Source of the DNA: Branchiostoma floridae
Lineage: Eukaryota; Chordata; Leptocardii; Amphioxiformes; Branchiostomatidae
NCBI RefSeq assembly: GCF_000003815.2
Contig: NC_049992.1
Coordinates: 19,047,707 to 19,111,706, forward strand
Reading direction: 5' to 3'
DNA: 64,000 nt
Below the pieces are notes generated by a model. The model worked only from the letters and a program-made list of their open reading frames with translations, was not told the origin of the DNA and did not search any database. Of the stretch, positions 1 through 64,000 are shown in pieces (within the stretch, counting starts at the first letter, position 1; each line of letters starts with the position of its first letter). A program made the translations under genes and the position numbers.

Positions 1-96
1 TATTGTTGACGATAATATTACTTGTAACATGAACAGTTATACTTTTTTGTTTAAGATTGGATGAAGTATAACTGAAGCTGTGCTGACAAAGAAGCT

Positions 97-1125
97 GTGC
101 TCGTATTCATTCGACTCCATAAATGGAAGATACTGGAATCTTACGGGATTCCGCCGGATGTCTTAAGTGCTGTTCGTGTCATCTATGAAGAATGGTATTC
201 ACTCCTGAGGGAGAAACTGATGCATTCAGCATCAATACCTGCGTCCTTCAGGGTGACCCCTAGGCACCCTTTCTCTTCATTATATGTCTCGATTATGCAT
301 TACGGTCTTCGATATCTGACTCGGAGGGACTAACACTCCGACGCAGACGAAGCCGACGACACCCGACTAAAAAACCCTACCTGATTTAGATTTTGCCAAT
401 GACATTGCTTTGTTGGAAAATTCTATAGAACTTCCACAAAAACCAAAGTTGAAACCGCCTGCCAAAACATAGGGTTTTGCCTCAATACTTCTAAGACTAA
501 GTTTATGCACTTAAATCCAACAACTCCTAGTCTACTTTGAACATCTGACGGTACCTCAATAGAGCAGGCCACCGACTTCAAATACTTTGGAGGTTTCACT
601 GATAGTGGTCATGATATGAATGTTACTAGCCTTGGCATGGAGTGCCCTTCACTCACTACACAGAGTTTGGAAATCCCCCATCAGAAAACAAACCAAGACA
701 AAACTCTTTCAGACATGTCATGTATAGAAACAATTCTTTTGTACGGTTCTGAATCTTGGCTTATGATTAGGTCACAATTCCAAAAACTCAATGGCACATA
801 TACGAGGATGCTTCGTGTAGTCTACAACTGTTCATGGTGGAAACACACTACAAACAAACAGTTGTATGGATCACTACCAAAAGTCTCTTTAAAAGTGAAG
901 CAGCCTATGCCTTGCGGGTCATGTAGCTCGTGGCAATGAACCAGCTGGAAGACTCTTGTTGTGGTCCCCCGACGCGAAGAGAAGGGTTGGCCGCAGAACC
1001 ACAACTCTTAAGAAACTCATTGAGGTCGAAACAGAGCTGGAAGGGCAAGGGCTACTCTCTGCGATGAAAGACAAGCTGTTCTGGAGGACTAACGTCGTCT
1101 GCTCCACCTCACACGAGGATGAATG
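97..1125 (+). pseudogene. Decayed non-LTR retrotransposon (LINE) reverse transcriptase
   Basis: Successive frames along this stretch read like the second half of a LINE reverse transcriptase. First comes a palm-like segment (LESYGIPPDVLSAVRVIYEE), then a DFANDIALLE-like block near 395-420 where FADD would lie, then an ETILLYGSESW segment with GTYTRMLRVVYNCSW, and finally a GHVARGNEPAGRLLLWSPD-like tail ending near 1125. The reading frame changes several times and stops occur between blocks, so no intact protein exists. The order of blocks matches known LINE ORF2 C-termini; the clade cannot be fixed by eye. Confidence 0.75.
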
Positions 1126-1390
1126 ATGATGATTTCCATTTATTCTGTTGCTATTGTATCAAATGACATACAACAACATAGAAGTGAGGATGATAGGCAG
1201 AAACTTTATCTGATATTGCAAATGATGAACAACTTATCTAAAGTGCATGGTTTGGGCAGTATTTGAAAACGTACCTCAAATGGAAAAGGACAAATGGATG
1301 ATCGTTAGCAAGATTGTTATATTTCAACCATATCAAAGGCATGGGTTCATATATATTGCTTTCCCTTACGTTTATTTTCTCCTCCTCCTC

Positions 1391-2283
1391 TTAACCCTAT
1401 CTAGACAGGGGGGAGGGGGTTGCTAAAAGTGCCTGCGCCAACTTTGACGTCATATAACTGCCGAACGACGTGAGCTAGGACTACGAAACTTGGCGAATTT
1501 TTTAAAGTTTTTGTTTGTTTTTCTTGTTGCCATGGCAACGGGTTTCTGACAGGCACATTTTACCATATGTATTAATGTAATTTCAGTTTGAATTTGTTTA
1601 TCTTTATCATTAACATCTGTGTAATTTTAGATTACATTCATAATTGAATATTCATAATTTATGCTAATTTGATTACGTCTGGGCTGCTACAGTGGTTCGG
1701 GTGGCAGGGGAGGAGCAGCATCCGACATAAGTCAAGTCAAGTCAAGTCATGGGTCATGATGGTGGACAATATCATTATCAACGGTTATGTTATTTTTACT
1801 CAAATTCCTTCCAAATCTTTAATTTTTGTACAAAACACTATTACTTGAACGTTTTTAGTCTATTTCTATTAGGTTTGGGGGTTATATGTAGAAAAAAAGC
1901 GTATTTTAGATTCAAGCTTCTCAATCCAAGATGGCGGACGACTGACGTCATTTTCTGTCGTCGTCATTGGCAACAAAAGACTTGGCACTTAGATGCCTAT
2001 AAGATACCCTCTATAGTCATCGTTTTGTTTGATACCTATGAGTATAGCGAAAATTCCATATTTAGACCGTTTTAGCCTAATGACATTATGACGTCATAAT
2101 TGCGTCATATTACGTCATAACGATAGCAAAATTACGGAAAATATTAACCTTTACAACTACATCATCCGCTCCAAATTTGGTGATCGTAACCCAAGCCGTT
2201 TTGAAATTACGAAGGGGGGGGGGGGCAAAAGAGCCCCCCCCGGCCCCAGGTATCCCAAAAAAGTCCGGTCTAAATAGGGTTAA
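1391..2283. mobile_element. TTAA-ended MITE, copy 1 (piggyBac-like)
   Basis: The element starts TTAACCCTATCTAGACAGGG and ends GTCCGGTCTAAATAGGGTTAA, so its ends are inverted repeats inside TTAA. G-run and C-run blocks follow each terminus. It has no coding capacity; open frames inside it are short and unrecognisable. Relatives lie at 4653-5608, 14135-15097 and 42798-43712. TTAA targets and CCC...GGG termini are hallmarks of the piggyBac superfamily, so this is probably a non-autonomous derivative. Confidence 0.7.
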
Positions 2284-2574
2284 AACCTCAAATTGATTGA
2301 TATCCGCCATCTTTTAGGAGATGAATAGTTTCAGTCGCAAAGATCATACCAACATCATCATAACTGACAAATGACTCACTAACACAGCTATTCCTACTTT
2401 CACGCCCAGTCAATCATTAAAAACAAACTTTCGTGTTTCTCTCTGTTCTACATGTTTTGCTTGATAATTGTTTGTTGTCTGAGGTTTGATTACTCTGCTT
2501 TGGATACATATGCCCGTACTGGTGATGTACTTCTGTTGCTCAGAATCTTATGTAACGTGATATTTTAATACGAG

Positions 2575-3654
2575 AACTAGAGTTCCACGAACACATGCCT
2601 TTGCCAAATAAAGTAGGTTTGTTATGTAGAATGGTGTCTGTAGACAAATGCGTAAATCATTTCAATTTGTTTTATAATTATATGCTTGGAGTTGGTTTGA
2701 AAAATTTCGGCATTAATTATGCAAATTAGGTCCCAATTTACAATTAATCAATATCAAATTGTATCAAGCATTGCTTAAGCTATCAGCAAACCAAGAATCA
2801 TGATGATCCTTTCTTGACTTATTCTCTTTCAAAGTCTTATACACCCCTTATACTCTCTTTCCTATTTCTCAGTTACATGTGTGACAACGTTGAAACTACA
2901 GTAACTATAATGGAATGCAATGGATTTATGAACTTTTCATAATCAATTATGCAAATTAGCTGTTAATTTGCATAATAAGTATCACATTGTGTAAGTCTTC
3001 ACTTAGGCTATCTACATGCCAGAAATCGTGACGATCCGTCAACACGTTCATATTTTCTCATTAATTATGCAAATGAGGTCGTCAGTTGCATGACTAATAT
3101 GTATTGCTATTTCTCTCTTTCTCAGCTACATATGTGACAAGTTTGAAAGTCCTATCATGGAAAGCAGTGGATTTATAAACTTTCCTCATTAATTATGCAA
3201 ATTAGCTGTTGATTTACATAATTAGTATTCCATTATGTAAGTCAACACTCATTCTATCTACATACCAAAAATCATGAAGATCCGTCAACACGTTGCAGAG
3301 TTATTCTCGTCCAAAGTTTGAAAGGAAACCGGCGCCTGCAGTACCAAAAAAGCCGCTAGGGGGCCCAAACTCACAGCACATACTCTCTACCCCGTGGGCT
3401 ATCTACCACCCATAAATCATGACCACAGCATGTCCAGAACACGAGATATAAAAAATTGAGTTTCCGCTGCAGTACCTTAGCAAGCCGCTAGGGGGCCCAT
3501 TATCGAACTTGACCTTCGTTTTCCCAACCCCTGCCCACTTACCAAATATCATCAGGATCCATCGAAGGCTTCTCGAGTTATGCTGTTAACACACAGACAC
3601 ACAGACACACAAACACGCCCAAAACGTAACCTTAGTCATTCTGGCAAAGGTAAC
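2575..3654 (+). repeat. Hairpin-ended AACTAGAG interspersed repeat, copy 1
   Basis: The repeat opens with AACTAGAGTTCCACGAAC and closes with TCTGGCAAAGGTAAC after an ACACAGACACAC simple tract. CCTTTGCCAAA near the left end is complementary to TGGCAAAGG at the right end. The interior holds several blocks of AATTATGCAAATTAG and its complement, and GCCGCTAGGGGGCCC motifs. Related full copies are at 36003-37063, 39337-40131 and 40130-41214, where the terminal stem is CCTCCATGA instead. No ORF is present. Confidence 0.6.
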
Positions 3655-3685
3655 TAATGTAACCATGTAAGTTATCAAGATGTAA

Positions 3686-4083
3686 TCAACACATACCTAA
3701 CTGGCAAATGAACGCCTTACTGCGGCTGCACGGTTCATCATTCCAGAAGAGCACATATGCACCAACTTCGGCGCAGTCTTCGCCTCCTTCAGACAAATCG
3801 TTCGGCTCACCCGACTTCCAGTTGGTATAGCCGGATGATTCCAGGATTTGGCCGTCTGCAAATACCCATCGACCTTCAGTGTTGGCGTCAGTCAATCCAA
3901 TCCAGCGCGGTTCGTTTGTTCCTCCCAGCTCGGGTATGAAAGTGTTGGTCGCGCAGTCCTTCGGCATGGCCAACAACCCTCCATCTGCGACGCACGCCTG
4001 TCTAGCATCACAATACGTCTTCCTTTCAGCAAAGTACTTGTAGCAGACACCATTAAAGCTGACGTAGTTTGCTTTTGGACACA
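3686..4083 (-). CDS. L1 exon: C-type lectin domain
   Basis: The exon follows TATTAG. It begins CPKANYVSFNGVCYKYF and contains WIGLTD, the GEPNDLSEGGEDCAEV block with EPN, and FWNDEPCSRSKAFICQ with WND. Six cysteines sit at positions typical of a long-form CTLD. EPN plus WND predicts a calcium-dependent mannose/GlcNAc/fucose-type site. The frame closes at TGA, but ICQLG overlaps a strong GTATGT donor, so the true 3' end is uncertain. Confidence 0.85.
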
Positions 4084-7000
4084 CTAATATAGAAGAAATG
4101 GGAAACTAGGTAAGGTGTCTGAAGGACAAGTGATTATGTTATTCATCAACAAACTTTGAGTGTTTGAAAAATGAATGATGTCATTGTACGTAGTAGAGTT
4201 TAAATCAGGTGACCATGGGTGTAGGTATTACCAGGGATATGGGTGGTGTCCGTAGTAGGCTGACCATCAGTGGAGGAAGTGCCCACCGTAGGTTGACCAT
4301 GGGTGGAGGTGGTGTTCTCTGGAGGATGACCATTGGTGTAAGGAGTGCTGAAAGCAGGTTGATCAGCCTTCATTGTCTGTGAATAGGAGAGATTCCTGAC
4401 TTAGTACAGTACATATGGTGCCAACAATGTCCTCCTAAAATGACATTATGAGTTAAGTACTTTTCCGATGGCTAAGTTAACCCTATTCCGTCGAGGAATT
4501 TTTGTTGCTTGACGGCAGCCGGGTACTTCACCTTACGAACAAGGTAATATAAAGATTTGGCATGTGAAACACGGCAAAAAAACAATACTAGTATACATGT
4601 ATATTAAATATAAAAGAGTTCTACTGATTTCTTACCTAACTAAAATGTTTTCTTAACCCTATTCAGACCGGGGGGGGGGGCTTTTGAGGCCCGCGCCAAC
4701 TTCGAGGTCCTATAACGCCAGAACGCCTTACGCTAAAGCCACCAAATTTGGTGAGTTTTCCTAAAATATTGTTGGCAACAATTTCAAGAAGTTTGACAAA
4801 TTTTCCATTTTTTCGTGTTGCCATGGCAACCGTTTGCTGACAGGCAGTTTTGCCAAAAATCACTATTTTTGGTTCTAACAATGTATTTTTCACATTTATT
4901 TGCTATATTACTGCTATTTTGTTACATAAATAAAATCTTATATTATTAAGCATATCTTTCATAATTATATATGCATAAATTATGCTAATTTGATGACGTC
5001 ATCAGCCCAAAATCCAAGATGGCGGACCGCATGGCCAGATCAAAAATAACAAGCTAATTATCCCTTAAAATTTGTAACTACCTGGTATTTTTTCATCAAA
5101 AACCATCTAAATGAATGAATTTAGTCTATTTCCATTGCCCTTTGTGATTATTTGTTGCAAAAAAAGTAGTTTTAAAAATTCCAGGTGGTGGATATAATAT
5201 GGCGGAGCCTAAATCGTATCTTACATGTGCATAACGTCATTTTATGACGTCATTATGACGTCATCGATGTTGATATTGGCAATACAAGTCGTAAAAAACA
5301 TTATCATTCTGTTATCTGCACTTGTTATTACATTTTTGTAGTATAACTCGAAGTTTTCTGAGAATACCCTTTTTTCATGGGTCCGGCCAATATAATCAAA
5401 TTGATGACGTCATTATTACGTCATTTTACGTCAACGTAACGTCAAACGTCAACTACTTGCTAGATATTATGTCGATATTATGTCCTGAAAATTTGGTGGC
5501 CCTACGGCACGTCGTTCAAGAGTTATAGGACTTAGAAGTGGAGGGCCTCAAAAGCCCCCCCCCCCCGGTCCAGGGATGACCAAAAAAGCCCGGTCTGAAT
5601 AGGGTTAAAGCCCTTACATTAGCTATGAATCGTTCAGTGTCATTGGTCAAGCCTTGATAATGGCCAAACTTCAAAAGCATCAAACAATGGCTTGTTTAGC
5701 AACTTTCCTGTGAGAAAATGTTATTTTTAACCGTTGCCATGGCAAACATTGTAGAAATTTGTCTGATTTTATTTCAAAATGGTTCCAAATATATTCAACA
5801 GGTATTTGTATGATCTAAGTGCAGAGAAATACTCATCAAAATGTGGTTGTGGATTATTAAACCGCATTTGATGACTTGTAATAAGCGATTTTTGTTAGTT
5901 CCATAGATTTGAGTGACGTCACAAAATCACGTGATAATTCCTATAAAGCTAGGCATCTGACATGGTTATCATGCAAAATAATAAAGTAGAAGAATCAACC
6001 TTTTCAAAAAAGTAAGTCACCCTTTGTCCCTTTGTTTGGTACCAAATGGCCATTTTTGGGGACCTGGCCCATGGACTAATAGTATGCTTTGCCTCGTCCG
6101 CTTTTCCTGAAATTATATCGACATTAGCACAGCATCGTTTGTCCCCTTCTCAAAGAAGGCACAGCCTCTTTATTTCTTTTACACGCTATTTTAGTGCCTT
6201 CAAAATTAAATTAAAAGTCAGTATAATAAAAATTGTGGTGGTGGTATACAATCTAGTTCATCAACATTATTTATAATATACAAATACAGATAGGGTACAT
6301 CTCGAAACAAAATAAAGACTGTTGACCTACCTTTTGAACTTCCCGAGCATTGTTGCTAAAATAAAGCCAGGTTCCGAAAATGATCAATGCTGCCAACAAG
6401 GTAGTTATTATCACGGCAAAGCCAATCCTGCCATAAGTGCAATCTGAAAATACATATGATGGAAACGTCTCTCTGAAAATGAAGCACGTATTCAGGCTAC
6501 ATATATTACAGATAATAAGTTGTGCATTCTTATATAATGTAGCATGACTTCTAAGTTTGTATTTAGCTTTGTTGGTATTAAAGCCAGTCAGCCATTAAGA
6601 ACTGTTGTACAATGTACTTATGTACTTCATCGAAACTTCAGCCAATACTTTTACACTTTTTCTACGGAAACATAATTTCAAACGTTTCTTGACATCCAAA
6701 ATAGGAAGATAATATTTGAAAATAGGTATTTGAAACAAATAGCCTTTATCTATTTTTAGATGCAAGATGATCACATACATTTGTGCTCAAATTGAACAAC
6801 TAGTTTATATGTGGAATATCATTATTTTTCACTTTGATCAGATATTGCTCCAACACCGCAATAAATGTAATCAGTAACTTAACTCTTAAAGAGCACAAAG
6901 TGCATTTATTATGTTTCCTTTTGATAAGGTTACATGAAAATATATCTGAACCTAAACAGATAAATAAACTTACGGCGACGTGCTTGTTGCGGTACGTTTG

Positions 7001-7712
7001 GCACGTACATCGGATTCCTGTTCAGGGCGTCTCGTATGGAGTTCGGATCTGGGCTTGGCATATGTCTGTTTTCATGTATGTCATTGTTATCATTTCCAGG
7101 AACCACGTTGTCACCATTACGTTCAGTTAAGTTGCATTCTAACGATGGGTTTGGGAATCCATATGCGACGGCATAAGGCATTTCAGGGTCTAGATTGGCA
7201 TCATTGTCTGTGATATCGACTTCGTCAGGAATCTCAGAATAAATGTCGTCTTTGTTTGTTTCATTGTTACCATTATCGTCGTTGTTTTTTGTGTATCCTG
7301 AATTTTGCGGTGAGGTTGGATTACTGTTCGATTTCGAAGCCTCCGTGTCACTCTGACAAATGCTTTCAGCGTCAGCTTTAGCGCTTGTTGTGTCAAGCAT
7401 ATGATTCCCCTCATCATTCTCATTATACTCGATGGATACTTCTTTTCCTGAGTGACTGGCGTTAGTCGGTCTCTCATCTGTATTTTGAAGTTCAGGTTTG
7501 GTAGTGCTATCTTGAACAGGAACCGAGCTGTCAGTATCATTCTCAGGGCTGCATCTTGTTTCGTACGTCGGATTCGGGAACACGTTTGTAACAACATAAG
7601 ACCGATCTTTCTGTATTTCGGCATCTGAACGAATTTGCGTCAAACCACCTTCGGAAACACCGTTTGTGTGGACTGTTGGTACAGCATCAGTGGTGATGTT
7701 GTCTTCAGCCAT
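3686..7712 (-). CDS. Type II membrane C-type lectin-like receptor (paralogue L1), four exons
   Basis: Predicted coding exons are 7712-6974, 6443-6331, 4373-4232 and 4083-3686, with phases that agree at all three introns, giving about 463 residues. Residues 1-246 are an acidic, Asn/Ser-rich cytoplasmic tail with NPTY and NPMY motifs. One transmembrane helix (about residues 254-276) follows basic residues without a signal peptide, so the N-terminus should be cytosolic. A Thr/Pro stalk of four 11-residue units leads to a C-type lectin domain with EPN and WND motifs, the signature of calcium-dependent mannose-type binding. The last exon could end at TGA 3686, or at an upstream GTATGT donor leading to another exon. 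Introns hold a TTAA MITE (4653-5608). No orthologue name is assigned. Confidence 0.75.
4232..4373 (-). CDS. L1 exon: Thr/Pro stalk repeats
   Basis: The exon follows TTCACAG, encodes TMKADQPAFSTPYTNG, and continues with units such as HPPENTTSTHG, QPTVGTSSTDG and QPTTDTTHIPG. The period is 11 residues and there are about four units. It ends one base into a codon at GTAATA, which joins in frame to the lectin exon (forming Val). Ser/Thr richness suggests an O-glycosylated extracellular stalk. Confidence 0.65.
4653..5608. mobile_element. TTAA-ended MITE, copy 2
   Basis: It starts TTAACCCTATTCAGACCGGG and ends CCCGGTCTGAATAGGGTTAA, a perfect 20-bp inverted pair including TTAA. G-run and C-run tracts lie just inside. 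The interior shares GCCACCAAATTTGGTGAG, TTGCCATGGCAACCG and repeated TGACGTCAT blocks with the other copies. It sits in intron 2 of receptor L1. This is the cleanest pair of termini in the window. Confidence 0.8.
5609..6330. other. Intron 2 remainder of L1
   Basis: This intronic stretch is AT-rich, with a TTGCCATGGCAAAC block and scattered TGACGTCA-like words that recall the neighbouring MITE family. No further coding exon or clear repeat end was found. Confidence 0.4.
6331..6443 (-). CDS. L1 exon: transmembrane segment
   Basis: This 113-nt exon (entry phase 1, exit phase 0) follows TATTTTCAG and precedes GTAGGT. It encodes HCTYGRIGF, then a ~20-residue hydrophobic run rich in I, L, A and T, then FSNNAREVQK. 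The paralogous exons are 113 nt (17294-17406) and 116 nt (24253-24368) with the same CTYxR and NNxRxxQK borders. Confidence 0.75.
6974..7712 (-). CDS. L1 exon: start codon and cytoplasmic tail
   Basis: The exon begins MAEDNITTDAVPTVHTN and ends VPNVPQQARR plus one base at a GTAAGT donor. It contains an internal repeat: VVTNVFPNPTYETRCSPEN resembles YAVAYGFPNPSLECNLTERN. KDDIYSEIPDE matches a half-ITAM pattern (acidic at -3, YxxI). RNPMYVPN carries an NPxY-type endocytic motif. A CAG acceptor lies just upstream of the ATG, implying a separate 5' UTR exon. The paralogues at 17969-18119 and 24924-25074 keep only the two ends of this exon, about 50 codons. Confidence 0.75.
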
Positions 7713-9640
7713 GATTACTTCCCACCCTGGATATACATGTAGTTGTAAAAATGCTTATCCTTACCATCATAGTGTCGTATGTACTCTACCTCCCTCCGTC
7801 CCTCCCATATCATATTTCAGTGATTACCCTTTATGTCATAGACAACCAGTTATATAGTGGACATGTTCTTTATTAAAGGACAGCATCAGAAAATCCTCAA
7901 ATCATTATTTTCCAGTAGTTTACTCATTAAAAAGTTGATGTACGTCAATTTTTACATTGATCCGCCTAATATGACCCTGTAGACACGTTTGAACTTCGCG
8001 CTCTCCTCCTCTCTTCCGCCGCGCTGGGCCATGACGTAATGGCCCCGTGCTGATCGTCTGACGTCACGGATCGGAAACTTCTGGCCAGCCATTTTGCTCG
8101 GTGAACCTCGATCCTTTCAGCGGTAAATAATCACTCCACCATTCTGGAGTTTAGTCCGCTGTTGTTGACAATTACCTTCGTGGACCTGTAAGTCGCGTTG
8201 TGAGCTGTCTACGAAGCCATAGTCCCCGGAAGACTGAACATGAATGAGCTTGCCTGCGAGTAAACCGCGCGGCGACGGAACGAAATCAAAACAATGGTGG
8301 TGGGGGAGGTTCACGCACCGTGCCATTCTGGACTGTTACAGGAGCGAGTTCGAGTCAGTTCTTACCTTCTCCTTTCCGGATAGCACATCGATAATTACAC
8401 GTAATCTTCCACGAATTAGGGTTGAATTTACAGTTGTCCAACTAACATTGACTTTAAACAAAACCGAGTTTTCGTGACATTTTTCCTCTGACAACATACC
8501 CTTGATATATGGTAAAAAAAGTTCAACCAGAAAGGTTGTCTTCATAATTGTCAGGGAGGTTGTGCACACACAGTACTGCGTACACAAAAAAAACGGTACA
8601 CCAAATAATAAATGATTGATTTTGTTCTTTCACAACGTTTTTGACTTGAAATAGACGTTTGCATCCAATGATCATATTATACGTTTTCCGATATTTTCTC
8701 TTCAATCTTCGGCGTATTCTTTTGCTTACATTGCGGATGTCTTGTAACATCTATTATCATAATACCGGTACGTTTACGACGATTTCTCTAGCCATACTGA
8801 TTTGACAAATTGTCAACGCATCATTTTCTCCAGTTACATGTTGCTGTTATAGGTTACCCTTGCCACTTCTTCTATGTAACTTTTCTGCCACTCTTGTCCT
8901 GCTAAAAGCGTAATATTGTAATTGTAACACGCCGCGGAATTACACGGCGAACGGGCGCGCGTGGTTGGGAGGGGGTAAAAATACCGGTAGGAAGAAACAC
9001 GGCACAATTAACTGTCGTTATGTACCTTTATACATCCCCTGATGTTCCTTCGGAGTTCCTTTTCTGTTCGTAAATGCATAAAACATGAGCATACAAATGT
9101 CATGAGAAAACGGACGTATACTGTCAAGAATTTTCATTTAACTTCTGTCCGTCACAACCGCTATGACGTAACACTTCACTGCTAGCGTAGACATAAAAAT
9201 GGCGGGAAAATGGCATGCGTACGTTCAATTTTGTCCATTCAGTCATAGATCCGGGCTATTATGCAACGGTTCTTCACACTTTTACACGAGTTGTAGGTCA
9301 CCAACAGACATTCAAGATTGTTGTTTAATCATCTTCGTCTTGTGCCGTGAGCATGTGTAATTATGATCTATAAATTTGGCAATGAACGTGACGGTGTGTT
9401 CGTCCCACGACGAGCTGCCTACCTCGAAAAAGATACTGAAAACTTTTGGCCTTGTTGTCTTCGAATGCATTGTTATCGATGCTTTGTAAATGATGTATTG
9501 GACACCTAGATGTCTGAAGTGTGCACAGCTCAGAAATAACTATTGTTGCATGTGTAGATCTCATTAAGTTCCAGTATTTTTAATCTACCGGTATAAGTCT
9601 TACTACCGGTATTATGCCAATGCATGTTACTATTTACAGT
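7713..9640. other. Non-coding region upstream of the L1 start exon
   Basis: No supported coding exon was seen. A GC-richer patch at about 7990-8330 carries TGACGTAA (8032-8039) and TGACGTCA (8059-8066), CREB/ATF-type words, and GCCATTTTG. This patch could be promoter or first-exon sequence for L1 or an undetected gene. The rest is ordinary AT-rich sequence with short chance frames. Confidence 0.35.
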
Positions 9641-9689
9641 ATGGTTGAAAAATTTGTTTTGGAAACAGCCGAAAATGGATGTGGGCATG

Positions 9690-10560
9690 CACAGTTTTTT
9701 CATCAGCATCAGACAAACAACACGTCAAGTTCCTAAATATTTATCATATATTTGCGTTACGTCAGCGAAGTTCAAGTCAATATCCCTGGCGCCATTGTGA
9801 TTTCAAACATTGAAATATTTGCCTTCTTTTCATACATTTTTTGCTGTGTTATAGTATACGGGTTTGATTAATAATTTCTAAACTTGTTACTTGTAACCGT
9901 AGCTAACTAGGGAGTCGTGCGATATTTGATAGAACAAGTTGAATGCCAACATACTGTCTATTCCCTAAAATCCCCCTGCAAATGAAAATAAAAAAGTGCA
10001 AAATGCCATTGAACTCTTGCATAGAAACAACCTTACTTCAGACTCATCACAATATTGCATCGTATATTTGTGAGTCTTCTAGATCGAAGGTGGGTGGCTC
10101 TCCGATAGTACAATAAGAATGGTTCAAAAAAGTTATTGTGTGAGCGTAGAAAAAGGCACTTGCAAAGCCTGTTTAAGAATTGATATAATAAGTGCACAAG
10201 TTGCTTAGTGACAGTTCAGTAAAGTCTATAAGACTAGCGCACAGTCTGGTAGGTTGTACCCCGAGTTTATCATGGTTAAGAGTAACAACACAATTTAGCG
10301 TGGTGTGGAAGTCAGACAGAGATAAAATGTGTTTCACATTGGGGTTTGGTGCCTTTATACTAGAGGATGTTGTTTTTGTTATTTAGGATAATGTTACTTT
10401 TATCAAAAAGAGTATATACAGTAGTTTACCTTCGGTTAGAATAAAATGAAGCATACACATATAGATATTGTATATCGCCAGGGGAAGCTTCATTATTACT
10501 ATAATCGATGATAATAGTATAGGTTATTCATGCATGAAAGAATAAAGTGGAATGTTCAGT
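9690..10560. repeat. Upstream receptor module, copy a
   Basis: About 420 bp (roughly 10138-10560) recur in the same orientation at about 13566-13955. Shared blocks include GTGAGCGTAGAAAAAGG, TTGCTTAGTGACAG, AATTTAGCGTGGTGT and CGCCAGGGGAAGCTTC. The preceding CATCAGACAAACAACACGTC block has relatives at 12565, 19520 and 26400, near each receptor paralogue. No coding exon is evident. Confidence 0.5.
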
Positions 10561-11240
10561 GAGCATTATATCAAGGACTCAATGCAATATACGAAGTTAC
10601 CTGTCTGCGAAAGAACTTGTAAATTCCTTCACGTTATATACGGTAGACGAACCCAATTCTATTTCAAACTGTACCTTCTATAATGAAAAAAGGGAGCGTT
10701 TTAAAGATGCCACCAAATTCCACCCTAATGTCCCTACGTTTACAGACAAAAAGAAAACTACCCTCCTCTTAACACCACAAAACCCATACATTGAAAATGT
10801 GGGGTCCTTCGTCTTCTGCTGTCTCCGAAAAAGAAATCAAACCCAATAGCTAAGTTTTTGCTTTCTTTTGTTTATTTGAATTAATCGCTATAATAAGTCG
10901 TTTATTATTGTATACCGTTTACCATTGTTTGCCATTTTTGTCACTTTGGCAAGAACATGCAATAAACTTTCATTATTAGTCCAAAACTGGCCCATCGGTA
11001 TGTGATGCAAAATATTTAGCTAGAAACGTAGCTGTATATGTAATAAGTAAATGATATTTTTTAGCAAAAGAATGGCTACAGTCAGGCGTTCACAAGGAAT
11101 GATTTTTATTACATTGTAACTGATAACTAGATATTCCTGTAAGCACAGAATGACATATCTAAAACAGAATATGGGCTCGCTGCAAAAAATAAAAGGTCGA
11201 GACAACCCCAAGTGAGAACGAAGTCATTAGACATTTTGTA
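10561..11240. other. Unannotated AT-rich stretch
   Basis: It holds a 100-codon plus-strand frame (10547-10849) without recognisable motifs or supportable splice context. No gene or clear repeat is supported here. Confidence 0.3.
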
Positions 11241-11245
11241 CTCAC

Positions 11246-11345
11246 CGGATGGCTTCTACGACTCACCGTCATCTCACTTTATCCGGACTCAAACGTCAAC
11301 GACAGGACTGCGACAGAGTTCACTTCTGATGTCAATTTACTGTAA
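11246..11345 (-). other. Candidate 5' UTR exon for L1 (distal module 1)
   Basis: On the minus strand a GTGAGT donor abuts position 11246 (plus-strand ACTCACCGGATGGCTTCTA). The same layout of CTTCTA, TTTATCCGGACT and CAGAGTTC words occurs at 12215, 19134 and 26044, upstream of receptor start exons that each have a CAG acceptor. The upstream end is not defined. Confidence 0.35.
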
Positions 11346-12214
11346 AAAGACTCAAAACAAACCATTTTTGGGGCCCTAGTATTGTACCTCCATAGCAGCC
11401 TCTCTGGGGCCTTTTCCGGTCTTTTCTTGGCTCATAATACACTTTTCCTGGCCATTTCTTTTGTGTAGAAAATATACAAATCACAAGCTCATACACTTAT
11501 TTAAAGCTTGATTTTGTCCTCAACAGGAAGGTATTCCTTAGCCAAAAAACGTCTAAAATTTACAAATATCCCTTCAGTCCTAAACCCATCATTTGCACTT
11601 CACTGTCCCCAAAGACCCTACATAAACTCTATGCATGATTCCTGGATCAAATGTATAATGTTATATGCCTGTGAGATCTGGGACAAGGTTTGTTATTCAA
11701 AAGACAATTGTCCTGTCAAAATAACTCAAAACCTTTTTTTCTTGGTAAAAACAACCGGGGTGTGCACAGGAATTCATGTAACTATGCATGCAGGACAGAG
11801 CTTGGGATGTTCCCAACAGATATAAATTTTAGATATATCCGTCCGTGTAACAATTAAAAAAATACTGGCTAAGACTTAAACAGCTGGACAACTCCGCACA
11901 TTGTCAAGAATTCAATTTGGGATATGGTGAACAAAAAAATCTGGATACACCGTATCAAAGAAATAGTAGGTAGACTATTATTTCTTACAACCAACTACCC
12001 TACATTAGACAATAAGAATATATGATTGTATATTGTTAAAGAGAAGAGTGATATGTATTTTCAATTATTCTTTCATCAATTGTCCGCAGATAATGGTAAG
12101 CCAGGATTTTACAAAAAAATACCAAAGCCGAATACTCCTCTTAGACCTTGAGACTGTACATGCAATTAGCCGTCGGGCATAATTTTGCAAAATAGTTAGA
12201 CAGTTTATACTCAC

Positions 12215-12330
12215 CAGAGGTCTTCTATGATGGTGGCTCACAGTCCTCGCTTTATCAGGACTTAGACCTAAGTGACACGACTGTGATATTTAGTTCTCGG
12301 TAGACAGAGTTCGTTTCTGATATCGGTTGA
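12215..12330 (-). other. Candidate 5' UTR exon for L1 (distal module 2)
   Basis: A minus-strand GTGAGT donor (plus-strand ACTCACCAGAGGTCTTCTA) begins a block with CTTTATCAGGACT and GGTAGACAGAGTTCG, homologous to 11246, 19134 and 26044. It could be an alternative first exon of L1. Transcription is not shown by sequence alone. Confidence 0.35.
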
Positions 12331-13317
12331 CTGTAATGAATTATTCAAGACACAGGACGAACCATTTGCAGGTGCATAAAATCGGATGTAGATGCATTGA
12401 TGTCATCGCCTGTTGGTATGTTGTAAGTATAGTGAACAAAGTGCTTGTTTTTACAAATATGTACTTCAATATGAAACAATTGTTATCGTTTACAGTAAAA
12501 AATGCACCTGTGGTTTATACATTCCTTGTTACTAAAAGCATGAACTTGCCCTGGCACGTTTCCCAACAACATCAGACAAATGAAACGGCAGACTCCTGAA
12601 TAAACATCAATACACCCACCGAGTCACGCAAGGTTTCTTTATCGCAATTGCGGCTTTAGAAAAACTGGATCAAATGCCTTGGTTTATTTTTCTTAGTCGT
12701 TTCCTGATAATGGTTTTGTATTAGTTACACGATTAGTAACTTAACCACGTCGGCATTAGGCAAGTACGAGTTTGACAACATTATATCTCCCAAGTCCCAT
12801 TTTTTTTCAAAATCCCTCTGCTCGTTGAAAAAAAAAACATGTGAAATGTCACTTAACTCTTACATAAAGGCAAACGCAGCCATGCCCGAGACTCATCGTG
12901 GTATTCTTCGTGTATTTATATATGTTTACCTCCCAACACGAGGTGGGTATTTTTTTCTTGTACAATTCAAAAAAGTTCTAAAATGATGGTGTGCAAACGT
13001 TAAAAAAATGCTGCACATCATTAATGGGGAACTGCAAGAAAGAATAAATAAGAAAAACGTTTTTGGAGTAACAAAAATCTAGTTTACTAATGATTCCAAG
13101 TGCACAGGCTGCTCGGTGATAATGGCTTTTCAGCAATGACAACACGTGCACAGTCTGATAGATTCCAACTAATGATATTATAGTAAACTTAAACATCACG
13201 ACTCATTATAGATTGCTTTTTGCTATCAGATGCACTCCCTCCACACTGTATATTGAAATGTGTAATTGTTAAGAATAACGTTTGCTTTTACAAGAAGTAT
13301 GGCGATGACACATGGTA
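12331..13317. repeat. Upstream receptor module, copy c
   Basis: The first part contains ACGAACCATTTGC, GATGTAGATGCAT and GCCCTGGCACGTTTCCC. The order matches 19260-19550 and 26190-26430, upstream of receptor paralogues L2 and L3. No coding region is recognised. Confidence 0.45.
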
Positions 13318-13515
13318 TCTAAGATACGCATGACGTCATTTTATGACGTCATTTGACGTCATTGATGTTGCTATGGGCAACACATGTCGTAACAAACATT
13401 GTATTTCTGTTATATGCACTTGCTGCTACCTTTTTGTAGCATACCTTAAAGTTTTCTGGGAATACCATTTTAGGGTTCCAGTCAATACAATAGAAATTAT
13501 GACGGCATGAATTGT
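13318..13515 (+). repeat. Fragment of the TTAA MITE family
   Basis: TCTAAGATACGCATGACGTC, GACGTCATTGATGTTGCTAT and TAAAGTTTTCTGGGAATACC match in order the interior of the copy at 4653-5608 (about 5215-5400). Both termini are missing. This is a relic rather than an insertion with defined ends. Confidence 0.6.
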
Positions 13516-13565
13516 GAGCACCTGTACACGATTTAAAAAAAAATACCAGACAAACAACACGTCAG

Positions 13566-13958
13566 TGTGTGAACGTAGAAAAAGGATCACTTGATAAGTG
13601 CAAAAATTGCTTAGTGACAGAGGGTAGTTCGGTAATAACTATAAGAACGATGTCTACTAAGTAGTACCTCAAGTTTGTTATGGTTGAGAGTTACAACACA
13701 AATTAGCGTGGTGTAAAAGTTACACAAGGATAGAATGTGTTTCACTTTCAGGTTTGTAGGCTTTAAAATAAAGGATGCTGTTTGTGTTTTTGTTGAGGAT
13801 GATGTAAGTTGTATCAGGAGTTTTTCTTATTTGTATCTATTAACTAAATGAAGCATACTGCAGCACATATATTGCTTGTCGCCAGGGGAAGCTTCGTTGC
13901 TAGTCAGAGATAGTATAGATTGTCCATGAAAGAATTAAAAGAGAATGTTCAGTGCTTA
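13566..13958. repeat. Upstream receptor module, copy d
   Basis: This is a diverged direct copy of about 10138-10560, with the same block order ending in CGCCAGGGGAAGCTTCGTTG. No coding exon is evident. Confidence 0.5.
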
Positions 13959-14005
13959 TGTGTGTTATTGTGTGTGTTTGTGTGTGTGTGTGTGAGTGTG
14001 TGTGT
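13959..14005. repeat. (TG)n microsatellite
   Basis: Interrupted TG dinucleotide tract immediately before the relic MITE arm. Confidence 0.8.
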
Positions 14006-15184
14006 AAAAACGTTTTCGAAAAACGTCTGTTGAGAGCCGGTTACCATGGCAACTGAAAAAAGAGGAATTTTTGTCAAACAATTTACAATTGTTGGCAAAT
14101 GAATTTTAGCAAAAGTCACTAAATTTGGTGGCTCTTAACCCTATTCAGCCTGGGGGGGGGGGGGGGGCCTTTGAAGGCCCGGAGCAACTTCGATGTCCTA
14201 TAACGCCAGAACGGCTTACGCTAGAGCCACCAAATTTGGTGAGTTTTTCTAAAATATTGTTGGCAAAAAATTTACAAAGTTTGACAAATTTTCCATTTTT
14301 TCGTGTTGCCATGGCAACCGTTTGTTGACAGGCTGTTTTGCCAAAAATCACTATTTTGGGTTCTAACAATGTATTTTTCATATTTATTTGTTATATTACT
14401 GCTATTTTGTAACATAAATAAAATCTTATATTATTTAGCATATCTTTCATAATTATATATACATAAATTATGCTAATTTGATGACGTCATCAGCCCAAAA
14501 TCCAAGATGGCGGACCGTATGGCAAGATCAAGAATAACAAGCTAATTATCCCTCAGAATTTGTAACTACCTGGTATTTTTCATCAAAAACCATCTAAATG
14601 AATGAAATTAGTCTATTTCCATTGCCCTTTGTGATTATTTGTTGCAAAAAAAGGATTTTTAAAAATTCAAGGTGGTGGATATAATATGGCGGAGCCCAAC
14701 TCGTATCTTAGATGTGCATGACGTCATTTTGTGGCGTCATTTTGACGTTATCGATGTTGCTATTGGCAACACAAGTCGTAATAAACATTATTATTCTGTT
14801 ATCTGCACTTGTTGTTACATTTTTTTAGCATAACATGAAGTTTTCTGAGAAAAACCCTTTTTTCATGGGTCCGGCCAATATAATCAAATTGATGACGTCA
14901 TAATTACGTCATCTTACGTCAACGTAACGTCAAACGTCAAACACTTGTCAGATATTATGTCGATATTATGTCCTGAAAATTTAGTGGCCCTACGGCACGT
15001 CGTTTTAGAGTTATAGGACTTAGAAATGGAGGGCCTCAAAAGCCCCCCTCCCCCCGGTCCATTGATGACCAAAAAAGCCCGGTCTGAATAGGGTTAAGAG
15101 TAAACCGTTCGGGCGTTATGCGACATGTAATTTGACGTGGGCCTCAAAAGCCAGACCCCCCTCGCCCGGTTCGAATAGGGTTAA
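14006..15184 (-). mobile_element. Older TTAA MITE copy, minus orientation, split by a newer copy
   Basis: Read on the minus strand it starts TTAACCCTATTCGAACCGGG at 15184 and runs to 15098. It is interrupted by the insertion at 14135-15097 and resumes with GAGCCACCAAATTTGGTGAC down to about 14006. The break is at a TTAA, which is present once on each side of the inserted element, as expected of TTAA target duplication. The distal end of the old copy is lost. Confidence 0.7.
14135..15097 (+). mobile_element. TTAA-ended MITE, copy 3 (nested insertion)
   Basis: It opens TTAACCCTATTCAGCCTGGG followed by a long G run and closes GCCCGGTCTGAATAGGGTTAA-type sequence. Nearly its whole length aligns by eye with the copy at 4653-5608. 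It sits inside an older inverted copy of the same family. Confidence 0.8.
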
Positions 15185-15606
15185 ACACTTGATTGGATCA
15201 TACTCCTACGCAGCTGTTAGACTACTACATATTTGATCATAGTGTAGTAACAGACTGTACATATTCTTAAGGTTCCCCAGTATTTACAGAAATGTACTGC
15301 ATGTATCTGTCTTGTCTAACTGTTCAACTACCCAAGTACTGCATGTTAAGTTACACATGTAATTCGTCCAAACACACCAATGTATGTTGTCCCTCCATGT
15401 GCAATAGTACTCGACTGTACAAACTCTAGTCATAGTGGTTGACAAATGTACTGTTGTTGTTGTTTTTAAGAAAAAAGAAAAAAATCCTCCTACGCAGGGA
15501 CATCCAACAGGGAAACCGCCTGTCTGTATGTACGCTGCTCTTTCAACCATCGCCCTTAGTTCCTGACCGCCCTGCTTATAAATATTAATGAGCTCAGTTT
15601 TGTATA
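15185..15606. other. Unannotated spacer
   Basis: No coding or repeat structure is supported. The 88-codon minus-strand frame (15284-15550) lacks recognisable motifs. Confidence 0.3.
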
Positions 15607-15608
15607 CA

Positions 15609-15685
15609 TGAATGAATGAATGAATGAATGAATGAATGAATGAATGAATGAATGAATGAATGAATGAATGAATGAATGAATGAAT
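15609..15685. repeat. (ATGA)n microsatellite
   Basis: Nearly uninterrupted tetranucleotide tract of about 19 units. Confidence 0.95.
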
Positions 15686-15929
15686 CTTTCTAGATAAACC
15701 TTTAGTTATTACTTTGTAACTTTTGTTGGGTTTATTTTCACAGATATTTTAAAAATCTTAAATTCTTTAACCATTTTTGGAGATCATTCTCGTGGTTATG
15801 GTTTACATTATATGTATCATGGGGCGTATGTACAATTGCCGTTTAAAAAGAATCCCTTGAATGGTGCCAGACGATTTTTGAGAGAAACATCCTGTTAATA
15901 TTGGCATAACATCTTTTTTTATTGTGCAC

Positions 15930-16215
15930 AGAGAACATCTCATCTTATTGGGCGTCACTTTTGACCCGCCTAAAACAAAATTTTTCGACCACATTGTTAA
16001 TCGTACAAATCAACTATTAAAGGGTTCCATACATGCTGAAAATATGAAAATAAAATCAAAAGATGGATGCTTATGAGGAAGAATCCTAAATTTAAAGTAC
16101 ACTATTTCTTTTCATAAGACAATTATTTCCCATCTTCTCTTCAGTTTTGACTTTTCCGGAGGAAGTCATTTATATGATTTAATCAACAGATGTCTTACAG
16201 GGAAATCCAGTCATT
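15930..16215 (+). pseudogene. LINE reverse transcriptase C-terminal remnant
   Basis: One frame reads ILLGVTFDPPKTKFFDHIVN followed by RTNQLLKGSIHAENMK, matching the LGVTxD...HI segment after the LINE RT palm. After a stop, TIISHLLFSFDFSGGSHLYD resembles the next LINE block. The remnant is antisense to, and overlaps the end of, the L2 terminal exon. Part recurs at 22216-22275 beside L3, so it predates the duplication. Confidence 0.55.
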
Positions 16216-16463
16216 AGGGGTACAGTACCAATACCCTGTCAGGAGTTGAAACAAAAAATTATCCCCGCACGTTTCAAGTTTCTTGTCATTCTTCTCTCTG
16301 TAGTTGACACAGTCAGGGCAGTCACAGTGGTCAGTCGAGCCACCGCACCAGTTTCCATCGGAGCAACATGGGGTTACACCGCCAGGATCACATTCAGCAG
16401 GGTTACCATCATCTGCAGGGTAACCCTGGCCGCAACGCCAGTCGTCTCGCCACTTCTTAGGAG
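16195..16463 (-). CDS. L2 exon: hevein-like (ChtBD1-type) domain
   Basis: After CCAATAG the exon reads PKKWRDDWRCGQGYPADDG, then ECDPGGVTPCCSDGNWCGGS and TDHCDCPDCVNY. It has eight cysteines, and the CC-x5-C-x6-C spacing equals that of plant hevein. The Ser after CC and the Trp before the next Cys are kept; the other two aromatic chitin contacts are Gly and His. The tail (about 35 residues) ends at TAA and overlaps an antisense LINE remnant. Confidence 0.7.
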
Positions 16464-18119
16464 CTATTGGATGAAGTGTTTATTCCGTCATCATTTCCAA
16501 AATTAGAATTCCACGATCTCATACTTAGAAAATATGAATTGATTGGCCAAAATATATTGACCTTTTTGACTGATGAATCCTAAAGAATATTTGTGATTAA
16601 TAATACAATTATGATCCTTATTCGCAATGAATTATATAACTTCTGTGGTATCCCGTAGTGTCTTGAAATCTTTTACAAGGTGACTATGCTGTCAAAGGCC
16701 TTCTCATAGTCTATGAAGTGTGCATATGCGATCTTAAATAATGAGTTGATTGTTTATGAGTTGATCATCCAATTCTAATTAGTATGAAGTTATTTTTAGC
16801 CTTCGTTTCCTTAGCTAGGCCAGGTTACATCAAGATTTTAGCAAAATAGTCCAGATTAAACCGCCTGAAAACTACAAAAACAATTAATCGGAGCCTAACC
16901 TCTGCCTGGAGAGTTGTCCACGGCAGGCTGACCAATGGCGTAGGTAGTGTCCACTGCATGATGACCGGGGATGAAGGTAGTGTCTTCAACAGAAGTATCG
17001 ATGCTGTAGGTAATGTTCGCAGCAAGCTGACCATGGGTGTAGGTAGAGTCCAAAGCAGGCTGAACAGCGTTGGATGTATTATAAACAGCCTCCATTCTCT
17101 GAAAATAGGAGATATTCTAGCTTTAATATAGGGCTTATACAGTGAACAGAACTGCCGACGAATGTAAATACGTACGGCACTTTTAATTATGTAACATGAT
17201 GTACAATCAACAATGCCTTCCTTAACATGTTTACAAGACACAAAGGCACACACGTAGGCTACATCCCGAAACGGAATGAAGACCATTTCTTACCTTTTGA
17301 GCGTCTCGAACATTGTTGTGGAAATGAATCCAGGTTCCAAAACCAACCGATGCCGCCAACAAGGTTGTTACTATCACGGCAACGCTCAGCCTTCTATAAG
17401 TGCACTCTGGAAATGCATATTATGGAAACGTCAAGGTGTTGGTGTTAATGACCCATGTATATAGCCTACATGTATTACAGATATTCTTGAGAAGAGGGAA
17501 TATAAAAGCCATTTTCCATGTAGCGCGACTCCTGTATGTGTATATACTTTTGTTTGTTGGTACGACATTATTACAAACAGTTACTACTAAAGCTAAAAAA
17601 AACATTGACATTCATTAAACTTAAGTCAAAACTATTACACTTCTTACAAAAAATGATAAAAAATTACTAAACAACAAAAAATGATACACATACATATACA
17701 ACTTTTAATGATATGTTTAACGTATTGAAAGTGATGACCATGAACTAGTTAATGCAAGACCATTGATATATCTGGAATATCCAAAAAGACTTCCAGTGAA
17801 ACATAAAATAAAACCGAAAACGTACCCGGCTAGCTATAAGGAAACAAGTAGAATTGTCAAAAATTGAGAATGAGTTTTTCTAATTGCAATTTAGCATGAA
17901 ATGCCATATATTTGTTCCTTTTTTTATATATTACTGAAATTAAACACAACTATAAAAAAAAAACTTACGACAACGTGCTTGTTGCGGTACGTTTGGCTTA
18001 AGCTTGTACATCGGATTCCTTTTCAGGCCGTCTCCCCTAGAGCTCGGATCTGTAGTCGGGATTTGTCTGTTTGTGTTGACCGTTGGTACGTCGCCTGGTG
18101 TGATGATGTCTTCAGCTAT
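16195..18119 (-). CDS. Type II membrane receptor with hevein-like ectodomain (paralogue L2), four exons
   Basis: Exons 18119-17969, 17406-17294, 17098-16900 and 16463-16195 join with matching phases (1, 0, 1) into 244 codons. The short tail ends NPMYKLKPNVPQQARC, followed by a transmembrane helix, five 11-residue stalk units (QPALDSTYTHG to QPAVDNSPGRG) and an eight-cysteine domain. In the expected start position the codon is ATA, where L1 and L3 have ATG, and the next in-frame Met lies about 40 codons later. In-frame stops lie immediately upstream. L2 may therefore be a pseudogene, start elsewhere, or contain a sequencing error. Confidence 0.65.
16464..16600 (+). repeat. AACTAGAG-family end fragment
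   Basis: AATTAGAATTCCACGATCTC (from about 16502) matches the left end of the repeat at 2575-3654. It is repeated as AATTAGAGTTCCACGACCTC at 22730 in the L3 unit. Only about 100 bp remain. Confidence 0.5.
16900..17098 (-). CDS. L2 exon: stalk repeats (five units)
   Basis: The 199-nt exon runs from TTTTCAG to GTTAGG. It starts RMEAVYNTSNAVQPALDSTY and contains five 11-residue units including QLAANITYSID, TSVEDTTFIPG and HHAVDTTYAIG. Exit phase 1 matches the next exon. Confidence 0.7.
17294..17406 (-). CDS. L2 exon: transmembrane segment
   Basis: This 113-nt exon lies between TTTCCAG and GTAAGA. It encodes CTYRRLSVAVIVTTLLAASV, a further short hydrophobic stretch, and HNNVRDAQK. It is the same size and phase as in L1. 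Confidence 0.7.
17969..18119 (-). CDS. L2 exon: short cytoplasmic tail, start codon lost
   Basis: The 151-nt exon reads AEDIITPGDVPTVNTNRQIP after an ATA codon and ends KPNVPQQARC at GTAAGT. Its partner in L3 has ATG and over 90% visible identity. It corresponds to the two ends of the L1 tail exon, with about 195 codons missing in between. Confidence 0.6.
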
Positions 18120-18481
18120 GTTTATCTATCAACCTGTATGCGTATGACATTTCATAATTCCTAGTTCAAACATGCAGTCGCGATGGATTATGGTCGCTGA
18201 ACTTTTACTTTAACCCCATGTAGACCATAAAGAACGTTCCCAACGACAACGCTGCGCTCTTTCTGCGGAGGTACCCCTCTCTTAAAAATAAAGACTTTTT
18301 GCACGTCACTTGCTTTGATTTCAACGACTTTTCAGTGACCGTCTGTCACCTTCCCCAGTAGAATTCCGACTGGTTTATATTGTACTGCAGCTATAGGCCT
18401 CTCTGTTTACAGAATTCGGTCACAAACGTTAAGTATTTTCATCATTAAAATGGTTGTTTATGCTTTATTCAGTGACGTACT

Positions 18482-19130
18482 AACCAGATGAAACTACAAA
18501 GTCAAACCACGTATGCCTCTCTATTCTTCTACACATATGCATCAGGCGTAAGACATCTGTACTCACAGCAAGGCGTCTGTGGGGGCGACTCGTAGCAGAC
18601 GTCTTCTTCGCCTTGAAATTAGTCTCAGCTGCAAAACAATTCAATATTCAGTTCTCAGCAGAAAGGTGTAAACCGATCACAATCGCTTATAGATATGGCA
18701 GTATTTCAACAAATAATATATGAGGGAAATTATCAATAACTAGAGTTCGGCGACCTCATATCTCAACGGAATATTTAGAGCTTTTATAGATGTTATGCAA
18801 ATGAAATGCACATTTACATGATTTATGCATGGTGGTGTTGATCATTGATTACCTTACACATGTAACAAGTACATTTATAAATATAAATCCTATAATTTAT
18901 CATTATGCGATTTTGCCACTTTATACAAATTTATCTATACACCATAGTTGCATTGTGAGATGTGGATAAAATGGCAGGCTCGCTAATGTTTATGCATGGT
19001 AACGTCATATGTTTACGCGTTGGTAAAATACATGAGAGCAATCACGGCAAAGTTCATCACCACAGTTTAGCAAACGAATTGGTTTAAGTTCGGCGTGCTC
19101 AATCAAGTAAACAATTAGACAGACTATACT
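18482..19130. other. L2 upstream region, shared with L3
   Basis: From ACCAGATGAAACTACAAAGT this matches 25443 onward. A minus-strand GTGAGTACAG donor (plus 18561-18566) is conserved at 25521-25526 and could mark a 5' UTR exon. A truncated AACTAGAGTTCGGCGACCTC repeat begins at 18738. No coding exon is seen. Confidence 0.45.
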
Positions 19131-19133
19131 CAC

Positions 19134-19260
19134 CACAACTTCTATTGTGGTGACAAAAGCTTTGACTGGACTCCAAGCAAAATGTAGATAAGACTGCGAT
19201 ATTTGTTCCTGGGTAGACAGATTTATTTTGTTTCATTCCCAGTGTCAGTTGACTGAAATG
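19134..19260 (-). other. Candidate 5' UTR exon for L2
   Basis: The minus-strand GTGAGTATAGTCTG donor is identical to that at 26044. The exon-side sequence has AGTTGTG next to the donor and words shared with the L1 modules. The upstream limit is unknown. Confidence 0.35.
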
Positions 19261-19639
19261 AATTATTCAAGATTCAGGACGAACGATTTCGTGGATGCCA
19301 AACATCGACTGTAGATGCAAAAAAGTTGAGACCTCTTGTTAGCATAAATGGAATTAAGTAAATAGAGTTCTTGTCTTTACATAGATGTACCACATTACCA
19401 GACACATTTAATTGTGTTAAAATAAAAAGTGTACATATGGCGTATACAGACCCCTGTTGTTAACAAATACCTCAATAGATTTTTCCTGGCATTTATGAAT
19501 AAACATTAGACATGTCAGACAATGAAACATCGGGTTCCTGAATCGTTATCATAAAACCGCGTTGCGTAAGTTAAAGTCTAATATCGACGTAACCATTGGG
19601 ATTTTAAACATTGAAGAAAATAAAATTGAAGACGAATAA

Positions 19640-19845
19640 ATCTTTACTTCTGGATACTTTATTTTTTTACAGACGTTTCGGAAGGCATCCGCCTTCCTTC
19701 CTCAGTGAAAAGAAAATGAAGACGATTTTTTATATATATATATATATATTTTTTTTTTTACTTCTGGATACTTTATTTTTATACAGACGTTTCGGAAGGC
19801 ATCCGCCTTCCTTCCTCAGTGAAAAGAAAATGAAGAAAATAGTTT
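19640..19845. repeat. Tandem duplication with GACGTTTCGGAAGGCATCC motif
   Basis: Two near-identical units of about 85 bp (TACTTCTGGATACTTTATTT to GTGAAAAGAAAATGAAGA) are separated by a T/TA-rich spacer. GGAAGGCATCCGCCTTCC is itself a hairpin. This insertion is absent from the L3 unit. Confidence 0.7.
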
Positions 19846-20461
19846 GATGTTTCTCGAGCGTTTCCCAATGTGTCATAATGTACAGGTTTGTTGGTCAGTA
19901 CCTGAACTTGTGAGTTGACCCTTAGTAAGTAGGTAAATGAACAATATTTAATCTCGCAAGCCTTATGTCAAAATGCTTACTTTCATAAAAATTAGTCTCC
20001 TCATACAGTAGAAAAACAAAAGTGCGAAATGTCAAGCCTTTCCTCAGACGTATCACAAGATTGCTTGTCATATTCATGTATCTTTGACTAGCAAAGAAGG
20101 TTGTTGGTGAGCAAGGAGGCTCATCTGTATTTGTAGTAATCATAGCACTATGCTAAACTTTCTTCCAACAAAAATGTATACATACACGCTTTAAAACGCT
20201 CACTGAAATTTAACGTTAGATTTCTTGCATATAGAAACGCTGTCCTCTCTTAGTACATCCACATTGAATCACATGTAAATGAGGTAACAATTGAATTGAG
20301 CGCTTTTAGCCCCTTTGTAACGCTTTTATTTCATAGTTTATATGTCAACACACTATACGTAAATGTATGCAAAGCAAGAGGTCAGAGTTCAACTGTCAAA
20401 CTACTCTAAAAATCGATGAGTTAAATTCTTTGTCGCTTTCTTTGTTTTCAAACATCGGCGC

Positions 20462-20468
20462 AAACATA

Positions 20469-20530
<62 letters not shown>
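20462..20530. repeat. (TA)n microsatellite
   Basis: About 30 uninterrupted TA units. Reading frames through it on both strands give Tyr/Ile repeats and are not genes. Confidence 0.95.
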
Positions 20531-20531
<1 letters not shown>

Positions 20532-21149
20532 AATACTAGTATATATATCAGAGTTACCACAGCATTACTTCTCATATTCATATATCTTTGGCTAGCAAAA
20601 GAAGGTGGCTATATATAAAATAGTTTCATCTCAGCCGCTTCCTGATGTAAATAGGTTCAGTGGTCAGCATCCGAACCTGTTGGTTGGACATACTTAAGTA
20701 CGGATTCGTGCAATATCTCCCAAGTTCTATATCTAGATTGTACTACCTTCTTTTCCCAAAAACTAATCTGCAGCTGTCTGTAAAAAAAACACGATGGCAA
20801 AACATCGTCGAGCTTTTACAAAATACCAAAGGTCATCTTACTTCAGACAATAACAAACAAAAATTGCTTCTCATATTCATATATCTTTGTCTAGCAAAAG
20901 AATGTGGGTGGCTCTTTTCTTGCAAAGTACACAATAGTTTTAAAGAAATGGCAGTGTGTAAAAGCGACACATTAGTGTCAACTGGAAAAGCGAGCTACGG
21001 AAAGTTGTGACTCTAAAGTTTGCATCTGTTTCTCCACAAAAATAAAAAAATACATCATTTCACATAGGTGAATGTGCAAAAAATTTAATTGACTTAAGTT
21101 TTTAGCCCCCTTTTAGGGCTAATATTTCAGAGATCATGACAAGACACTA

Positions 21150-21940
21150 TGTATATGCATTTTCAACTTTTGAATTGCTGTAAAAATTGATAAGTTAATA
21201 GGCGTAAGTTACATTGTTGTTAAGACAACATCTCTAAAATTATGTAATATTTGAAATGTATATATAACATGACCATCAAGTCTCTATTCAAAATGCTAGA
21301 CTATTACTTAGAGACTGATTAGACCTATTTTCAAGCACCGCAAACTGTTTTATCATGATTCTATTTCAAATCCCCCTTAGAAATAGCGCGTGTCGGGTAA
21401 AATTGACATGGCTACCTTATTGCACAACTTCAGCTTGTACGGAGTCTTACATACATTTGTGATACTAATAGGAACAGAGGCATGTAGACACAAGTCTCTT
21501 CTTTTTCCAATTCTGAAAGTGTTTCATGGCAAAAAAAATATCAGTATAAAGATAAATGTCAGTCGCAGCCAATCCCTCCCAATGGCATATTATTTTTTAC
21601 GCACGTTCGAAAACGAATGCATCAGACGTAATGTTGACGACTACCGTAACGATTGATACTCTTGGACTGCCACATTTCAAACATCTATATTGGTAATCCC
21701 AGTGTTATGTGCACTTCAGATATTCACGTCGCTCGTGAGAAAGCCTTTTTTACAACATTTTTTATATTGCAATCTTAAGGTACCTAGGGAAACTACTAGA
21801 ACTTGAGATAGACCATAATCTACAAATGGCTCAATCCTAGGATCCTAAACGATGTTGTGTAGTTAGTTTGAAAAACAGTTGTTTATGTCAGTTATCAGTG
21901 ATGATTTCAGTTGGGCGTTCTCATGACTATACATTTAATG
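21150..21940. other. Spacer between duplication units
   Basis: AT-rich DNA with no recognised gene. The 88-codon frame at 21390-21656 has no motif support. Confidence 0.3.
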
Positions 21941-22205
21941 GTCAGTGAGTGACATCTATATCTCCCAGTCGTTTTAGCTTTCTCAGGAATAAGACCTTAA
22001 AGACACAACTACAATATTTAGTTCTGGGTCGACAGAGTTCGTGCCTGGCGTTAGATGACTCATGACGTAAACTATTAAGACTCAAGACGAACCATATTGT
22101 GGGTGCCAAACATCGAATGTAGATGCATAAACTTGTGATCGTTTGTAACGTGTAACAATAAATGAAGTACTTGCCTAAACAAATGTGGGCTTTATTATCA
22201 CACAA
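21940..22205. repeat. Diverged extra copy of the receptor upstream module
   Basis: GGTCGACAGAGTTCGTGCC, GACGAACCATATTGTGGGTG and CATCGAATGTAGATGCATAA match the modules at 12300, 19260 and 26190. The splice-donor word is not preserved here. Confidence 0.5.
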
Positions 22206-22295
22206 CTACTCATCAGTTTTTACTTTTCCGGAGGACGTCAGTTATATAATTGAATCCGAGTATGCCTTACAGGGTCAATTAGTGGTAGAGTAAAC

Positions 22296-22405
22296 TATAG
22301 ACACGAATTCCCTGTCAATATTGCCCAAAGACTTTTCGTCCCGCATTCTTTTTTCTTGCTCCTCTTCTTTCTGTAGTTCACAAAGCAACAGCGATTTCGA
22401 CAAAA
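22296..22405 (-). pseudogene. Partial duplicate of the hevein-like exon
   Basis: On the minus strand it reads CCFVNYRKKRSKKKECGTKS then LWAILTG, resembling the end of the L2 terminal exon (CVNYREKNDKKLETCGDN then FLFQLLTG). Most cysteines are absent. It lies just 3' of the L3 stop, suggesting a local duplication and decay. Confidence 0.45.
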
Positions 22406-22471
22406 CCTCGACGGCCTATCGCCCAGAATAAACTTGGACAAGGACATCTGGCCAATTAGGGGTACAGAAAA

Positions 22472-22692
22472 CTATCGACATGTCAAGATTCCCAAAAAGC
22501 TATTCACAATGCATTCTTTTTTCTTGTAGTCAACACAGCTGCGGCAGTTACAATGGTACACCGAGCTACCGCACCAGTTTAACCCGGAGCAGCATGGGGC
22601 TACACCGTCAGGGTCACATTCAGCAGGGTTACCGTCATCTGCAGGGTAACGTTGGCCGCAGCGGAAGTCGTCTCGCCACTTCTTCTTAGGAT
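22472..22692 (-). CDS. L3 exon: hevein-like domain
   Basis: The exon reads PKKKWRDDFRCGQRYPADDG, then ECDPDGVAPCCSGLNWCGSS and VYHCNCRSCVDYKKKE, ending at TAG. All eight cysteines and the CC-x5-C-x6-C core match L2 and hevein. The tail after the domain is shorter than in L2. Confidence 0.7.
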
Positions 22693-25074
22693 CTATTGGA
22701 TGAAAGGTTTATTCCGTCACTACTTACAAAATTAGAGTTCCACGACCTCATACCTTTGCCAAAATATATTGACCTTTTTAACTGACGTGTCATTAATGGT
22801 TTCTGTGATTATACTAGTAGGATCCTCATTGGCAGGAATTATAAATTGATCATGTTATCATTTATTTCTAATAAAGGGTTAATGCCCCGCCCCGAGGTGT
22901 ATATGGTGCGATAACCACCGAATAAACCACCGAGTGAGCGTAGCGAACGAGGTGGTTTATGAGGTGGTTATCGCACCTGACCAGGGATTATCTCACCATA
23001 TACACCGAGGATAAGGCGGGGCATTAACGTTATTATCATATAGCCTATCCAACTGACAGTTATTTCACACAAATTCCTTTATAACAAATAAACACTTTAA
23101 TACATTACATAAAAATACATTTGCAACATCATCATCATTTAACTAATAATTTTAACTAATCATCTGTTTGTGAGATAGCATATCAGCATCAACATGTGGC
23201 TTATTTGCAATACAAACTACATGTATTAAGTAGAGTCCTGGTACCCCCCATGCAGAGCCTTTTCACTTGGGCACGACAAAGTACGTATATATGAAGTGAT
23301 TTAGGAAGGTACCGGCTTAATCACGTTAGAAAGCCATAATGAAAATGTGTAAAATCAGCATAATTCCTTTTCAAGTATCCCTATATTCCCCATGTGGAGC
23401 CCTAATTAACATAACCAATCAATCATAATTTTTTTGACAGTTATGCATGGTTTACACAAACAACAGTACAAAAAAAATTCATGACTGTCCCCTGTATAAT
23501 GGTGCGGTCCAAAAAGTGGTCGGTTATTAGAATAACCGACCACTTTTGAGGTTACTGCCTGATAACCCATGGGAAATGGGGGCCTCTGATTGGCCAACTC
23601 CATCTGGCTATATGATAATGTTGTTTAAAGTATAAAAGTCAGATCTTAACCTACAAAGTTATTGTTACCCTGGAGTCCAGCCTTGTTAGGCCGGTAGACA
23701 TAAAGATTTCAGTACACAATAGAAAGCCCGATAAAAACGCCTGACAAAATGTCAAAAAAGCCGGAGCCTAACCTCTGCTTGGAGAGTCGTCCGCAGCAGG
23801 CTGACCATTGGCGTAGGTAGTGTCCACTGCAGGATGACCAGGGATGTAGGTAGTGTCCGCAACAGGCTGACCATGGGTGTAGGTAGTGTCCGCAACAGGG
23901 GTATCAATGCTGTAGGTGTTGTCCACAGCAGACTGACCATGGGTGTAGATGGTGTCCACAGCAGGCCTACCATGGGTGTATGTAGTGTCCACAGTAGGCT
24001 GACCATTGGTGTAGGTAGAGTCCAAAGCAGGCTGACCAGGGTTGGATGTATTATAAACAGCCTCCCCTGTCTGCAGATAGGAGAGACTATAGTTTATATA
24101 GCCCTTACAGTAAACGATGAATGTAAATACGGACGGCCCTTTTTATTATGTAAGATGATGTACGATCAACAATGCCCTCCTCAACATGTTTACAAGACAC
24201 AAAGACATACACATAACATACATCCCGAACGGAATGAAGACCGTTTTCTTACCTTTTGATGAACGTCTCGAACATTGTTGTGGAAATGGACCCAGGTTCC
24301 AAAACCACTCGATGTCGCCAACAGGACAGTTACTATCACGGCAACGCTAAGCCTTCTATACGTGCACTCTGAAAATACATACGATTGGAACGTCAATGTG
24401 TTGGTGTTAATGACCCAAGTATCTAGGTTACATGTATTACAGATATTCTTGAGAAGAGGGAATATAAAAGCCATTTTCCATGTAGCACGACTCCTGTATG
24501 TGTCTATACTTTTGTTTGTTGGTACGACATTATTACAAACAGTTACTAAGCTCGAAAAAATATCATTGACATTCATTAAACTTAAGTCAAAACTATTACA
24601 CTTCTTACAAAAAATGATAAAAAATTACTAAACAACAAAAAATGATACACATACATATACAACTTTTAATAATACGTTTAACGTATGGAAAGTGATGACC
24701 ATGAACTAGTTAATGCAAGACCATTGATATTTCTGGAATATCCAAAAGACTTCCAGTGAAACATAAAATAAAACCGAAAACGTACGCGGCTATAAGGAAA
24801 CAAGTAGAATTGTCAAAAATTGAGAATGAGTTTTTTAATTGCAATTTAGCATGAAATGCCATATATTTGTTCCTTTTTTAATATATTACTGAAATTAAAC
24901 ACAACTATAAAAAAAAAACTTACGACAACGTGCTTGTTGAGGTACGTTTGGCTTAAGCTTGTACATCGGTTTCCTTTTCAGGCCGTCTCGCCTAGAGCTC
25001 GGATCTGTAGTCGGGATATGTCTGTTTGTGTCGACCGTTGGTACGTCGTCTGGTGTGATGATGTCTTCAGCCAT
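22472..25074 (-). CDS. Type II membrane receptor with hevein-like ectodomain (paralogue L3), four exons
   Basis: Exons 25074-24924, 24368-24253, 24070-23773 and 22692-22472 join in frame (phases 1, 0, 1) into 262 codons, 261 residues. The order is a 50-residue cytoplasmic tail (MAEDIITPDDVPTVDTNRH start), one transmembrane helix, a stalk of eight 11-residue units and an eight-cysteine hevein-like domain. No signal peptide precedes the helix, so type II topology is inferred. The NPxY motif of L1 and L2 has become KPMY. The 1.1-kb intron before the last exon contains a foldback element. L3 is the intact member of the duplicated pair. Confidence 0.72.
22870..23630. mobile_element. Foldback/MITE-like element in the L3 last intron
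   Basis: GTTAATGCCCCGCCCCGAGG near 22879 pairs with ATAAGGCGGGGCATTAAC near 23012-23029, and inside it GATAACCACC pairs with GGTGGTTATC, forming a ~150-bp palindrome. AACGTTATTATCATATAGCC (23027-23046) is complementary to GGCTATATGATAATGTT (about 23607-23623). A second hairpin, AAGTGGTCGGTTATT/AATAACCGACCACTT, sits at 23513-23548. No ORF. L2 lacks it. Confidence 0.6.
23773..24070 (-). CDS. L3 exon: stalk repeats (eight units)
   Basis: The 298-nt exon between CTGCAG and GTTAGG encodes eight 11-residue units such as QPTVDTTYTHG, RPAVDTIYTHG, TPVADTTYTHG and HPAVDTTYANG. The DNA repeat is 33 bp. It is three units longer than the L2 exon (199 nt), with frame and exit phase preserved. Confidence 0.75.
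24253..24368 (-). CDS. L3 exon: transmembrane segment
   Basis: This 116-nt exon encodes CTYRRLSVAVIVTVLLATSS, a short hydrophobic stretch and HNNVRDVHQK. One extra codon (His) relative to L1 and L2 keeps the phase. Confidence 0.7.
24924..25074 (-). CDS. L3 exon: start codon and short tail
   Basis: The exon begins with ATG at 25074, just after a CAG acceptor, and ends PNVPQQARC at GTAAGT. The start choice follows the MAED start of L1. Confidence 0.7.
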
Positions 25075-26043
25075 GTTTACGTATCAACCTGCATGCGTAT
25101 GACATGTCATAATTCCTAGTTCAAACATGCAGTCGTGATGGATTATGGTCCCTGAACTTTTACTTTAACCCCATGTACTGAGACCATAAAGAACGTTCCC
25201 AACGACAACGCTGCGCTCTTTCTGCGGAGGTACCCCTCTCTTAAAAATAAAGACTTTTTGCACATCACTTGCTTTGATTTCAACGACTTTTCAGTGACCT
25301 TCTGTCACCTTCCCCAGTAAAATTCCGACTGAGTCATATTGTACTGCAGCTATAGGGGTAACTGTTTACAGTAATCGGTCACAAACGTTGAGTATTTTCA
25401 TCGTTAAAAATGATTGTTTATGCTTTATTCAGTGACGTACTAACCAGATGAAATTACAAAGTCAAACCACGTATGCCTCTCTGTTCTTCTACACATATGC
25501 ATCAGCAGTAAGGCATCAGTACTCACAGCAAAACGTCTGCGGTGGCGAAGTCTTCTTCGTGTTAAGAATTGGTCTCAGCTGTAAAAACAATTCAATATTC
25601 GATATGCCCAGCAGAAAGAAGATTATAGATATGACAGCATTTTCACAAATAAAGTGTTCATATGAAGAATATTATCAATAACTACAGTTCGGCGACCATG
25701 AAATATTTAGAGCTTTTGTAGATGTTGAAAATGACAAAAACATTTATAATGGTATAATATGCATAGTGGTGTTTATCAAATCCCATGATTTATCATTAAG
25801 CGCTTGTGTCGCTTTATATAAACTTATCCATGATGCCTGCGAATAATTGATTGATAGTTGCAACGTGAGGAGGATAAAATGTCAGGCTTGCTAATGTTTA
25901 TGCATGGTAACGTCATTTTTTATGCGTTGTCGAAATACAGAAATGATGGCAAAGTTCCTCATCATAGTGGAACAGTTCAGCAAACGAATTGGATTCAGTT
26001 CGGAGTGCTCAATCAAGTAAACGATGAGACAGACTATACTCAC

Positions 26044-26170
26044 CGGGTAACGTCTATTGTGGTGCCTGTAGCTTTATCCGGACTCCAACCAAACTCTAGA
26101 TAGGACTGCGGTATTTGCTCCTGGGTAGACAGATTTATTTTATTTTTTTTCCTTTCCAGTGTCAGTTGCC
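26044..26170 (-). other. Candidate 5' UTR exon for L3
   Basis: A minus-strand GTGAGTATAGTCTG donor adjoins CGTTACCCG. The block matches 19134-19260 and the L1 modules at 11246 and 12215. Exon length is unknown. Confidence 0.35.
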
Positions 26171-27560
26171 TGAAATGAATTATTCAGGACTCAGGACGAA
26201 CCATTTCGCGGCTGGCCAACATCGAATGTAGATGTAAATATTTGTGATCTACTGTTGGTATATATTGAATTCAGTAAATAAAGTTCTTGTCTGAACAAAG
26301 TTGTACTTAATCACCAGAAACATTTGATTGTGTTACACTCTAGAGTATATATGGCGTTTACATTACCCCTTCCATGTAAAATACCTTGACCTTGCCCGTG
26401 CAAATCTCATTAATCAGATGAAATGCCAGGTTTCTGAATAGTTATCATACCACCACGCTACGTAAGGTTAAGTCTATATCTCTTTGCTACCATTGTGATT
26501 TCAAGCATGTGTTAAAATATTTGGATACTTTTCGGCCATTTCCCAATGTGTCATAATGTACAGGCTTGATACCTGTGAGCTGACCCTTGTAAGTACGGAT
26601 ATTTGCAATACTTAAACAGACCTTATCATAGAATACCTACTTTGCCAAACATTAGTCTCCCCATACAGTAGAAAAACAAAAGTGTAAAATGTCAGACCTT
26701 TCTTCAGACTTATCACAATATTACTTCTCATATTCATATATCGTTGGCAAGCAAAACAAGGTGGGTGGTGAGCAAGGAGGCTCATCTGTGTTGATAGTAA
26801 TCATAGCACAATGCTAAACTTTCTTCCAACACAAAAGTTTACACGGATCAAAACGCTCACTGAGAGTTAGATTCCTTGAATAGAATGACATTTAATCGCT
26901 TGTCCATGAGTAGACAATTGAATTAAATGTTTTAGCCCCTTCTTAACGTTTTTATTTCATAGTGTATATGTCAACAACACCATACGTAAACGAGAGGTCA
27001 GAGTTCAACTGTCGAACTATTCTAAAAATCAATGAGTTACATTTTTGGTAGCTTTTGTGATTTCAAACATCGGCGCAAATATTTATACATATATTAGTTT
27101 TATCTTAGCTGCTTCTTCGATGTAAATAGGTTCAGTGATCATCATCAGAACTTGGTTGGACATAGTCATAGTCAAGTATGGATTCGTGCAATATCTCCCA
27201 AGTTCTTTATCTGGATAGTACTGCCTACTTTTCTCAAAAACTAATCTGCATCTGTTTAAAAAAACACGATTACAAAACATCGTCGAGCTTTTCAAAAAGA
27301 CAAAGGTCATCTTACTTCAGACAATCACAACTATTCCTTCTCATATTCATATATCTTTGTCTAGCAAAAGAATGTGGGTAGTGTATAAAAGCTACACATT
27401 AGTGTCAACTGGAAAAGTGAGCTAAGAAAAGCGTCTGTTTCTTTCTGTTTTCCCCAAACTACCATTATAGAAACTCTATAAAAGTTCATATATAAATGTG
27501 CAAATAATTGTATTGAAGTTTTTAACCCCCATTTAACGCTAATTTTCCAGATTTCATTTG

Positions 27561-28192
27561 ACAATACACTATATGTATACACATATATGTATATATACAT
27601 ATAGTTAAATATATCATTTACCAGATTTAAAATGAACTAAGTATATATATATTCTAACACTGCACGGGGACAGTATTTTTGTTTTGGACCAAAGAAGAAT
27701 GTGTACGTGTCGGGCTGGTTGGATATTGTTTCAATCGATTTGAGAAAAAAAACATGAGGTTTCTATTGTGAATCGTAATAATTTACATAAAATGATGCTG
27801 GATTGCTCTTTCCATGTGGCTCTGACCTGCTTTTGTTAATTGAACTCGATATGTTAACTCTCGAGATCAGAAAAAAGCATGCCAAAATATGCCCTGATGC
27901 CAGACGTCGTTTTTAAGCCATAGCTATAGAGTGAAAAACGTTTACAGGTCGGGCATTCAGGTCATATTACAAAGTTCATGTCTGATGACTACGTGTGGAA
28001 ACTTCTGTTTTACGTGGCCATAACTTATTTGAAAATATTGAAAAGCTAGACAAATTTCGGAAATTTCTGATACTGTACGCGCGGTCCAAGAGCTTCAGAA
28101 CTCTGACATGTTGAGACCAATCTTTGTTGAATGGCCTCCATAGATTGTGCAGCTGAAAGACGTGGGATCCACTAGCACTAAAGCCGAGGCAC
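27561..28192. other. Spacer
   Basis: AT-rich DNA with a short TATATACA tract near 27570-27650. No gene or repeat with defined ends is supported. Confidence 0.3.
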
Positions 28193-28237
28193 GTGGAAGA
28201 AATCGTCGGTTTCCAACGTCGACAGAACTGTAGCAAA

Positions 28238-28660
28238 ATGGCTGGGTTTGGAGGGAATATTTTCTTCTATCCTGACCCTGTGGGCATGATGTGTCAACTG
28301 TTCAACAACAGAACTTGTCGTGCGGCTGTACAATTTGCTGCTTTTTGTGGACTCGGATACTTTGGCTACAAGTTTGCGAAGCACGAGTTGCTCAACAGTA
28401 TTAAAGGTATGATCACTTGCTACAAAAGAACTATAGGGCTTCCGGTGCCATTGTGTTCTTCTAAAGAAACTGACATGAATACCATAAACCACACCATAAA
28501 AACACTCGGTACGCTTCGTTTCACCATTTGCATCGTCCATGAACATGTCTGTGACTTTGATCATGACCTACGAAGACTGTTGGTTATTGTGGACGTATCG
28601 ACCATTTTTGTTCTTTACGGATTGTGGCCTCCTTCTCCAAACGAAATCAAAGAGTATAAG
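28238..28660 (+). CDS. Candidate first exon A of the 28-33 kb membrane gene
   Basis: From ATG 28238 the frame reads MAGFGGNIFFYPDPVGMMCQ and then a hydrophobic, aromatic-rich stretch near AAFCGLGYFGYKFAKHE. It remains open to GAGTATAAG at a GTAAGT donor (28660), exactly 141 codons, so it can splice in phase 0 to 31666 or 32119. A GTATGA donor at 28406 would end it earlier but in phase 1, which does not fit those acceptors. The middle part is weakly protein-like, so it may instead be two exons or a separate gene. Confidence 0.4.
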
Positions 28661-29252
28661 GTAAGTTATCAAAACATTTGTGCCCACTTCACTCTTCATA
28701 GTCCATACATTGTAACCAGTGCTTTGTATGTGTTCTTGTACATGTGTGTGTTTGACTTAACATGTATGTATGAGATCCCAGCAATTCTTCTAAAGGTACT
28801 TTCTCATCCCGTACTACATACTATTGTGAAATGAAGATATAGATAGATTGGCAGTTGTACATTGTGCCTTGTTAAGTAAGATGTTGTGCAATAAAGTATA
28901 AAATCTACTGTAATTGTGAAGAGGTTGAGGGTTCATGTGAGCTTTTTGACAAATATACTCTGCTGCGGGTTAAATGCATTGCATGTTGCCAGTGCTGGAT
29001 ATACACAAAGAGAAAATGGCTACTGTGATAGTTACACGTTTTCAAATAATGATACTAAAACACTGACAATACCAAATGTTGAAAAGTACATGCCATACAG
29101 GTAGTGTTCTCTATGACACTAGCTATCCTGGCAGGGGCATTGTGGGATAGCTGTATTTCAATGTCTGCAATACTGCCTCTTGACATACAGTTACTGCCAT
29201 ACTTGTCATATTAGCATACTGTAGTTGTCCCTGACATAACGTACACGCGAAG

Positions 29253-29378
29253 ATGGCGGGTATCCGACATCTTACGTACCGTTTCTTTGTTTTCGTGTTC
29301 AGTTTAGTTACCAGGTTTGGAGCATTTTTCAAGACAATTTTATTCAGTCTTGTGGCATATCTAAAGAGACGTCTAAAG
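29253..29378 (+). CDS. Candidate first exon B of the 28-33 kb membrane gene
   Basis: Forty-two codons run from ATG 29253 to AAG at GTGAGG, phase 0. The peptide MAGIRHLTYRFFVFVFSLVT and the following FGAFFKTILFSLVAYLKRRL is hydrophobic and ends in basic residues, as a membrane anchor would. An ACGCGAAGATGGCGGG context surrounds the start. Confidence 0.5.
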
Positions 29379-29972
29379 GTGAGGACAACGTTTTCATATT
29401 TGCTTGCTTAGAGACAAATAAGATGCCTTGTTGAGTAGTGAAATCATTTCTTTGTTAACTGTTTCTGTAACTCATGTCGGATAAAAAGTGTATAATGCCT
29501 TAATGACTAAAAACAATATAAATTCTTGTACGTGTTATTGGAAGTCCCTTTGTCGTGCCAGAAAAATACCCATCTGAGTTCATACGATAATTAAAACATC
29601 TCATGTAGGAAAAGTAACGAAGGAGCTGCATGAATTATCTTAATAAGATTACATGTATACAAGAAATACGTGACTGGTAGACGTTATTCTGTGATAGCGG
29701 TATTATTCTGGGTGCAATTATGGTAGGCGTAGTTTTCCCATGAGATTTGACGTGGGTTGAATGAAAGGTCTAGTTTGCTCGATCAATAGTTTTGTTGACA
29801 GAGCAGGTCACAGTACAGGAACAGGCGAAACCTGTCAATCAAACTGGTATTGCTTATCAGGGTAAAGCTGATACGACCTAGGGCGCTCCAACAGGCCCAA
29901 TGACTGTCGAGCTAGCTACAGCGAGTCTGTGCACATGTACAGTAGCCCGGTGTTGTCGGCGCGCGGCAATAC

Positions 29973-30167
29973 ATGGCGACACAAATACATCATATAAAAT
30001 ATGTAACTGCTGCATTTATCGTCTGCGGCTTTATCATACTCGTCAACATGAACGAGAAGCTAAGTGTAGTTCTTTTTGGTGACCTTGCTGTATTGGGAGC
30101 TACGGCGTTCTGCTCAATCATGTTTATATACATATGCGTGTCTTGCCTGAAAAGAAATCGCGGTCAG
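29973..30167 (+). CDS. Candidate first exon C of the 28-33 kb membrane gene
   Basis: Sixty-five codons run from ATG 29973 to CAG at GTACGT, phase 0. Two hydrophobic segments are visible (about residues 10-26 and 31-57), followed by CLKRNRGQ, so a two-pass anchor with a short loop is likely. A GC-richer stretch (GTGTTGTCGGCGCGCGGC) just upstream resembles a promoter or 5' UTR. Confidence 0.55.
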
Positions 30168-30280
30168 GTACGTCTACAGACTCTCTGTTTACAGTTTCAT
30201 GTTAACAGTTTGTATTTTTTTGTACTAAGTGTCCCATGACATACTGTGGCTATTCACCTTATTTATTGTCTGTACCCATA

Positions 30281-30807
30281 AGTGCTTAAGTATTCATACG
30301 TGACGATCCTTACGGAAAGCATACGATCTTTAAAGAATCCATACGCTCCACTCCTAAGAAACATACGATCCTTACAAAATTCGTATAATCCTTACGGAAA
30401 TCATACGATCCTTACAAAACTCGTATAATCCTTACGGAAATCATACGATCCTTACGGAATTCATACGATACTTACTAATGTGTCACCGCAAAACCGGGCC
30501 GTGCTCTGTTGAAGAATAGTCTCCTTTTCTCCAGCTAGCCCAATGGTATGAAATACACCGATATGTCACTCAATAAGTTAGCGCTATTGCAGGTGGAGGT
30601 TTTAGGGCTTAGCAGGGTGGGATAATCCAGATATCGTCGGAAGTAATGCAAGTTCCGAGGCCGCCATGTTGAATTAGTAAGGATCGTATGATTTCCTTAA
30701 GGATCGTATGGTTTTTGTAAGGATCGTATGAATTCCGTAAGGATCGTAAAATTTCCGTAAGGATCGATCGTATGAATTCCGTAAGATCGTATGAAAACTT
30801 AGGCACC
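30281..30807. mobile_element. Inverted-repeat element with ATACGATCCTTACGG arrays
   Basis: The left end GTGCTTAAGTATTCATACG is complementary to the right end CGTATGAAAACTTAGGCACC. About seven direct repeats of roughly 22 bp (CATACGATCCTTACGGAA) occupy 30300-30480, and the same unit recurs inverted at 30675-30800. A ~190-bp unique core separates the arms. It has no ORF and lies in an intron of the membrane gene. Confidence 0.75.
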
Positions 30808-31665
30808 CCTGGTACCTAGTAGCTGCAGTGTGCGATTCCACAACTTTGTAGGAATAAGGAAAAACTGAATATGTCCTTGTCTGTTTTCAAGCTTTATTTG
30901 AAAATCACTCATTCAATGGTGCGTTTATAATTGGTATAGTTTTTTCCTTCATTTCTCTGATCCAGAGAGGTGCGCAGGGCATCTGCAGGCTTGTCTATCA
31001 ATCTATATACATGCATTATGTTCAGGGTATATTAGTTGAGAATAGGGTGGCGCCCATCTACGTTTTAATAGCCCTGGGCCTCACAACAATTGTGCAATCA
31101 CTCTAGCAGGGGATTAGTTCACAGGTAGTGGTTTGTGTTCAACTCTTTCCCAAATGCTGAGTGCTAAGCAGCATTACCATTACCAAGTCTTTGGTATGGC
31201 TCGACCGGGATTAAACTCATGACCTACCGACTGAAAATTGTATTTTAGTGATTTTAATCCTACCTGTGTATTATCTGTGTATTATACGGTCTTTAGCTTG
31301 TACGATAGTGCAGCGTCTCTGTAAGTCAACAGATTTCATGTACCTATTTGTATAGTGTACATGCAAGTTGAATAATAAACTGAACTGAACTGAACTGCAA
31401 GGCAAACACTCAACCCACTTGCATCGACACCACAGCCAACAGTACTTGGCTCTGTTTTTTTTTTTCAAATTACAGTACTAACACTGGTGCTTTACTATGC
31501 CCCATTGTACTTGTTTATACAACCCAGAAGCTTAATTTCGTTAAAAATCAAATCACTATTGTTTCACAAATAACCTTTCTTACGTCCACTCGTCTTGTTA
31601 TTGGTTGCCTGTTACTTATATCATACAAAAGTCATGATCCAACTCCCTTTCACCTTTTTTTTCAG

Positions 31666-31716
31666 CCGCTAATTTCTCCCGCAAACCAGGCCACCCAACC
31701 AAAGGATGTTCGAAAA
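31666..31716 (+). CDS. Candidate 17-codon cassette exon
   Basis: After TTTTTTTTCAG the frame reads PLISPANQATQPKDVRK and meets GTAATG. At 51 nt it is phase-neutral (0 to 0), so it could be included or skipped between any first exon and 32119. It starts like the next exon (PLV), and the preceding intron sequence CATGATCCAACTCCCTTTC also precedes 32119, so it probably arose by local duplication. Expression is unproven. Confidence 0.4.
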
Positions 31717-32118
31717 GTAATGAAACAGTTTATCCAGTTTTAATACCTCATTTGAAATTTGTTAAATTAGTTATAGGCTTTCTCATGTTTCTGATCAGGA
31801 GTAAGGTTCATGAGGATTAGCATGTCTACAAGCTTGTTTGCCAGTCTATATACAGTATTATGTTCTTTTCTGCAGTAGCTCTAGATCTTTTTGCAACTTA
31901 GGATACTCCTGACATCCGGCCTGTCAGTGTAGTTGTTCACCCAATGCAGAAGCTTAGTTTCGTTGAACAAATAAGTATTGTATCACAATTGGACCTCGCA
32001 TGTCATCATTTAAATAAACCTACATTTTCTCGTGTTTTGAAAATGATATCTTAATGATAAGTTATATCAACTTATAAAAGCCATGATCCAGCTCCCTTAA
32101 CTTTCACCTTTATTTCAG

Positions 32119-32991
32119 CCACTAGTAGATAAAGATGGCCTGTGCATAGTTGCCAATAACCTGGACACCCTTAACACCGTCACGGAGGAGGTTCAACAGT
32201 CTTACCCATGGCCAATCGTACAACACCTCGTCACCAACCAAAGAGAAATCGCTGACCTGCCCACCTACCAATACGCCATCTGTTGTGTTCGCAACGCTCC
32301 CAGGATCATCTCGTTCAACGAACACGGAGAACTTCAGCCGGAGGCAGACCTGGGATTTCGCGCTTTTGACAAGATGGAAAGGTCTACAGAGCCTAGTGGT
32401 AAGATATAATGTAGACTCATGAAGTATGCTGTTGGATTTATATCATCATAAGATTTAAGTTTGATCTTGTTCAGTTTTTGTTTAGTACACAGAAATTGCA
32501 TATTAAATCGAGGTTATACCAAATCATAATCACATCATACTTCACCATCCTATCACATTGACCGTCTCAGTCGATTTATTGATTCTAGATATTTATGACT
32601 CAATCAGTTTAAAACGCCTTTTAGGCCAAAGGAGCAAAAACCATACAGCATTTGTCTTATGATATTTTTTGCATAACATGACACATTATGATAAACAATA
32701 TAAAATACGTGCAGTAGGATGTTTTTACCGCCCCATCCTCTTTAACCATTCTAAGTTGATTAAGTAATAATGACGAATAATCTCACTCTTGTGTTTTACA
32801 TTCTAGGTGTGATTGTCATCCTGTTCAATCACCCCAGAAGTAAGGACATTTCCGAATTGCACTGCTTGGAAGGAATCACTCCATCACGCCTGAAGGACCT
32901 AGCATACAACAAGCGTTTCTTATCCGTTTACAGACAATTCAACAAAAATCAGAGAGAAAGGATCAAAGAGTGTTTCAAAGTCAAACCATGA
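32119..32991 (+). CDS. Shared C-terminal exons of an unrecognised membrane-anchored protein
   Basis: Exons 32119-32398 and 32807-32991 join at phase 1 into 154 residues. The first reads PLVDKDGLCIVANNLDTLNT, with YAICCVRNAPRIISF later; the second reads GVIVILFNHPRSKDISELHC and ends KECFKVKP. The alternation of hydrophobic strands (CIVANN, YAICCV, VIVILFNH) with helix-like segments suggests a small alpha/beta domain. I do not recognise the family and give no function. With first exon C the product would be about 219 residues, or 236 with the cassette. A possible AATAAA lies at 33346. Confidence 0.6.
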
Positions 32992-33650
32992 ATTGCAATT
33001 TGTTTTTGTTTTCTGCTATCAAAACATTAATGTTATAAGGACATTAATCTTTGCTAGGATGAAATTTAATTAGCACGCACAAATTATCATGGGGAAACAA
33101 AAAAACCGCTTGCGTAGTGAGTGATACTACATTGTTCAGATTTAAGAAAACTTGGGAAGATGGTTTGCAAAAACAGGTCTAGCTTGCTATTAATCTAGTA
33201 AGGGTCTTTCTTTTTTAACATCTATTAACTTTTTTTGCTAAAAGGCTGCATAACGATTAACATAGATATTCTTTTTCTGTAAATCGCTTTCTCATTGATG
33301 AGATGAATGTTAACCATATGGATGTTATAAGCAGCAGCATCTTTTAATAAATGGGTTACCAAAATGTTTGATGTGTATTTTTCAAATTTGTAACACACAT
33401 GTCCCGAAAGACCTTCAATGAAAGTGCCTGCATTATACACTGTACATGTTGTTACACAATAACCCAGCAGGCCACAAAATGTTTGTTAGAAATATTTCTG
33501 AGATATCATTAAATGACGTTACGCTTTTTAAGCTTCCCTGTGCATTTCTTGTTATTTGTTTCATGTTGTATTCTTTTTTAGTCAGTCGTTTGGATCTGTG
33601 AAAATTTATTCAATTTATTTATTTAAGCAGGTCTTGAAACTTGTTTCTTA
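32992..33650. other. 3' flank of the membrane gene
   Basis: AT-rich DNA, probably 3' UTR to about 33370. Nothing further is recognised. Confidence 0.35.
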
Positions 33651-33654
33651 TCAA

Positions 33655-33928
33655 ACCCTTGTATTTACCCTGGAAACTAGACTTTTGCCCAGCGCCGGCA
33701 TTCATTTGTTCGGCAGCCAAGGCAGACTCTCCCGAGGACCTTAGATAAGCTCTCTGGAGAGGTGTTATTATCAATGTTGAGTCGCGTAGATATAGTAGTA
33801 GGTGGGCCGTTGAGTTAGTACTTTCTGGACTTTTTTTTTCAATTTATATTTATTTAGTTTTTTTTTTTTTTTTTTTTTTTTGTTTTTTTTCTATTATTAT
33901 TGTGATTTCCTTTGTACTTTTTTTCTTT

Positions 33929-33964
<36 letters not shown>

Positions 33965-34165
33965 TTTTTTTTTTTTTCATTTTTTTGTTTTTTTTTTTTT
34001 TGTTTTTTATGTTCTTTTTTGGAGAGTAGGGAGGTGCCACCTGTCTACCTGTCTAGCTAGGCCGGGAAAATCTCCATGCATGATCTATGACTCCTCCCCG
34101 TAGCCTTGGCTGAAGAACAGGTTCTCTACCGGTCCTGGCTGAAAAACTGGTTTCCAGGGTATACA
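33655..34165. repeat. Inverted-repeat element around poly(T) tracts
   Basis: TACCCTGGAAACTAGACTTT near 33667 is related, in inverted orientation, to TATACCCTGGAAACCAGTTT on the minus strand near 34160; GCCAAGGC words follow in both arms. The centre (33830-34020) is almost pure T with interruptions. This may be a palindromic transposon relic. The T tract may also be prone to assembly error. Confidence 0.5.
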
Positions 34166-35586
34166 GTAGGATAAGATGAGAAACTACTCTAGAGGTACTT
34201 CTCTTTATTGTAGAAATAAGCTCAAAGGCAAAGTTGCAATCGAATACTTTATTCATGATAGACATTTCAATCAACAAAAAATACAATTACAAAGTATATA
34301 ACTTGTATTTAACTATCCATCAAATATCATTTAGAATACAAAGAATAATGAGTTCTAATACGTCGATGAAGATTAGACATATAATATCAGGCATATCAGA
34401 TAAGTTCTAAAAATGTCTGGAGTTAGAACTCAACTATTTTTTTTTCTAAACTCATATAATAGATACGGCATAATGTAACAGCTCTTATCTTTGGCGCACT
34501 AAAAATTATGTTGGACACATATAGATAAAGAGGATAGCAAATTATCACGCCTATCATATGCATGCTGCAATTACGGTAGAGCTAGGAAAACATGAAAGCA
34601 TGTGAATGTCATCTCCGAGTATCAACAGTGACCGTACGACTTGGTGATTGGCTGGTGGTTGGGAGTAATTCAGCAGTCAAGTTTGACTCTTAACCACGTC
34701 AAATACAGTGCTGACTTACTCGCAACTTGTTTTCAAATGCAACCTACCTATGCGTACGTATGTCTGAGGGATACGCCACCAGGGAAACTCTGCCTAAATT
34801 CTGAAGTACGTCTATGGCAAACAGTTGCTCGAGGTTTTCATTATTAGAGGACAGACAGAATCTCCTTGGCGACCTGGTACACGACCTCTGACTACACTTC
34901 TCCATAGATGGCCGTCAGGATCAATATTTTACGATATCGTTGATTGCGTATTACATTTATTGTCTAGTCATCCCACTGCAACTTTTCGAAGCAAGACTTA
35001 TTCAAGAACCTCCCAACGTAGGACAAGGGTAAGGAACTATGAACACTGGTTATTTGATAGATTGATCATTATCTGAAAACAACACTGGACCAAGGGTCGT
35101 AATATCGACATGTGTGCGTACACTCATGCTTCGAACGAAATTGTACCTAAAGTCTTGTGCTGGGTTATGTTGAGGGGAACTTTCATTTGTGACTTAATTT
35201 GAATAGCCGTCGTTTCGTCACGATTTGGCATCGAATACAATTTGGTTTGTCATGTAGAGATGAGCTATCTTAAGCTTTTGACGATTAGTGACGATTCCAG
35301 ATAAACAAGCACATGATATCTGCCTTACAGTTACAATGACATATGACGTCAGCTCTTATAAATCTGCTAGTTACTCTACTGAGGCTGCCACATCATGTTG
35401 TTGGGTTCTTTTGTCTGTCTTGGGCTACCGACGGGAATCATAAAACTTAACATTGTGCAGATATCGATGTAACATGCTAGTAAATGCAAGGCGTACACTC
35501 TGCTTAGTGAGTCCATATGTGGTTGGTAACAATTGTTCTACAGAAATGGTATGTGTTATGAAAGCTAGTTCGTGTAAGTCCGTTAT
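34166..35586. other. Intergenic region
   Basis: No gene is supported. A 75-bp block at 34660-34740 (GCAGTCAAGTTTGACTCTTA, TTAACCACG, TGACTTACTCGCAACTTGTT) resembles the interior of the Harbinger-like MITE at 44606-45497, so it is a degenerate fragment of that family. Confidence 0.4.
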
Positions 35587-38261
35587 TTACAGCAAAACGC
35601 ACCAAATATTAGATCTAGGTGGCTCTTCATGGGGAGGTGGAGTCTCTATGACCCTGATATTCGGATCTGTGAGGTTCATCCAGGTGTTCAGTAAGACGCT
35701 GTCGATTTTTGGATTTGGCATCATTACTCGGTAGTCGTTTGGGTCGGTGCATGCCGTAACATCCTTACAGTACAGGGAAGTTGTCTTAAATCGAACGTTG
35801 TTGTCCGTGAGTGTAAGGGCTGCCTGGGCATCCTCAACACGCTTCTGTAGATCGTCAGCTTTGTCGATCTTGGTCATCATGGCGAAGATTGGTATATCTA
35901 TACAAATATCAACAATAAAATTGTAATTTAAAGGGAAAATAAATCACATTTATGTTACAATTTTAAGACCTTATATCTGTACACAAAATAAAGCAACTTA
36001 CCAACTAGAGTTCGGCGACCTCATACCTCCATGAATATTCAGAGCTTTTGTAAATTTTATGCAATTAACTAACATTAACATAATTATTGCATGGTGTTGT
36101 TCATCAGAGTAACGTACACATGTCACAATAATCAAATTCCAATCATTGATCATATTTAAAAGAGGTTTTGCAATTCTTACATAAATTATGCAAATAAGTT
36201 CCCATTACCATATTTGATATCTGATTATATTCCACCTATCATAATTAACATGTGTTACATTTATTGAAGTCCAGTTATTGAAAACAATGAAATTATGCAA
36301 TTTCCTCATTAATTATGCAAATTAAGTACCATTTGCATAACATGTATATCATTATAAACGTCTTTGCCTAAGCTACCCGCATGCCTAAAATGATGTCGAT
36401 TCGTCAATCCTTTCTGCAGTTATCCTCTTTGGAATGTTTTGACAAAAACGCCCCTGCAGTTCCAAAATTAGATGTTAGGGGGCTGAAACTTGCCCCACTT
36501 TAGCATGACACTGCATGCTATCTACCACCCAAATGTCAAGACCATATCATGTCCGGGACAAGAGATACATTGAAAAAACTGCTATGATATATTATTCTCA
36601 TTAATTATGCAAATGTACTCTAATTTTGCATAATTAGTACTTAATTCTGTACAACATTGTCTAAGGTACCTACATACCAAAAATCATGAAAATCCGTTGT
36701 TCCCTTCTTGAGTTATCCACTTCAGAAGTTTTTGACAAAAATGCCCTGCTATCCCAAACCTAGTTGCTAGGGGGCCCAAACCTATGTCACTTATTCCTGA
36801 GCATAAGAGCTATCTAACACCCAAAAATTGTGACCATACCTTGTTCAGAACACGAGATAGCAAAACCGGAAGTTGCACGGCAGTACCAAGGGAAGCCGCT
36901 AGGGGGCCCAAAATCTAATCACTTCCAGCTTTTGTCACACCCTACCAACACACCAAGTATGAAACCAATCCACCCAGCCGTTCTTGAGTTATCTTGTTGA
37001 CAGACAGACACACACACAAACGCAGGGTAAAATATAACCTCCATGACATTTCATGGAGGTAACAAGCTTTCGATCAGTCCTTCGAAAGCTTGTTGGTAAG
37101 CGCTTTATTTTGTGTGCGGACATAAGGTCTTAAAATTGTAACATGATGTTGACTTCTGTCACACATGAGCTTGCATTCAGATCACATTTATTACAGTTAT
37201 TCTTGTCAATAGACATTTTGCCCTTTACACGTTTAGGTTCGGATCAGAGTGACCAAATATGCACTGAATGAATTATCTAAACATTGCTAATAATAAGCTG
37301 CGATGTTAAATATATCATCTACCAATTTGTGATTTCAAAGTCAATCAACAAGCATCTATTCCTGACCATAAACTGGTCTGCATGCTGAAGCAGTTCCTTA
37401 CTCTTAACCAAATTCTCGGTTTCTTCTCTCGCAAATTTTAGTCACAGTCTATATAGAATACAGAAATTATGTTGTTTGCGTGGAATGCGTATAATTGCGC
37501 ATGGAAGTTAAAAGAGGAGTTTTACCGTGATCTTTCTGTGCCCCTGACTTGATAGCTGTCACCAGAAGTTTATGGACGTCGCAGTCTGCTGAATTGATGT
37601 AAACGATTCGGTCAAACGTCATCTTGCGGTTAACTCTTCCGAATTTATTTCGAAGCTGCTCAGGGCTTTGATTAATGAATTCGAGAACTTTGGTGCCAGG
37701 CGGTATACGGCCGTCAAGTGTCAGCGACACGATTGTAGAGTACGCTTCTTCGCTGGCATCAGGAAAGCCGGGACAGTCCCAGAAGATGACGTTCTTCCTG
37801 TAGCCAGGGATTGAGTGTTTCTCGTCTTCTTCTTTACATCTGAAAAAAAGAGAAAACAATATCTATTTTCATCTCTTGCCTGAAGTTCAATAGATAACTA
37901 AATAAAGTTATGTGGGCATCAAGCAACCCGATGAATGAATAGAGTATACTCTAAATAAGTGAGGTAATTTGATGAGGACCAGATAGAAGTACTACAACCA
38001 CAGCACAACTCACTTGTCATCAAACATGACATATCTCTCCAAACGTTTCGTCACACTCAAGTAAGGGGCGTTAGCGTAGTGTGCGTATTCGTGCCACGTT
38101 CCAGTAACGGCCATAACCATCGAGTTGATGAAGGAGGACTTCCCTGAGCCATACATGCCGACCACGAGGACGTTAAACTCCTTGCCCGGTATGTTTTGTA
38201 AGCGCTTTTTTACTTTGTCACGCAGCGATTCCAATTCACCGGGTTTCGGTCCTTGCGCCAT
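35587..38261 (-). CDS. IFI44-like P-loop GTPase with CaaX box, three exons
   Basis: Exons 38261-38014, 37839-37526 and 35897-35587 join with phases 2 and 1 into 291 codons, 290 residues. G1 is GMYGSGKSS (residues 35-43), G3 is WDCPG in exon 2, and G4 is TKID in exon 3. This order is typical of TRAFAC-like GTPases, and the context around G1 (FNVLVVG, SSFINS) resembles IFI44/IFI44L proteins. The protein ends CVLL, a CaaX motif with Leu last, predicting geranylgeranylation and membrane attachment. ATG 38261 is the first ATG; the frame upstream is open only as GTG. Intron 2 contains a hairpin-ended repeat. Confidence 0.78.
36003..37063 (+). repeat. Hairpin-ended AACTAGAG repeat, copy 2
   Basis: Left end AACTAGAGTTCGGCGACCTC with ATACCTCCATGAA; right end CCTCCATGACATTTCATGGA, a hairpin ending GGTAAC after a CAGACACACACAC tract. 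The interior has TTAATTATGCAAATTAAG blocks. It lies in intron 2 of the GTPase gene. Confidence 0.7.
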
Positions 38262-38669
38262 TTTCCCCGAAAGAGTGCTCACTGGATGGAAGACAGACTA
38301 ATGCAATCCGTGAGCAACTTAATATGTAAATAGACCTCCATTGGCCAATGGCAGATCGACCTTCATATCATGTTATATGGTAGGTATAGATATGGAATGG
38401 ACTATGTAACGTTGGTAGGAGATTTCAAAATTTATTGGTAGGCCGCGGAAATTAAAAATATCTGGATGACATCCATGCGCTCATTAATTTTCGCATGATT
38501 TAAAAATCATACAAGATGTTTTGTATTCTTCGTAGATGGTCTTGACGAGAAAGTACCAAAATGGGAAGATCTCTTGTGTTGTAGCTTAATTATTGTTTTT
38601 GTAGAAAAAGTACAACTAGAGAGGTAGCCATGACTGTAGTTGTACTCATCAAATTGGCGTTTACTATTC

Positions 38670-39240
38670 TTGGTTGGTGCCACAGTCATAGGACAGTGTT
38701 TGGCTGATCAGGGGCCTTTGTTGCACGTGAGGAACAATGGTTCGGCGTAAGTAATCTATTTAGCTACGTCAGTATAGACTAGATTTTCCATAAACTCTCT
38801 CTCATCTACTTGTCACATAGTGATAATCATTCCAGCTTTGTTTTACGGTAACTTATTATGAAATATGTCAGCAAAATAATCATAATGTTATTGACATTTC
38901 CCACTGTGACCAAACATCTGAACTATGTGAACTATTTTCATCAACACTTTATATCATTATAGAACGATGTCACAGTCATGGGATGGTGTTTGGTTAATCA
39001 GTGGCCCTTGTCGCACGTGAGGAACAATGGTTCGTTATATCAGTAGTCCTTTGAAGTGTGGCAGGTTTGACATGGTTAAACACAACCTGTTACCTGATAC
39101 TTTGCCCGTACGCGTAAGCAATCTTTTGGGTTACATCGGCAGAGACTATGCATTCTATCTGAATCTCATCTACTTGTCACTGAGATCTAATCTAAGCTTT
39201 GTTTTGTGGTGGCCTATAGTAAATACGGTTTAACAGTGAA
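38670..39240. repeat. Tandem upstream blocks near the GTPase gene
   Basis: TTGGCTGATCAGGGGCCTTT and GCACGTGAGGAACAATGGTT (38700-38740) recur as TTGGTTAATCAGTGGCCCTT and GCACGTGAGGAACAATGGTT at 38990-39030. A third, more diverged copy lies at 41430-41640. Each contains a CACGTG-type word. They may be duplicated promoter pieces. Confidence 0.5.
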
Positions 39241-39336
39241 GAGGGAAGACTCATTTGAAAAGTCTGATCTTTTATGGGGACGTGGCACATACCGCTTGTA
39301 CTGGCGCTATTTTCATCTCAATGACAATGAAGTTAA

Positions 39337-40131
39337 TTACCTCCATGAAATGTCATGGAGGTTATATTTACCTCCATGAAAATGGAGGTATAGTTTTTGG
39401 TGTGTCTGTGTGTCTGTGTGTGTGTGTGTGTCCGCATACTTGTGGTCAGCATAACTTAAGAACCTCTGAATGGATTGTAATGATATTTGGTATGTGGGTA
39501 GTGGTTGGGAAGACGAAGGTCAAGATTAATTTTGGGCCCCCTGGTGTGTGCCCTTGGTACTGCAGCAGACCTTCATTTTTTGTATCTTTTTATCAGGACA
39601 TGCTATGGTCTTGATTTTTTGGTGGCAGATAGCTTTTGATGTAAGGAAGAAGTGGTGTATGTTTGGGCCCGCTACCAACTTGCTCTTGAACTGCAGGAGC
39701 ATTTCTGTCAAAATCTTCCAAGAAGCATAACAGAACATAGGAATGATATTTGGTATGCAGGTACATGTGGCACACATGTACATAATGAAATCAAAATTAT
39801 GCAAATTTGGACTTCATTTGCAGACTTAATGAGGAAAATTTATATTTACAGTGTTTTCCAATATAGGGTTCAAATACATGTTACATATGTAGTTTGTGGC
39901 AGGCGGAAGTTAAGCAGATACTATTTATGCAAATAAGTCCATAATTTGCATAATTAATTTGAAAGTGTCCTAATTTTTCTTAGTACGTGTAGAAAATGAT
40001 TGGTCTGTCAACACTGTGACCTGTGTACGTTAGTTAAAGGTGTACATAAGAAAGCATAAATTATGCTAATGTGAAAGTCATTTGAATAATCAGACTATTT
40101 CATGGAGGTATGAGGTCTCTGAACTCTAGTT
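39337..40131 (-). repeat. Hairpin-ended AACTAGAG repeat, copy 3
   Basis: In plus orientation it begins TTACCTCCATGAAATGTCAT, a hairpin repeated almost at once, then a TGTGTCTGTG tract, and ends ATGAGGTCTCTGAACTCTAG. It abuts copy 4 with no spacer. Confidence 0.65.
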
Positions 40132-41214
40132 ACCTCCATGAAAAAATGGAGGTATAGTTTTGAGTGTGTCTGTGTGTGTGTGTGTTTGTGTGTGTGTCTG
40201 TGTGTCCGCATATTTGTGGTCATCATAACTTGAGAACCTCTTGATGGACTACGATGATATTTGGTATGTGGGTAGGGGTTGGGAAGATGAAGGTCAAGGT
40301 CAATTATGGGCTCCCTGGTGTGTGACCTTGGTACTGCAGCGCAACTTCCGGTTTTGCTATCTCGGTGTTCTGAACATGCTATGGTCAAGATTTTTAAGTA
40401 TTAGATAGCTCTTGTGCTCAGGAAAAAATGACGTAAGTTTGGGCCCCCTAGCGTCTAGTTTTGGGATAGCAGGAGCATTTTTGTCAAAACCTTCTGACGA
40501 GGATAACTCAAGAAGGGAACAACGGATTTTCATGATTTTTGGTATGTAGGTACCTCAGACAATGTTGTACAAGAGTAAATACTAATTATGCAAAATAGGA
40601 GTACATTTGCATAATTAAAGAGAATATTCTATCATAGCAATTTTTTCAATGTATCTCTTGTCCTGCATGTGATATGGTCGTGACATTTAGGTGGTAGATA
40701 GCTTGCAGTGTCATGACAAAGTGGGGCAGGTTTTAGCCCCCTAACATTTAATTTCAGAACTGCAGGGGCATTTTTGTCAAGACATTCTAAAGAGGATAAC
40801 TGCAGAAAGGATTGATGGATTGGCATCATATTAGGCATGCGGGTACCTTAGGCAAAGATGTTCATAATGATATACAGTTTATGCAAATGAGGACTTAATT
40901 TGCATAATTAATGAGGAAATTGTATAATTCCATTGTTTTCAATAACTGGACTTCAATAAATGTAACACTTGTTAATTATAATCAGTGGAACATATGCAGA
41001 TATCAAATATGCAAAGGAGGAACTTATTTGCATAATTTATGCAAAAATTGCAAAACAATGGTCTGAATTGGGAATTTTACTTGTGACATGTGTACTGTAC
41101 GTTATCAAATGATGAACAACACCATGCATAAATCATGTTAATGTTAAGTCATTTGCATGAAATTATCAAAAGCTCTAAATATTCATGGCGGTATGAGGTC
41201 GCCAAACTCTAGTT
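40130..41214 (-). repeat. Hairpin-ended AACTAGAG repeat, copy 4
   Basis: It begins TTACCTCCATGAAAAAATGG and ends GAGGTCGCCAAACTCTAGTT. Internal blocks match copies 2 and 3 in order. It shares the CTCTAGTTACCTCCATG junction with copy 3, so the two are head to tail. Confidence 0.7.
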
Positions 41215-41693
41215 ACGTATAATTCCAAATGAAAAAAATAGATTTGGGAATACTTACTGTACATGTGCATGCGTAGACTTTGTGGTTCAAATTCAATGTT
41301 ACTTTTTGCGTTTACAGATCATACTGGCCCGCATATTGGTTATGTATTTATAAGTCTTGATATAGAAATAATGGTGAAGATACATGCCACTGATAGACAA
41401 AACACCAACCAAACTACCGTTTACAATTGTTGAATGATGTCACAGTCACGGGATGGTGTCTGGCTGATAAGCACACGAGGAACAAAGGCACGTTATATTC
41501 TGTAGTCCCTTGATGTGGCAAGGTTGACATGGTTAAACATAACCTTTTCCCCTGATACTTTGCACTTAAGAGTTATATTTTTGTCTACATCAGCATAGAC
41601 TATGTCTTCAGTAATCTCCCTTATTTACTTGTCACTCTGACCTCATTCCAGCTTTGTTTTACGTGACGTACAGTAGGTATTGTTTAATTGTTA

Positions 41694-42185
41694 GGCCGCA
41701 GCAAGTAAAGTTTATGGACGACATCCTCTGCAGACTTAAAAAATAATAAGATAGGGTGAAAAAAACAAGATGGGTCAAAAATGCAAGATGGCTAAATTTC
41801 TAAAATGGACATCATAAACGTCGTATCAAGAACTGAAGTGGAAAAAACAAGCACAGAGACCAAATCATTCATTCCTGTATACAAGAAGTGAATTTCGAAC
41901 TATAGTGTAGTAAAAAATGACACTAGACTGGTATCATTTACAAAGTTGGCAACTGCACTCATGTCTTTCATAGTGATGACGCTTTTGTACAACCATAGTA
42001 CCAGTAACTACCTCGCTAGTGTCACTTCTACAAGTACAATCAGTACACACAACATATTTTCCTATTTTGACACTTTCTCGTCATGTTGACCATCTCAAAA
42101 GATGAAAAAAGTCTTTTTTTTTCTGAAATCAGGCAAAAATCATTGAGCGCACGGATGTCATCCATAAAATTTACTTGCTGTGGCC
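41694..42185. mobile_element. Harbinger-like MITE with TTA target duplication
   Basis: Left end GGCCGCAGCAAGTAAAGTTT with ATGGACGACATCC; right end GGATGTCATCCATAAAATTT with ACTTGCTGTGGCC. The TIRs are about 33 bp with few mismatches, flanked by TTA on both sides (41691-41693, 42186-42188). It has no ORF. TTA/TAA 3-bp duplications are typical of PIF/Harbinger. Confidence 0.75.
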
Positions 42186-42797
42186 TTAAGTTGGAGATGC
42201 ATTTAAAGAAAGTTGCGCAATAGCGGCTGAAAATGAAGTAGCGACATATAGAACACATAATGATATTGGATAAAGTTATCAATGTCCCCATAACTAACGA
42301 TCGATGTTGTTGACATTTCTCACCGTGGCTTGTTTTTCAAGCATCTGAACTACTTGTCAGCATTTCTGGCGGCAGTGACGATAACGTTATTTGGTTTAGA
42401 ACCCAGATATGTCTGCCGATAGCACACACGTTCAGGCACAGTCTCGATAAAGAATAATTCAATAAAGATCAAAGGATTAAAATTTGTGAGCAAATGCAAC
42501 ATATTTCCTGTTAAAGCATAGCTACAAGTGTGTGCTCATTCTTTGCATATTTTCTGTCATTGAACAAAAATCTAAAGCAAACATTTTCCAATCCCTTTGC
42601 ACTGATTCATCGTTAAGAAATTTTGAAATGAATACATTCAATAATTTTGGGGACACATTTCCAATGAAAGAAAGTAACTCGCACATTGTGCACTTTAAAA
42701 CCTACGAATGGAACAAGTCAAGAGGGATTGCGATGTTTTCAAGACCTGCTTTAGCAGTTAGTTACTTGTAGCCTCCTTACACAGCTCGCATTAATCT
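42186..42797. other. Spacer
   Basis: No gene is supported. The 79-codon frame at 42532-42771 has no recognisable features. Confidence 0.3.
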
Positions 42798-43712
42798 TTA
42801 ACCCTATTCAGACCGGGGGTATTTTTAGGCACACGCCAACTTTTATGTCACATAACGCCAGAACGGCTTACGCTGGAACCACCAAATTCGATGAGTTTTC
42901 TTAAAGTTTTGTTGGCAACAATTTTACAAAGTTTGAAAAACTTTCCATTTTACGTGTTACGATTGGCAATTGTTTGTTGCCAGGCATTTTTTAACAAAAA
43001 TCGCTAATGTCGGTTCTAACAATATATTTTTTCACGTTTATTTGCTACTAAGTATTTTCTTACATGAATAAAATCTTATTTTATCTAGAATATCTTGCAC
43101 AATTTAGTATGAGTAGGTTATGCTCACTTGATGACGTCATCGGCCACAATCAAAGATGTGACTATGTGACCAGATCAAAAATAAGTAGCTTATAATCCCT
43201 TAGAATTTGTAACTACCTGGTATTTTTTTCATTAAAAAACGTTTCAAGGAACGTTGTAGTCTATTTCCATTGTCTTTTGCGATTATATTCTGAAACTCTA
43301 TTTTTGAAAATTCAACGTGGTGGAGATAAGATGGCGGAGCCGAATTGGTATCTTAGATAAGCATGAGGTCGTTTTATGACGTCATTTTGACGCCATTGAT
43401 AATGCTATGCGTAAAATAAATCGTAACAAACAATATCATTCTTATATCTGCACTTGCTGTTACATTTTTGTAGTATGCCTTGAAGTTTTCTGGGAATACC
43501 CTTTGTCCATGGTTCCAGCCAATCAAATTGATGATGTCATAATTACGTCATATAGATAAATCAGACAGTACAGACATCATAGCGTCAAATTTCTTAAAAT
43601 GTTTAGCTATATATCTACATCATTCTCTAAAAATTTGGTCGTCGTATGATAAGTCGTTTAAAAGTTACAGGAGTTAGAAGGGGCGGGTCTCAAAAGCCCG
43701 GTCTGAATCAGG
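42798..43712 (+). mobile_element. TTAA-ended MITE, copy 4 (right end damaged)
   Basis: Left end TTAACCCTATTCAGACCGGG. The interior follows copies 2 and 3 (CCACCAAATTCGATGAGTTT, TGACGTCATTTTGACGCC). The right end CCCGGTCTGAATCAGG lacks GGGTTAA, so the terminal sequence is mutated. It is older than the other copies. Confidence 0.7.
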
Positions 43713-43973
43713 CCTGATCTGAAAAGTATTTGATAGTTCGCTTAGGAGCGCTGGTCAATCGAATTTACACTTTTGGTGTGAAGACTTTCTCCCAGATAAA
43801 GGTGCGTTACTATGTACTTCTTTGACTAGCATTACATTTTCCGTACCAACTAGATTTTAGCCAGTGTTACTTAACATTGAATCTCTCGTTGGCGGGATTA
43901 ATTGATCCCCTCCCCAAGAGGCCGGCAATTGTCGGGCGGACCGCTAGGAGCGCAGTTTAGTCATCAGGCAAAC

Positions 43974-46200
43974 CCGCCATGATTTCCTTGTCAACTTTAT
44001 GGTACCCTGACGACGTCATTACGCATTAATGTCTGTTAAATTTGTCACTTTGAGTACGTGGCGTAGACACACCGGTGTAATGAAAAAGAGTTTGGTCGAA
44101 GTTGTATGTTTAGTTTATTGTCTATGGCTTTATGAACTAGGTCAAAACAGTGGAAAAGCCGACCTGACTTCCTTCTGAGCGCATATGTCAACTTTATGAT
44201 ACCCTGACGTCATTACGTATTGATGTCTGTTAAATTTGTCACTTTGAGTACGTAGCGTAGACACACCGGTGTAATAAAAAAGAGTTTGGTCGAAGTTGTA
44301 TGTTTAGTTTATTGTCTATGGCTTTATGAACTAGGTCAAAACAGTGGAAAAGCCGCCCTGACTTCCTTCTGAGCGCATATGTCAACTTTATGGTACCCTG
44401 ACGTCATTACGTACATGTATTGATGTCTGTTAAATTTGTCACTTTGAATACGTAGCGTAGACACACCGGTGTAATGAAAAAGAGTTTGGTCGAAGTTTTA
44501 TGTTTAGTTTATTGTCTATCACTCTATGACTTTTTGAATTAGGTCAGAACAGTGGAAAACCCGCCATGATTTCCTTGTCAACTTTATGGTACCCCGACGT
44601 CATTATGCCTAGGTTACACATAGCCGAATTTGGCTCCCGACTCTCTCCCGACTATGGTTTAGGAGTGATTCGGGAGCTAGTCGGCTGTAGTCGGCTTGCG
44701 TTCGGCTGAGTCGGCTGGCGTTCGGCTGGCGTTCGGCTGAGTCGGCTAGTGTTCGGCTGCTCCATCCGAATGTTTTGAAATGTTCAAAACATTCGGCACT
44801 GAACGGCAACTCTGGAATGGGTCGGTTGGTGGTCGGCTGGTGTTCGGCACGGTCGGCTAGTGTTCGGTTGGTGTTCGGGAGTAAATCAGCAGTCAAATTA
44901 AATCTTAACCACGCCATAAACATTGCTGATTTACTCCCAGCTTGTTTCCAACTTACCAATGATTCACCCCAAGACCTTAGACAAATCTCTGCTAACTCAT
45001 TCCCAAGCAAAAAGACTATTGCCAGAACTTAGACGAATCACTCCCGAACTTCACACGACCGACATCCAGCCAAAAACAAAAAGACCCATAAATACCGCGC
45101 TGGAGCTATATGTGATCTAAATTTGATCTCTTGGTGATGTTTACAAATAGAACAAAGGACATTCTTGATAATAAAAACGAAAATGAGCACTCTTTTGAAA
45201 ATCGCTGATTATGTCTATTTCAAGTCGAAAAAGGGTCGGCAATCGGTTGGGGATCAGTCAAGAGTGATTCGGCAGTCTGCGGCTAGAGGTCGGGATGGCT
45301 GGTGATAGGTTAGTTAGCATTTGGGACACAGTCGGGAGTAAGTCATTTACTGGTCGGGAGGTGTTCGGGACATGTTCGGCGCTAAAAAATAGGCGTGGCC
45401 TAAACTGGTCAGACTACTCCCGAACTACTGCCGACTTGGGTCGGCTAAGAGTCGGCTAGTGTTCGGGAGCCAAAGTCGGCTATGTGTAACCTAGGCATTA
45501 CGCATTGATGTCTGTTAAATTTGTCACCTTGAGTACGTGGCGTAGACACGCCGGTGTACTTTAAAAGAGTTTGGTCGAAGTTTTATGTTTAGTTTATGTC
45601 TATGACTTTTTGAATTAGGTCAAAACAGTGGAAAACCCGCCCTGACTTTCTTCTGACCGCATATGTCAATTTTATGGCACTCTGACGTCATTACGCCTCG
45701 ATGTCTGTTAAATTTGAGAGTAGTAATACGTTGCGGAGACACTCCGGTGTAAACAGAAGGGGGTTGGTTGAAGTTGTATGTTAAGTGTATTGTATATGAA
45801 TTTTCAATTAGGTCAATAGCATGGAAAACCCGGCCTGACTTCCTTCTGACCGCATATGTCAACTTTATTGTACCCTGACGTCATTACGCATTGATGTCTG
45901 TTAAATTTGTCACTTTGAGTACGTAGCGTAGACACACCGGTGTAATTGAAAAGAGTTTGGTTGAAGTTGTATGTTTAGTTTATTGTCGAAGAAGCTATTG
46001 ATGCGATTAAAATGGTTGAAACCCGCTCTGGCTTCCATATGACCGCATATGTCAACTTTATGGCACTCTGACGTTATTACGCCTTGCTGTCTGTTAAATT
46101 TGTCACTTGAAGTACGACGCGTTGACATTTTAGTACACTTGAAATGAGTTTGGACAAGCTTCTATGTTTAGTTTAATGTCGATGAGGCTTTTAGTTCGGT
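43974..46200. repeat. ~190-bp tandem repeat array, about seven units
   Basis: Unit starts, judged by CGCC(C/A)TGA(C/T)TTCCTT, fall at 43975, 44160, 44354, 44562, 45638, 45831 and 46024. Each unit includes GACGTCATTACG, TGTCTGTTAAATTTGTCACT, GACACACCGGTGTAAT and TATGTTTAGTTTATTGTC. Removing the insert at 44606-45497 restores the period. ACACCGGTGT is palindromic. No coding function is evident. Confidence 0.85.
44606..45497. mobile_element. Harbinger-like MITE inserted in the tandem array
   Basis: Left end TGCCTAGGTTACACATAGCC and right end GGCTATGTGTAACCTAGGCA are perfect complements over 20 bp, continuing with GGCTCCCGA. TTA flanks both sides (44603-44605, 45498-45500), and neighbouring units show the empty site with a single TTA. 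Subterminal regions hold many GTCGGCT and GTGTTCGG repeats. No ORF of note. Confidence 0.85.
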
Positions 46201-46295
46201 AAAAATGTAGGATTTTGCAAGACAGTAAGAAAGGACACTCACTCCGGTAGGTGTCGCTGTTAGAGGTTTATATAATTTTGTTGTTTTTTGTTTAA

Positions 46296-47165
46296 GGCCA
46301 TGTTGATTTGATTATATGGATGACATCCTCTGGGAACTCCAAAACTGATGCGAGCGAGCGAATAAAAAAAAAGTATGGCCAAAAAAAAAAGTTGCCTTCA
46401 GTATGAAATCAAAGTGGCCAGGAAGGTTGAACATAGGACTAAACACACATAGTATGGTATACCAACAGTTACGTGTAGGGACCAGTACATCATAGGGGTG
46501 CAAAACACGGGTTCTTCTTGGACCAATCCGAAAAAAAACTGACCTGAAAGAAAACAACAGAGGAACAGGTTTCGCCAATTACAAAATGGACACACTATGT
46601 CGGCAGGCATTTGGGGTCTTACCGTGGGCCAAGAAGACAACAAGAGCGAAGTCAAGTAGAGTTTATAGTCAATTGTACCAAGTTTCTACAGTCAAAGGTA
46701 CAGAGACAGTTAGCCTTTATTACATGGAGATGGGACTTTTAAATGCCAGTGGGAGTCCAATAATCCACCAAACAGATTCCTTTGTAGCAAAATTGACCAA
46801 TTACCATTGTTTTGAGTATTGCCAGTTCTCAAGTTTCCACAAACAATCAGGTCCGGGTTCAGGTCCGGACCTGGAAATGATCCTCTGGACCTGAATTTTC
46901 TGTACTGGTACCTCCCCCTACCAACAATAGATTTTTTTCTTTCTGTCCTTTGACATCTTATTCTTTGACTTTAGATTTATTTTGGCATTCTATGGCATTA
47001 GTTATCTGTTTTCTGATACTTTTTTTTTCAATCTACGGAATATTTGTGCTCATTTTACAACTGCTTTGCACAATTTATTGTGTGGTCGAAAACTTTTTTT
47101 TTTTGGAAACAGCCGAAAATTGGTGCGAGCGCGGATGTCATCCATATAATCAAATCAACATGGCC
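46296..47165. mobile_element. Harbinger-like MITE with TAA target duplication
   Basis: Left end GGCCATGTTGATTTGATTAT with ATGGATGACATCC; right end complementary (GGATGTCATCCATATAATCA to CAACATGGCC). TAA flanks both sides (46293-46295, 47166-47168). The GGATGTCATCCAT terminus is shared with the element at 41694-42185. Internal frames are short and unrecognised. Confidence 0.75.
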
Positions 47166-48659
47166 TAACTAAGAGTCCCGACTTTGCCGTAGCATAAATA
47201 TGTGGTAATCCAAGAAATGTCATATTCTAGCTTCCAAAACGGGCCATAGCTAGCCAGAAATGTGTTTGAGAGGACATAGAAGTGATTGTAATAATGCTGT
47301 ACTTTCTCCCCTACAGGTACAATGGTACAGTCTGGCCCCCTCTCCCCGGCCTACTCTCCCCGGCCTGTCCTCCCCATATGGCTGGCACCGGGAGCGCTCC
47401 TTACCCCACTCCATCAGGCTACTGAAATTTCACAGGTTCTCAAAGTGTTGCAAGGTGCATGACGCGGGCGCAAAATTACAGTCTAGATCTGTCACAAATA
47501 ATGATAATCCCAGCCAGCAAACTGATACAGTGCACAGCAAGATCTGTCAAAAAACTGTAGAACTTTTGGATGAATAAAAGACAGGTTTGAGCCGACGGAC
47601 TGACTTACCGGTCAACCTGACCAAAGCAAGCCAACCCAGCCAAACAAATTATGCCAGTATGCATAACCTTAGAAGGGGTCTTAGCTGAGACAAGAAAAAT
47701 CTCCTTTCATGCATACTTTAGAGACAAGTTAACATATTGTATACCCCTTGCTGTATATCTAACATAAAAGCAAGCTTACCGCATAACCAAAATGCAGTTA
47801 TGTTTGCACTGTATGTAACTGTTAAACAGGATGTAACCCAATATTGCAGTATGGAAGCAGTCTCTAGAGGGCGTGCAGAAGCAGACTAACTGTCCACTGG
47901 TTTTCATGATCAAACCGAAGAAGGAGTCAGCTTTTGCTTCATCATACAAGAAGAATGGATATTGAGATACGTTGTTGGTACTGCTTTATTTTGAATCTTT
48001 GCTGTCACCCCACTTCTGATGAACAGTGATTGTGCAGGATATATTTTTTACTGCATGAATGAACCACAATCATACAAAATATTGACAAACCCCAAACCAG
48101 TAAAACCTGTATCTTACAGAAATCTATTGTTTAAAGTACACACCTCCGACTCAGGTTTGTTCAACTTAGCTTTATAGCTATTTACATTACTAGTACCTCA
48201 TTTTTCTCAAAGCATACTCCTGCAGAGCTGTGCTGACAACAGTATATACAAGTATTTACAAATTCCATATTTGTAAGCTTTTTCTCTACTCATTTTTCAA
48301 CTCTTCTTTTTAAGGGTTGAATTTCATGCCAATGTAATAATTTTTCGTTGAAAAGTGATATGTTGTGACTGTTAAAAGATGACTACATCTTCCCCTATTT
48401 GGGGAGGTTGTTGTAAGTGCCATGATATTTCTCCTTTTGTAGTAAATTTTACATAACCGCATCGTATAGGGAAAGTTTTGAATATCCCGAAATTCTGTTG
48501 TTCATCTTGTCTCTTGTACATTTGGTGCAATAGAAAATCTGAAGCAAGAATCCACTTAACAGTAATGTAGTTGTACAACCTAGGAAATTACAGAAATGAC
48601 TGTAATATAATAAAATAACATTTTCCATCACAATTCTCTTTGATATCAACTCTTTACGA
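47166..48659. other. Intergenic region 3' of CYB5D1
   Basis: A plus-strand frame at 47260-47577 contains HRERSLPHSIRLLKFH, which faintly recalls LINE RT C-termini (LPxxIRLLN), but support is weak. The remainder includes the probable CYB5D1 3' UTR and shows no other gene. Confidence 0.3.
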
Positions 48660-48890
48660 CTAAGCCTCTGTCAGATCATCATTAAAGTACAGATGTATGG
48701 CTGGCAGCCACTGTTCCTCCTGCATACTCAGCACGTAGAAATCCTCGCTCTCGTCAAAGATCTCGTTCTCCTCCAGCGTCATCCCCATGTCCAGGTTCTT
48801 CCCATCGTACTTCCACGTGTAGCTTCCCGCATGAGCGTTGTACTTCAGGTATCGCTCAAGGATCTCCGACAGATACTCTTCAGAACAAAC
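48660..48890 (-). CDS. CYB5D1: CYB5D1 last exon
   Basis: Seventy-seven codons from a CAG acceptor begin [20 protein letters not shown] and end [11 protein letters not shown], then TAG. Confidence 0.9.
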
Positions 48891-51800
48891 CTGTATGGGA
48901 GCAAAATACAGACTGTTTATGTTGTCGTTGATGTCATTGTTTAATGTCCATTTTTCTACTGGACAACTTGGTAACAGGGTGCTGTAGCCTGACTAAAATT
49001 GAGCTCCTAGATGCCAGCCCTGCCGCAGCCAGCAAGAGATTGTGTAAACACAGGCTACAGGGTGCTGTGTCTTGAAATATGAAGTGATAAAACTGACTTG
49101 GGGCACTATAAAGCCCAAGATGACTGACTGCGGAATCAACAAAGACATAAACACAGAACGCTTCCTATACTGATATACACTTAGTAAGAAACCATTATCA
49201 GGAGTTATGATTTGGTTTGGTCCAAGATGGCTGCTGCCTAAATTTGTTAGAGAGCCTAAATTTGTTAGAGAGTATCCCAACTCCATCCGTTGTAAATCCT
49301 CCCTGGTTTAAGGTATTTTTATTGTCAGTACTGTCTTCTTGTCGGTACTACACACTCATTTATTGTGAGCTTGTTTCTGTTGCCGTTAAATCTTGGTGTA
49401 TCTCTGCCAAGTTCTGAAGCGTCCATCTTGGCCCATCCGACGGCAGATTGAGTGGCACAGCGCAATTAGGCCCGCACCCTCGGCCAGTTTGGGTAGAGCG
49501 ATTGGTCCCAGAGGTTTGTGTTTTTGATCACTATATCTCTGTGCACTTGAAAGTTGTCTCGTAGTGCATTTCAAAGTTTCTTGGGGCCAGCCTCACAGCA
49601 ACTGGCGTCCGATTGGGAAGGGGGGCAGTGTTTGAGCCGTGCCATCTCAACTGTAATCCCCAATATCTAAATGATCCATTGGTAGATGTTTTGTGAAATG
49701 TGCAATATTTAGCTATATGCAATTTTCTTCTTGATGTTGTTTTTAAGCATGGTCAGAATATACAGCTATGCAATTTATCTCATGGTGTACATTGATATGC
49801 ATATTAGGATAAGCCACTGATTTGGAATGCTAATTGCTGCTATTTAGGTGACTTGGTCTTGATATTTAAACTAGGCTCTGTATTAATTGATTTAATACGT
49901 AGCTGTAGGCAACACAACTAGGCCAGTAAAAGTTCTTTTAGTAATCCCGCACGTATTTGGAATTAAGCTGACATTGTGTTGAATTTGTATTGTTTTGGAG
50001 ACAAATAACAAGTAGGAACGGTAGCAGTAGCGTTTTTTATTGTGCATTACGCTGCAGAAGTATCTTTTTTGTATTGTTGCAAATATCACTGTATAAACCA
50101 TGTTTGTTGCTCAAGGCCTGTATAGTGTTGTAAAGGGGGTAGTTGTTTTCAGCATCCCCAGAGCATTATTTCTGAGTGTAGTAATATTGGTGGTGTTACC
50201 ACGACCAACTGTAGTTCCCAGACTTGACAAAGCCACTAGTAATGTACATGTAGAAACAGGAACATGGATTACTCAAGATGTCAGCTCTGTAAAAGTCAAT
50301 CCTGGGCTGTTAGGTCTAAGATCCCTTGTCAGGTCAACTACAAGCAGGGTAAAGACTGTAGAAACTCTGAATTTACTAGCCTGCGTAACGCTACTGTTGG
50401 CTGGCGACGTTTCACCCAACCCGGGACCCGTTACAGAGGGATTGCCGGACTGGAGAAAGGGCATTGTTTACGCCTTCTACAACGTGGTCTCCCTCTCACG
50501 AAATCTGGATGAAGTTCAGCAGTTACTTCTTAAGGACTCTCGTATACATGTGCTAGGACTTAATGAAACTCGCTTAAGTGATACCATCCCAGATTCCTCT
50601 GTGGGAATCAGTGGCTACACTTTGTACAGAAATGACAGGGACAGGCAAGGTGGGGGTGTAGGTGTGTACGTGAAGCAGACAATCCCTTCTCAACGACGCT
50701 GTGAGCTCGAGCAAGAAGACTTAGAGGTTTGCTGTGTCGAGATCAAACCGGAGAAGGTGAGAAAGACTCTGCTGGCTTGCGTTTACCGACCACCGAACTC
50801 TGGACCTGACTGGAGAGACTCTGCTGAATCACTTGTTCACAATCTCAGTCAGACTGCAGAAAAAGAGAATGCGGATATTGCTATCATGGGGGACTTTAAT
50901 TCTGACCTGCTGAGCTCTACTCATTCAATGTCGTCGGTGGAATTCTTAATGGGTCTATACCAGCTGGAGCCTGTCATACGCCAGCCTACCCGCATCACAG
51001 AGACTTCCGAGTCATGCATCGACAACATATTTGTATCGAACCCGGACAAGTACAAGTCTAGTGCAAGTGTGGCCTGGGGGCCTTCTGATCACAACCTGAT
51101 CATGACATGTGCTAAAGCTGGGAGAGTGGCCGGTGCTGCTCGGCGGTGTGAGTATAGGTCATACAAGCAGTACAACCAGCAACCCTTCATCGACAGTCTG
51201 AAGTCAGCTAGATGGGACACAGTGCTCGACTGCTTTGATGTCACAGAGGCCTGGAACGCCTTTAAAGACATTTTTCTGACTGTCGCCGATGAACATGCAC
51301 CTCTTCGCAACAAAACAGTACGGGAAAACAATCACACTGCTCCATGGTTGACAGACAGAGTGAAAAACATCATGGGCCGTCGAGACGCGGCCAGACGAAA
51401 AGCCATTAAAACCAGGGATGTTAAAGACTGGGAGATCTACCGTTCTCTCCGGAACCAGGCAACTTCTGTCATCAGGAAGGAGAAGAAAAGTCATTTTGCC
51501 CAAGCTGTGACAGAAGCTAAGGGTAACCAATCCCTTATGTGGAAAATCATCAATTTCACGGGGAAGGCCAAACCTAACAGCGAAGTCAGTCACTTGGAGC
51601 GTGCTGACAACACCACAACATCTTCTCCCTGCGAGATAGCACAGGACTTCAATGAATATTTTACGTCCTGTGCGACAAGACTTGTTGATGGGATGCCAGC
51701 TTCTCAGGAGGACCCCCTTCGTGACATCCCTGAGCCGACGAAGACGTTCAGCTTTGAATCCGTCGATGAAGTTACTGTACTAAATGAACTCCAGAGGCTA

Positions 51801-54800
51801 AAAACAAAGAAAGCGACAGGGATGGACAAAATCCCCTCCAGACTTATTAAAGACTCCGCCCCTGTGATAGTGAAGCCACTTACGCACATTTTTAATCTGT
51901 CACTCTCCACTGGAGAAGTCCCAACTGAGTGGAAGGAGGCGCAGATCTCACCAATACACAAGTCCGGAACACGAGCTAACCTTGCCAATTATAGACCAGT
52001 GTCTGTGCTAAGTGTCACGTCCAAGGTGATGGAAAAACTTGTGTCCTACCAAGTATCGCGCTTCTTGGCCAGGAACGATCTTCTCACAGAACATCAAAGC
52101 GGGTTTAGAAAGTATCATAGCACAGCGACTGCAGTCCAGAGGATTGTTGAGGATGTCAAGTGTGCGTTTAACAGTAGCAAGGTCACGGTTGCGCTTTTCC
52201 TGGATTTAAGGAAGGCCTTCGATACTGTTAACCACAATATTCTACTGGGCAAACTCAAGAAGCTGGGTTTTGATAGTGACGCTACAAAATGGTTCACATC
52301 CTACCTCTCAGACCGGTTCCANNNNNNNNNNNNNNNNNNNNNNNNNNNNNNNNNNNNNNNNNNNNNNNNNNNNNNNNNNNNNNNNNNNNNNNNNNNNNNN
52401 NNNNNNNNNNNNNNNNNNNNNNNNNNNNNNNNNNNNNNNNNNNNNNNNNNNNNNNNNNNNNNNNNNNNCGATGATACCATTCTTTACTACTCGGCATCTT
52501 CAGTAAAAGAGTGCGAAGAGACAATCTCCAGTGACATGAAGAGAGTAGCAAACTGGCTGAGAGAAAACAAGCTGCTACTGCACCCGGACAAAACCAAATC
52601 CATGTTATTTGGTCTCCCACAAAAACTAAGACATACTGGTCGGTCTGTCAATATAACAGATGGTGTAAACGTGTATGAACAAGTTCAATCGTTTACATAC
52701 TTGGGGGTCACACTTGATCCATCTCTCCTGTGGACTTCACACGCTGGGAAGGTGATGAAGAAAATCCTTGGTGGTCTCGGTGCCATGTGGCGGGCCAAAG
52801 GTTTTGTCTCTACGGAAATTCTACAGACCATGTGCCAAACTCTGTTGTTGTCTCACCTTGACTACTGCGCCACCGCGTGGCTACCAAGTCTCATTCAGTG
52901 CAATAAAGGTCAAACCGCAAAACTTGACAGACTGTTGAACAGAGCGGCAAGACTGATTACAGGATACAGACTTCAAGATCATGTCCCAGTTCACACCTTG
53001 CTAACTGCTGCAGGGCTGGAGTCTGTGCGTAAACGGTTGGAAACGGTCTCTCTTACTACAGTTTTCAAGTCAGTCCGGGGAAGAGCACCATCGTATATGT
53101 CCACATTATTCCGATGGATGTCACCCCCGACCCTAAGGGTCAACACACGTGCTGCGTCTACACGGTTACGGGACTATGACCCCCACTTACTTCAGTTGCC
53201 ACATGTCAGAGTAACGTCGTTTCGCGGGAGTCTGCAGTACTACGGTGTGCAGCTGTGGAACAAGCTTTCTCATGAAACACGAAGCATGATGAAGTTCAGG
53301 ACATTTAGGCGCCAATTACACCTAATGGCTTAGTAATGCTATTTTTACAGTATGTTGTTATTCATTGTTATTGTGTTGTTTTTATGTATGCGCATGTGCC
53401 CAGGATTGCCTGAAAAACAGGTCAACGCTGACCTGAGATGTATTCCTGGTAAAATAAATAAACTAAACTTTGCATCTATTTACTGAAAAGAGGCAGAAAA
53501 TTATACATATTTGTGTGACAGAGAACTTTAGGTCAGGGCAAAAAACTTAATTAGATATTAAAATGTAAGAAAAGAATTCTGCTGAGACTTCAGTTAGATC
53601 TAAAGATTGTTTGTGGATCCGAGACACTTCACAAAAGCAATGGACAAGTGCAATTAAGTTGGCTTTGGGTATCAGCAATTGAAGACAGCTATTGCCTGTA
53701 AATGCAGATGAAAAACAAGTGTTTGTCTTCAAAATGCAGAAAACTTTACAACTTTCAAAATATAACATTGTTTCCTGAAACCTGCCATTTCACCATCACC
53801 CAACAGTCATAAAATCTGATCATGAAAACTAAACCCTCCACCCCCATACCTCAATGGTTTGCTCCTGGGATGTTAGAGTGTTGAGAATGCGGATGAAGCG
53901 AGTTTTCTGTGACAGTTCTCCGATGTAGTACTTCTCGTCCTTCCACCACGGCCTGCCAAAGTCGTTGGCCCAGTCCGTGCGCGGGTACGGGGGCGGGATG
54001 TGGATGAAGCGCCCGTGCGGGGTGTAGTACTTCTCACATCCCGTCTCTGGGTCAATGTGCGTACGGATCTGAGCAGGAGAATGATAATAAAAGATATTTA
54101 TGCTGTTGTCAATCTGTGATAACGTGAAGTGTAATACAGTCTTTAGAAGGTCGCGATGTTTGATCAAAGGAGGTACTGTCAATGCAGAAATGTTTGTGGT
54201 GGTTTTATGTTTGCGGTTTTTGCGGTTTACGTGGCCACTTCACCGCGAATTTAAAACCACTGTGAACATTTTTCCATGGTAGTAAGATACTACAGTGCAT
54301 GGTGCTACCGCAAACTTAAAACCACCGCGAAAAGTCATTTTTCTTGCTACCGCGAAATTAAATGCAATTACAGTAGTACATAAGTTATGATTCTGCATAT
54401 TATTATTTTCCCTCCTATAATGTGGTATTATATATGGATTGGTAAAAAGATGTACAGTAGACTGCAGACTTCTGTATTAAAACAGACCACATTTCCAATG
54501 TTCTGTGACTTAAACTCTATGAGAGGGGACCTCCTGATATGAATGTAAACAGATAGAAGCAAACCAATTTTCATAATCAATACCAAATGGACTAAACAGT
54601 TGTAACATGGTAGGTGGTACACAGAAATCAGAACAAGTATTTTTGCAGTTGTATTGGAGTTGTCAACGGCAAATATAAGCCACTGCAAAAATTTCAAACA
54701 TTTAGAATACATTTACAGTTAAATATAAGCAACATAGCAAGTGTGTACAGGACATCTTTATATACATAGCACTTACATCTTTCGTTTTCTTGTTAAACCA

Positions 54801-55279
54801 ATGGGAGATGTCCTTCCCGGCCTCCGCAATGACTGGTTTCAGCAACACATTACCTGGAAATGGACAGCAGACAGATTATAAACAGTGCAAAGGAGATTCA
54901 CATAATTCATGAACTAAAGACAAGTTTGACTATTAAACCAAAACTAGTATAACTTTGTAACTTTCAGACACTGGCACTCAGCTCAGCTCTTGGACACTGA
55001 GTTCGTCTGGTCGTGAGTTAAGATAGTTAGAAGTTGACTTATTAATAAACGGACTTTATGTGGCTTTGTTTACAGTGATTTAAATAGAAACATGAGGTAT
55101 TTATCATCAGAATTGGGGGGAGGGTTTGCTGATCCTCACTGCACCTTACCTGCGTGTTCCTCTGCCAAAGGTGTCAAATCGTACACCTTGCCCAGGTAAG
55201 ACACCCACAGGTCCTTCAGCGTGTTGTGTATCGCCACCTCGTTTGGTGTGTAGAAGCTAGGCCGCCCAAATTTCCCCAT
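48660..55279 (-). CDS. CYB5D1: Cytochrome b5 domain-containing protein 1, four exons
   Basis: Exons 55279-55150, 54853-54777, 54068-53850 and 48890-48660 join with phases 1, 0, 0 into 219 codons, 218 residues. Vertebrate CYB5D1 is about 228, so the model looks complete. Recognisable blocks are [81 protein letters not shown] and [20 protein letters not shown], ending [10 protein letters not shown]. The HPxG-like heme region of cytochrome b5 is represented by HIDPETG. In vertebrates the protein is linked to cilia. MGKFGRPSF at 55279 is chosen as the start; an upstream open frame runs to 55477 but is not conserved-looking. Intron 3 (about 5 kb) hosts a LINE. Confidence 0.9.
48891..50099. other. 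CYB5D1 intron 3, part before the LINE ORF
   Basis: No exon is supported. The last few hundred bases probably include the LINE 5' UTR, whose start could not be placed. Confidence 0.35.
50100..53468 (+). mobile_element. CR1/L2-like LINE, near-complete single ORF with a sequence gap
   Basis: One frame of 1077 codons (50100-53333) carries an N-terminal hydrophobic stretch, a 2A-like GDVSPNPGP at residues 102-110, and an apurinic endonuclease ([31 protein letters not shown]). A reverse transcriptase follows ([48 protein letters not shown], then DDTILYYSA after the gap, and [14 protein letters not shown]). The run of N at 52322-52468 removes the palm region just before the catalytic DD. The 3' end ACCTGAGATGTATTCCTGGT followed by AAAATAAATAAAC is typical of CR1/L2 tails. 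The frame is intact otherwise, implying recent activity. It sits antisense in CYB5D1 intron 3. Confidence 0.9.
52322..52468. other. Assembly gap or masked bases (147 N)
   Basis: A run of N inside the LINE RT domain. Its length is a multiple of three, so the frame is continuous across it. Confidence 1.
53469..53849. other. CYB5D1 intron 3, part after the LINE
   Basis: No exon or repeat is recognised. Confidence 0.4.
53850..54068 (-). CDS. CYB5D1: CYB5D1 exon 3
   Basis: Seventy-three codons from [20 protein letters not shown] to LTSQEQTIE, ending at GTATGG. It contains the best-conserved part of the protein. Confidence 0.9.
54186..54380. repeat. Imperfect palindromic CCGCGAA repeat in CYB5D1 intron 2
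   Basis: TTTGTGGTGGTTTTATGTTT and GCGGTTT words on the left are answered by ACCGCAAACTTAAAACCACC and CCGCGAA on the right. GTGAACATTTTTCCATGGTA lies near the centre. It is probably a small foldback element; boundaries are approximate. Confidence 0.5.
54777..54853 (-). CDS. CYB5D1: CYB5D1 exon 2
   Basis: The 77-nt exon encodes [20 protein letters not shown] then NKKTKD, from TTTCCAG to GTAAGT. Confidence 0.9.
55150..55279 (-). CDS. CYB5D1: CYB5D1 exon 1
   Basis: Starts [20 protein letters not shown], contains [16 protein letters not shown], and ends HAG at GTAAGG. Confidence 0.88.
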
Positions 55280-55475
55280 TTTGGCCGATAAAACTGGCAA
55301 AAAGGCGACAAAAACACAACCTGACCCCAACCTAGGATCGCGAAGCTTCCTGGTTGCCAGGAGAGACCGGACCACAATGCAATGCGAGGAACTGAACTCA
55401 CGGTGGTTCTCGTGAATTCTCGTGAGATTTTGCCGCAATCTTCGCAGTTTCTCGTAGGTTCTCGTGAGAACTGTC
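55280..55475. promoter_or_regulatory. Bidirectional promoter between CYB5D1 and a divergent gene
   Basis: About 196 bp separate the two ATGs. TCTCGTGAGA occurs at 55418-55427 and 55460-55469, with a partial copy just before. It is one base from the TCTCGCGAGA element known from divergent housekeeping promoters. No TATA box is seen. Confidence 0.55.
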
Positions 55476-55505
55476 ATGGCGGAGGGGAAACTGGAGAATA
55501 TGAGG
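55476..55505 (+). CDS. First coding exon of a divergent gene (partial)
   Basis: ATGGCGGAGG begins a ten-codon exon, [10 protein letters not shown], that ends at a GTACGG donor. A Kozak-like GTCATGGCG context and the shared promoter support it. No downstream exon was found in this window. In human, CYB5D1 lies head to head with NAA38 (LSMD1), so an orthologue of that gene is possible; ten residues are too few to decide. Confidence 0.4.
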
Positions 55506-55681
55506 GTACGGACAAAATATTACATTTTTGTTGTTGTTGTTGTCCCTGCTTAACGTCTATTTCTTCGCTAGACGTGAGCTCCAGGTACTATTTCCATCTA
55601 GGTGCTTCTCATGTGGTTGTTGCTCATTGGTGCTTGAACTCTGGTGCTTTGCACATTCGTGTATAGTAAGTTGGTGACCTA

Positions 55682-56821
55682 TTAGTCCTCCCCGGCAAAT
55701 CTCCCTGTGTCTTCTATATACTTTGAGAATGCCTTGTACATCATTTTGTTTGTTTCTTCTCCCAGATCTTCTCTCATCCCTGCTAGCGTCACTATGTCCA
55801 GCCTTCTCTCTTTCTCCCGTGTACTGAGTTCTTGGTATATGTTGTCCACCTCGTTGTACATTCTGTGTCTGCTGGTCTCATACCTTGGGCAGTAGTACAG
55901 GAAGTGCTCTGTGCTTTCTCTCTCCCCACAGGCTTCACAGTTGGGTGACTCTGTGTCGTCTATCCAGTTTCTGTAGGCGTTGAGTGAGGTGTGCCCACTC
56001 ACCAGCTGGTTTATTGCAATTTGGGTTGACCTCAGTCCCAGTACTTTGCATTTTTTCTTCATTTGTACATTTATCTTCTGCATGTGTTTGCTGGTAGTAT
56101 GTAGCTCGCTTCTTCTTTTCCATCTTTCTTCTGCTTGTTTTTCTATGTGTTTGAGGGCTTGTTGTCTTGTCCACACTGTATTCATGTTGCTGTTTCTGGC
56201 CTCTTCAGCTGCAAGTTTGGCTTGTTCGTCGGCTAGCTCATTGCCTGCTACTCCCATGTGCCCTGGGCACCATTCAATTTGAATGTTGACTCTCTTCTGC
56301 TTCATTTCGTGCAGTTTCTGTCTTATGTTGTTAACTAGATCGTTATAGGCATCTACTTGGTGAGTGGTGATGACATTTTCTATTGCCGCCTTGCAGTCAC
56401 ATAAGATGAGCACTCTCTCTTCACTTCTTTCCCTCTTGCTCAGTGTGCTGAGTGCCAGGTGAAGTCCCTGCAATTCCCCCTCATAGTTGTTTGACTTTGC
56501 TGCAACGGGCTTCTTGACAGTGTATGGTTCTGTTCTGCCCCAATGTTCGTAGATCACTGCCGAGCATCCTGTCGGACCTGGGTTCCCTAGAGACGATCCG
56601 TCCGTAAAGACGACGGTTGTCTTTGTCTGCTTGATACTTTGCAGTAGCTGTGCTATTTCTTCTTTCGCTTGCTCTTTGCTGCATTGGTTGTTCATTTTGG
56701 GTGTGAATGACCCTGTTATTCTTCCAATGGAGAAGGGTGGTAACCTAGCATCAAAGTAGCTTGGTTTGATAATCTTTTTCGTGTATTTTATGGCTGTCAT
56801 TTTTGTCCCGTTCAGGTTCAA
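55682..56821 (-). mobile_element. 5'-truncated LINE: RNase H domain and C-terminal zinc knuckle
   Basis: An uninterrupted 379-codon frame holds a complete RNase H type I domain. VVFTDGSSLGNPG has the first Asp, NNYEGELQGL the Glu, LILCDCKAAIE the second Asp, and WCPGHMGVAGNELADEQA the His/Asp block. It ends with CEACGERESTEHFLYYCPRY, a CCHC-type motif usual at LINE ORF2 C-termini. RNase H marks the I/Jockey-group LINEs. The endonuclease and RT parts are missing, so it is dead, although this portion has no stop. Confidence 0.85.
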
Positions 56822-57235
56822 GGTTCATTTTTGTCACATTTTTTGGTTGCTTGGTGAACAAAATAGAATTTGAAGCAAAAACACCTATGTTTGTGTAAAG
56901 ATGTCAAAGATAAGTTAAGAGTCTGGCCTGTTCTTGGAGTGTACTGGAAATCGCATACATTACAGATATACCCATTCCTTGACTTTGTAATTGTTTCTCT
57001 TTCATAGCATTTCAGCTTGTTTTGATTGTTTTGTTTTCATGCACCATTTGAAAATTTTGTGGCCATGTTATAGCAAAAAGCACACTCCCATGAGTGTTGT
57101 GCGGGGCTTTGTGTAGATATTGGTATCAATCTTTTGAATTCCAAAACGCAGCCGACAAGATTGACAAAGAGGGCCGGATTAGCACGTTCATTTGCCTCAT
57201 GGTTGATAATCGTTCGTCTTGTCTTGTATTTACAG

Positions 57236-58684
57236 AAGTTGATCCCGATATTGCTGACATGGCAACAACAGACAGCATGCAGGGTGTGGATGAGGTCAGG
57301 AGAGGAGCAGCAGGGGGTTCTGCCGACAGTGTTCTTACCTGGCAAGGAGACAGACGTGAGGAGTCTAGGGAGAAATCCGGTAGGAGAGACAAGGGTGTGA
57401 GAGTGTACAGGTGTGAGGAGTGCAGCAAGGAGTTCAGTAAGCTCTTTAGTCTGAAGAGGCACATGCAGACTCACACAGGGGAGAAACCCTACAGGTGTGA
57501 GGAGTGCAGCAAGCAATTCAGTAGGCTGAATCATCTCAAAACTCACATGCAGACTCACACAGGGGAGAAACCCTACAGGTGTGAGGAGTGCAGCAGGCAG
57601 TTCGGTAAGCTGAGCAATCTAAAGATTCACATGCGCACTCACACAGGAGAGAAACCCCACAGGTGTGAGGAGTGCAGCAAGCAATTCAGTAGGCTGAATC
57701 ATCTCAAAACTCACATGCAGACTCACACAGGTGAGAAACCCTACAGGTGTGAGGAGTGTATTAGGCAGTTCAGCCAGCTGACTCATCTGAAGACTCACAT
57801 GCATACTCATACAGGGGTGAAACCCTATAGGTGTGAGGAATGCAGCAGGCAGTTCAACACGCTGAGTAGTCGAAAGAGACACATGCGCACTCACACAGGG
57901 GAGAAACCATACAGGTGTGAGGAGTGCAGCAGGCAGTTCAGTCGGCTGGGTGTGCTGAAGACTCACATGCGGACTCACACGGGAGAAACCTTACAAGTGT
58001 GACGAGTGCAACAGGCAGTTTAGTGTGCTTAGTAGTCTCAAGACTCACCTGCGTACCCACACTGGGGAGAAACTTTACAGGTGTGAGGAGTGCAGCAAGC
58101 AATTCAGTAGGCTGAATCATCTCAAAACTCACATGCAGACTCACACAGGTGAGAAACCCTACAGGTGTGAGGAGTGTATTAGGCAGTTCAGCCAGCTGAC
58201 TCATCTGAAGACTCACATGCATACTCATACAGGGGTGAAACCCTATAGGTGTGAGGAATGCAGCAGGCAGTTCAACACGCTGAGTAGTCGAAAGAGACAC
58301 ATGCGCACTCACACAGGGGAGAAACCTTACAGGTGTGAAGAGTGCAGCAGGCAGTTCAGTGAACTTTGTGTGCTTAAGAAACACATACGGACTCACACAG
58401 GGGAGAAACCCTACAGGTGTGAGGAGTGCAGTAGGCAGTTCAGTCAGCTGGGTCATCTGACAACTCACGTGCGGACTCACACTGATGAGAAACCTTATAA
58501 GTGTGAGAAATGCAGCAGGCAGTTCAGTCAGCTGGGTTCTCTGAAGAAACACATGCGCACTCACACAGGGGAGAAACCCTACATGTGTGAGAAGTGCAGC
58601 AGGCAGTTCAGTCAGCTGGGTGCCCTGAAGATACACATGAGGACTCACACTGGAAAAACTGAAGGTGTAAGTTCTGTGAACTAG
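57236..58684 (+). CDS. C2H2 zinc-finger protein ZNF1, 15 fingers, one frameshift
   Basis: An exon starts after TATTTACAG (57235), with the likely start MATTDSMQGVDEVRRGAAGG at 57259. Fingers follow the pattern CEEC-x12-H-x3-H with TGEKPYR linkers: seven fingers to about 57978, then eight more ending at TAG 58684. A two-base deletion near 57982 (GGGAGAAACC for GGGGAGAAACC-type linkers) shifts the frame and gives a stop at 58002. Fingers 4-6 and 9-11 are the same at nucleotide level over about 230 bp. Poly-finger arrays of this type bind DNA. The break may be real or a sequencing error. Confidence 0.8.
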
Positions 58685-59708
58685 GAAGTCTGAAGAGAGG
58701 TGTACTCACATGAACCCTACATGTGTTAAAGGAATACAGCAGTATGATAGGGAAGACAGGAAGACGCACATTGCATTCAAACTGATGACAAATCTTCATG
58801 TGTTATGAATTGAGTAAAATTGGATGCACTGAAGGAACACATGAACACTACAGTCATGACAGTCTCACAATGTATAGGTGACAGACCAGAGCACCTAAGA
58901 TAGCAAGCAAATTATTAGGGTGAGCTTTAAATTATACAAAGGTTGGATATGTAGACTACCTCATACATTATGTACTTCATGTACATGTATAGTCTACTTG
59001 TTGGTAAAGTTATTTTTTCTGTTCTTGTTGGTTCAGCTTTGTTATAGCATTTCTTCTGTTATATAAGAAATCTACTCTGTACTTAATCACTGTAGACTTT
59101 ATTGGTTATACTGTTATAGGTTGTCCTTATCACTGTAGACATAATTGGTTATAGGATATGCGGACTTATCTATCTTTACAATCACAGCTAGAGGTTGTAT
59201 TTAGGAGCTAACAACTGGCTGTTGTTACAATTCATTGATTGTAACCTTTTGTAATCTGCTAAATGATAGAAACGACATTTTCTTTGGATTGTTCACACCT
59301 TTTTTCAGAAGTTCTTCTGTCTGTTTGTTGATCCCAGATCTTGTAGTTGATAGTAATCAAGTTTTGTTATTTTATAATGTTTGCATAACAATCATGTTTT
59401 CAATGTAGTGGAAGTACCAAGTTCAAAGTAGGGAAGTAGAAAGCAAAATGTTGTGAAGTAGAGAGTTTAAAGTTCAAAGTAGACTAGTAAAAGTAAAATG
59501 TTCAAAGTAGGAGAAGTAAATGGTTCAAAGTTCATAGTAGTGTAGAACAAAGTATAAAGTAGTTCAAAATACAATGTTCAAAGTAGTGAATTTACAACAT
59601 TCAATGTATTTACATATTACTGGAATTTGTCTTTGGAGTTCTCTAACAGATGTAGCAATCTTAGTAGTAGCAATTTTGTAATGTCCTTTTTACATTATAA
59701 AAGCGTTA
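58685..59708. other. 3' region of ZNF1
   Basis: Probably 3' UTR and intergenic DNA. Short AAAGTAG/TTCAAAGT repeats occupy 59400-59600. No gene is supported. Confidence 0.4.
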
Positions 59709-60038
59709 CAGGGCTCGAAATACCACCTGCATATGCAGGTTAGTGCAGGTAAAATTGGAGCTGTGCAGGTATTTCTGATATCTACCTGCACCTGAACCTG
59801 CACTGGTCCATGTACTAGGTTTTATACATAAATATCCTATGGTGTAGGTGCATGTGGATTGTTATTAGCTGCATTGACTGTTACCACCTATTAATTAAGT
59901 ATAAAATAATGGTTCCTGAAAAATTTGAGTATGATCCATACTTCCTAAATTGGTGCAGGTAAAATTTGTCTGGTGCAGGTAATTTTCAAAGCCACCTGCA
60001 CCAGTGCAGGTATGCAGGAAAAAGTATTTCGAGCCCTG
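59709..60038. mobile_element. hAT-like MITE with CAGGGCTCGAAAT ends
   Basis: Ends CAGGGCTCGAAATAC and GTATTTCGAGCCCTG are perfect inverted repeats of 15 bp. CGTTA occurs directly outside both ends. Multiple TGCAGGT/ACCTGCA words inside form further stems. It has no ORF. CAGGG termini suggest hAT, though only five bases of flanking duplication are visible rather than eight. Confidence 0.75.
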
Positions 60039-60439
60039 CGTTACAATATACATGTAGTACATACTAACACAGGTTTATTGTTTTCGTTGAGTTTTGCAAC
60101 CAAGTTATTGAAGAATTCTGTTGTCTGATAAATAAAACAAGCGCAGAAGAAGAAGATTATGTTATTTTATTCATTGATGTGATGATGTTTGATATAGCCT
60201 GTAGAGGCAATGAGAAAAAATACGTTTTATTTGCAAGAGAAAAGAGAGACTGTTTTAAGTCCAAAAGTCATGCCTGAAGGCTAATTGCCTGTACATTCTC
60301 AATGACTAAGAGAAGTAAATACAAATGTAGTGTGATACATAACACTAGTATCTAATCAACTATATGGTGTGCTATTGACGGGTTTTACTCCTTTGAAGGC
60401 AGTGGTAAATGAACGGTCCCAGTATGATGATTGGATTTT

Positions 60440-60650
60440 GTGCTTTTACTGGAAATATACTAGTAGTCATTTGGTGTTCTTCTTAATGGTAAAAGCTTGG
60501 TGAAACTGTGGCAACTGTTTGAAATAATGTTTCTTTCGGCTTCATAGTGTGTACATTGACTGATAAAATGAATTTCATTTTCTACTGCTTTCATTGACCA
60601 ATATATACATAATCTCTCGTGGACAGGGAGCTGAATATGCAAAATATATA
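60440..60650 (-). pseudogene. LINE ORF2 C-terminal remnant
   Basis: LPVHERLCIYWSMKAVENEI and HFISQCTHYEAERN resemble the RxCxxC...VEDExHFLxxCPxY segment common at the end of many LINE polyproteins. One cysteine of the motif is lost. Only about 60 codons remain. Confidence 0.5.
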
Positions 60651-61072
60651 TTAAGTTGTGCTTGTTTCCTGTAGACTCTTGAGAGAATGACGAAGTGTGG
60701 ACTACTGGAAACCCGTGTTAGTCTATGAAGGTCACCGGAGGATCATGTACAATAGATGGGTAATCAGGGAACGAAATCTGACCTCTCGCCATGAGTACTT
60801 CCGGGTCGTAGTGTCCCGACTTCCTGTCCGCGAGGATACGCGTGGCTTGGAGTTCGGGGCCGTTTCTCGTCCTTCGAGAAGAAGTCCTCATTCATTCCGT
60901 AGCGCGTTCTAGTGTTTCATCAGGCATCCCTGTGTCGACTAAGTTCCAGGTAAGAAGACTTGACTTGTGACTCGGTATTCAAAGATTTGTAGAACAGTGT
61001 AAGAAGGAAAAGAGTTTCATGAAATCTGAACTCGCCACACCGGCATGCATAATTTTTTCAGAGCTGGACTGT

Positions 61073-61251
61073 TGAAACAACCAGAGGGGCGAGTAAGAAC
61101 AGAAAGAAACAACATCCCGACTCCCGGGATTCGAACCCGCGCCAAACCCGGGCAGCCGGATCACAAATCGAACGTGCAAACCGTTCGGCCATAAAGGCTT
61201 AAGCCGTTAGGCGTCTTCGGTTTAGCAGTCCTTGAACACCACTGTTACACT
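61073..61251 (-). repeat. tRNA-related repeat, copy 1
   Basis: On the minus strand, TGGCCGAACGGT fits a Pol III A box and GGTTCGAATCC a perfect B box, about 60 bp apart, with a T-arm around the B box. The acceptor-stem halves do not pair, so it is not a functional tRNA. It looks like a tRNA-derived SINE or class II tRNA relic. A direct copy lies 281 bp further on. Confidence 0.65.
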
Positions 61252-61353
61252 ACTCCCCCTTTTCTTTTCAAGATTCGTCCTCGAATCTCCGAGATCGACA
61301 TCCCTGTGTGGCACATACTAGCCTGTTACTCACAGGGCCGGCGTGGGAACCAG

Positions 61354-61532
61354 TGAAACAACCAGAGGGGCGAGTAAGAACAGAAAGAAACAACATCCCG
61401 ACTCCCGGGATTCGAACCCGCGCCAAACCCGGGCAGCCGGATCACAAATCGAACGTGCAAACCGTTCGGCCATAAAGGCTTAAGCCGTTAGGCGTCTTCG
61501 GTTTAGCAGTCCTTGAACACCACTGTTACACT
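61354..61532 (-). repeat. tRNA-related repeat, copy 2
   Basis: Essentially identical to copy 1 over about 179 bp, same orientation. The 102-bp spacer contains TTCGTCCTCGAATCTCCGAG. Such a near-identical pair implies a recent duplication or the two long terminal repeats of a small element. Confidence 0.65.
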
Positions 61533-62040
61533 GTCATCAGGCCGTAAAAACCTACTTTTCTTCTGCTCAACTGCGTAAAACATTTTGTAGTGGGGAAGAA
61601 GGAAAGGATGTTGTATATTTGGCGCTTTGTTGTGTTGTTTGGCGGTTAAAATGTGACTATTCAGGAGCTGGGCTTGATAAAGTAAAAAAATTATGTAAAC
61701 AAGGGAGGGTCGATAAGGGTTTTTTGATTTTGTTAGCTTGGAGGAGCAAAGATGGGCGCTTTGCCGCAATGACTTGTAAAATAGCTACGTATAGTGTTTT
61801 GAATCAACATCAATAGACCAGGTTCACGGTTGTTCATATGGTAAGGACTCCAGTTACCTGTCTTAGTTGTACTGCAAACCCCTACGTGCGCCCCGACCCC
61901 GAAAGTTCGCGCCCACATCTGGATTCCATTGTCACCCTGAAGCAAGGGGGGGGGGGGTGAATTTCACGGGACGGTTCACTAACTGTTACATTGTTACTCC
62001 TGAGACATGTACACCTTCACAGAACTACTCTCCAAGCAGA
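61533..62040. other. Spacer between tRNA-related repeats and ZNF2 unit
   Basis: No gene is supported. A G-run occurs at 61947-61956. Confidence 0.3.
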
Positions 62041-62059
62041 GGTTAGGCTCAAGCTTGGT

Positions 62060-62575
62060 TTGATCTTTTTCATGTATTTTATGGCTGTCATTTTTGTCAC
62101 ATTTTTTAGTTGCTTGGTGAACAATCGTAGGACCTGGCAAAATAGAAATTGTAGCAAAAACGCCCACGTTTGTGTAAAGATGTAAAAAATAAGTTAAGAG
62201 CCAGGCCTCTTCTTGGAGAGTACCAGAATTGCATACATTATATATATCTCACCCCTTCCTAGACTTTTAAATTATTTCTGCTTCATATCATAGCATTTCA
62301 GCTCTTTTTAATTGTTTTGTTTTCATGCACCATTTGAAACTTTATGGCCATGCTAGAATAAAAAAACACACTCCTATATGAGTGTTATGTCCTGCGAGGG
62401 GATTTGCTCTGTACTCCATAGATGTAGATGTAGATGTTGGTATCAATCTTGTAAATTGCAAAGCATGTAGCCGACAAGATTGACAGAGAGGACCGGATTG
62501 GCTCCTTCATTACCTCATGGTGATAATCGTTTGTCTTGTCCTATGTTTGCAGAAGTTGATCCAGATATTGTTGAC
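62060..62575 (+). repeat. ZNF2 upstream segment, duplicated from ZNF1
   Basis: It matches about 56775-57258 in order: TGTATTTTATGGCTGTCATT, TTGCTTGGTGAACAA, TGTGTAAAGATGT, TCATGCACCATTTGAAA. Its first ~45 bp equal the 5' junction of the RNase H LINE, but the rest of that LINE is absent. Confidence 0.6.
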
Positions 62576-63679
62576 ATGGCAACAACAGACAGCATGCAGG
62601 GTGTGGATGACGTCAGGAGAGGAGCAGCAGGGGGTTCTACCGACAGTGTTCTCACCTGGCAAGGAGACAGAAGTGAGGAGTCTGGGGAGGAGTCCGGTAG
62701 GAGAGACAAGGGTGTGAGAGTGCACAGGTGTGAGGAGTGCAGCAAGCAGTTCAGTAAGCTGAGTAATCTGAAGAGGCACATGCGCACTCACACAGGTGAG
62801 AAATCCTACAGGTGTGACGAGTGCAGCAGGCAGTTCAGTCAGCTGGGTGATCTGAAGACTCACTTGCGCACTCACACAGGGGAGAAGCCTTACAGGTGTG
62901 AGGAGTGCAGCAAGCAGTTCAGTAGGCTGGGTCATCTGAAGAGTCACATGCGCACTCACACAGGGGAGAAACCCTACATGTGTGAGGAGTGCAGCAAGCA
63001 GTTCAGTAGGCTGGATAGTCTGAAGAGTCACATACGGACTCACACAGGGGAGAAACCCTACAGGTGTGAGGAGTGCAGCAAGCAGTTCAGTAGGCCGGAT
63101 AGTCTGAAAACTCACATACGGACTCACACTGGGGAGAAACCCTACAGGTGTGAGGAGTGCAACAGGCAGTTCAGTAAGCTTAGTGATTTCAAAGACACAT
63201 GCGGCCTCACACAGGGGAGAAACCCTACAGGTGTGAGGAGTGCAGCAAGTAGTTCAGTAAGCTGAGTAATCTGAAGAGGCACATGCGCACTCACACAGGT
63301 GAGAAATCCTACAGGTGTGACGAGTGCAGCAGGCAGTTCAGTCAGCTGGGTGATCTGAAGAAACACTTGCGCACTCACACAGGGGAGAAGCCTTACAGGT
63401 GTGAGGAGTGCAGCAAGCTGTTCAGTAGGCTGGGTCATCTGAAGAGTCACATGCGCACTCACACAGGGGAGAAACCCTACATGTGTGAGGAGTGCAGCAG
63501 GCAGTTCAGTAGGCTGGATAGTCTGAAGAGTCACATACGGACTCACACGGGAGAAACCTTACAGATGTGAGGAATGCAGCAGGCTGTTCAGTCAGCTGGG
63601 TAATCTGAAGAAACACGTGCAGACTCACCCTGGAAAAATTGATGGTGTAAGGGACGAAGCAGGCAGTTCTGTGAACTAG
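62553..63679 (+). pseudogene. C2H2 zinc-finger gene ZNF2, 11 fingers, disrupted
   Basis: An exon begins after TGTTTGCAG; ATG 62576 gives MATTDSMQGVDDVRRGAAGG, nearly identical to ZNF1. Five good fingers and part of a sixth are followed by a one-base deletion near 63191 (TTTCAAAGACAC), an in-frame TAG at 63249 where a Gln codon is expected (CSK*FSKL), and a two-base deletion near 63552, like the one in ZNF1. The last finger and tail end at TAG 63679. Fingers 1-4 and 7-10 are near-identical, an internal duplication of about 500 bp. Three lesions argue for a pseudogene. Confidence 0.8.
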
Positions 63680-64000
63680 GAAGAAGATGTGTACTCTTAT
63701 GAAAACTCTACATATGTTCAAAGAATACAGCATTGAGTATGATAGGGAAGATAGGAAGAAGCACATTGCACTCAAAGTGATGACATACCCTCAAGTGTTA
63801 GGAATTGAGTCAGCTTGGGTACACTGAAGGAACTAATCTTACACAAGTTACAGACCAGAGCACTTAAGATAGCAAGCAAGTTTAGTGGGGCAAATAATGT
63901 CATAATTGATATGCAGCAAAAAAATTCCTTTTGGTGTTTTATGTGCAGAAATCAGTTCTGTCTTACTACATGTATTTTGTGAGCTTAAAATTTTACGAAC
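63680..64000. other. 3' flank of ZNF2
   Basis: It matches the ZNF1 3' flank (AATACAGCA, GATAGGGAAGA, AGACCAGAGCACTTAAGATA). No other feature is seen. Confidence 0.5.

Follow-up and report, generated by a model that had tools for sequence, protein, structure and literature searches.

Putative type II membrane receptors with a fixed scaffold and differing phase-1 ectodomain modules in Branchiostoma floridae

How one membrane scaffold comes to carry unrelated ectodomains is the question raised by three adjoining minus-strand genes, L1, L2 and L3, in a 64,000-nucleotide stretch of the Branchiostoma floridae genome (hereafter the window, in whose numbering all minus-strand coordinates without a contig prefix are given). 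Exons and phases confirm the claim of the initial annotation that the three have a tail exon, a transmembrane (TM) exon and a repeat stalk exon in common. The tail exon, which exits in phase 1, is long in L1 (6974–7712) and short in L2 (17969–18119) and L3 (24924–25074). The TM exon that follows enters with two bases, exits in phase 0 and measures 113 nt in L1 (6331–6443) and L2 (17294–17406) and 116 nt in L3 (24253–24368), while the stalk exon (L1, 4232–4376; L2, 16900–17098; L3, 23773–24070) exits in phase 1, is Thr/Ser/Pro-rich with 11-residue repeats in L1 and has its longest repeat array of the three in L3. Past the stalk there is one recognised ectodomain exon per gene, a C-type lectin exon in L1 (3697–4083) and a terminal eight-cysteine, hevein-like exon in L2 (16195–16463) and L3 (22472–22692), both types entering with two bases as first described. 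Global alignment of L2 with L3 breaks down beyond the stalk, where local alignment was used. Once the exons are joined from genomic DNA, tail, TM segment, stalk and C-terminal head make up one frame, open through to the stop in L2 and L3 and likewise open in L1.

The tails differ in detail. The L1 tail contains the NPxY motifs FPNPTY and NPMY, and NPMY, originally assigned to all three genes, is kept in L2, but L3 reads KPMY. Tails across the family are either long, with two or three NPxY motifs, or short, and NPxY exceeds its shuffled expectation in six out of six long tails read. L2 has ATA where the conserved ATG is expected, with in-frame stops just upstream; ATG is present in 11 of 11 other tails read. 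The N-terminus is acidic and, by eye, has no evident signal peptide. Candidate 5′ non-coding exons, all with approximate bounds, lie further upstream: that of L3, with its upstream region (26041–26330), ends in the donor-like site GGTGAGTA; that of L2, again with its upstream region (19131–19414), is 82% identical to it; and L1 has a copy a (12213–12466, 67% identity to that of L3) and a copy b (11245–11345), the latter picked out by eye and absent from the BLAST output.

The scaffold is not confined to the window. A genome-wide search (E up to 10) matched the TM exon at 54 places, at 49 of which an AG acceptor and two bases precede the TM frame in ungapped placement (the remaining five were not cleanly placed), indicating that the L1–L3 exon pattern is not due to chance. 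Among the matches listed, 50 of the 54 TM exons are followed within 10 kb by a same-strand ectodomain exon; none of the 54 has one on the opposite strand, and shifted positions averaged 2.2 (maximum 10) over 1000 draws. The module searches comprised the best 150 of 229 hevein, the best 150 of 207 F5/8C and the best 150 of 1127 C-type lectin domain (CTLD) candidates, and pairing used contigs with TM exons only (85/150, 85/150 and 65/150 places, respectively). Within these matches the 54 scaffolds carry hevein (41), F5/8C (17) and C-type lectin (12) modules in ten architectures, so that unrelated ectodomains on one membrane scaffold, as claimed for the window, are found in relatives too. These sequence matches make L1–L3 probable members of a membrane receptor family numbering about fifty. 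Secreted or structural proteins, mucin-like or of the matrix, might also be read into the repeat stalk, a weak mucin-like match (E 0.19) and the 44 of 85 hevein exons examined that do not lie within 10 kb after a TM exon; conservation of the TM exon at 54 places and the acidic, apparently signal-free N-terminus with its NPxY tail argue against such proteins, which we consider highly improbable.

The L1 lectin exon encodes a C-type lectin domain (PF00059, 8.9e-18, 65.4 bits, above the 22.6 cut-off) and matches domains of DC-SIGN, collectins and the mannose-receptor family. It carries EPN and WND, which we take to be the sugar/Ca motifs of this domain. Of 13 related exons read through to their ends, 10 have EPN and 11 have WND; these exons are 12 of the 14 lectin exons within 10 kb after a TM exon, the other two being unread (C145:328737) or running into N (C8:24106741), together with L090, which has no TM exon closer than 13 kb. 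The lectin identity of the last annotated L1 exon is thus upheld, but the exon need not be terminal: it finishes in a phase-1 donor-like site, CAGTTAG/GTATGT, and read-through would stop at 3686–3688. AG/GTATGT stands at the equivalent place in 11 of 13 lectin exons with a readable end; the two without it, at C14:18890584 (G/GTGTGT) and C14:18893618 (G/GTTTTG), are also those without WND. L1 may have a short last exon at 2548–2576, encoding VLVLKYHVT and then a stop, but this candidate, picked out by eye, is weak and speculative. A comparable short frame comes after some of the family's other lectin exons. In the ~13.7 kb between the L1 lectin exon and the next gene, a search for a hevein exon found none. 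The same stretch holds a TM-like fragment interrupted by a stop (E 0.004) and a 34-bp, 88% match (2.5e-07) to DNA in the last intron of L3, outside its exon.

A third module, F5/8C (discoidin; PF00754, 6.6e-09), is borne by the same kind of scaffold in relatives outside the window, among them the gene at C14:18999079; the one F5/8C exon tested scores 36.4 bits and passes the Pfam cut-off of 28.2. Of the five F5/8C exons read, four finish in phase-1 donor-like sites, while the other has an altered donor and runs to a stop. A PDB search with an F5/8C exon gave one match, chain SAKe6BR, in which no stretch passed alone, and this was set aside.

Homology to a solved domain supports the reading of the eight-cysteine exon as hevein-like. 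The L2 and L3 exons match the hevein-like chitin-binding domain of amphioxus PGRP3 (BbtPGRP3) at 1.3e-15 and 6.4e-16, respectively, and both have all eight cysteines in its hevein-like spacing, as do 28 of 30 full-length exons examined. The profile comparison with ChtBD1 (PF00187) proposed in the initial annotation came out otherwise, with no match for L2 and a score for L3 (E 0.25, 12.1 bits) below the 27.8 cut-off, and AlphaFold2 models of two hevein exons reached a pLDDT of only 42. In 31 exons compared at the chitin-contact residues, Ser is present in 31, the second Trp in 30 and His in 30, while the first aromatic is Phe or Tyr in three and Trp in none; L2 and L3 retain Ser, the second Trp and His, and have Gly and Leu, respectively, in place of the first aromatic. 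As this residue is gone, chitin binding by L2 and L3 is not to be assumed. The earlier suggestion of carbohydrate-recognition receptors fits the sequence, through EPN and WND in L1 and the retained Ser, second Trp and His of the hevein exons, with the missing aromatic counting against it.

Some copies are visibly damaged, and one could propose that the genes are mostly decaying duplicates: L2 has its ATA start, two in-frame stops interrupt the hevein copy at C14:19016786 and one F5/8C exon runs through its altered donor. We find this very unlikely, given the open frames of L1 and L3, the intact cysteines in 28 of 30 hevein exons and the AG acceptors at 49 of 54 TM copies.

Interchangeability of the last exon, as originally put forward, would make CTLD and hevein alternative last exons, one exchanged for the other. 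The single ectodomain exon past the stalk in each of L1, L2 and L3, the failure to find a hevein exon in the ~13.7 kb below L1, and the six CTLD-alone and 24 hevein-alone scaffolds among the matches listed all fit such a swap. Against it, 18 of the 54 scaffolds carry a series of two or three ectodomain exons, which hevein closes in 17 cases (again among the matches listed), and phase-1 donor-like ends are retained by the CTLD exons and by four of the five F5/8C exons that were read. What stands of the proposal is unrelated heads on one scaffold; a simple terminal swap seems unlikely, and hevein is the usual terminal exon, with CTLD and F5/8C looking like phase-1 cassettes ahead of it. Nine scaffolds among the matches listed have a cassette and no hevein exon found within 10 kb. 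On some scaffolds F5/8C, CTLD and hevein exons all lie downstream of one TM exon, and alternative splicing of such genes could give several receptors per scaffold. In-frame skipping would be possible for the F5/8C and CTLD exons, which seem to be symmetric (1-1), and the two 5′ exon copies upstream near L1 suggest more than one start; with only one recognised ectodomain exon each in L1–L3 telling against it, we rate this as a possibility at somewhat less than even odds. The splicing of L1 exons to the hevein exons of L2 or L3, once entertained, is impossible in cis because both genes lie upstream of L1 in transcription.

The histories of scaffold and modules disagree, which suggests repeated gain, loss or conversion. 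The TM-region tree took in 49 of the 54 TM rows (C4:32813559 and four on C16 were left out), and 45 rows were labelled by head after four more were dropped for having no head label. CTLD carriers (12/45) do not form one clade on this tree (AU p 7e-07), with 7 changes, at least three of them forced by starred branches; nor do F5/8C carriers (16/45, AU p 2.6e-07), with 9 changes, at least four forced. For hevein, identities in the TM region correlate with those in the hevein exon at r 0.26, compared with 0.78 for one TM-region half against the other, but within the hevein exon the half-to-half correlation is only 0.09, so that some of the discordance reflects noise or intra-exon conversion. Nearest neighbours are shared in 11/36, not far below the controls (16/36 and 14/36). 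Topology tests left out 7 of the 36 genes, as near-copies or with damaged hevein exons. AU tests of swapped topologies rejected TM against hevein in both directions and likewise rejected the control, TM halves against each other; only the SH test (TM halves not rejected, p 0.18 and 0.22; hevein against TM rejected) and the size of the likelihood drop (TM halves, 64 and 55; hevein against TM, 229, 169, 102 and 127; shuffled labels, 358–507) separate the two.

We favour, with a probability of roughly 0.7 on genomic sequence evidence, the reading that L1–L3 come from an expanded type II membrane receptor family built from a fixed scaffold and phase-1 ectodomain modules. The scaffold would consist of an N-terminal cytoplasmic tail, one TM helix and a Thr/Ser/Pro-rich repeat stalk of variable length, a topology read by eye, and would carry a usually terminal hevein-like module, with CTLD and/or F5/8C ahead of it or, in certain genes, in its absence. 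Such proteins would sit on cells, their outer modules binding microbial or self glycans, the lectin module perhaps by Ca-dependent mannose/GlcNAc-type binding and the hevein module by altered binding of GlcNAc polymers, while the NPxY tail may internalise ligand or bind PTB adaptors. Diversity among the copies would come from duplication, from cassettes being gained and lost and from gene conversion, aided by the shared phase-1 introns. A broader proposal, germline-diversified recognition in a basal chordate, with an NPxY-tailed constant scaffold, at least three unrelated ectodomain types, ongoing cassette exchange and conversion via phase-1 introns, uncoupled histories and possibly alternative splicing, we advance tentatively, as falling short of an even chance.

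Provided that these proteins are produced and displayed at the surface, they would constitute a family of recognition receptors with unrelated binding heads on one anchor, in a chordate relative not known to have rearranging antibodies, and a concrete place to study how an antibody-less animal might diversify recognition. Exon exchange would become directly testable as a source of immune diversity, and an animal hevein-type domain would be placed on a membrane receptor.

Vertebrate type II C-type lectin receptors such as DC-SIGN have an N-terminal tail, one TM helix, a repeat stalk and a C-terminal CTLD with EPN. The predicted L1 protein has the same order and EPN; it differs in its single-exon CTLD, its NPxY tail motif and its relatives bearing hevein and F5/8C. 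Symmetric 1-1 domain exons are also characteristic of the exon-shuffled phase-1 modules of metazoan extracellular proteins, from which the L1–L3 family is set apart by many scaffold copies with differing module sets in one genome, most on one contig. Hevein-type domains are best known from plants, and a membrane receptor with one had been called notable; the setting was not found for lancelets in the open-licence full-text literature, though older subscription papers on amphioxus immune genes may describe it. Hevein-type domains as such are already known in animals, amphioxus included (PMC4610682, PMC5297725). PMC4610682 describes BbtPGRP3 of Branchiostoma belcheri tsingtauense (PDB 4Z8I/4ZXM), whose solved hevein-like domain has the eight cysteines of L2 and L3 and is likewise joined to another recognition module; unlike them, it has a signal peptide, an amidase domain, an N-terminal position for hevein, and Trp where L2 has Gly and L3 Leu. 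Nematode hevein-like domains resemble L2 and L3 in having alanine or glycine in place of the first aromatic, yet are reported alongside GH18 chitinase domains, with no membrane receptor carrying them (PMC5297725). Lancelet APEC-domain proteins, which have CUB and APEC modules and, in the available text of PMC12373286, no mention of hevein, nevertheless combine a fucolectin with two C-type lectin domains, vary by presence and absence and, like the L1–L3 family, are multi-module recognition proteins in lancelet families (PMC12373286).

The three adjacent genes of the window, L1, L2 and L3, lie on the minus strand, with L3 (25074 to 22472) first in transcription order, L2 (18119 to 16195) second and L1 (7712 to at least 3697) third, and the exon order, phases and transmembrane (TM) lengths of the initial annotation are borne out. 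In each gene the tail exon exits in phase 1, the TM exon (113, 113 and 116 nt in L1, L2 and L3, respectively) enters with two bases and exits in phase 0, the stalk exon encodes 11-residue repeats and exits in phase 1, and the ectodomain, or head, exon enters with two bases. The tail is long in L1 (246 residues) and short in L2 and L3 (about 50); all three genes have the tail exon, but the NPMY motif proposed as common to them is KPMY in L3. The L2 tail has ATA at the start position (18110–18119) where the 11 other tails read have ATG; in-frame stops precede the ATA, and the next in-frame Met is that of NPMY. Similar sequences occur upstream of L1 (two copies), L2 and L3 (window 11245–11345, 12213–12466, 19131–19414, 22070–22183 and 26041–26330), four ending at GGTGAGTA donor-like sites, a site apparently missing, by eye, from the copy near 22.1 kb (22070–22183). 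The copies preceding L1, L2 and L3 are likely candidates for 5′ non-coding exons.

Elsewhere in the window, an interferon-inducible-GTPase-like frame lies at 38010–38297 on the minus strand (PF05049, 2.7e-06), within a stretch (37467–38297) whose neighbouring frame gave no match in a domain scan. A non-LTR-type retroelement frame with endonuclease and reverse transcriptase occupies 50097–53333 (first part scanned; part is N), followed by an open frame with an RNase H domain (55682–56824, minus strand; PF00075, 3.1e-20) and clustered C2H2 zinc-finger frames (57094–63570; domain scan of the first frame only).

Searching the 513-Mb genome with the TM exon (E up to 10) gave 54 places, 37 of them on a single contig, C14. 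Head exons, taken from the best 150 of 229 (hevein), of 207 (F5/8C, discoidin-type) and of 1127 (C-type lectin domain, CTLD) candidates, were paired with a TM exon when they followed it on the same strand by no more than 10 kb, with no further TM exon in between. Among the matches listed, 50 of the 54 TM exons are paired with a head and 4/54 scaffolds (tail, TM and stalk) have none, against a mean of 2.2 and a maximum of 10 in 1000 shifted-position draws; pairing on the opposite strand is 0/54, and the 11 same-strand upstream pairings would be accounted for by tandem arrays. Single heads, again among the matches listed, are hevein (24), CTLD (6) or F5/8C (2), and two-head genes are F5/8C-hevein (11) or CTLD-hevein (2), with one each of CTLD-CTLD-hevein, F5/8C-CTLD-hevein, CTLD-F5/8C-hevein, F5/8C-F5/8C-hevein and CTLD-CTLD-F5/8C. 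TM, stalk and head follow in order in all 14 cluster scaffold genes fetched at length, and 12 have the tail exon; in the remaining two the fetched sequence stops short. At three places (L003, L013 and L017), hevein and C-type lectin exons are closely spaced on one strand, away from detected TM exons. Amphioxus hevein-like domains, CTLD expansions and exon shuffling are already known; literature searches limited to open-licence papers brought up no membrane scaffold that carries hevein, CTLD and F5/8C modules.

The last exon had been proposed to be interchangeable. One scaffold does carry differing heads, but hevein is terminal in 17/18 scaffolds with at least two ectodomain exons (among the matches listed) and, given also the donor-like ends of CTLD exons, it is the CTLD and F5/8C exons that appear to behave like cassettes. 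Of 13 related CTLD exons whose end was read, 11 have AG/GTATGT there, both exceptions (G/GTGTGT and G/GTTTTG) being in the gene at C14:18889458; the following base varies even though it would be at a coding position, and a splice donor fits better than coding sequence. The gene at C14:18999079 encodes an F5/8C domain (PF00754, 6.6e-09) whose exon has an altered donor-like site and continues in frame to a stop; four other F5/8C exons have two-base entry and a phase-1 donor-like end ahead of a hevein exon. In the PDB the L1 head, a C-type lectin domain (PF00059, 8.9e-18) that contains EPN and WND, matches domains of the mannose-receptor family, collectins and DC-SIGN. The stretch of about 13.7 kb that separates the L1 lectin exon from the next gene yielded no hevein exon, and the lectin exon would either continue to a stop close by or be spliced to a short exon, for which 2548–2576 is a weak candidate.

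In a tree built from 49 of the 54 TM regions, the nearest rows to L1 are F5/8C-bearing genes, not the cluster's other lectin gene, with support that is not strong. Over 1.6 kb of tail and TM region, L1 and the lectin gene at 19035 kb are 79% identical; shorter pieces of tail and TM sequence match the F5/8C-hevein gene at 19019 kb at 81 to 88% identity. A single clade was rejected separately for CTLD carriers, F5/8C carriers and hevein-less genes. TM-region and hevein-exon identities correlate weakly (r 0.26, 630 gene pairs), compared with 0.78 between TM-region halves and 0.09 between hevein-exon halves, and nearest neighbours are shared in 11/36 cases (two controls, 16/36 and 14/36); the AU test is over-sensitive on these data. 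Identity between L2 and L3 is 95% across the tail and intron 1 but 76.6% in a 354-bp stretch at the hevein exon. The sound reading of these comparisons is that modules have been repeatedly gained, lost or converted.

Read by eye, the tail, the TM helix with basic residues flanking its N side, the repeat stalk and the C-terminal head would fit a type II receptor layout. The six long tails read have two or three NPxY motifs each, a count matched by at most 20 of 5000 shuffles. FxNPxY is an endocytic/PTB signal, which the FPNPTY of L1 and of the genes at 18974 and 19534 kb would fit. Such receptors would be likely to bind glycan-bearing particles and then internalise them.

The L2 and L3 heads, annotated initially as hevein-like, fall below the threshold of the Pfam hevein model, so their assignment depends on homology to amphioxus PGRP3, the sole good PDB match for L2 (1.3e-15 and 1.7e-14) and L3 (6.4e-16 and 1.2e-15). 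By eye, most scaffold-type hevein exons finish with a lysine-rich tail followed by a stop, and a donor-like site after CVDYR is seen in many of the hevein exons elsewhere. The hevein exon of one scaffold gene (L030, C14:19016786–19016956 of the searched genome, G000) has two in-frame stops and sits downstream of an open F5/8C exon. PGRP3 is reported to have four disulfides in a hevein-like fold and to lose chitin binding in a W53A/W55A double mutant (PMC4610682). Among 31 distinct hevein exons read, the chitin-site Ser is present in 31/31, the second Trp in 30/31 and the His in 30/31; the first position is aromatic in 3/31 and Trp in 0/31. Chitin binding by these predicted heads is possible but should not be assumed. 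An equivalent loss of the first aromatic is reported for nematode hevein domains (PMC5297725).
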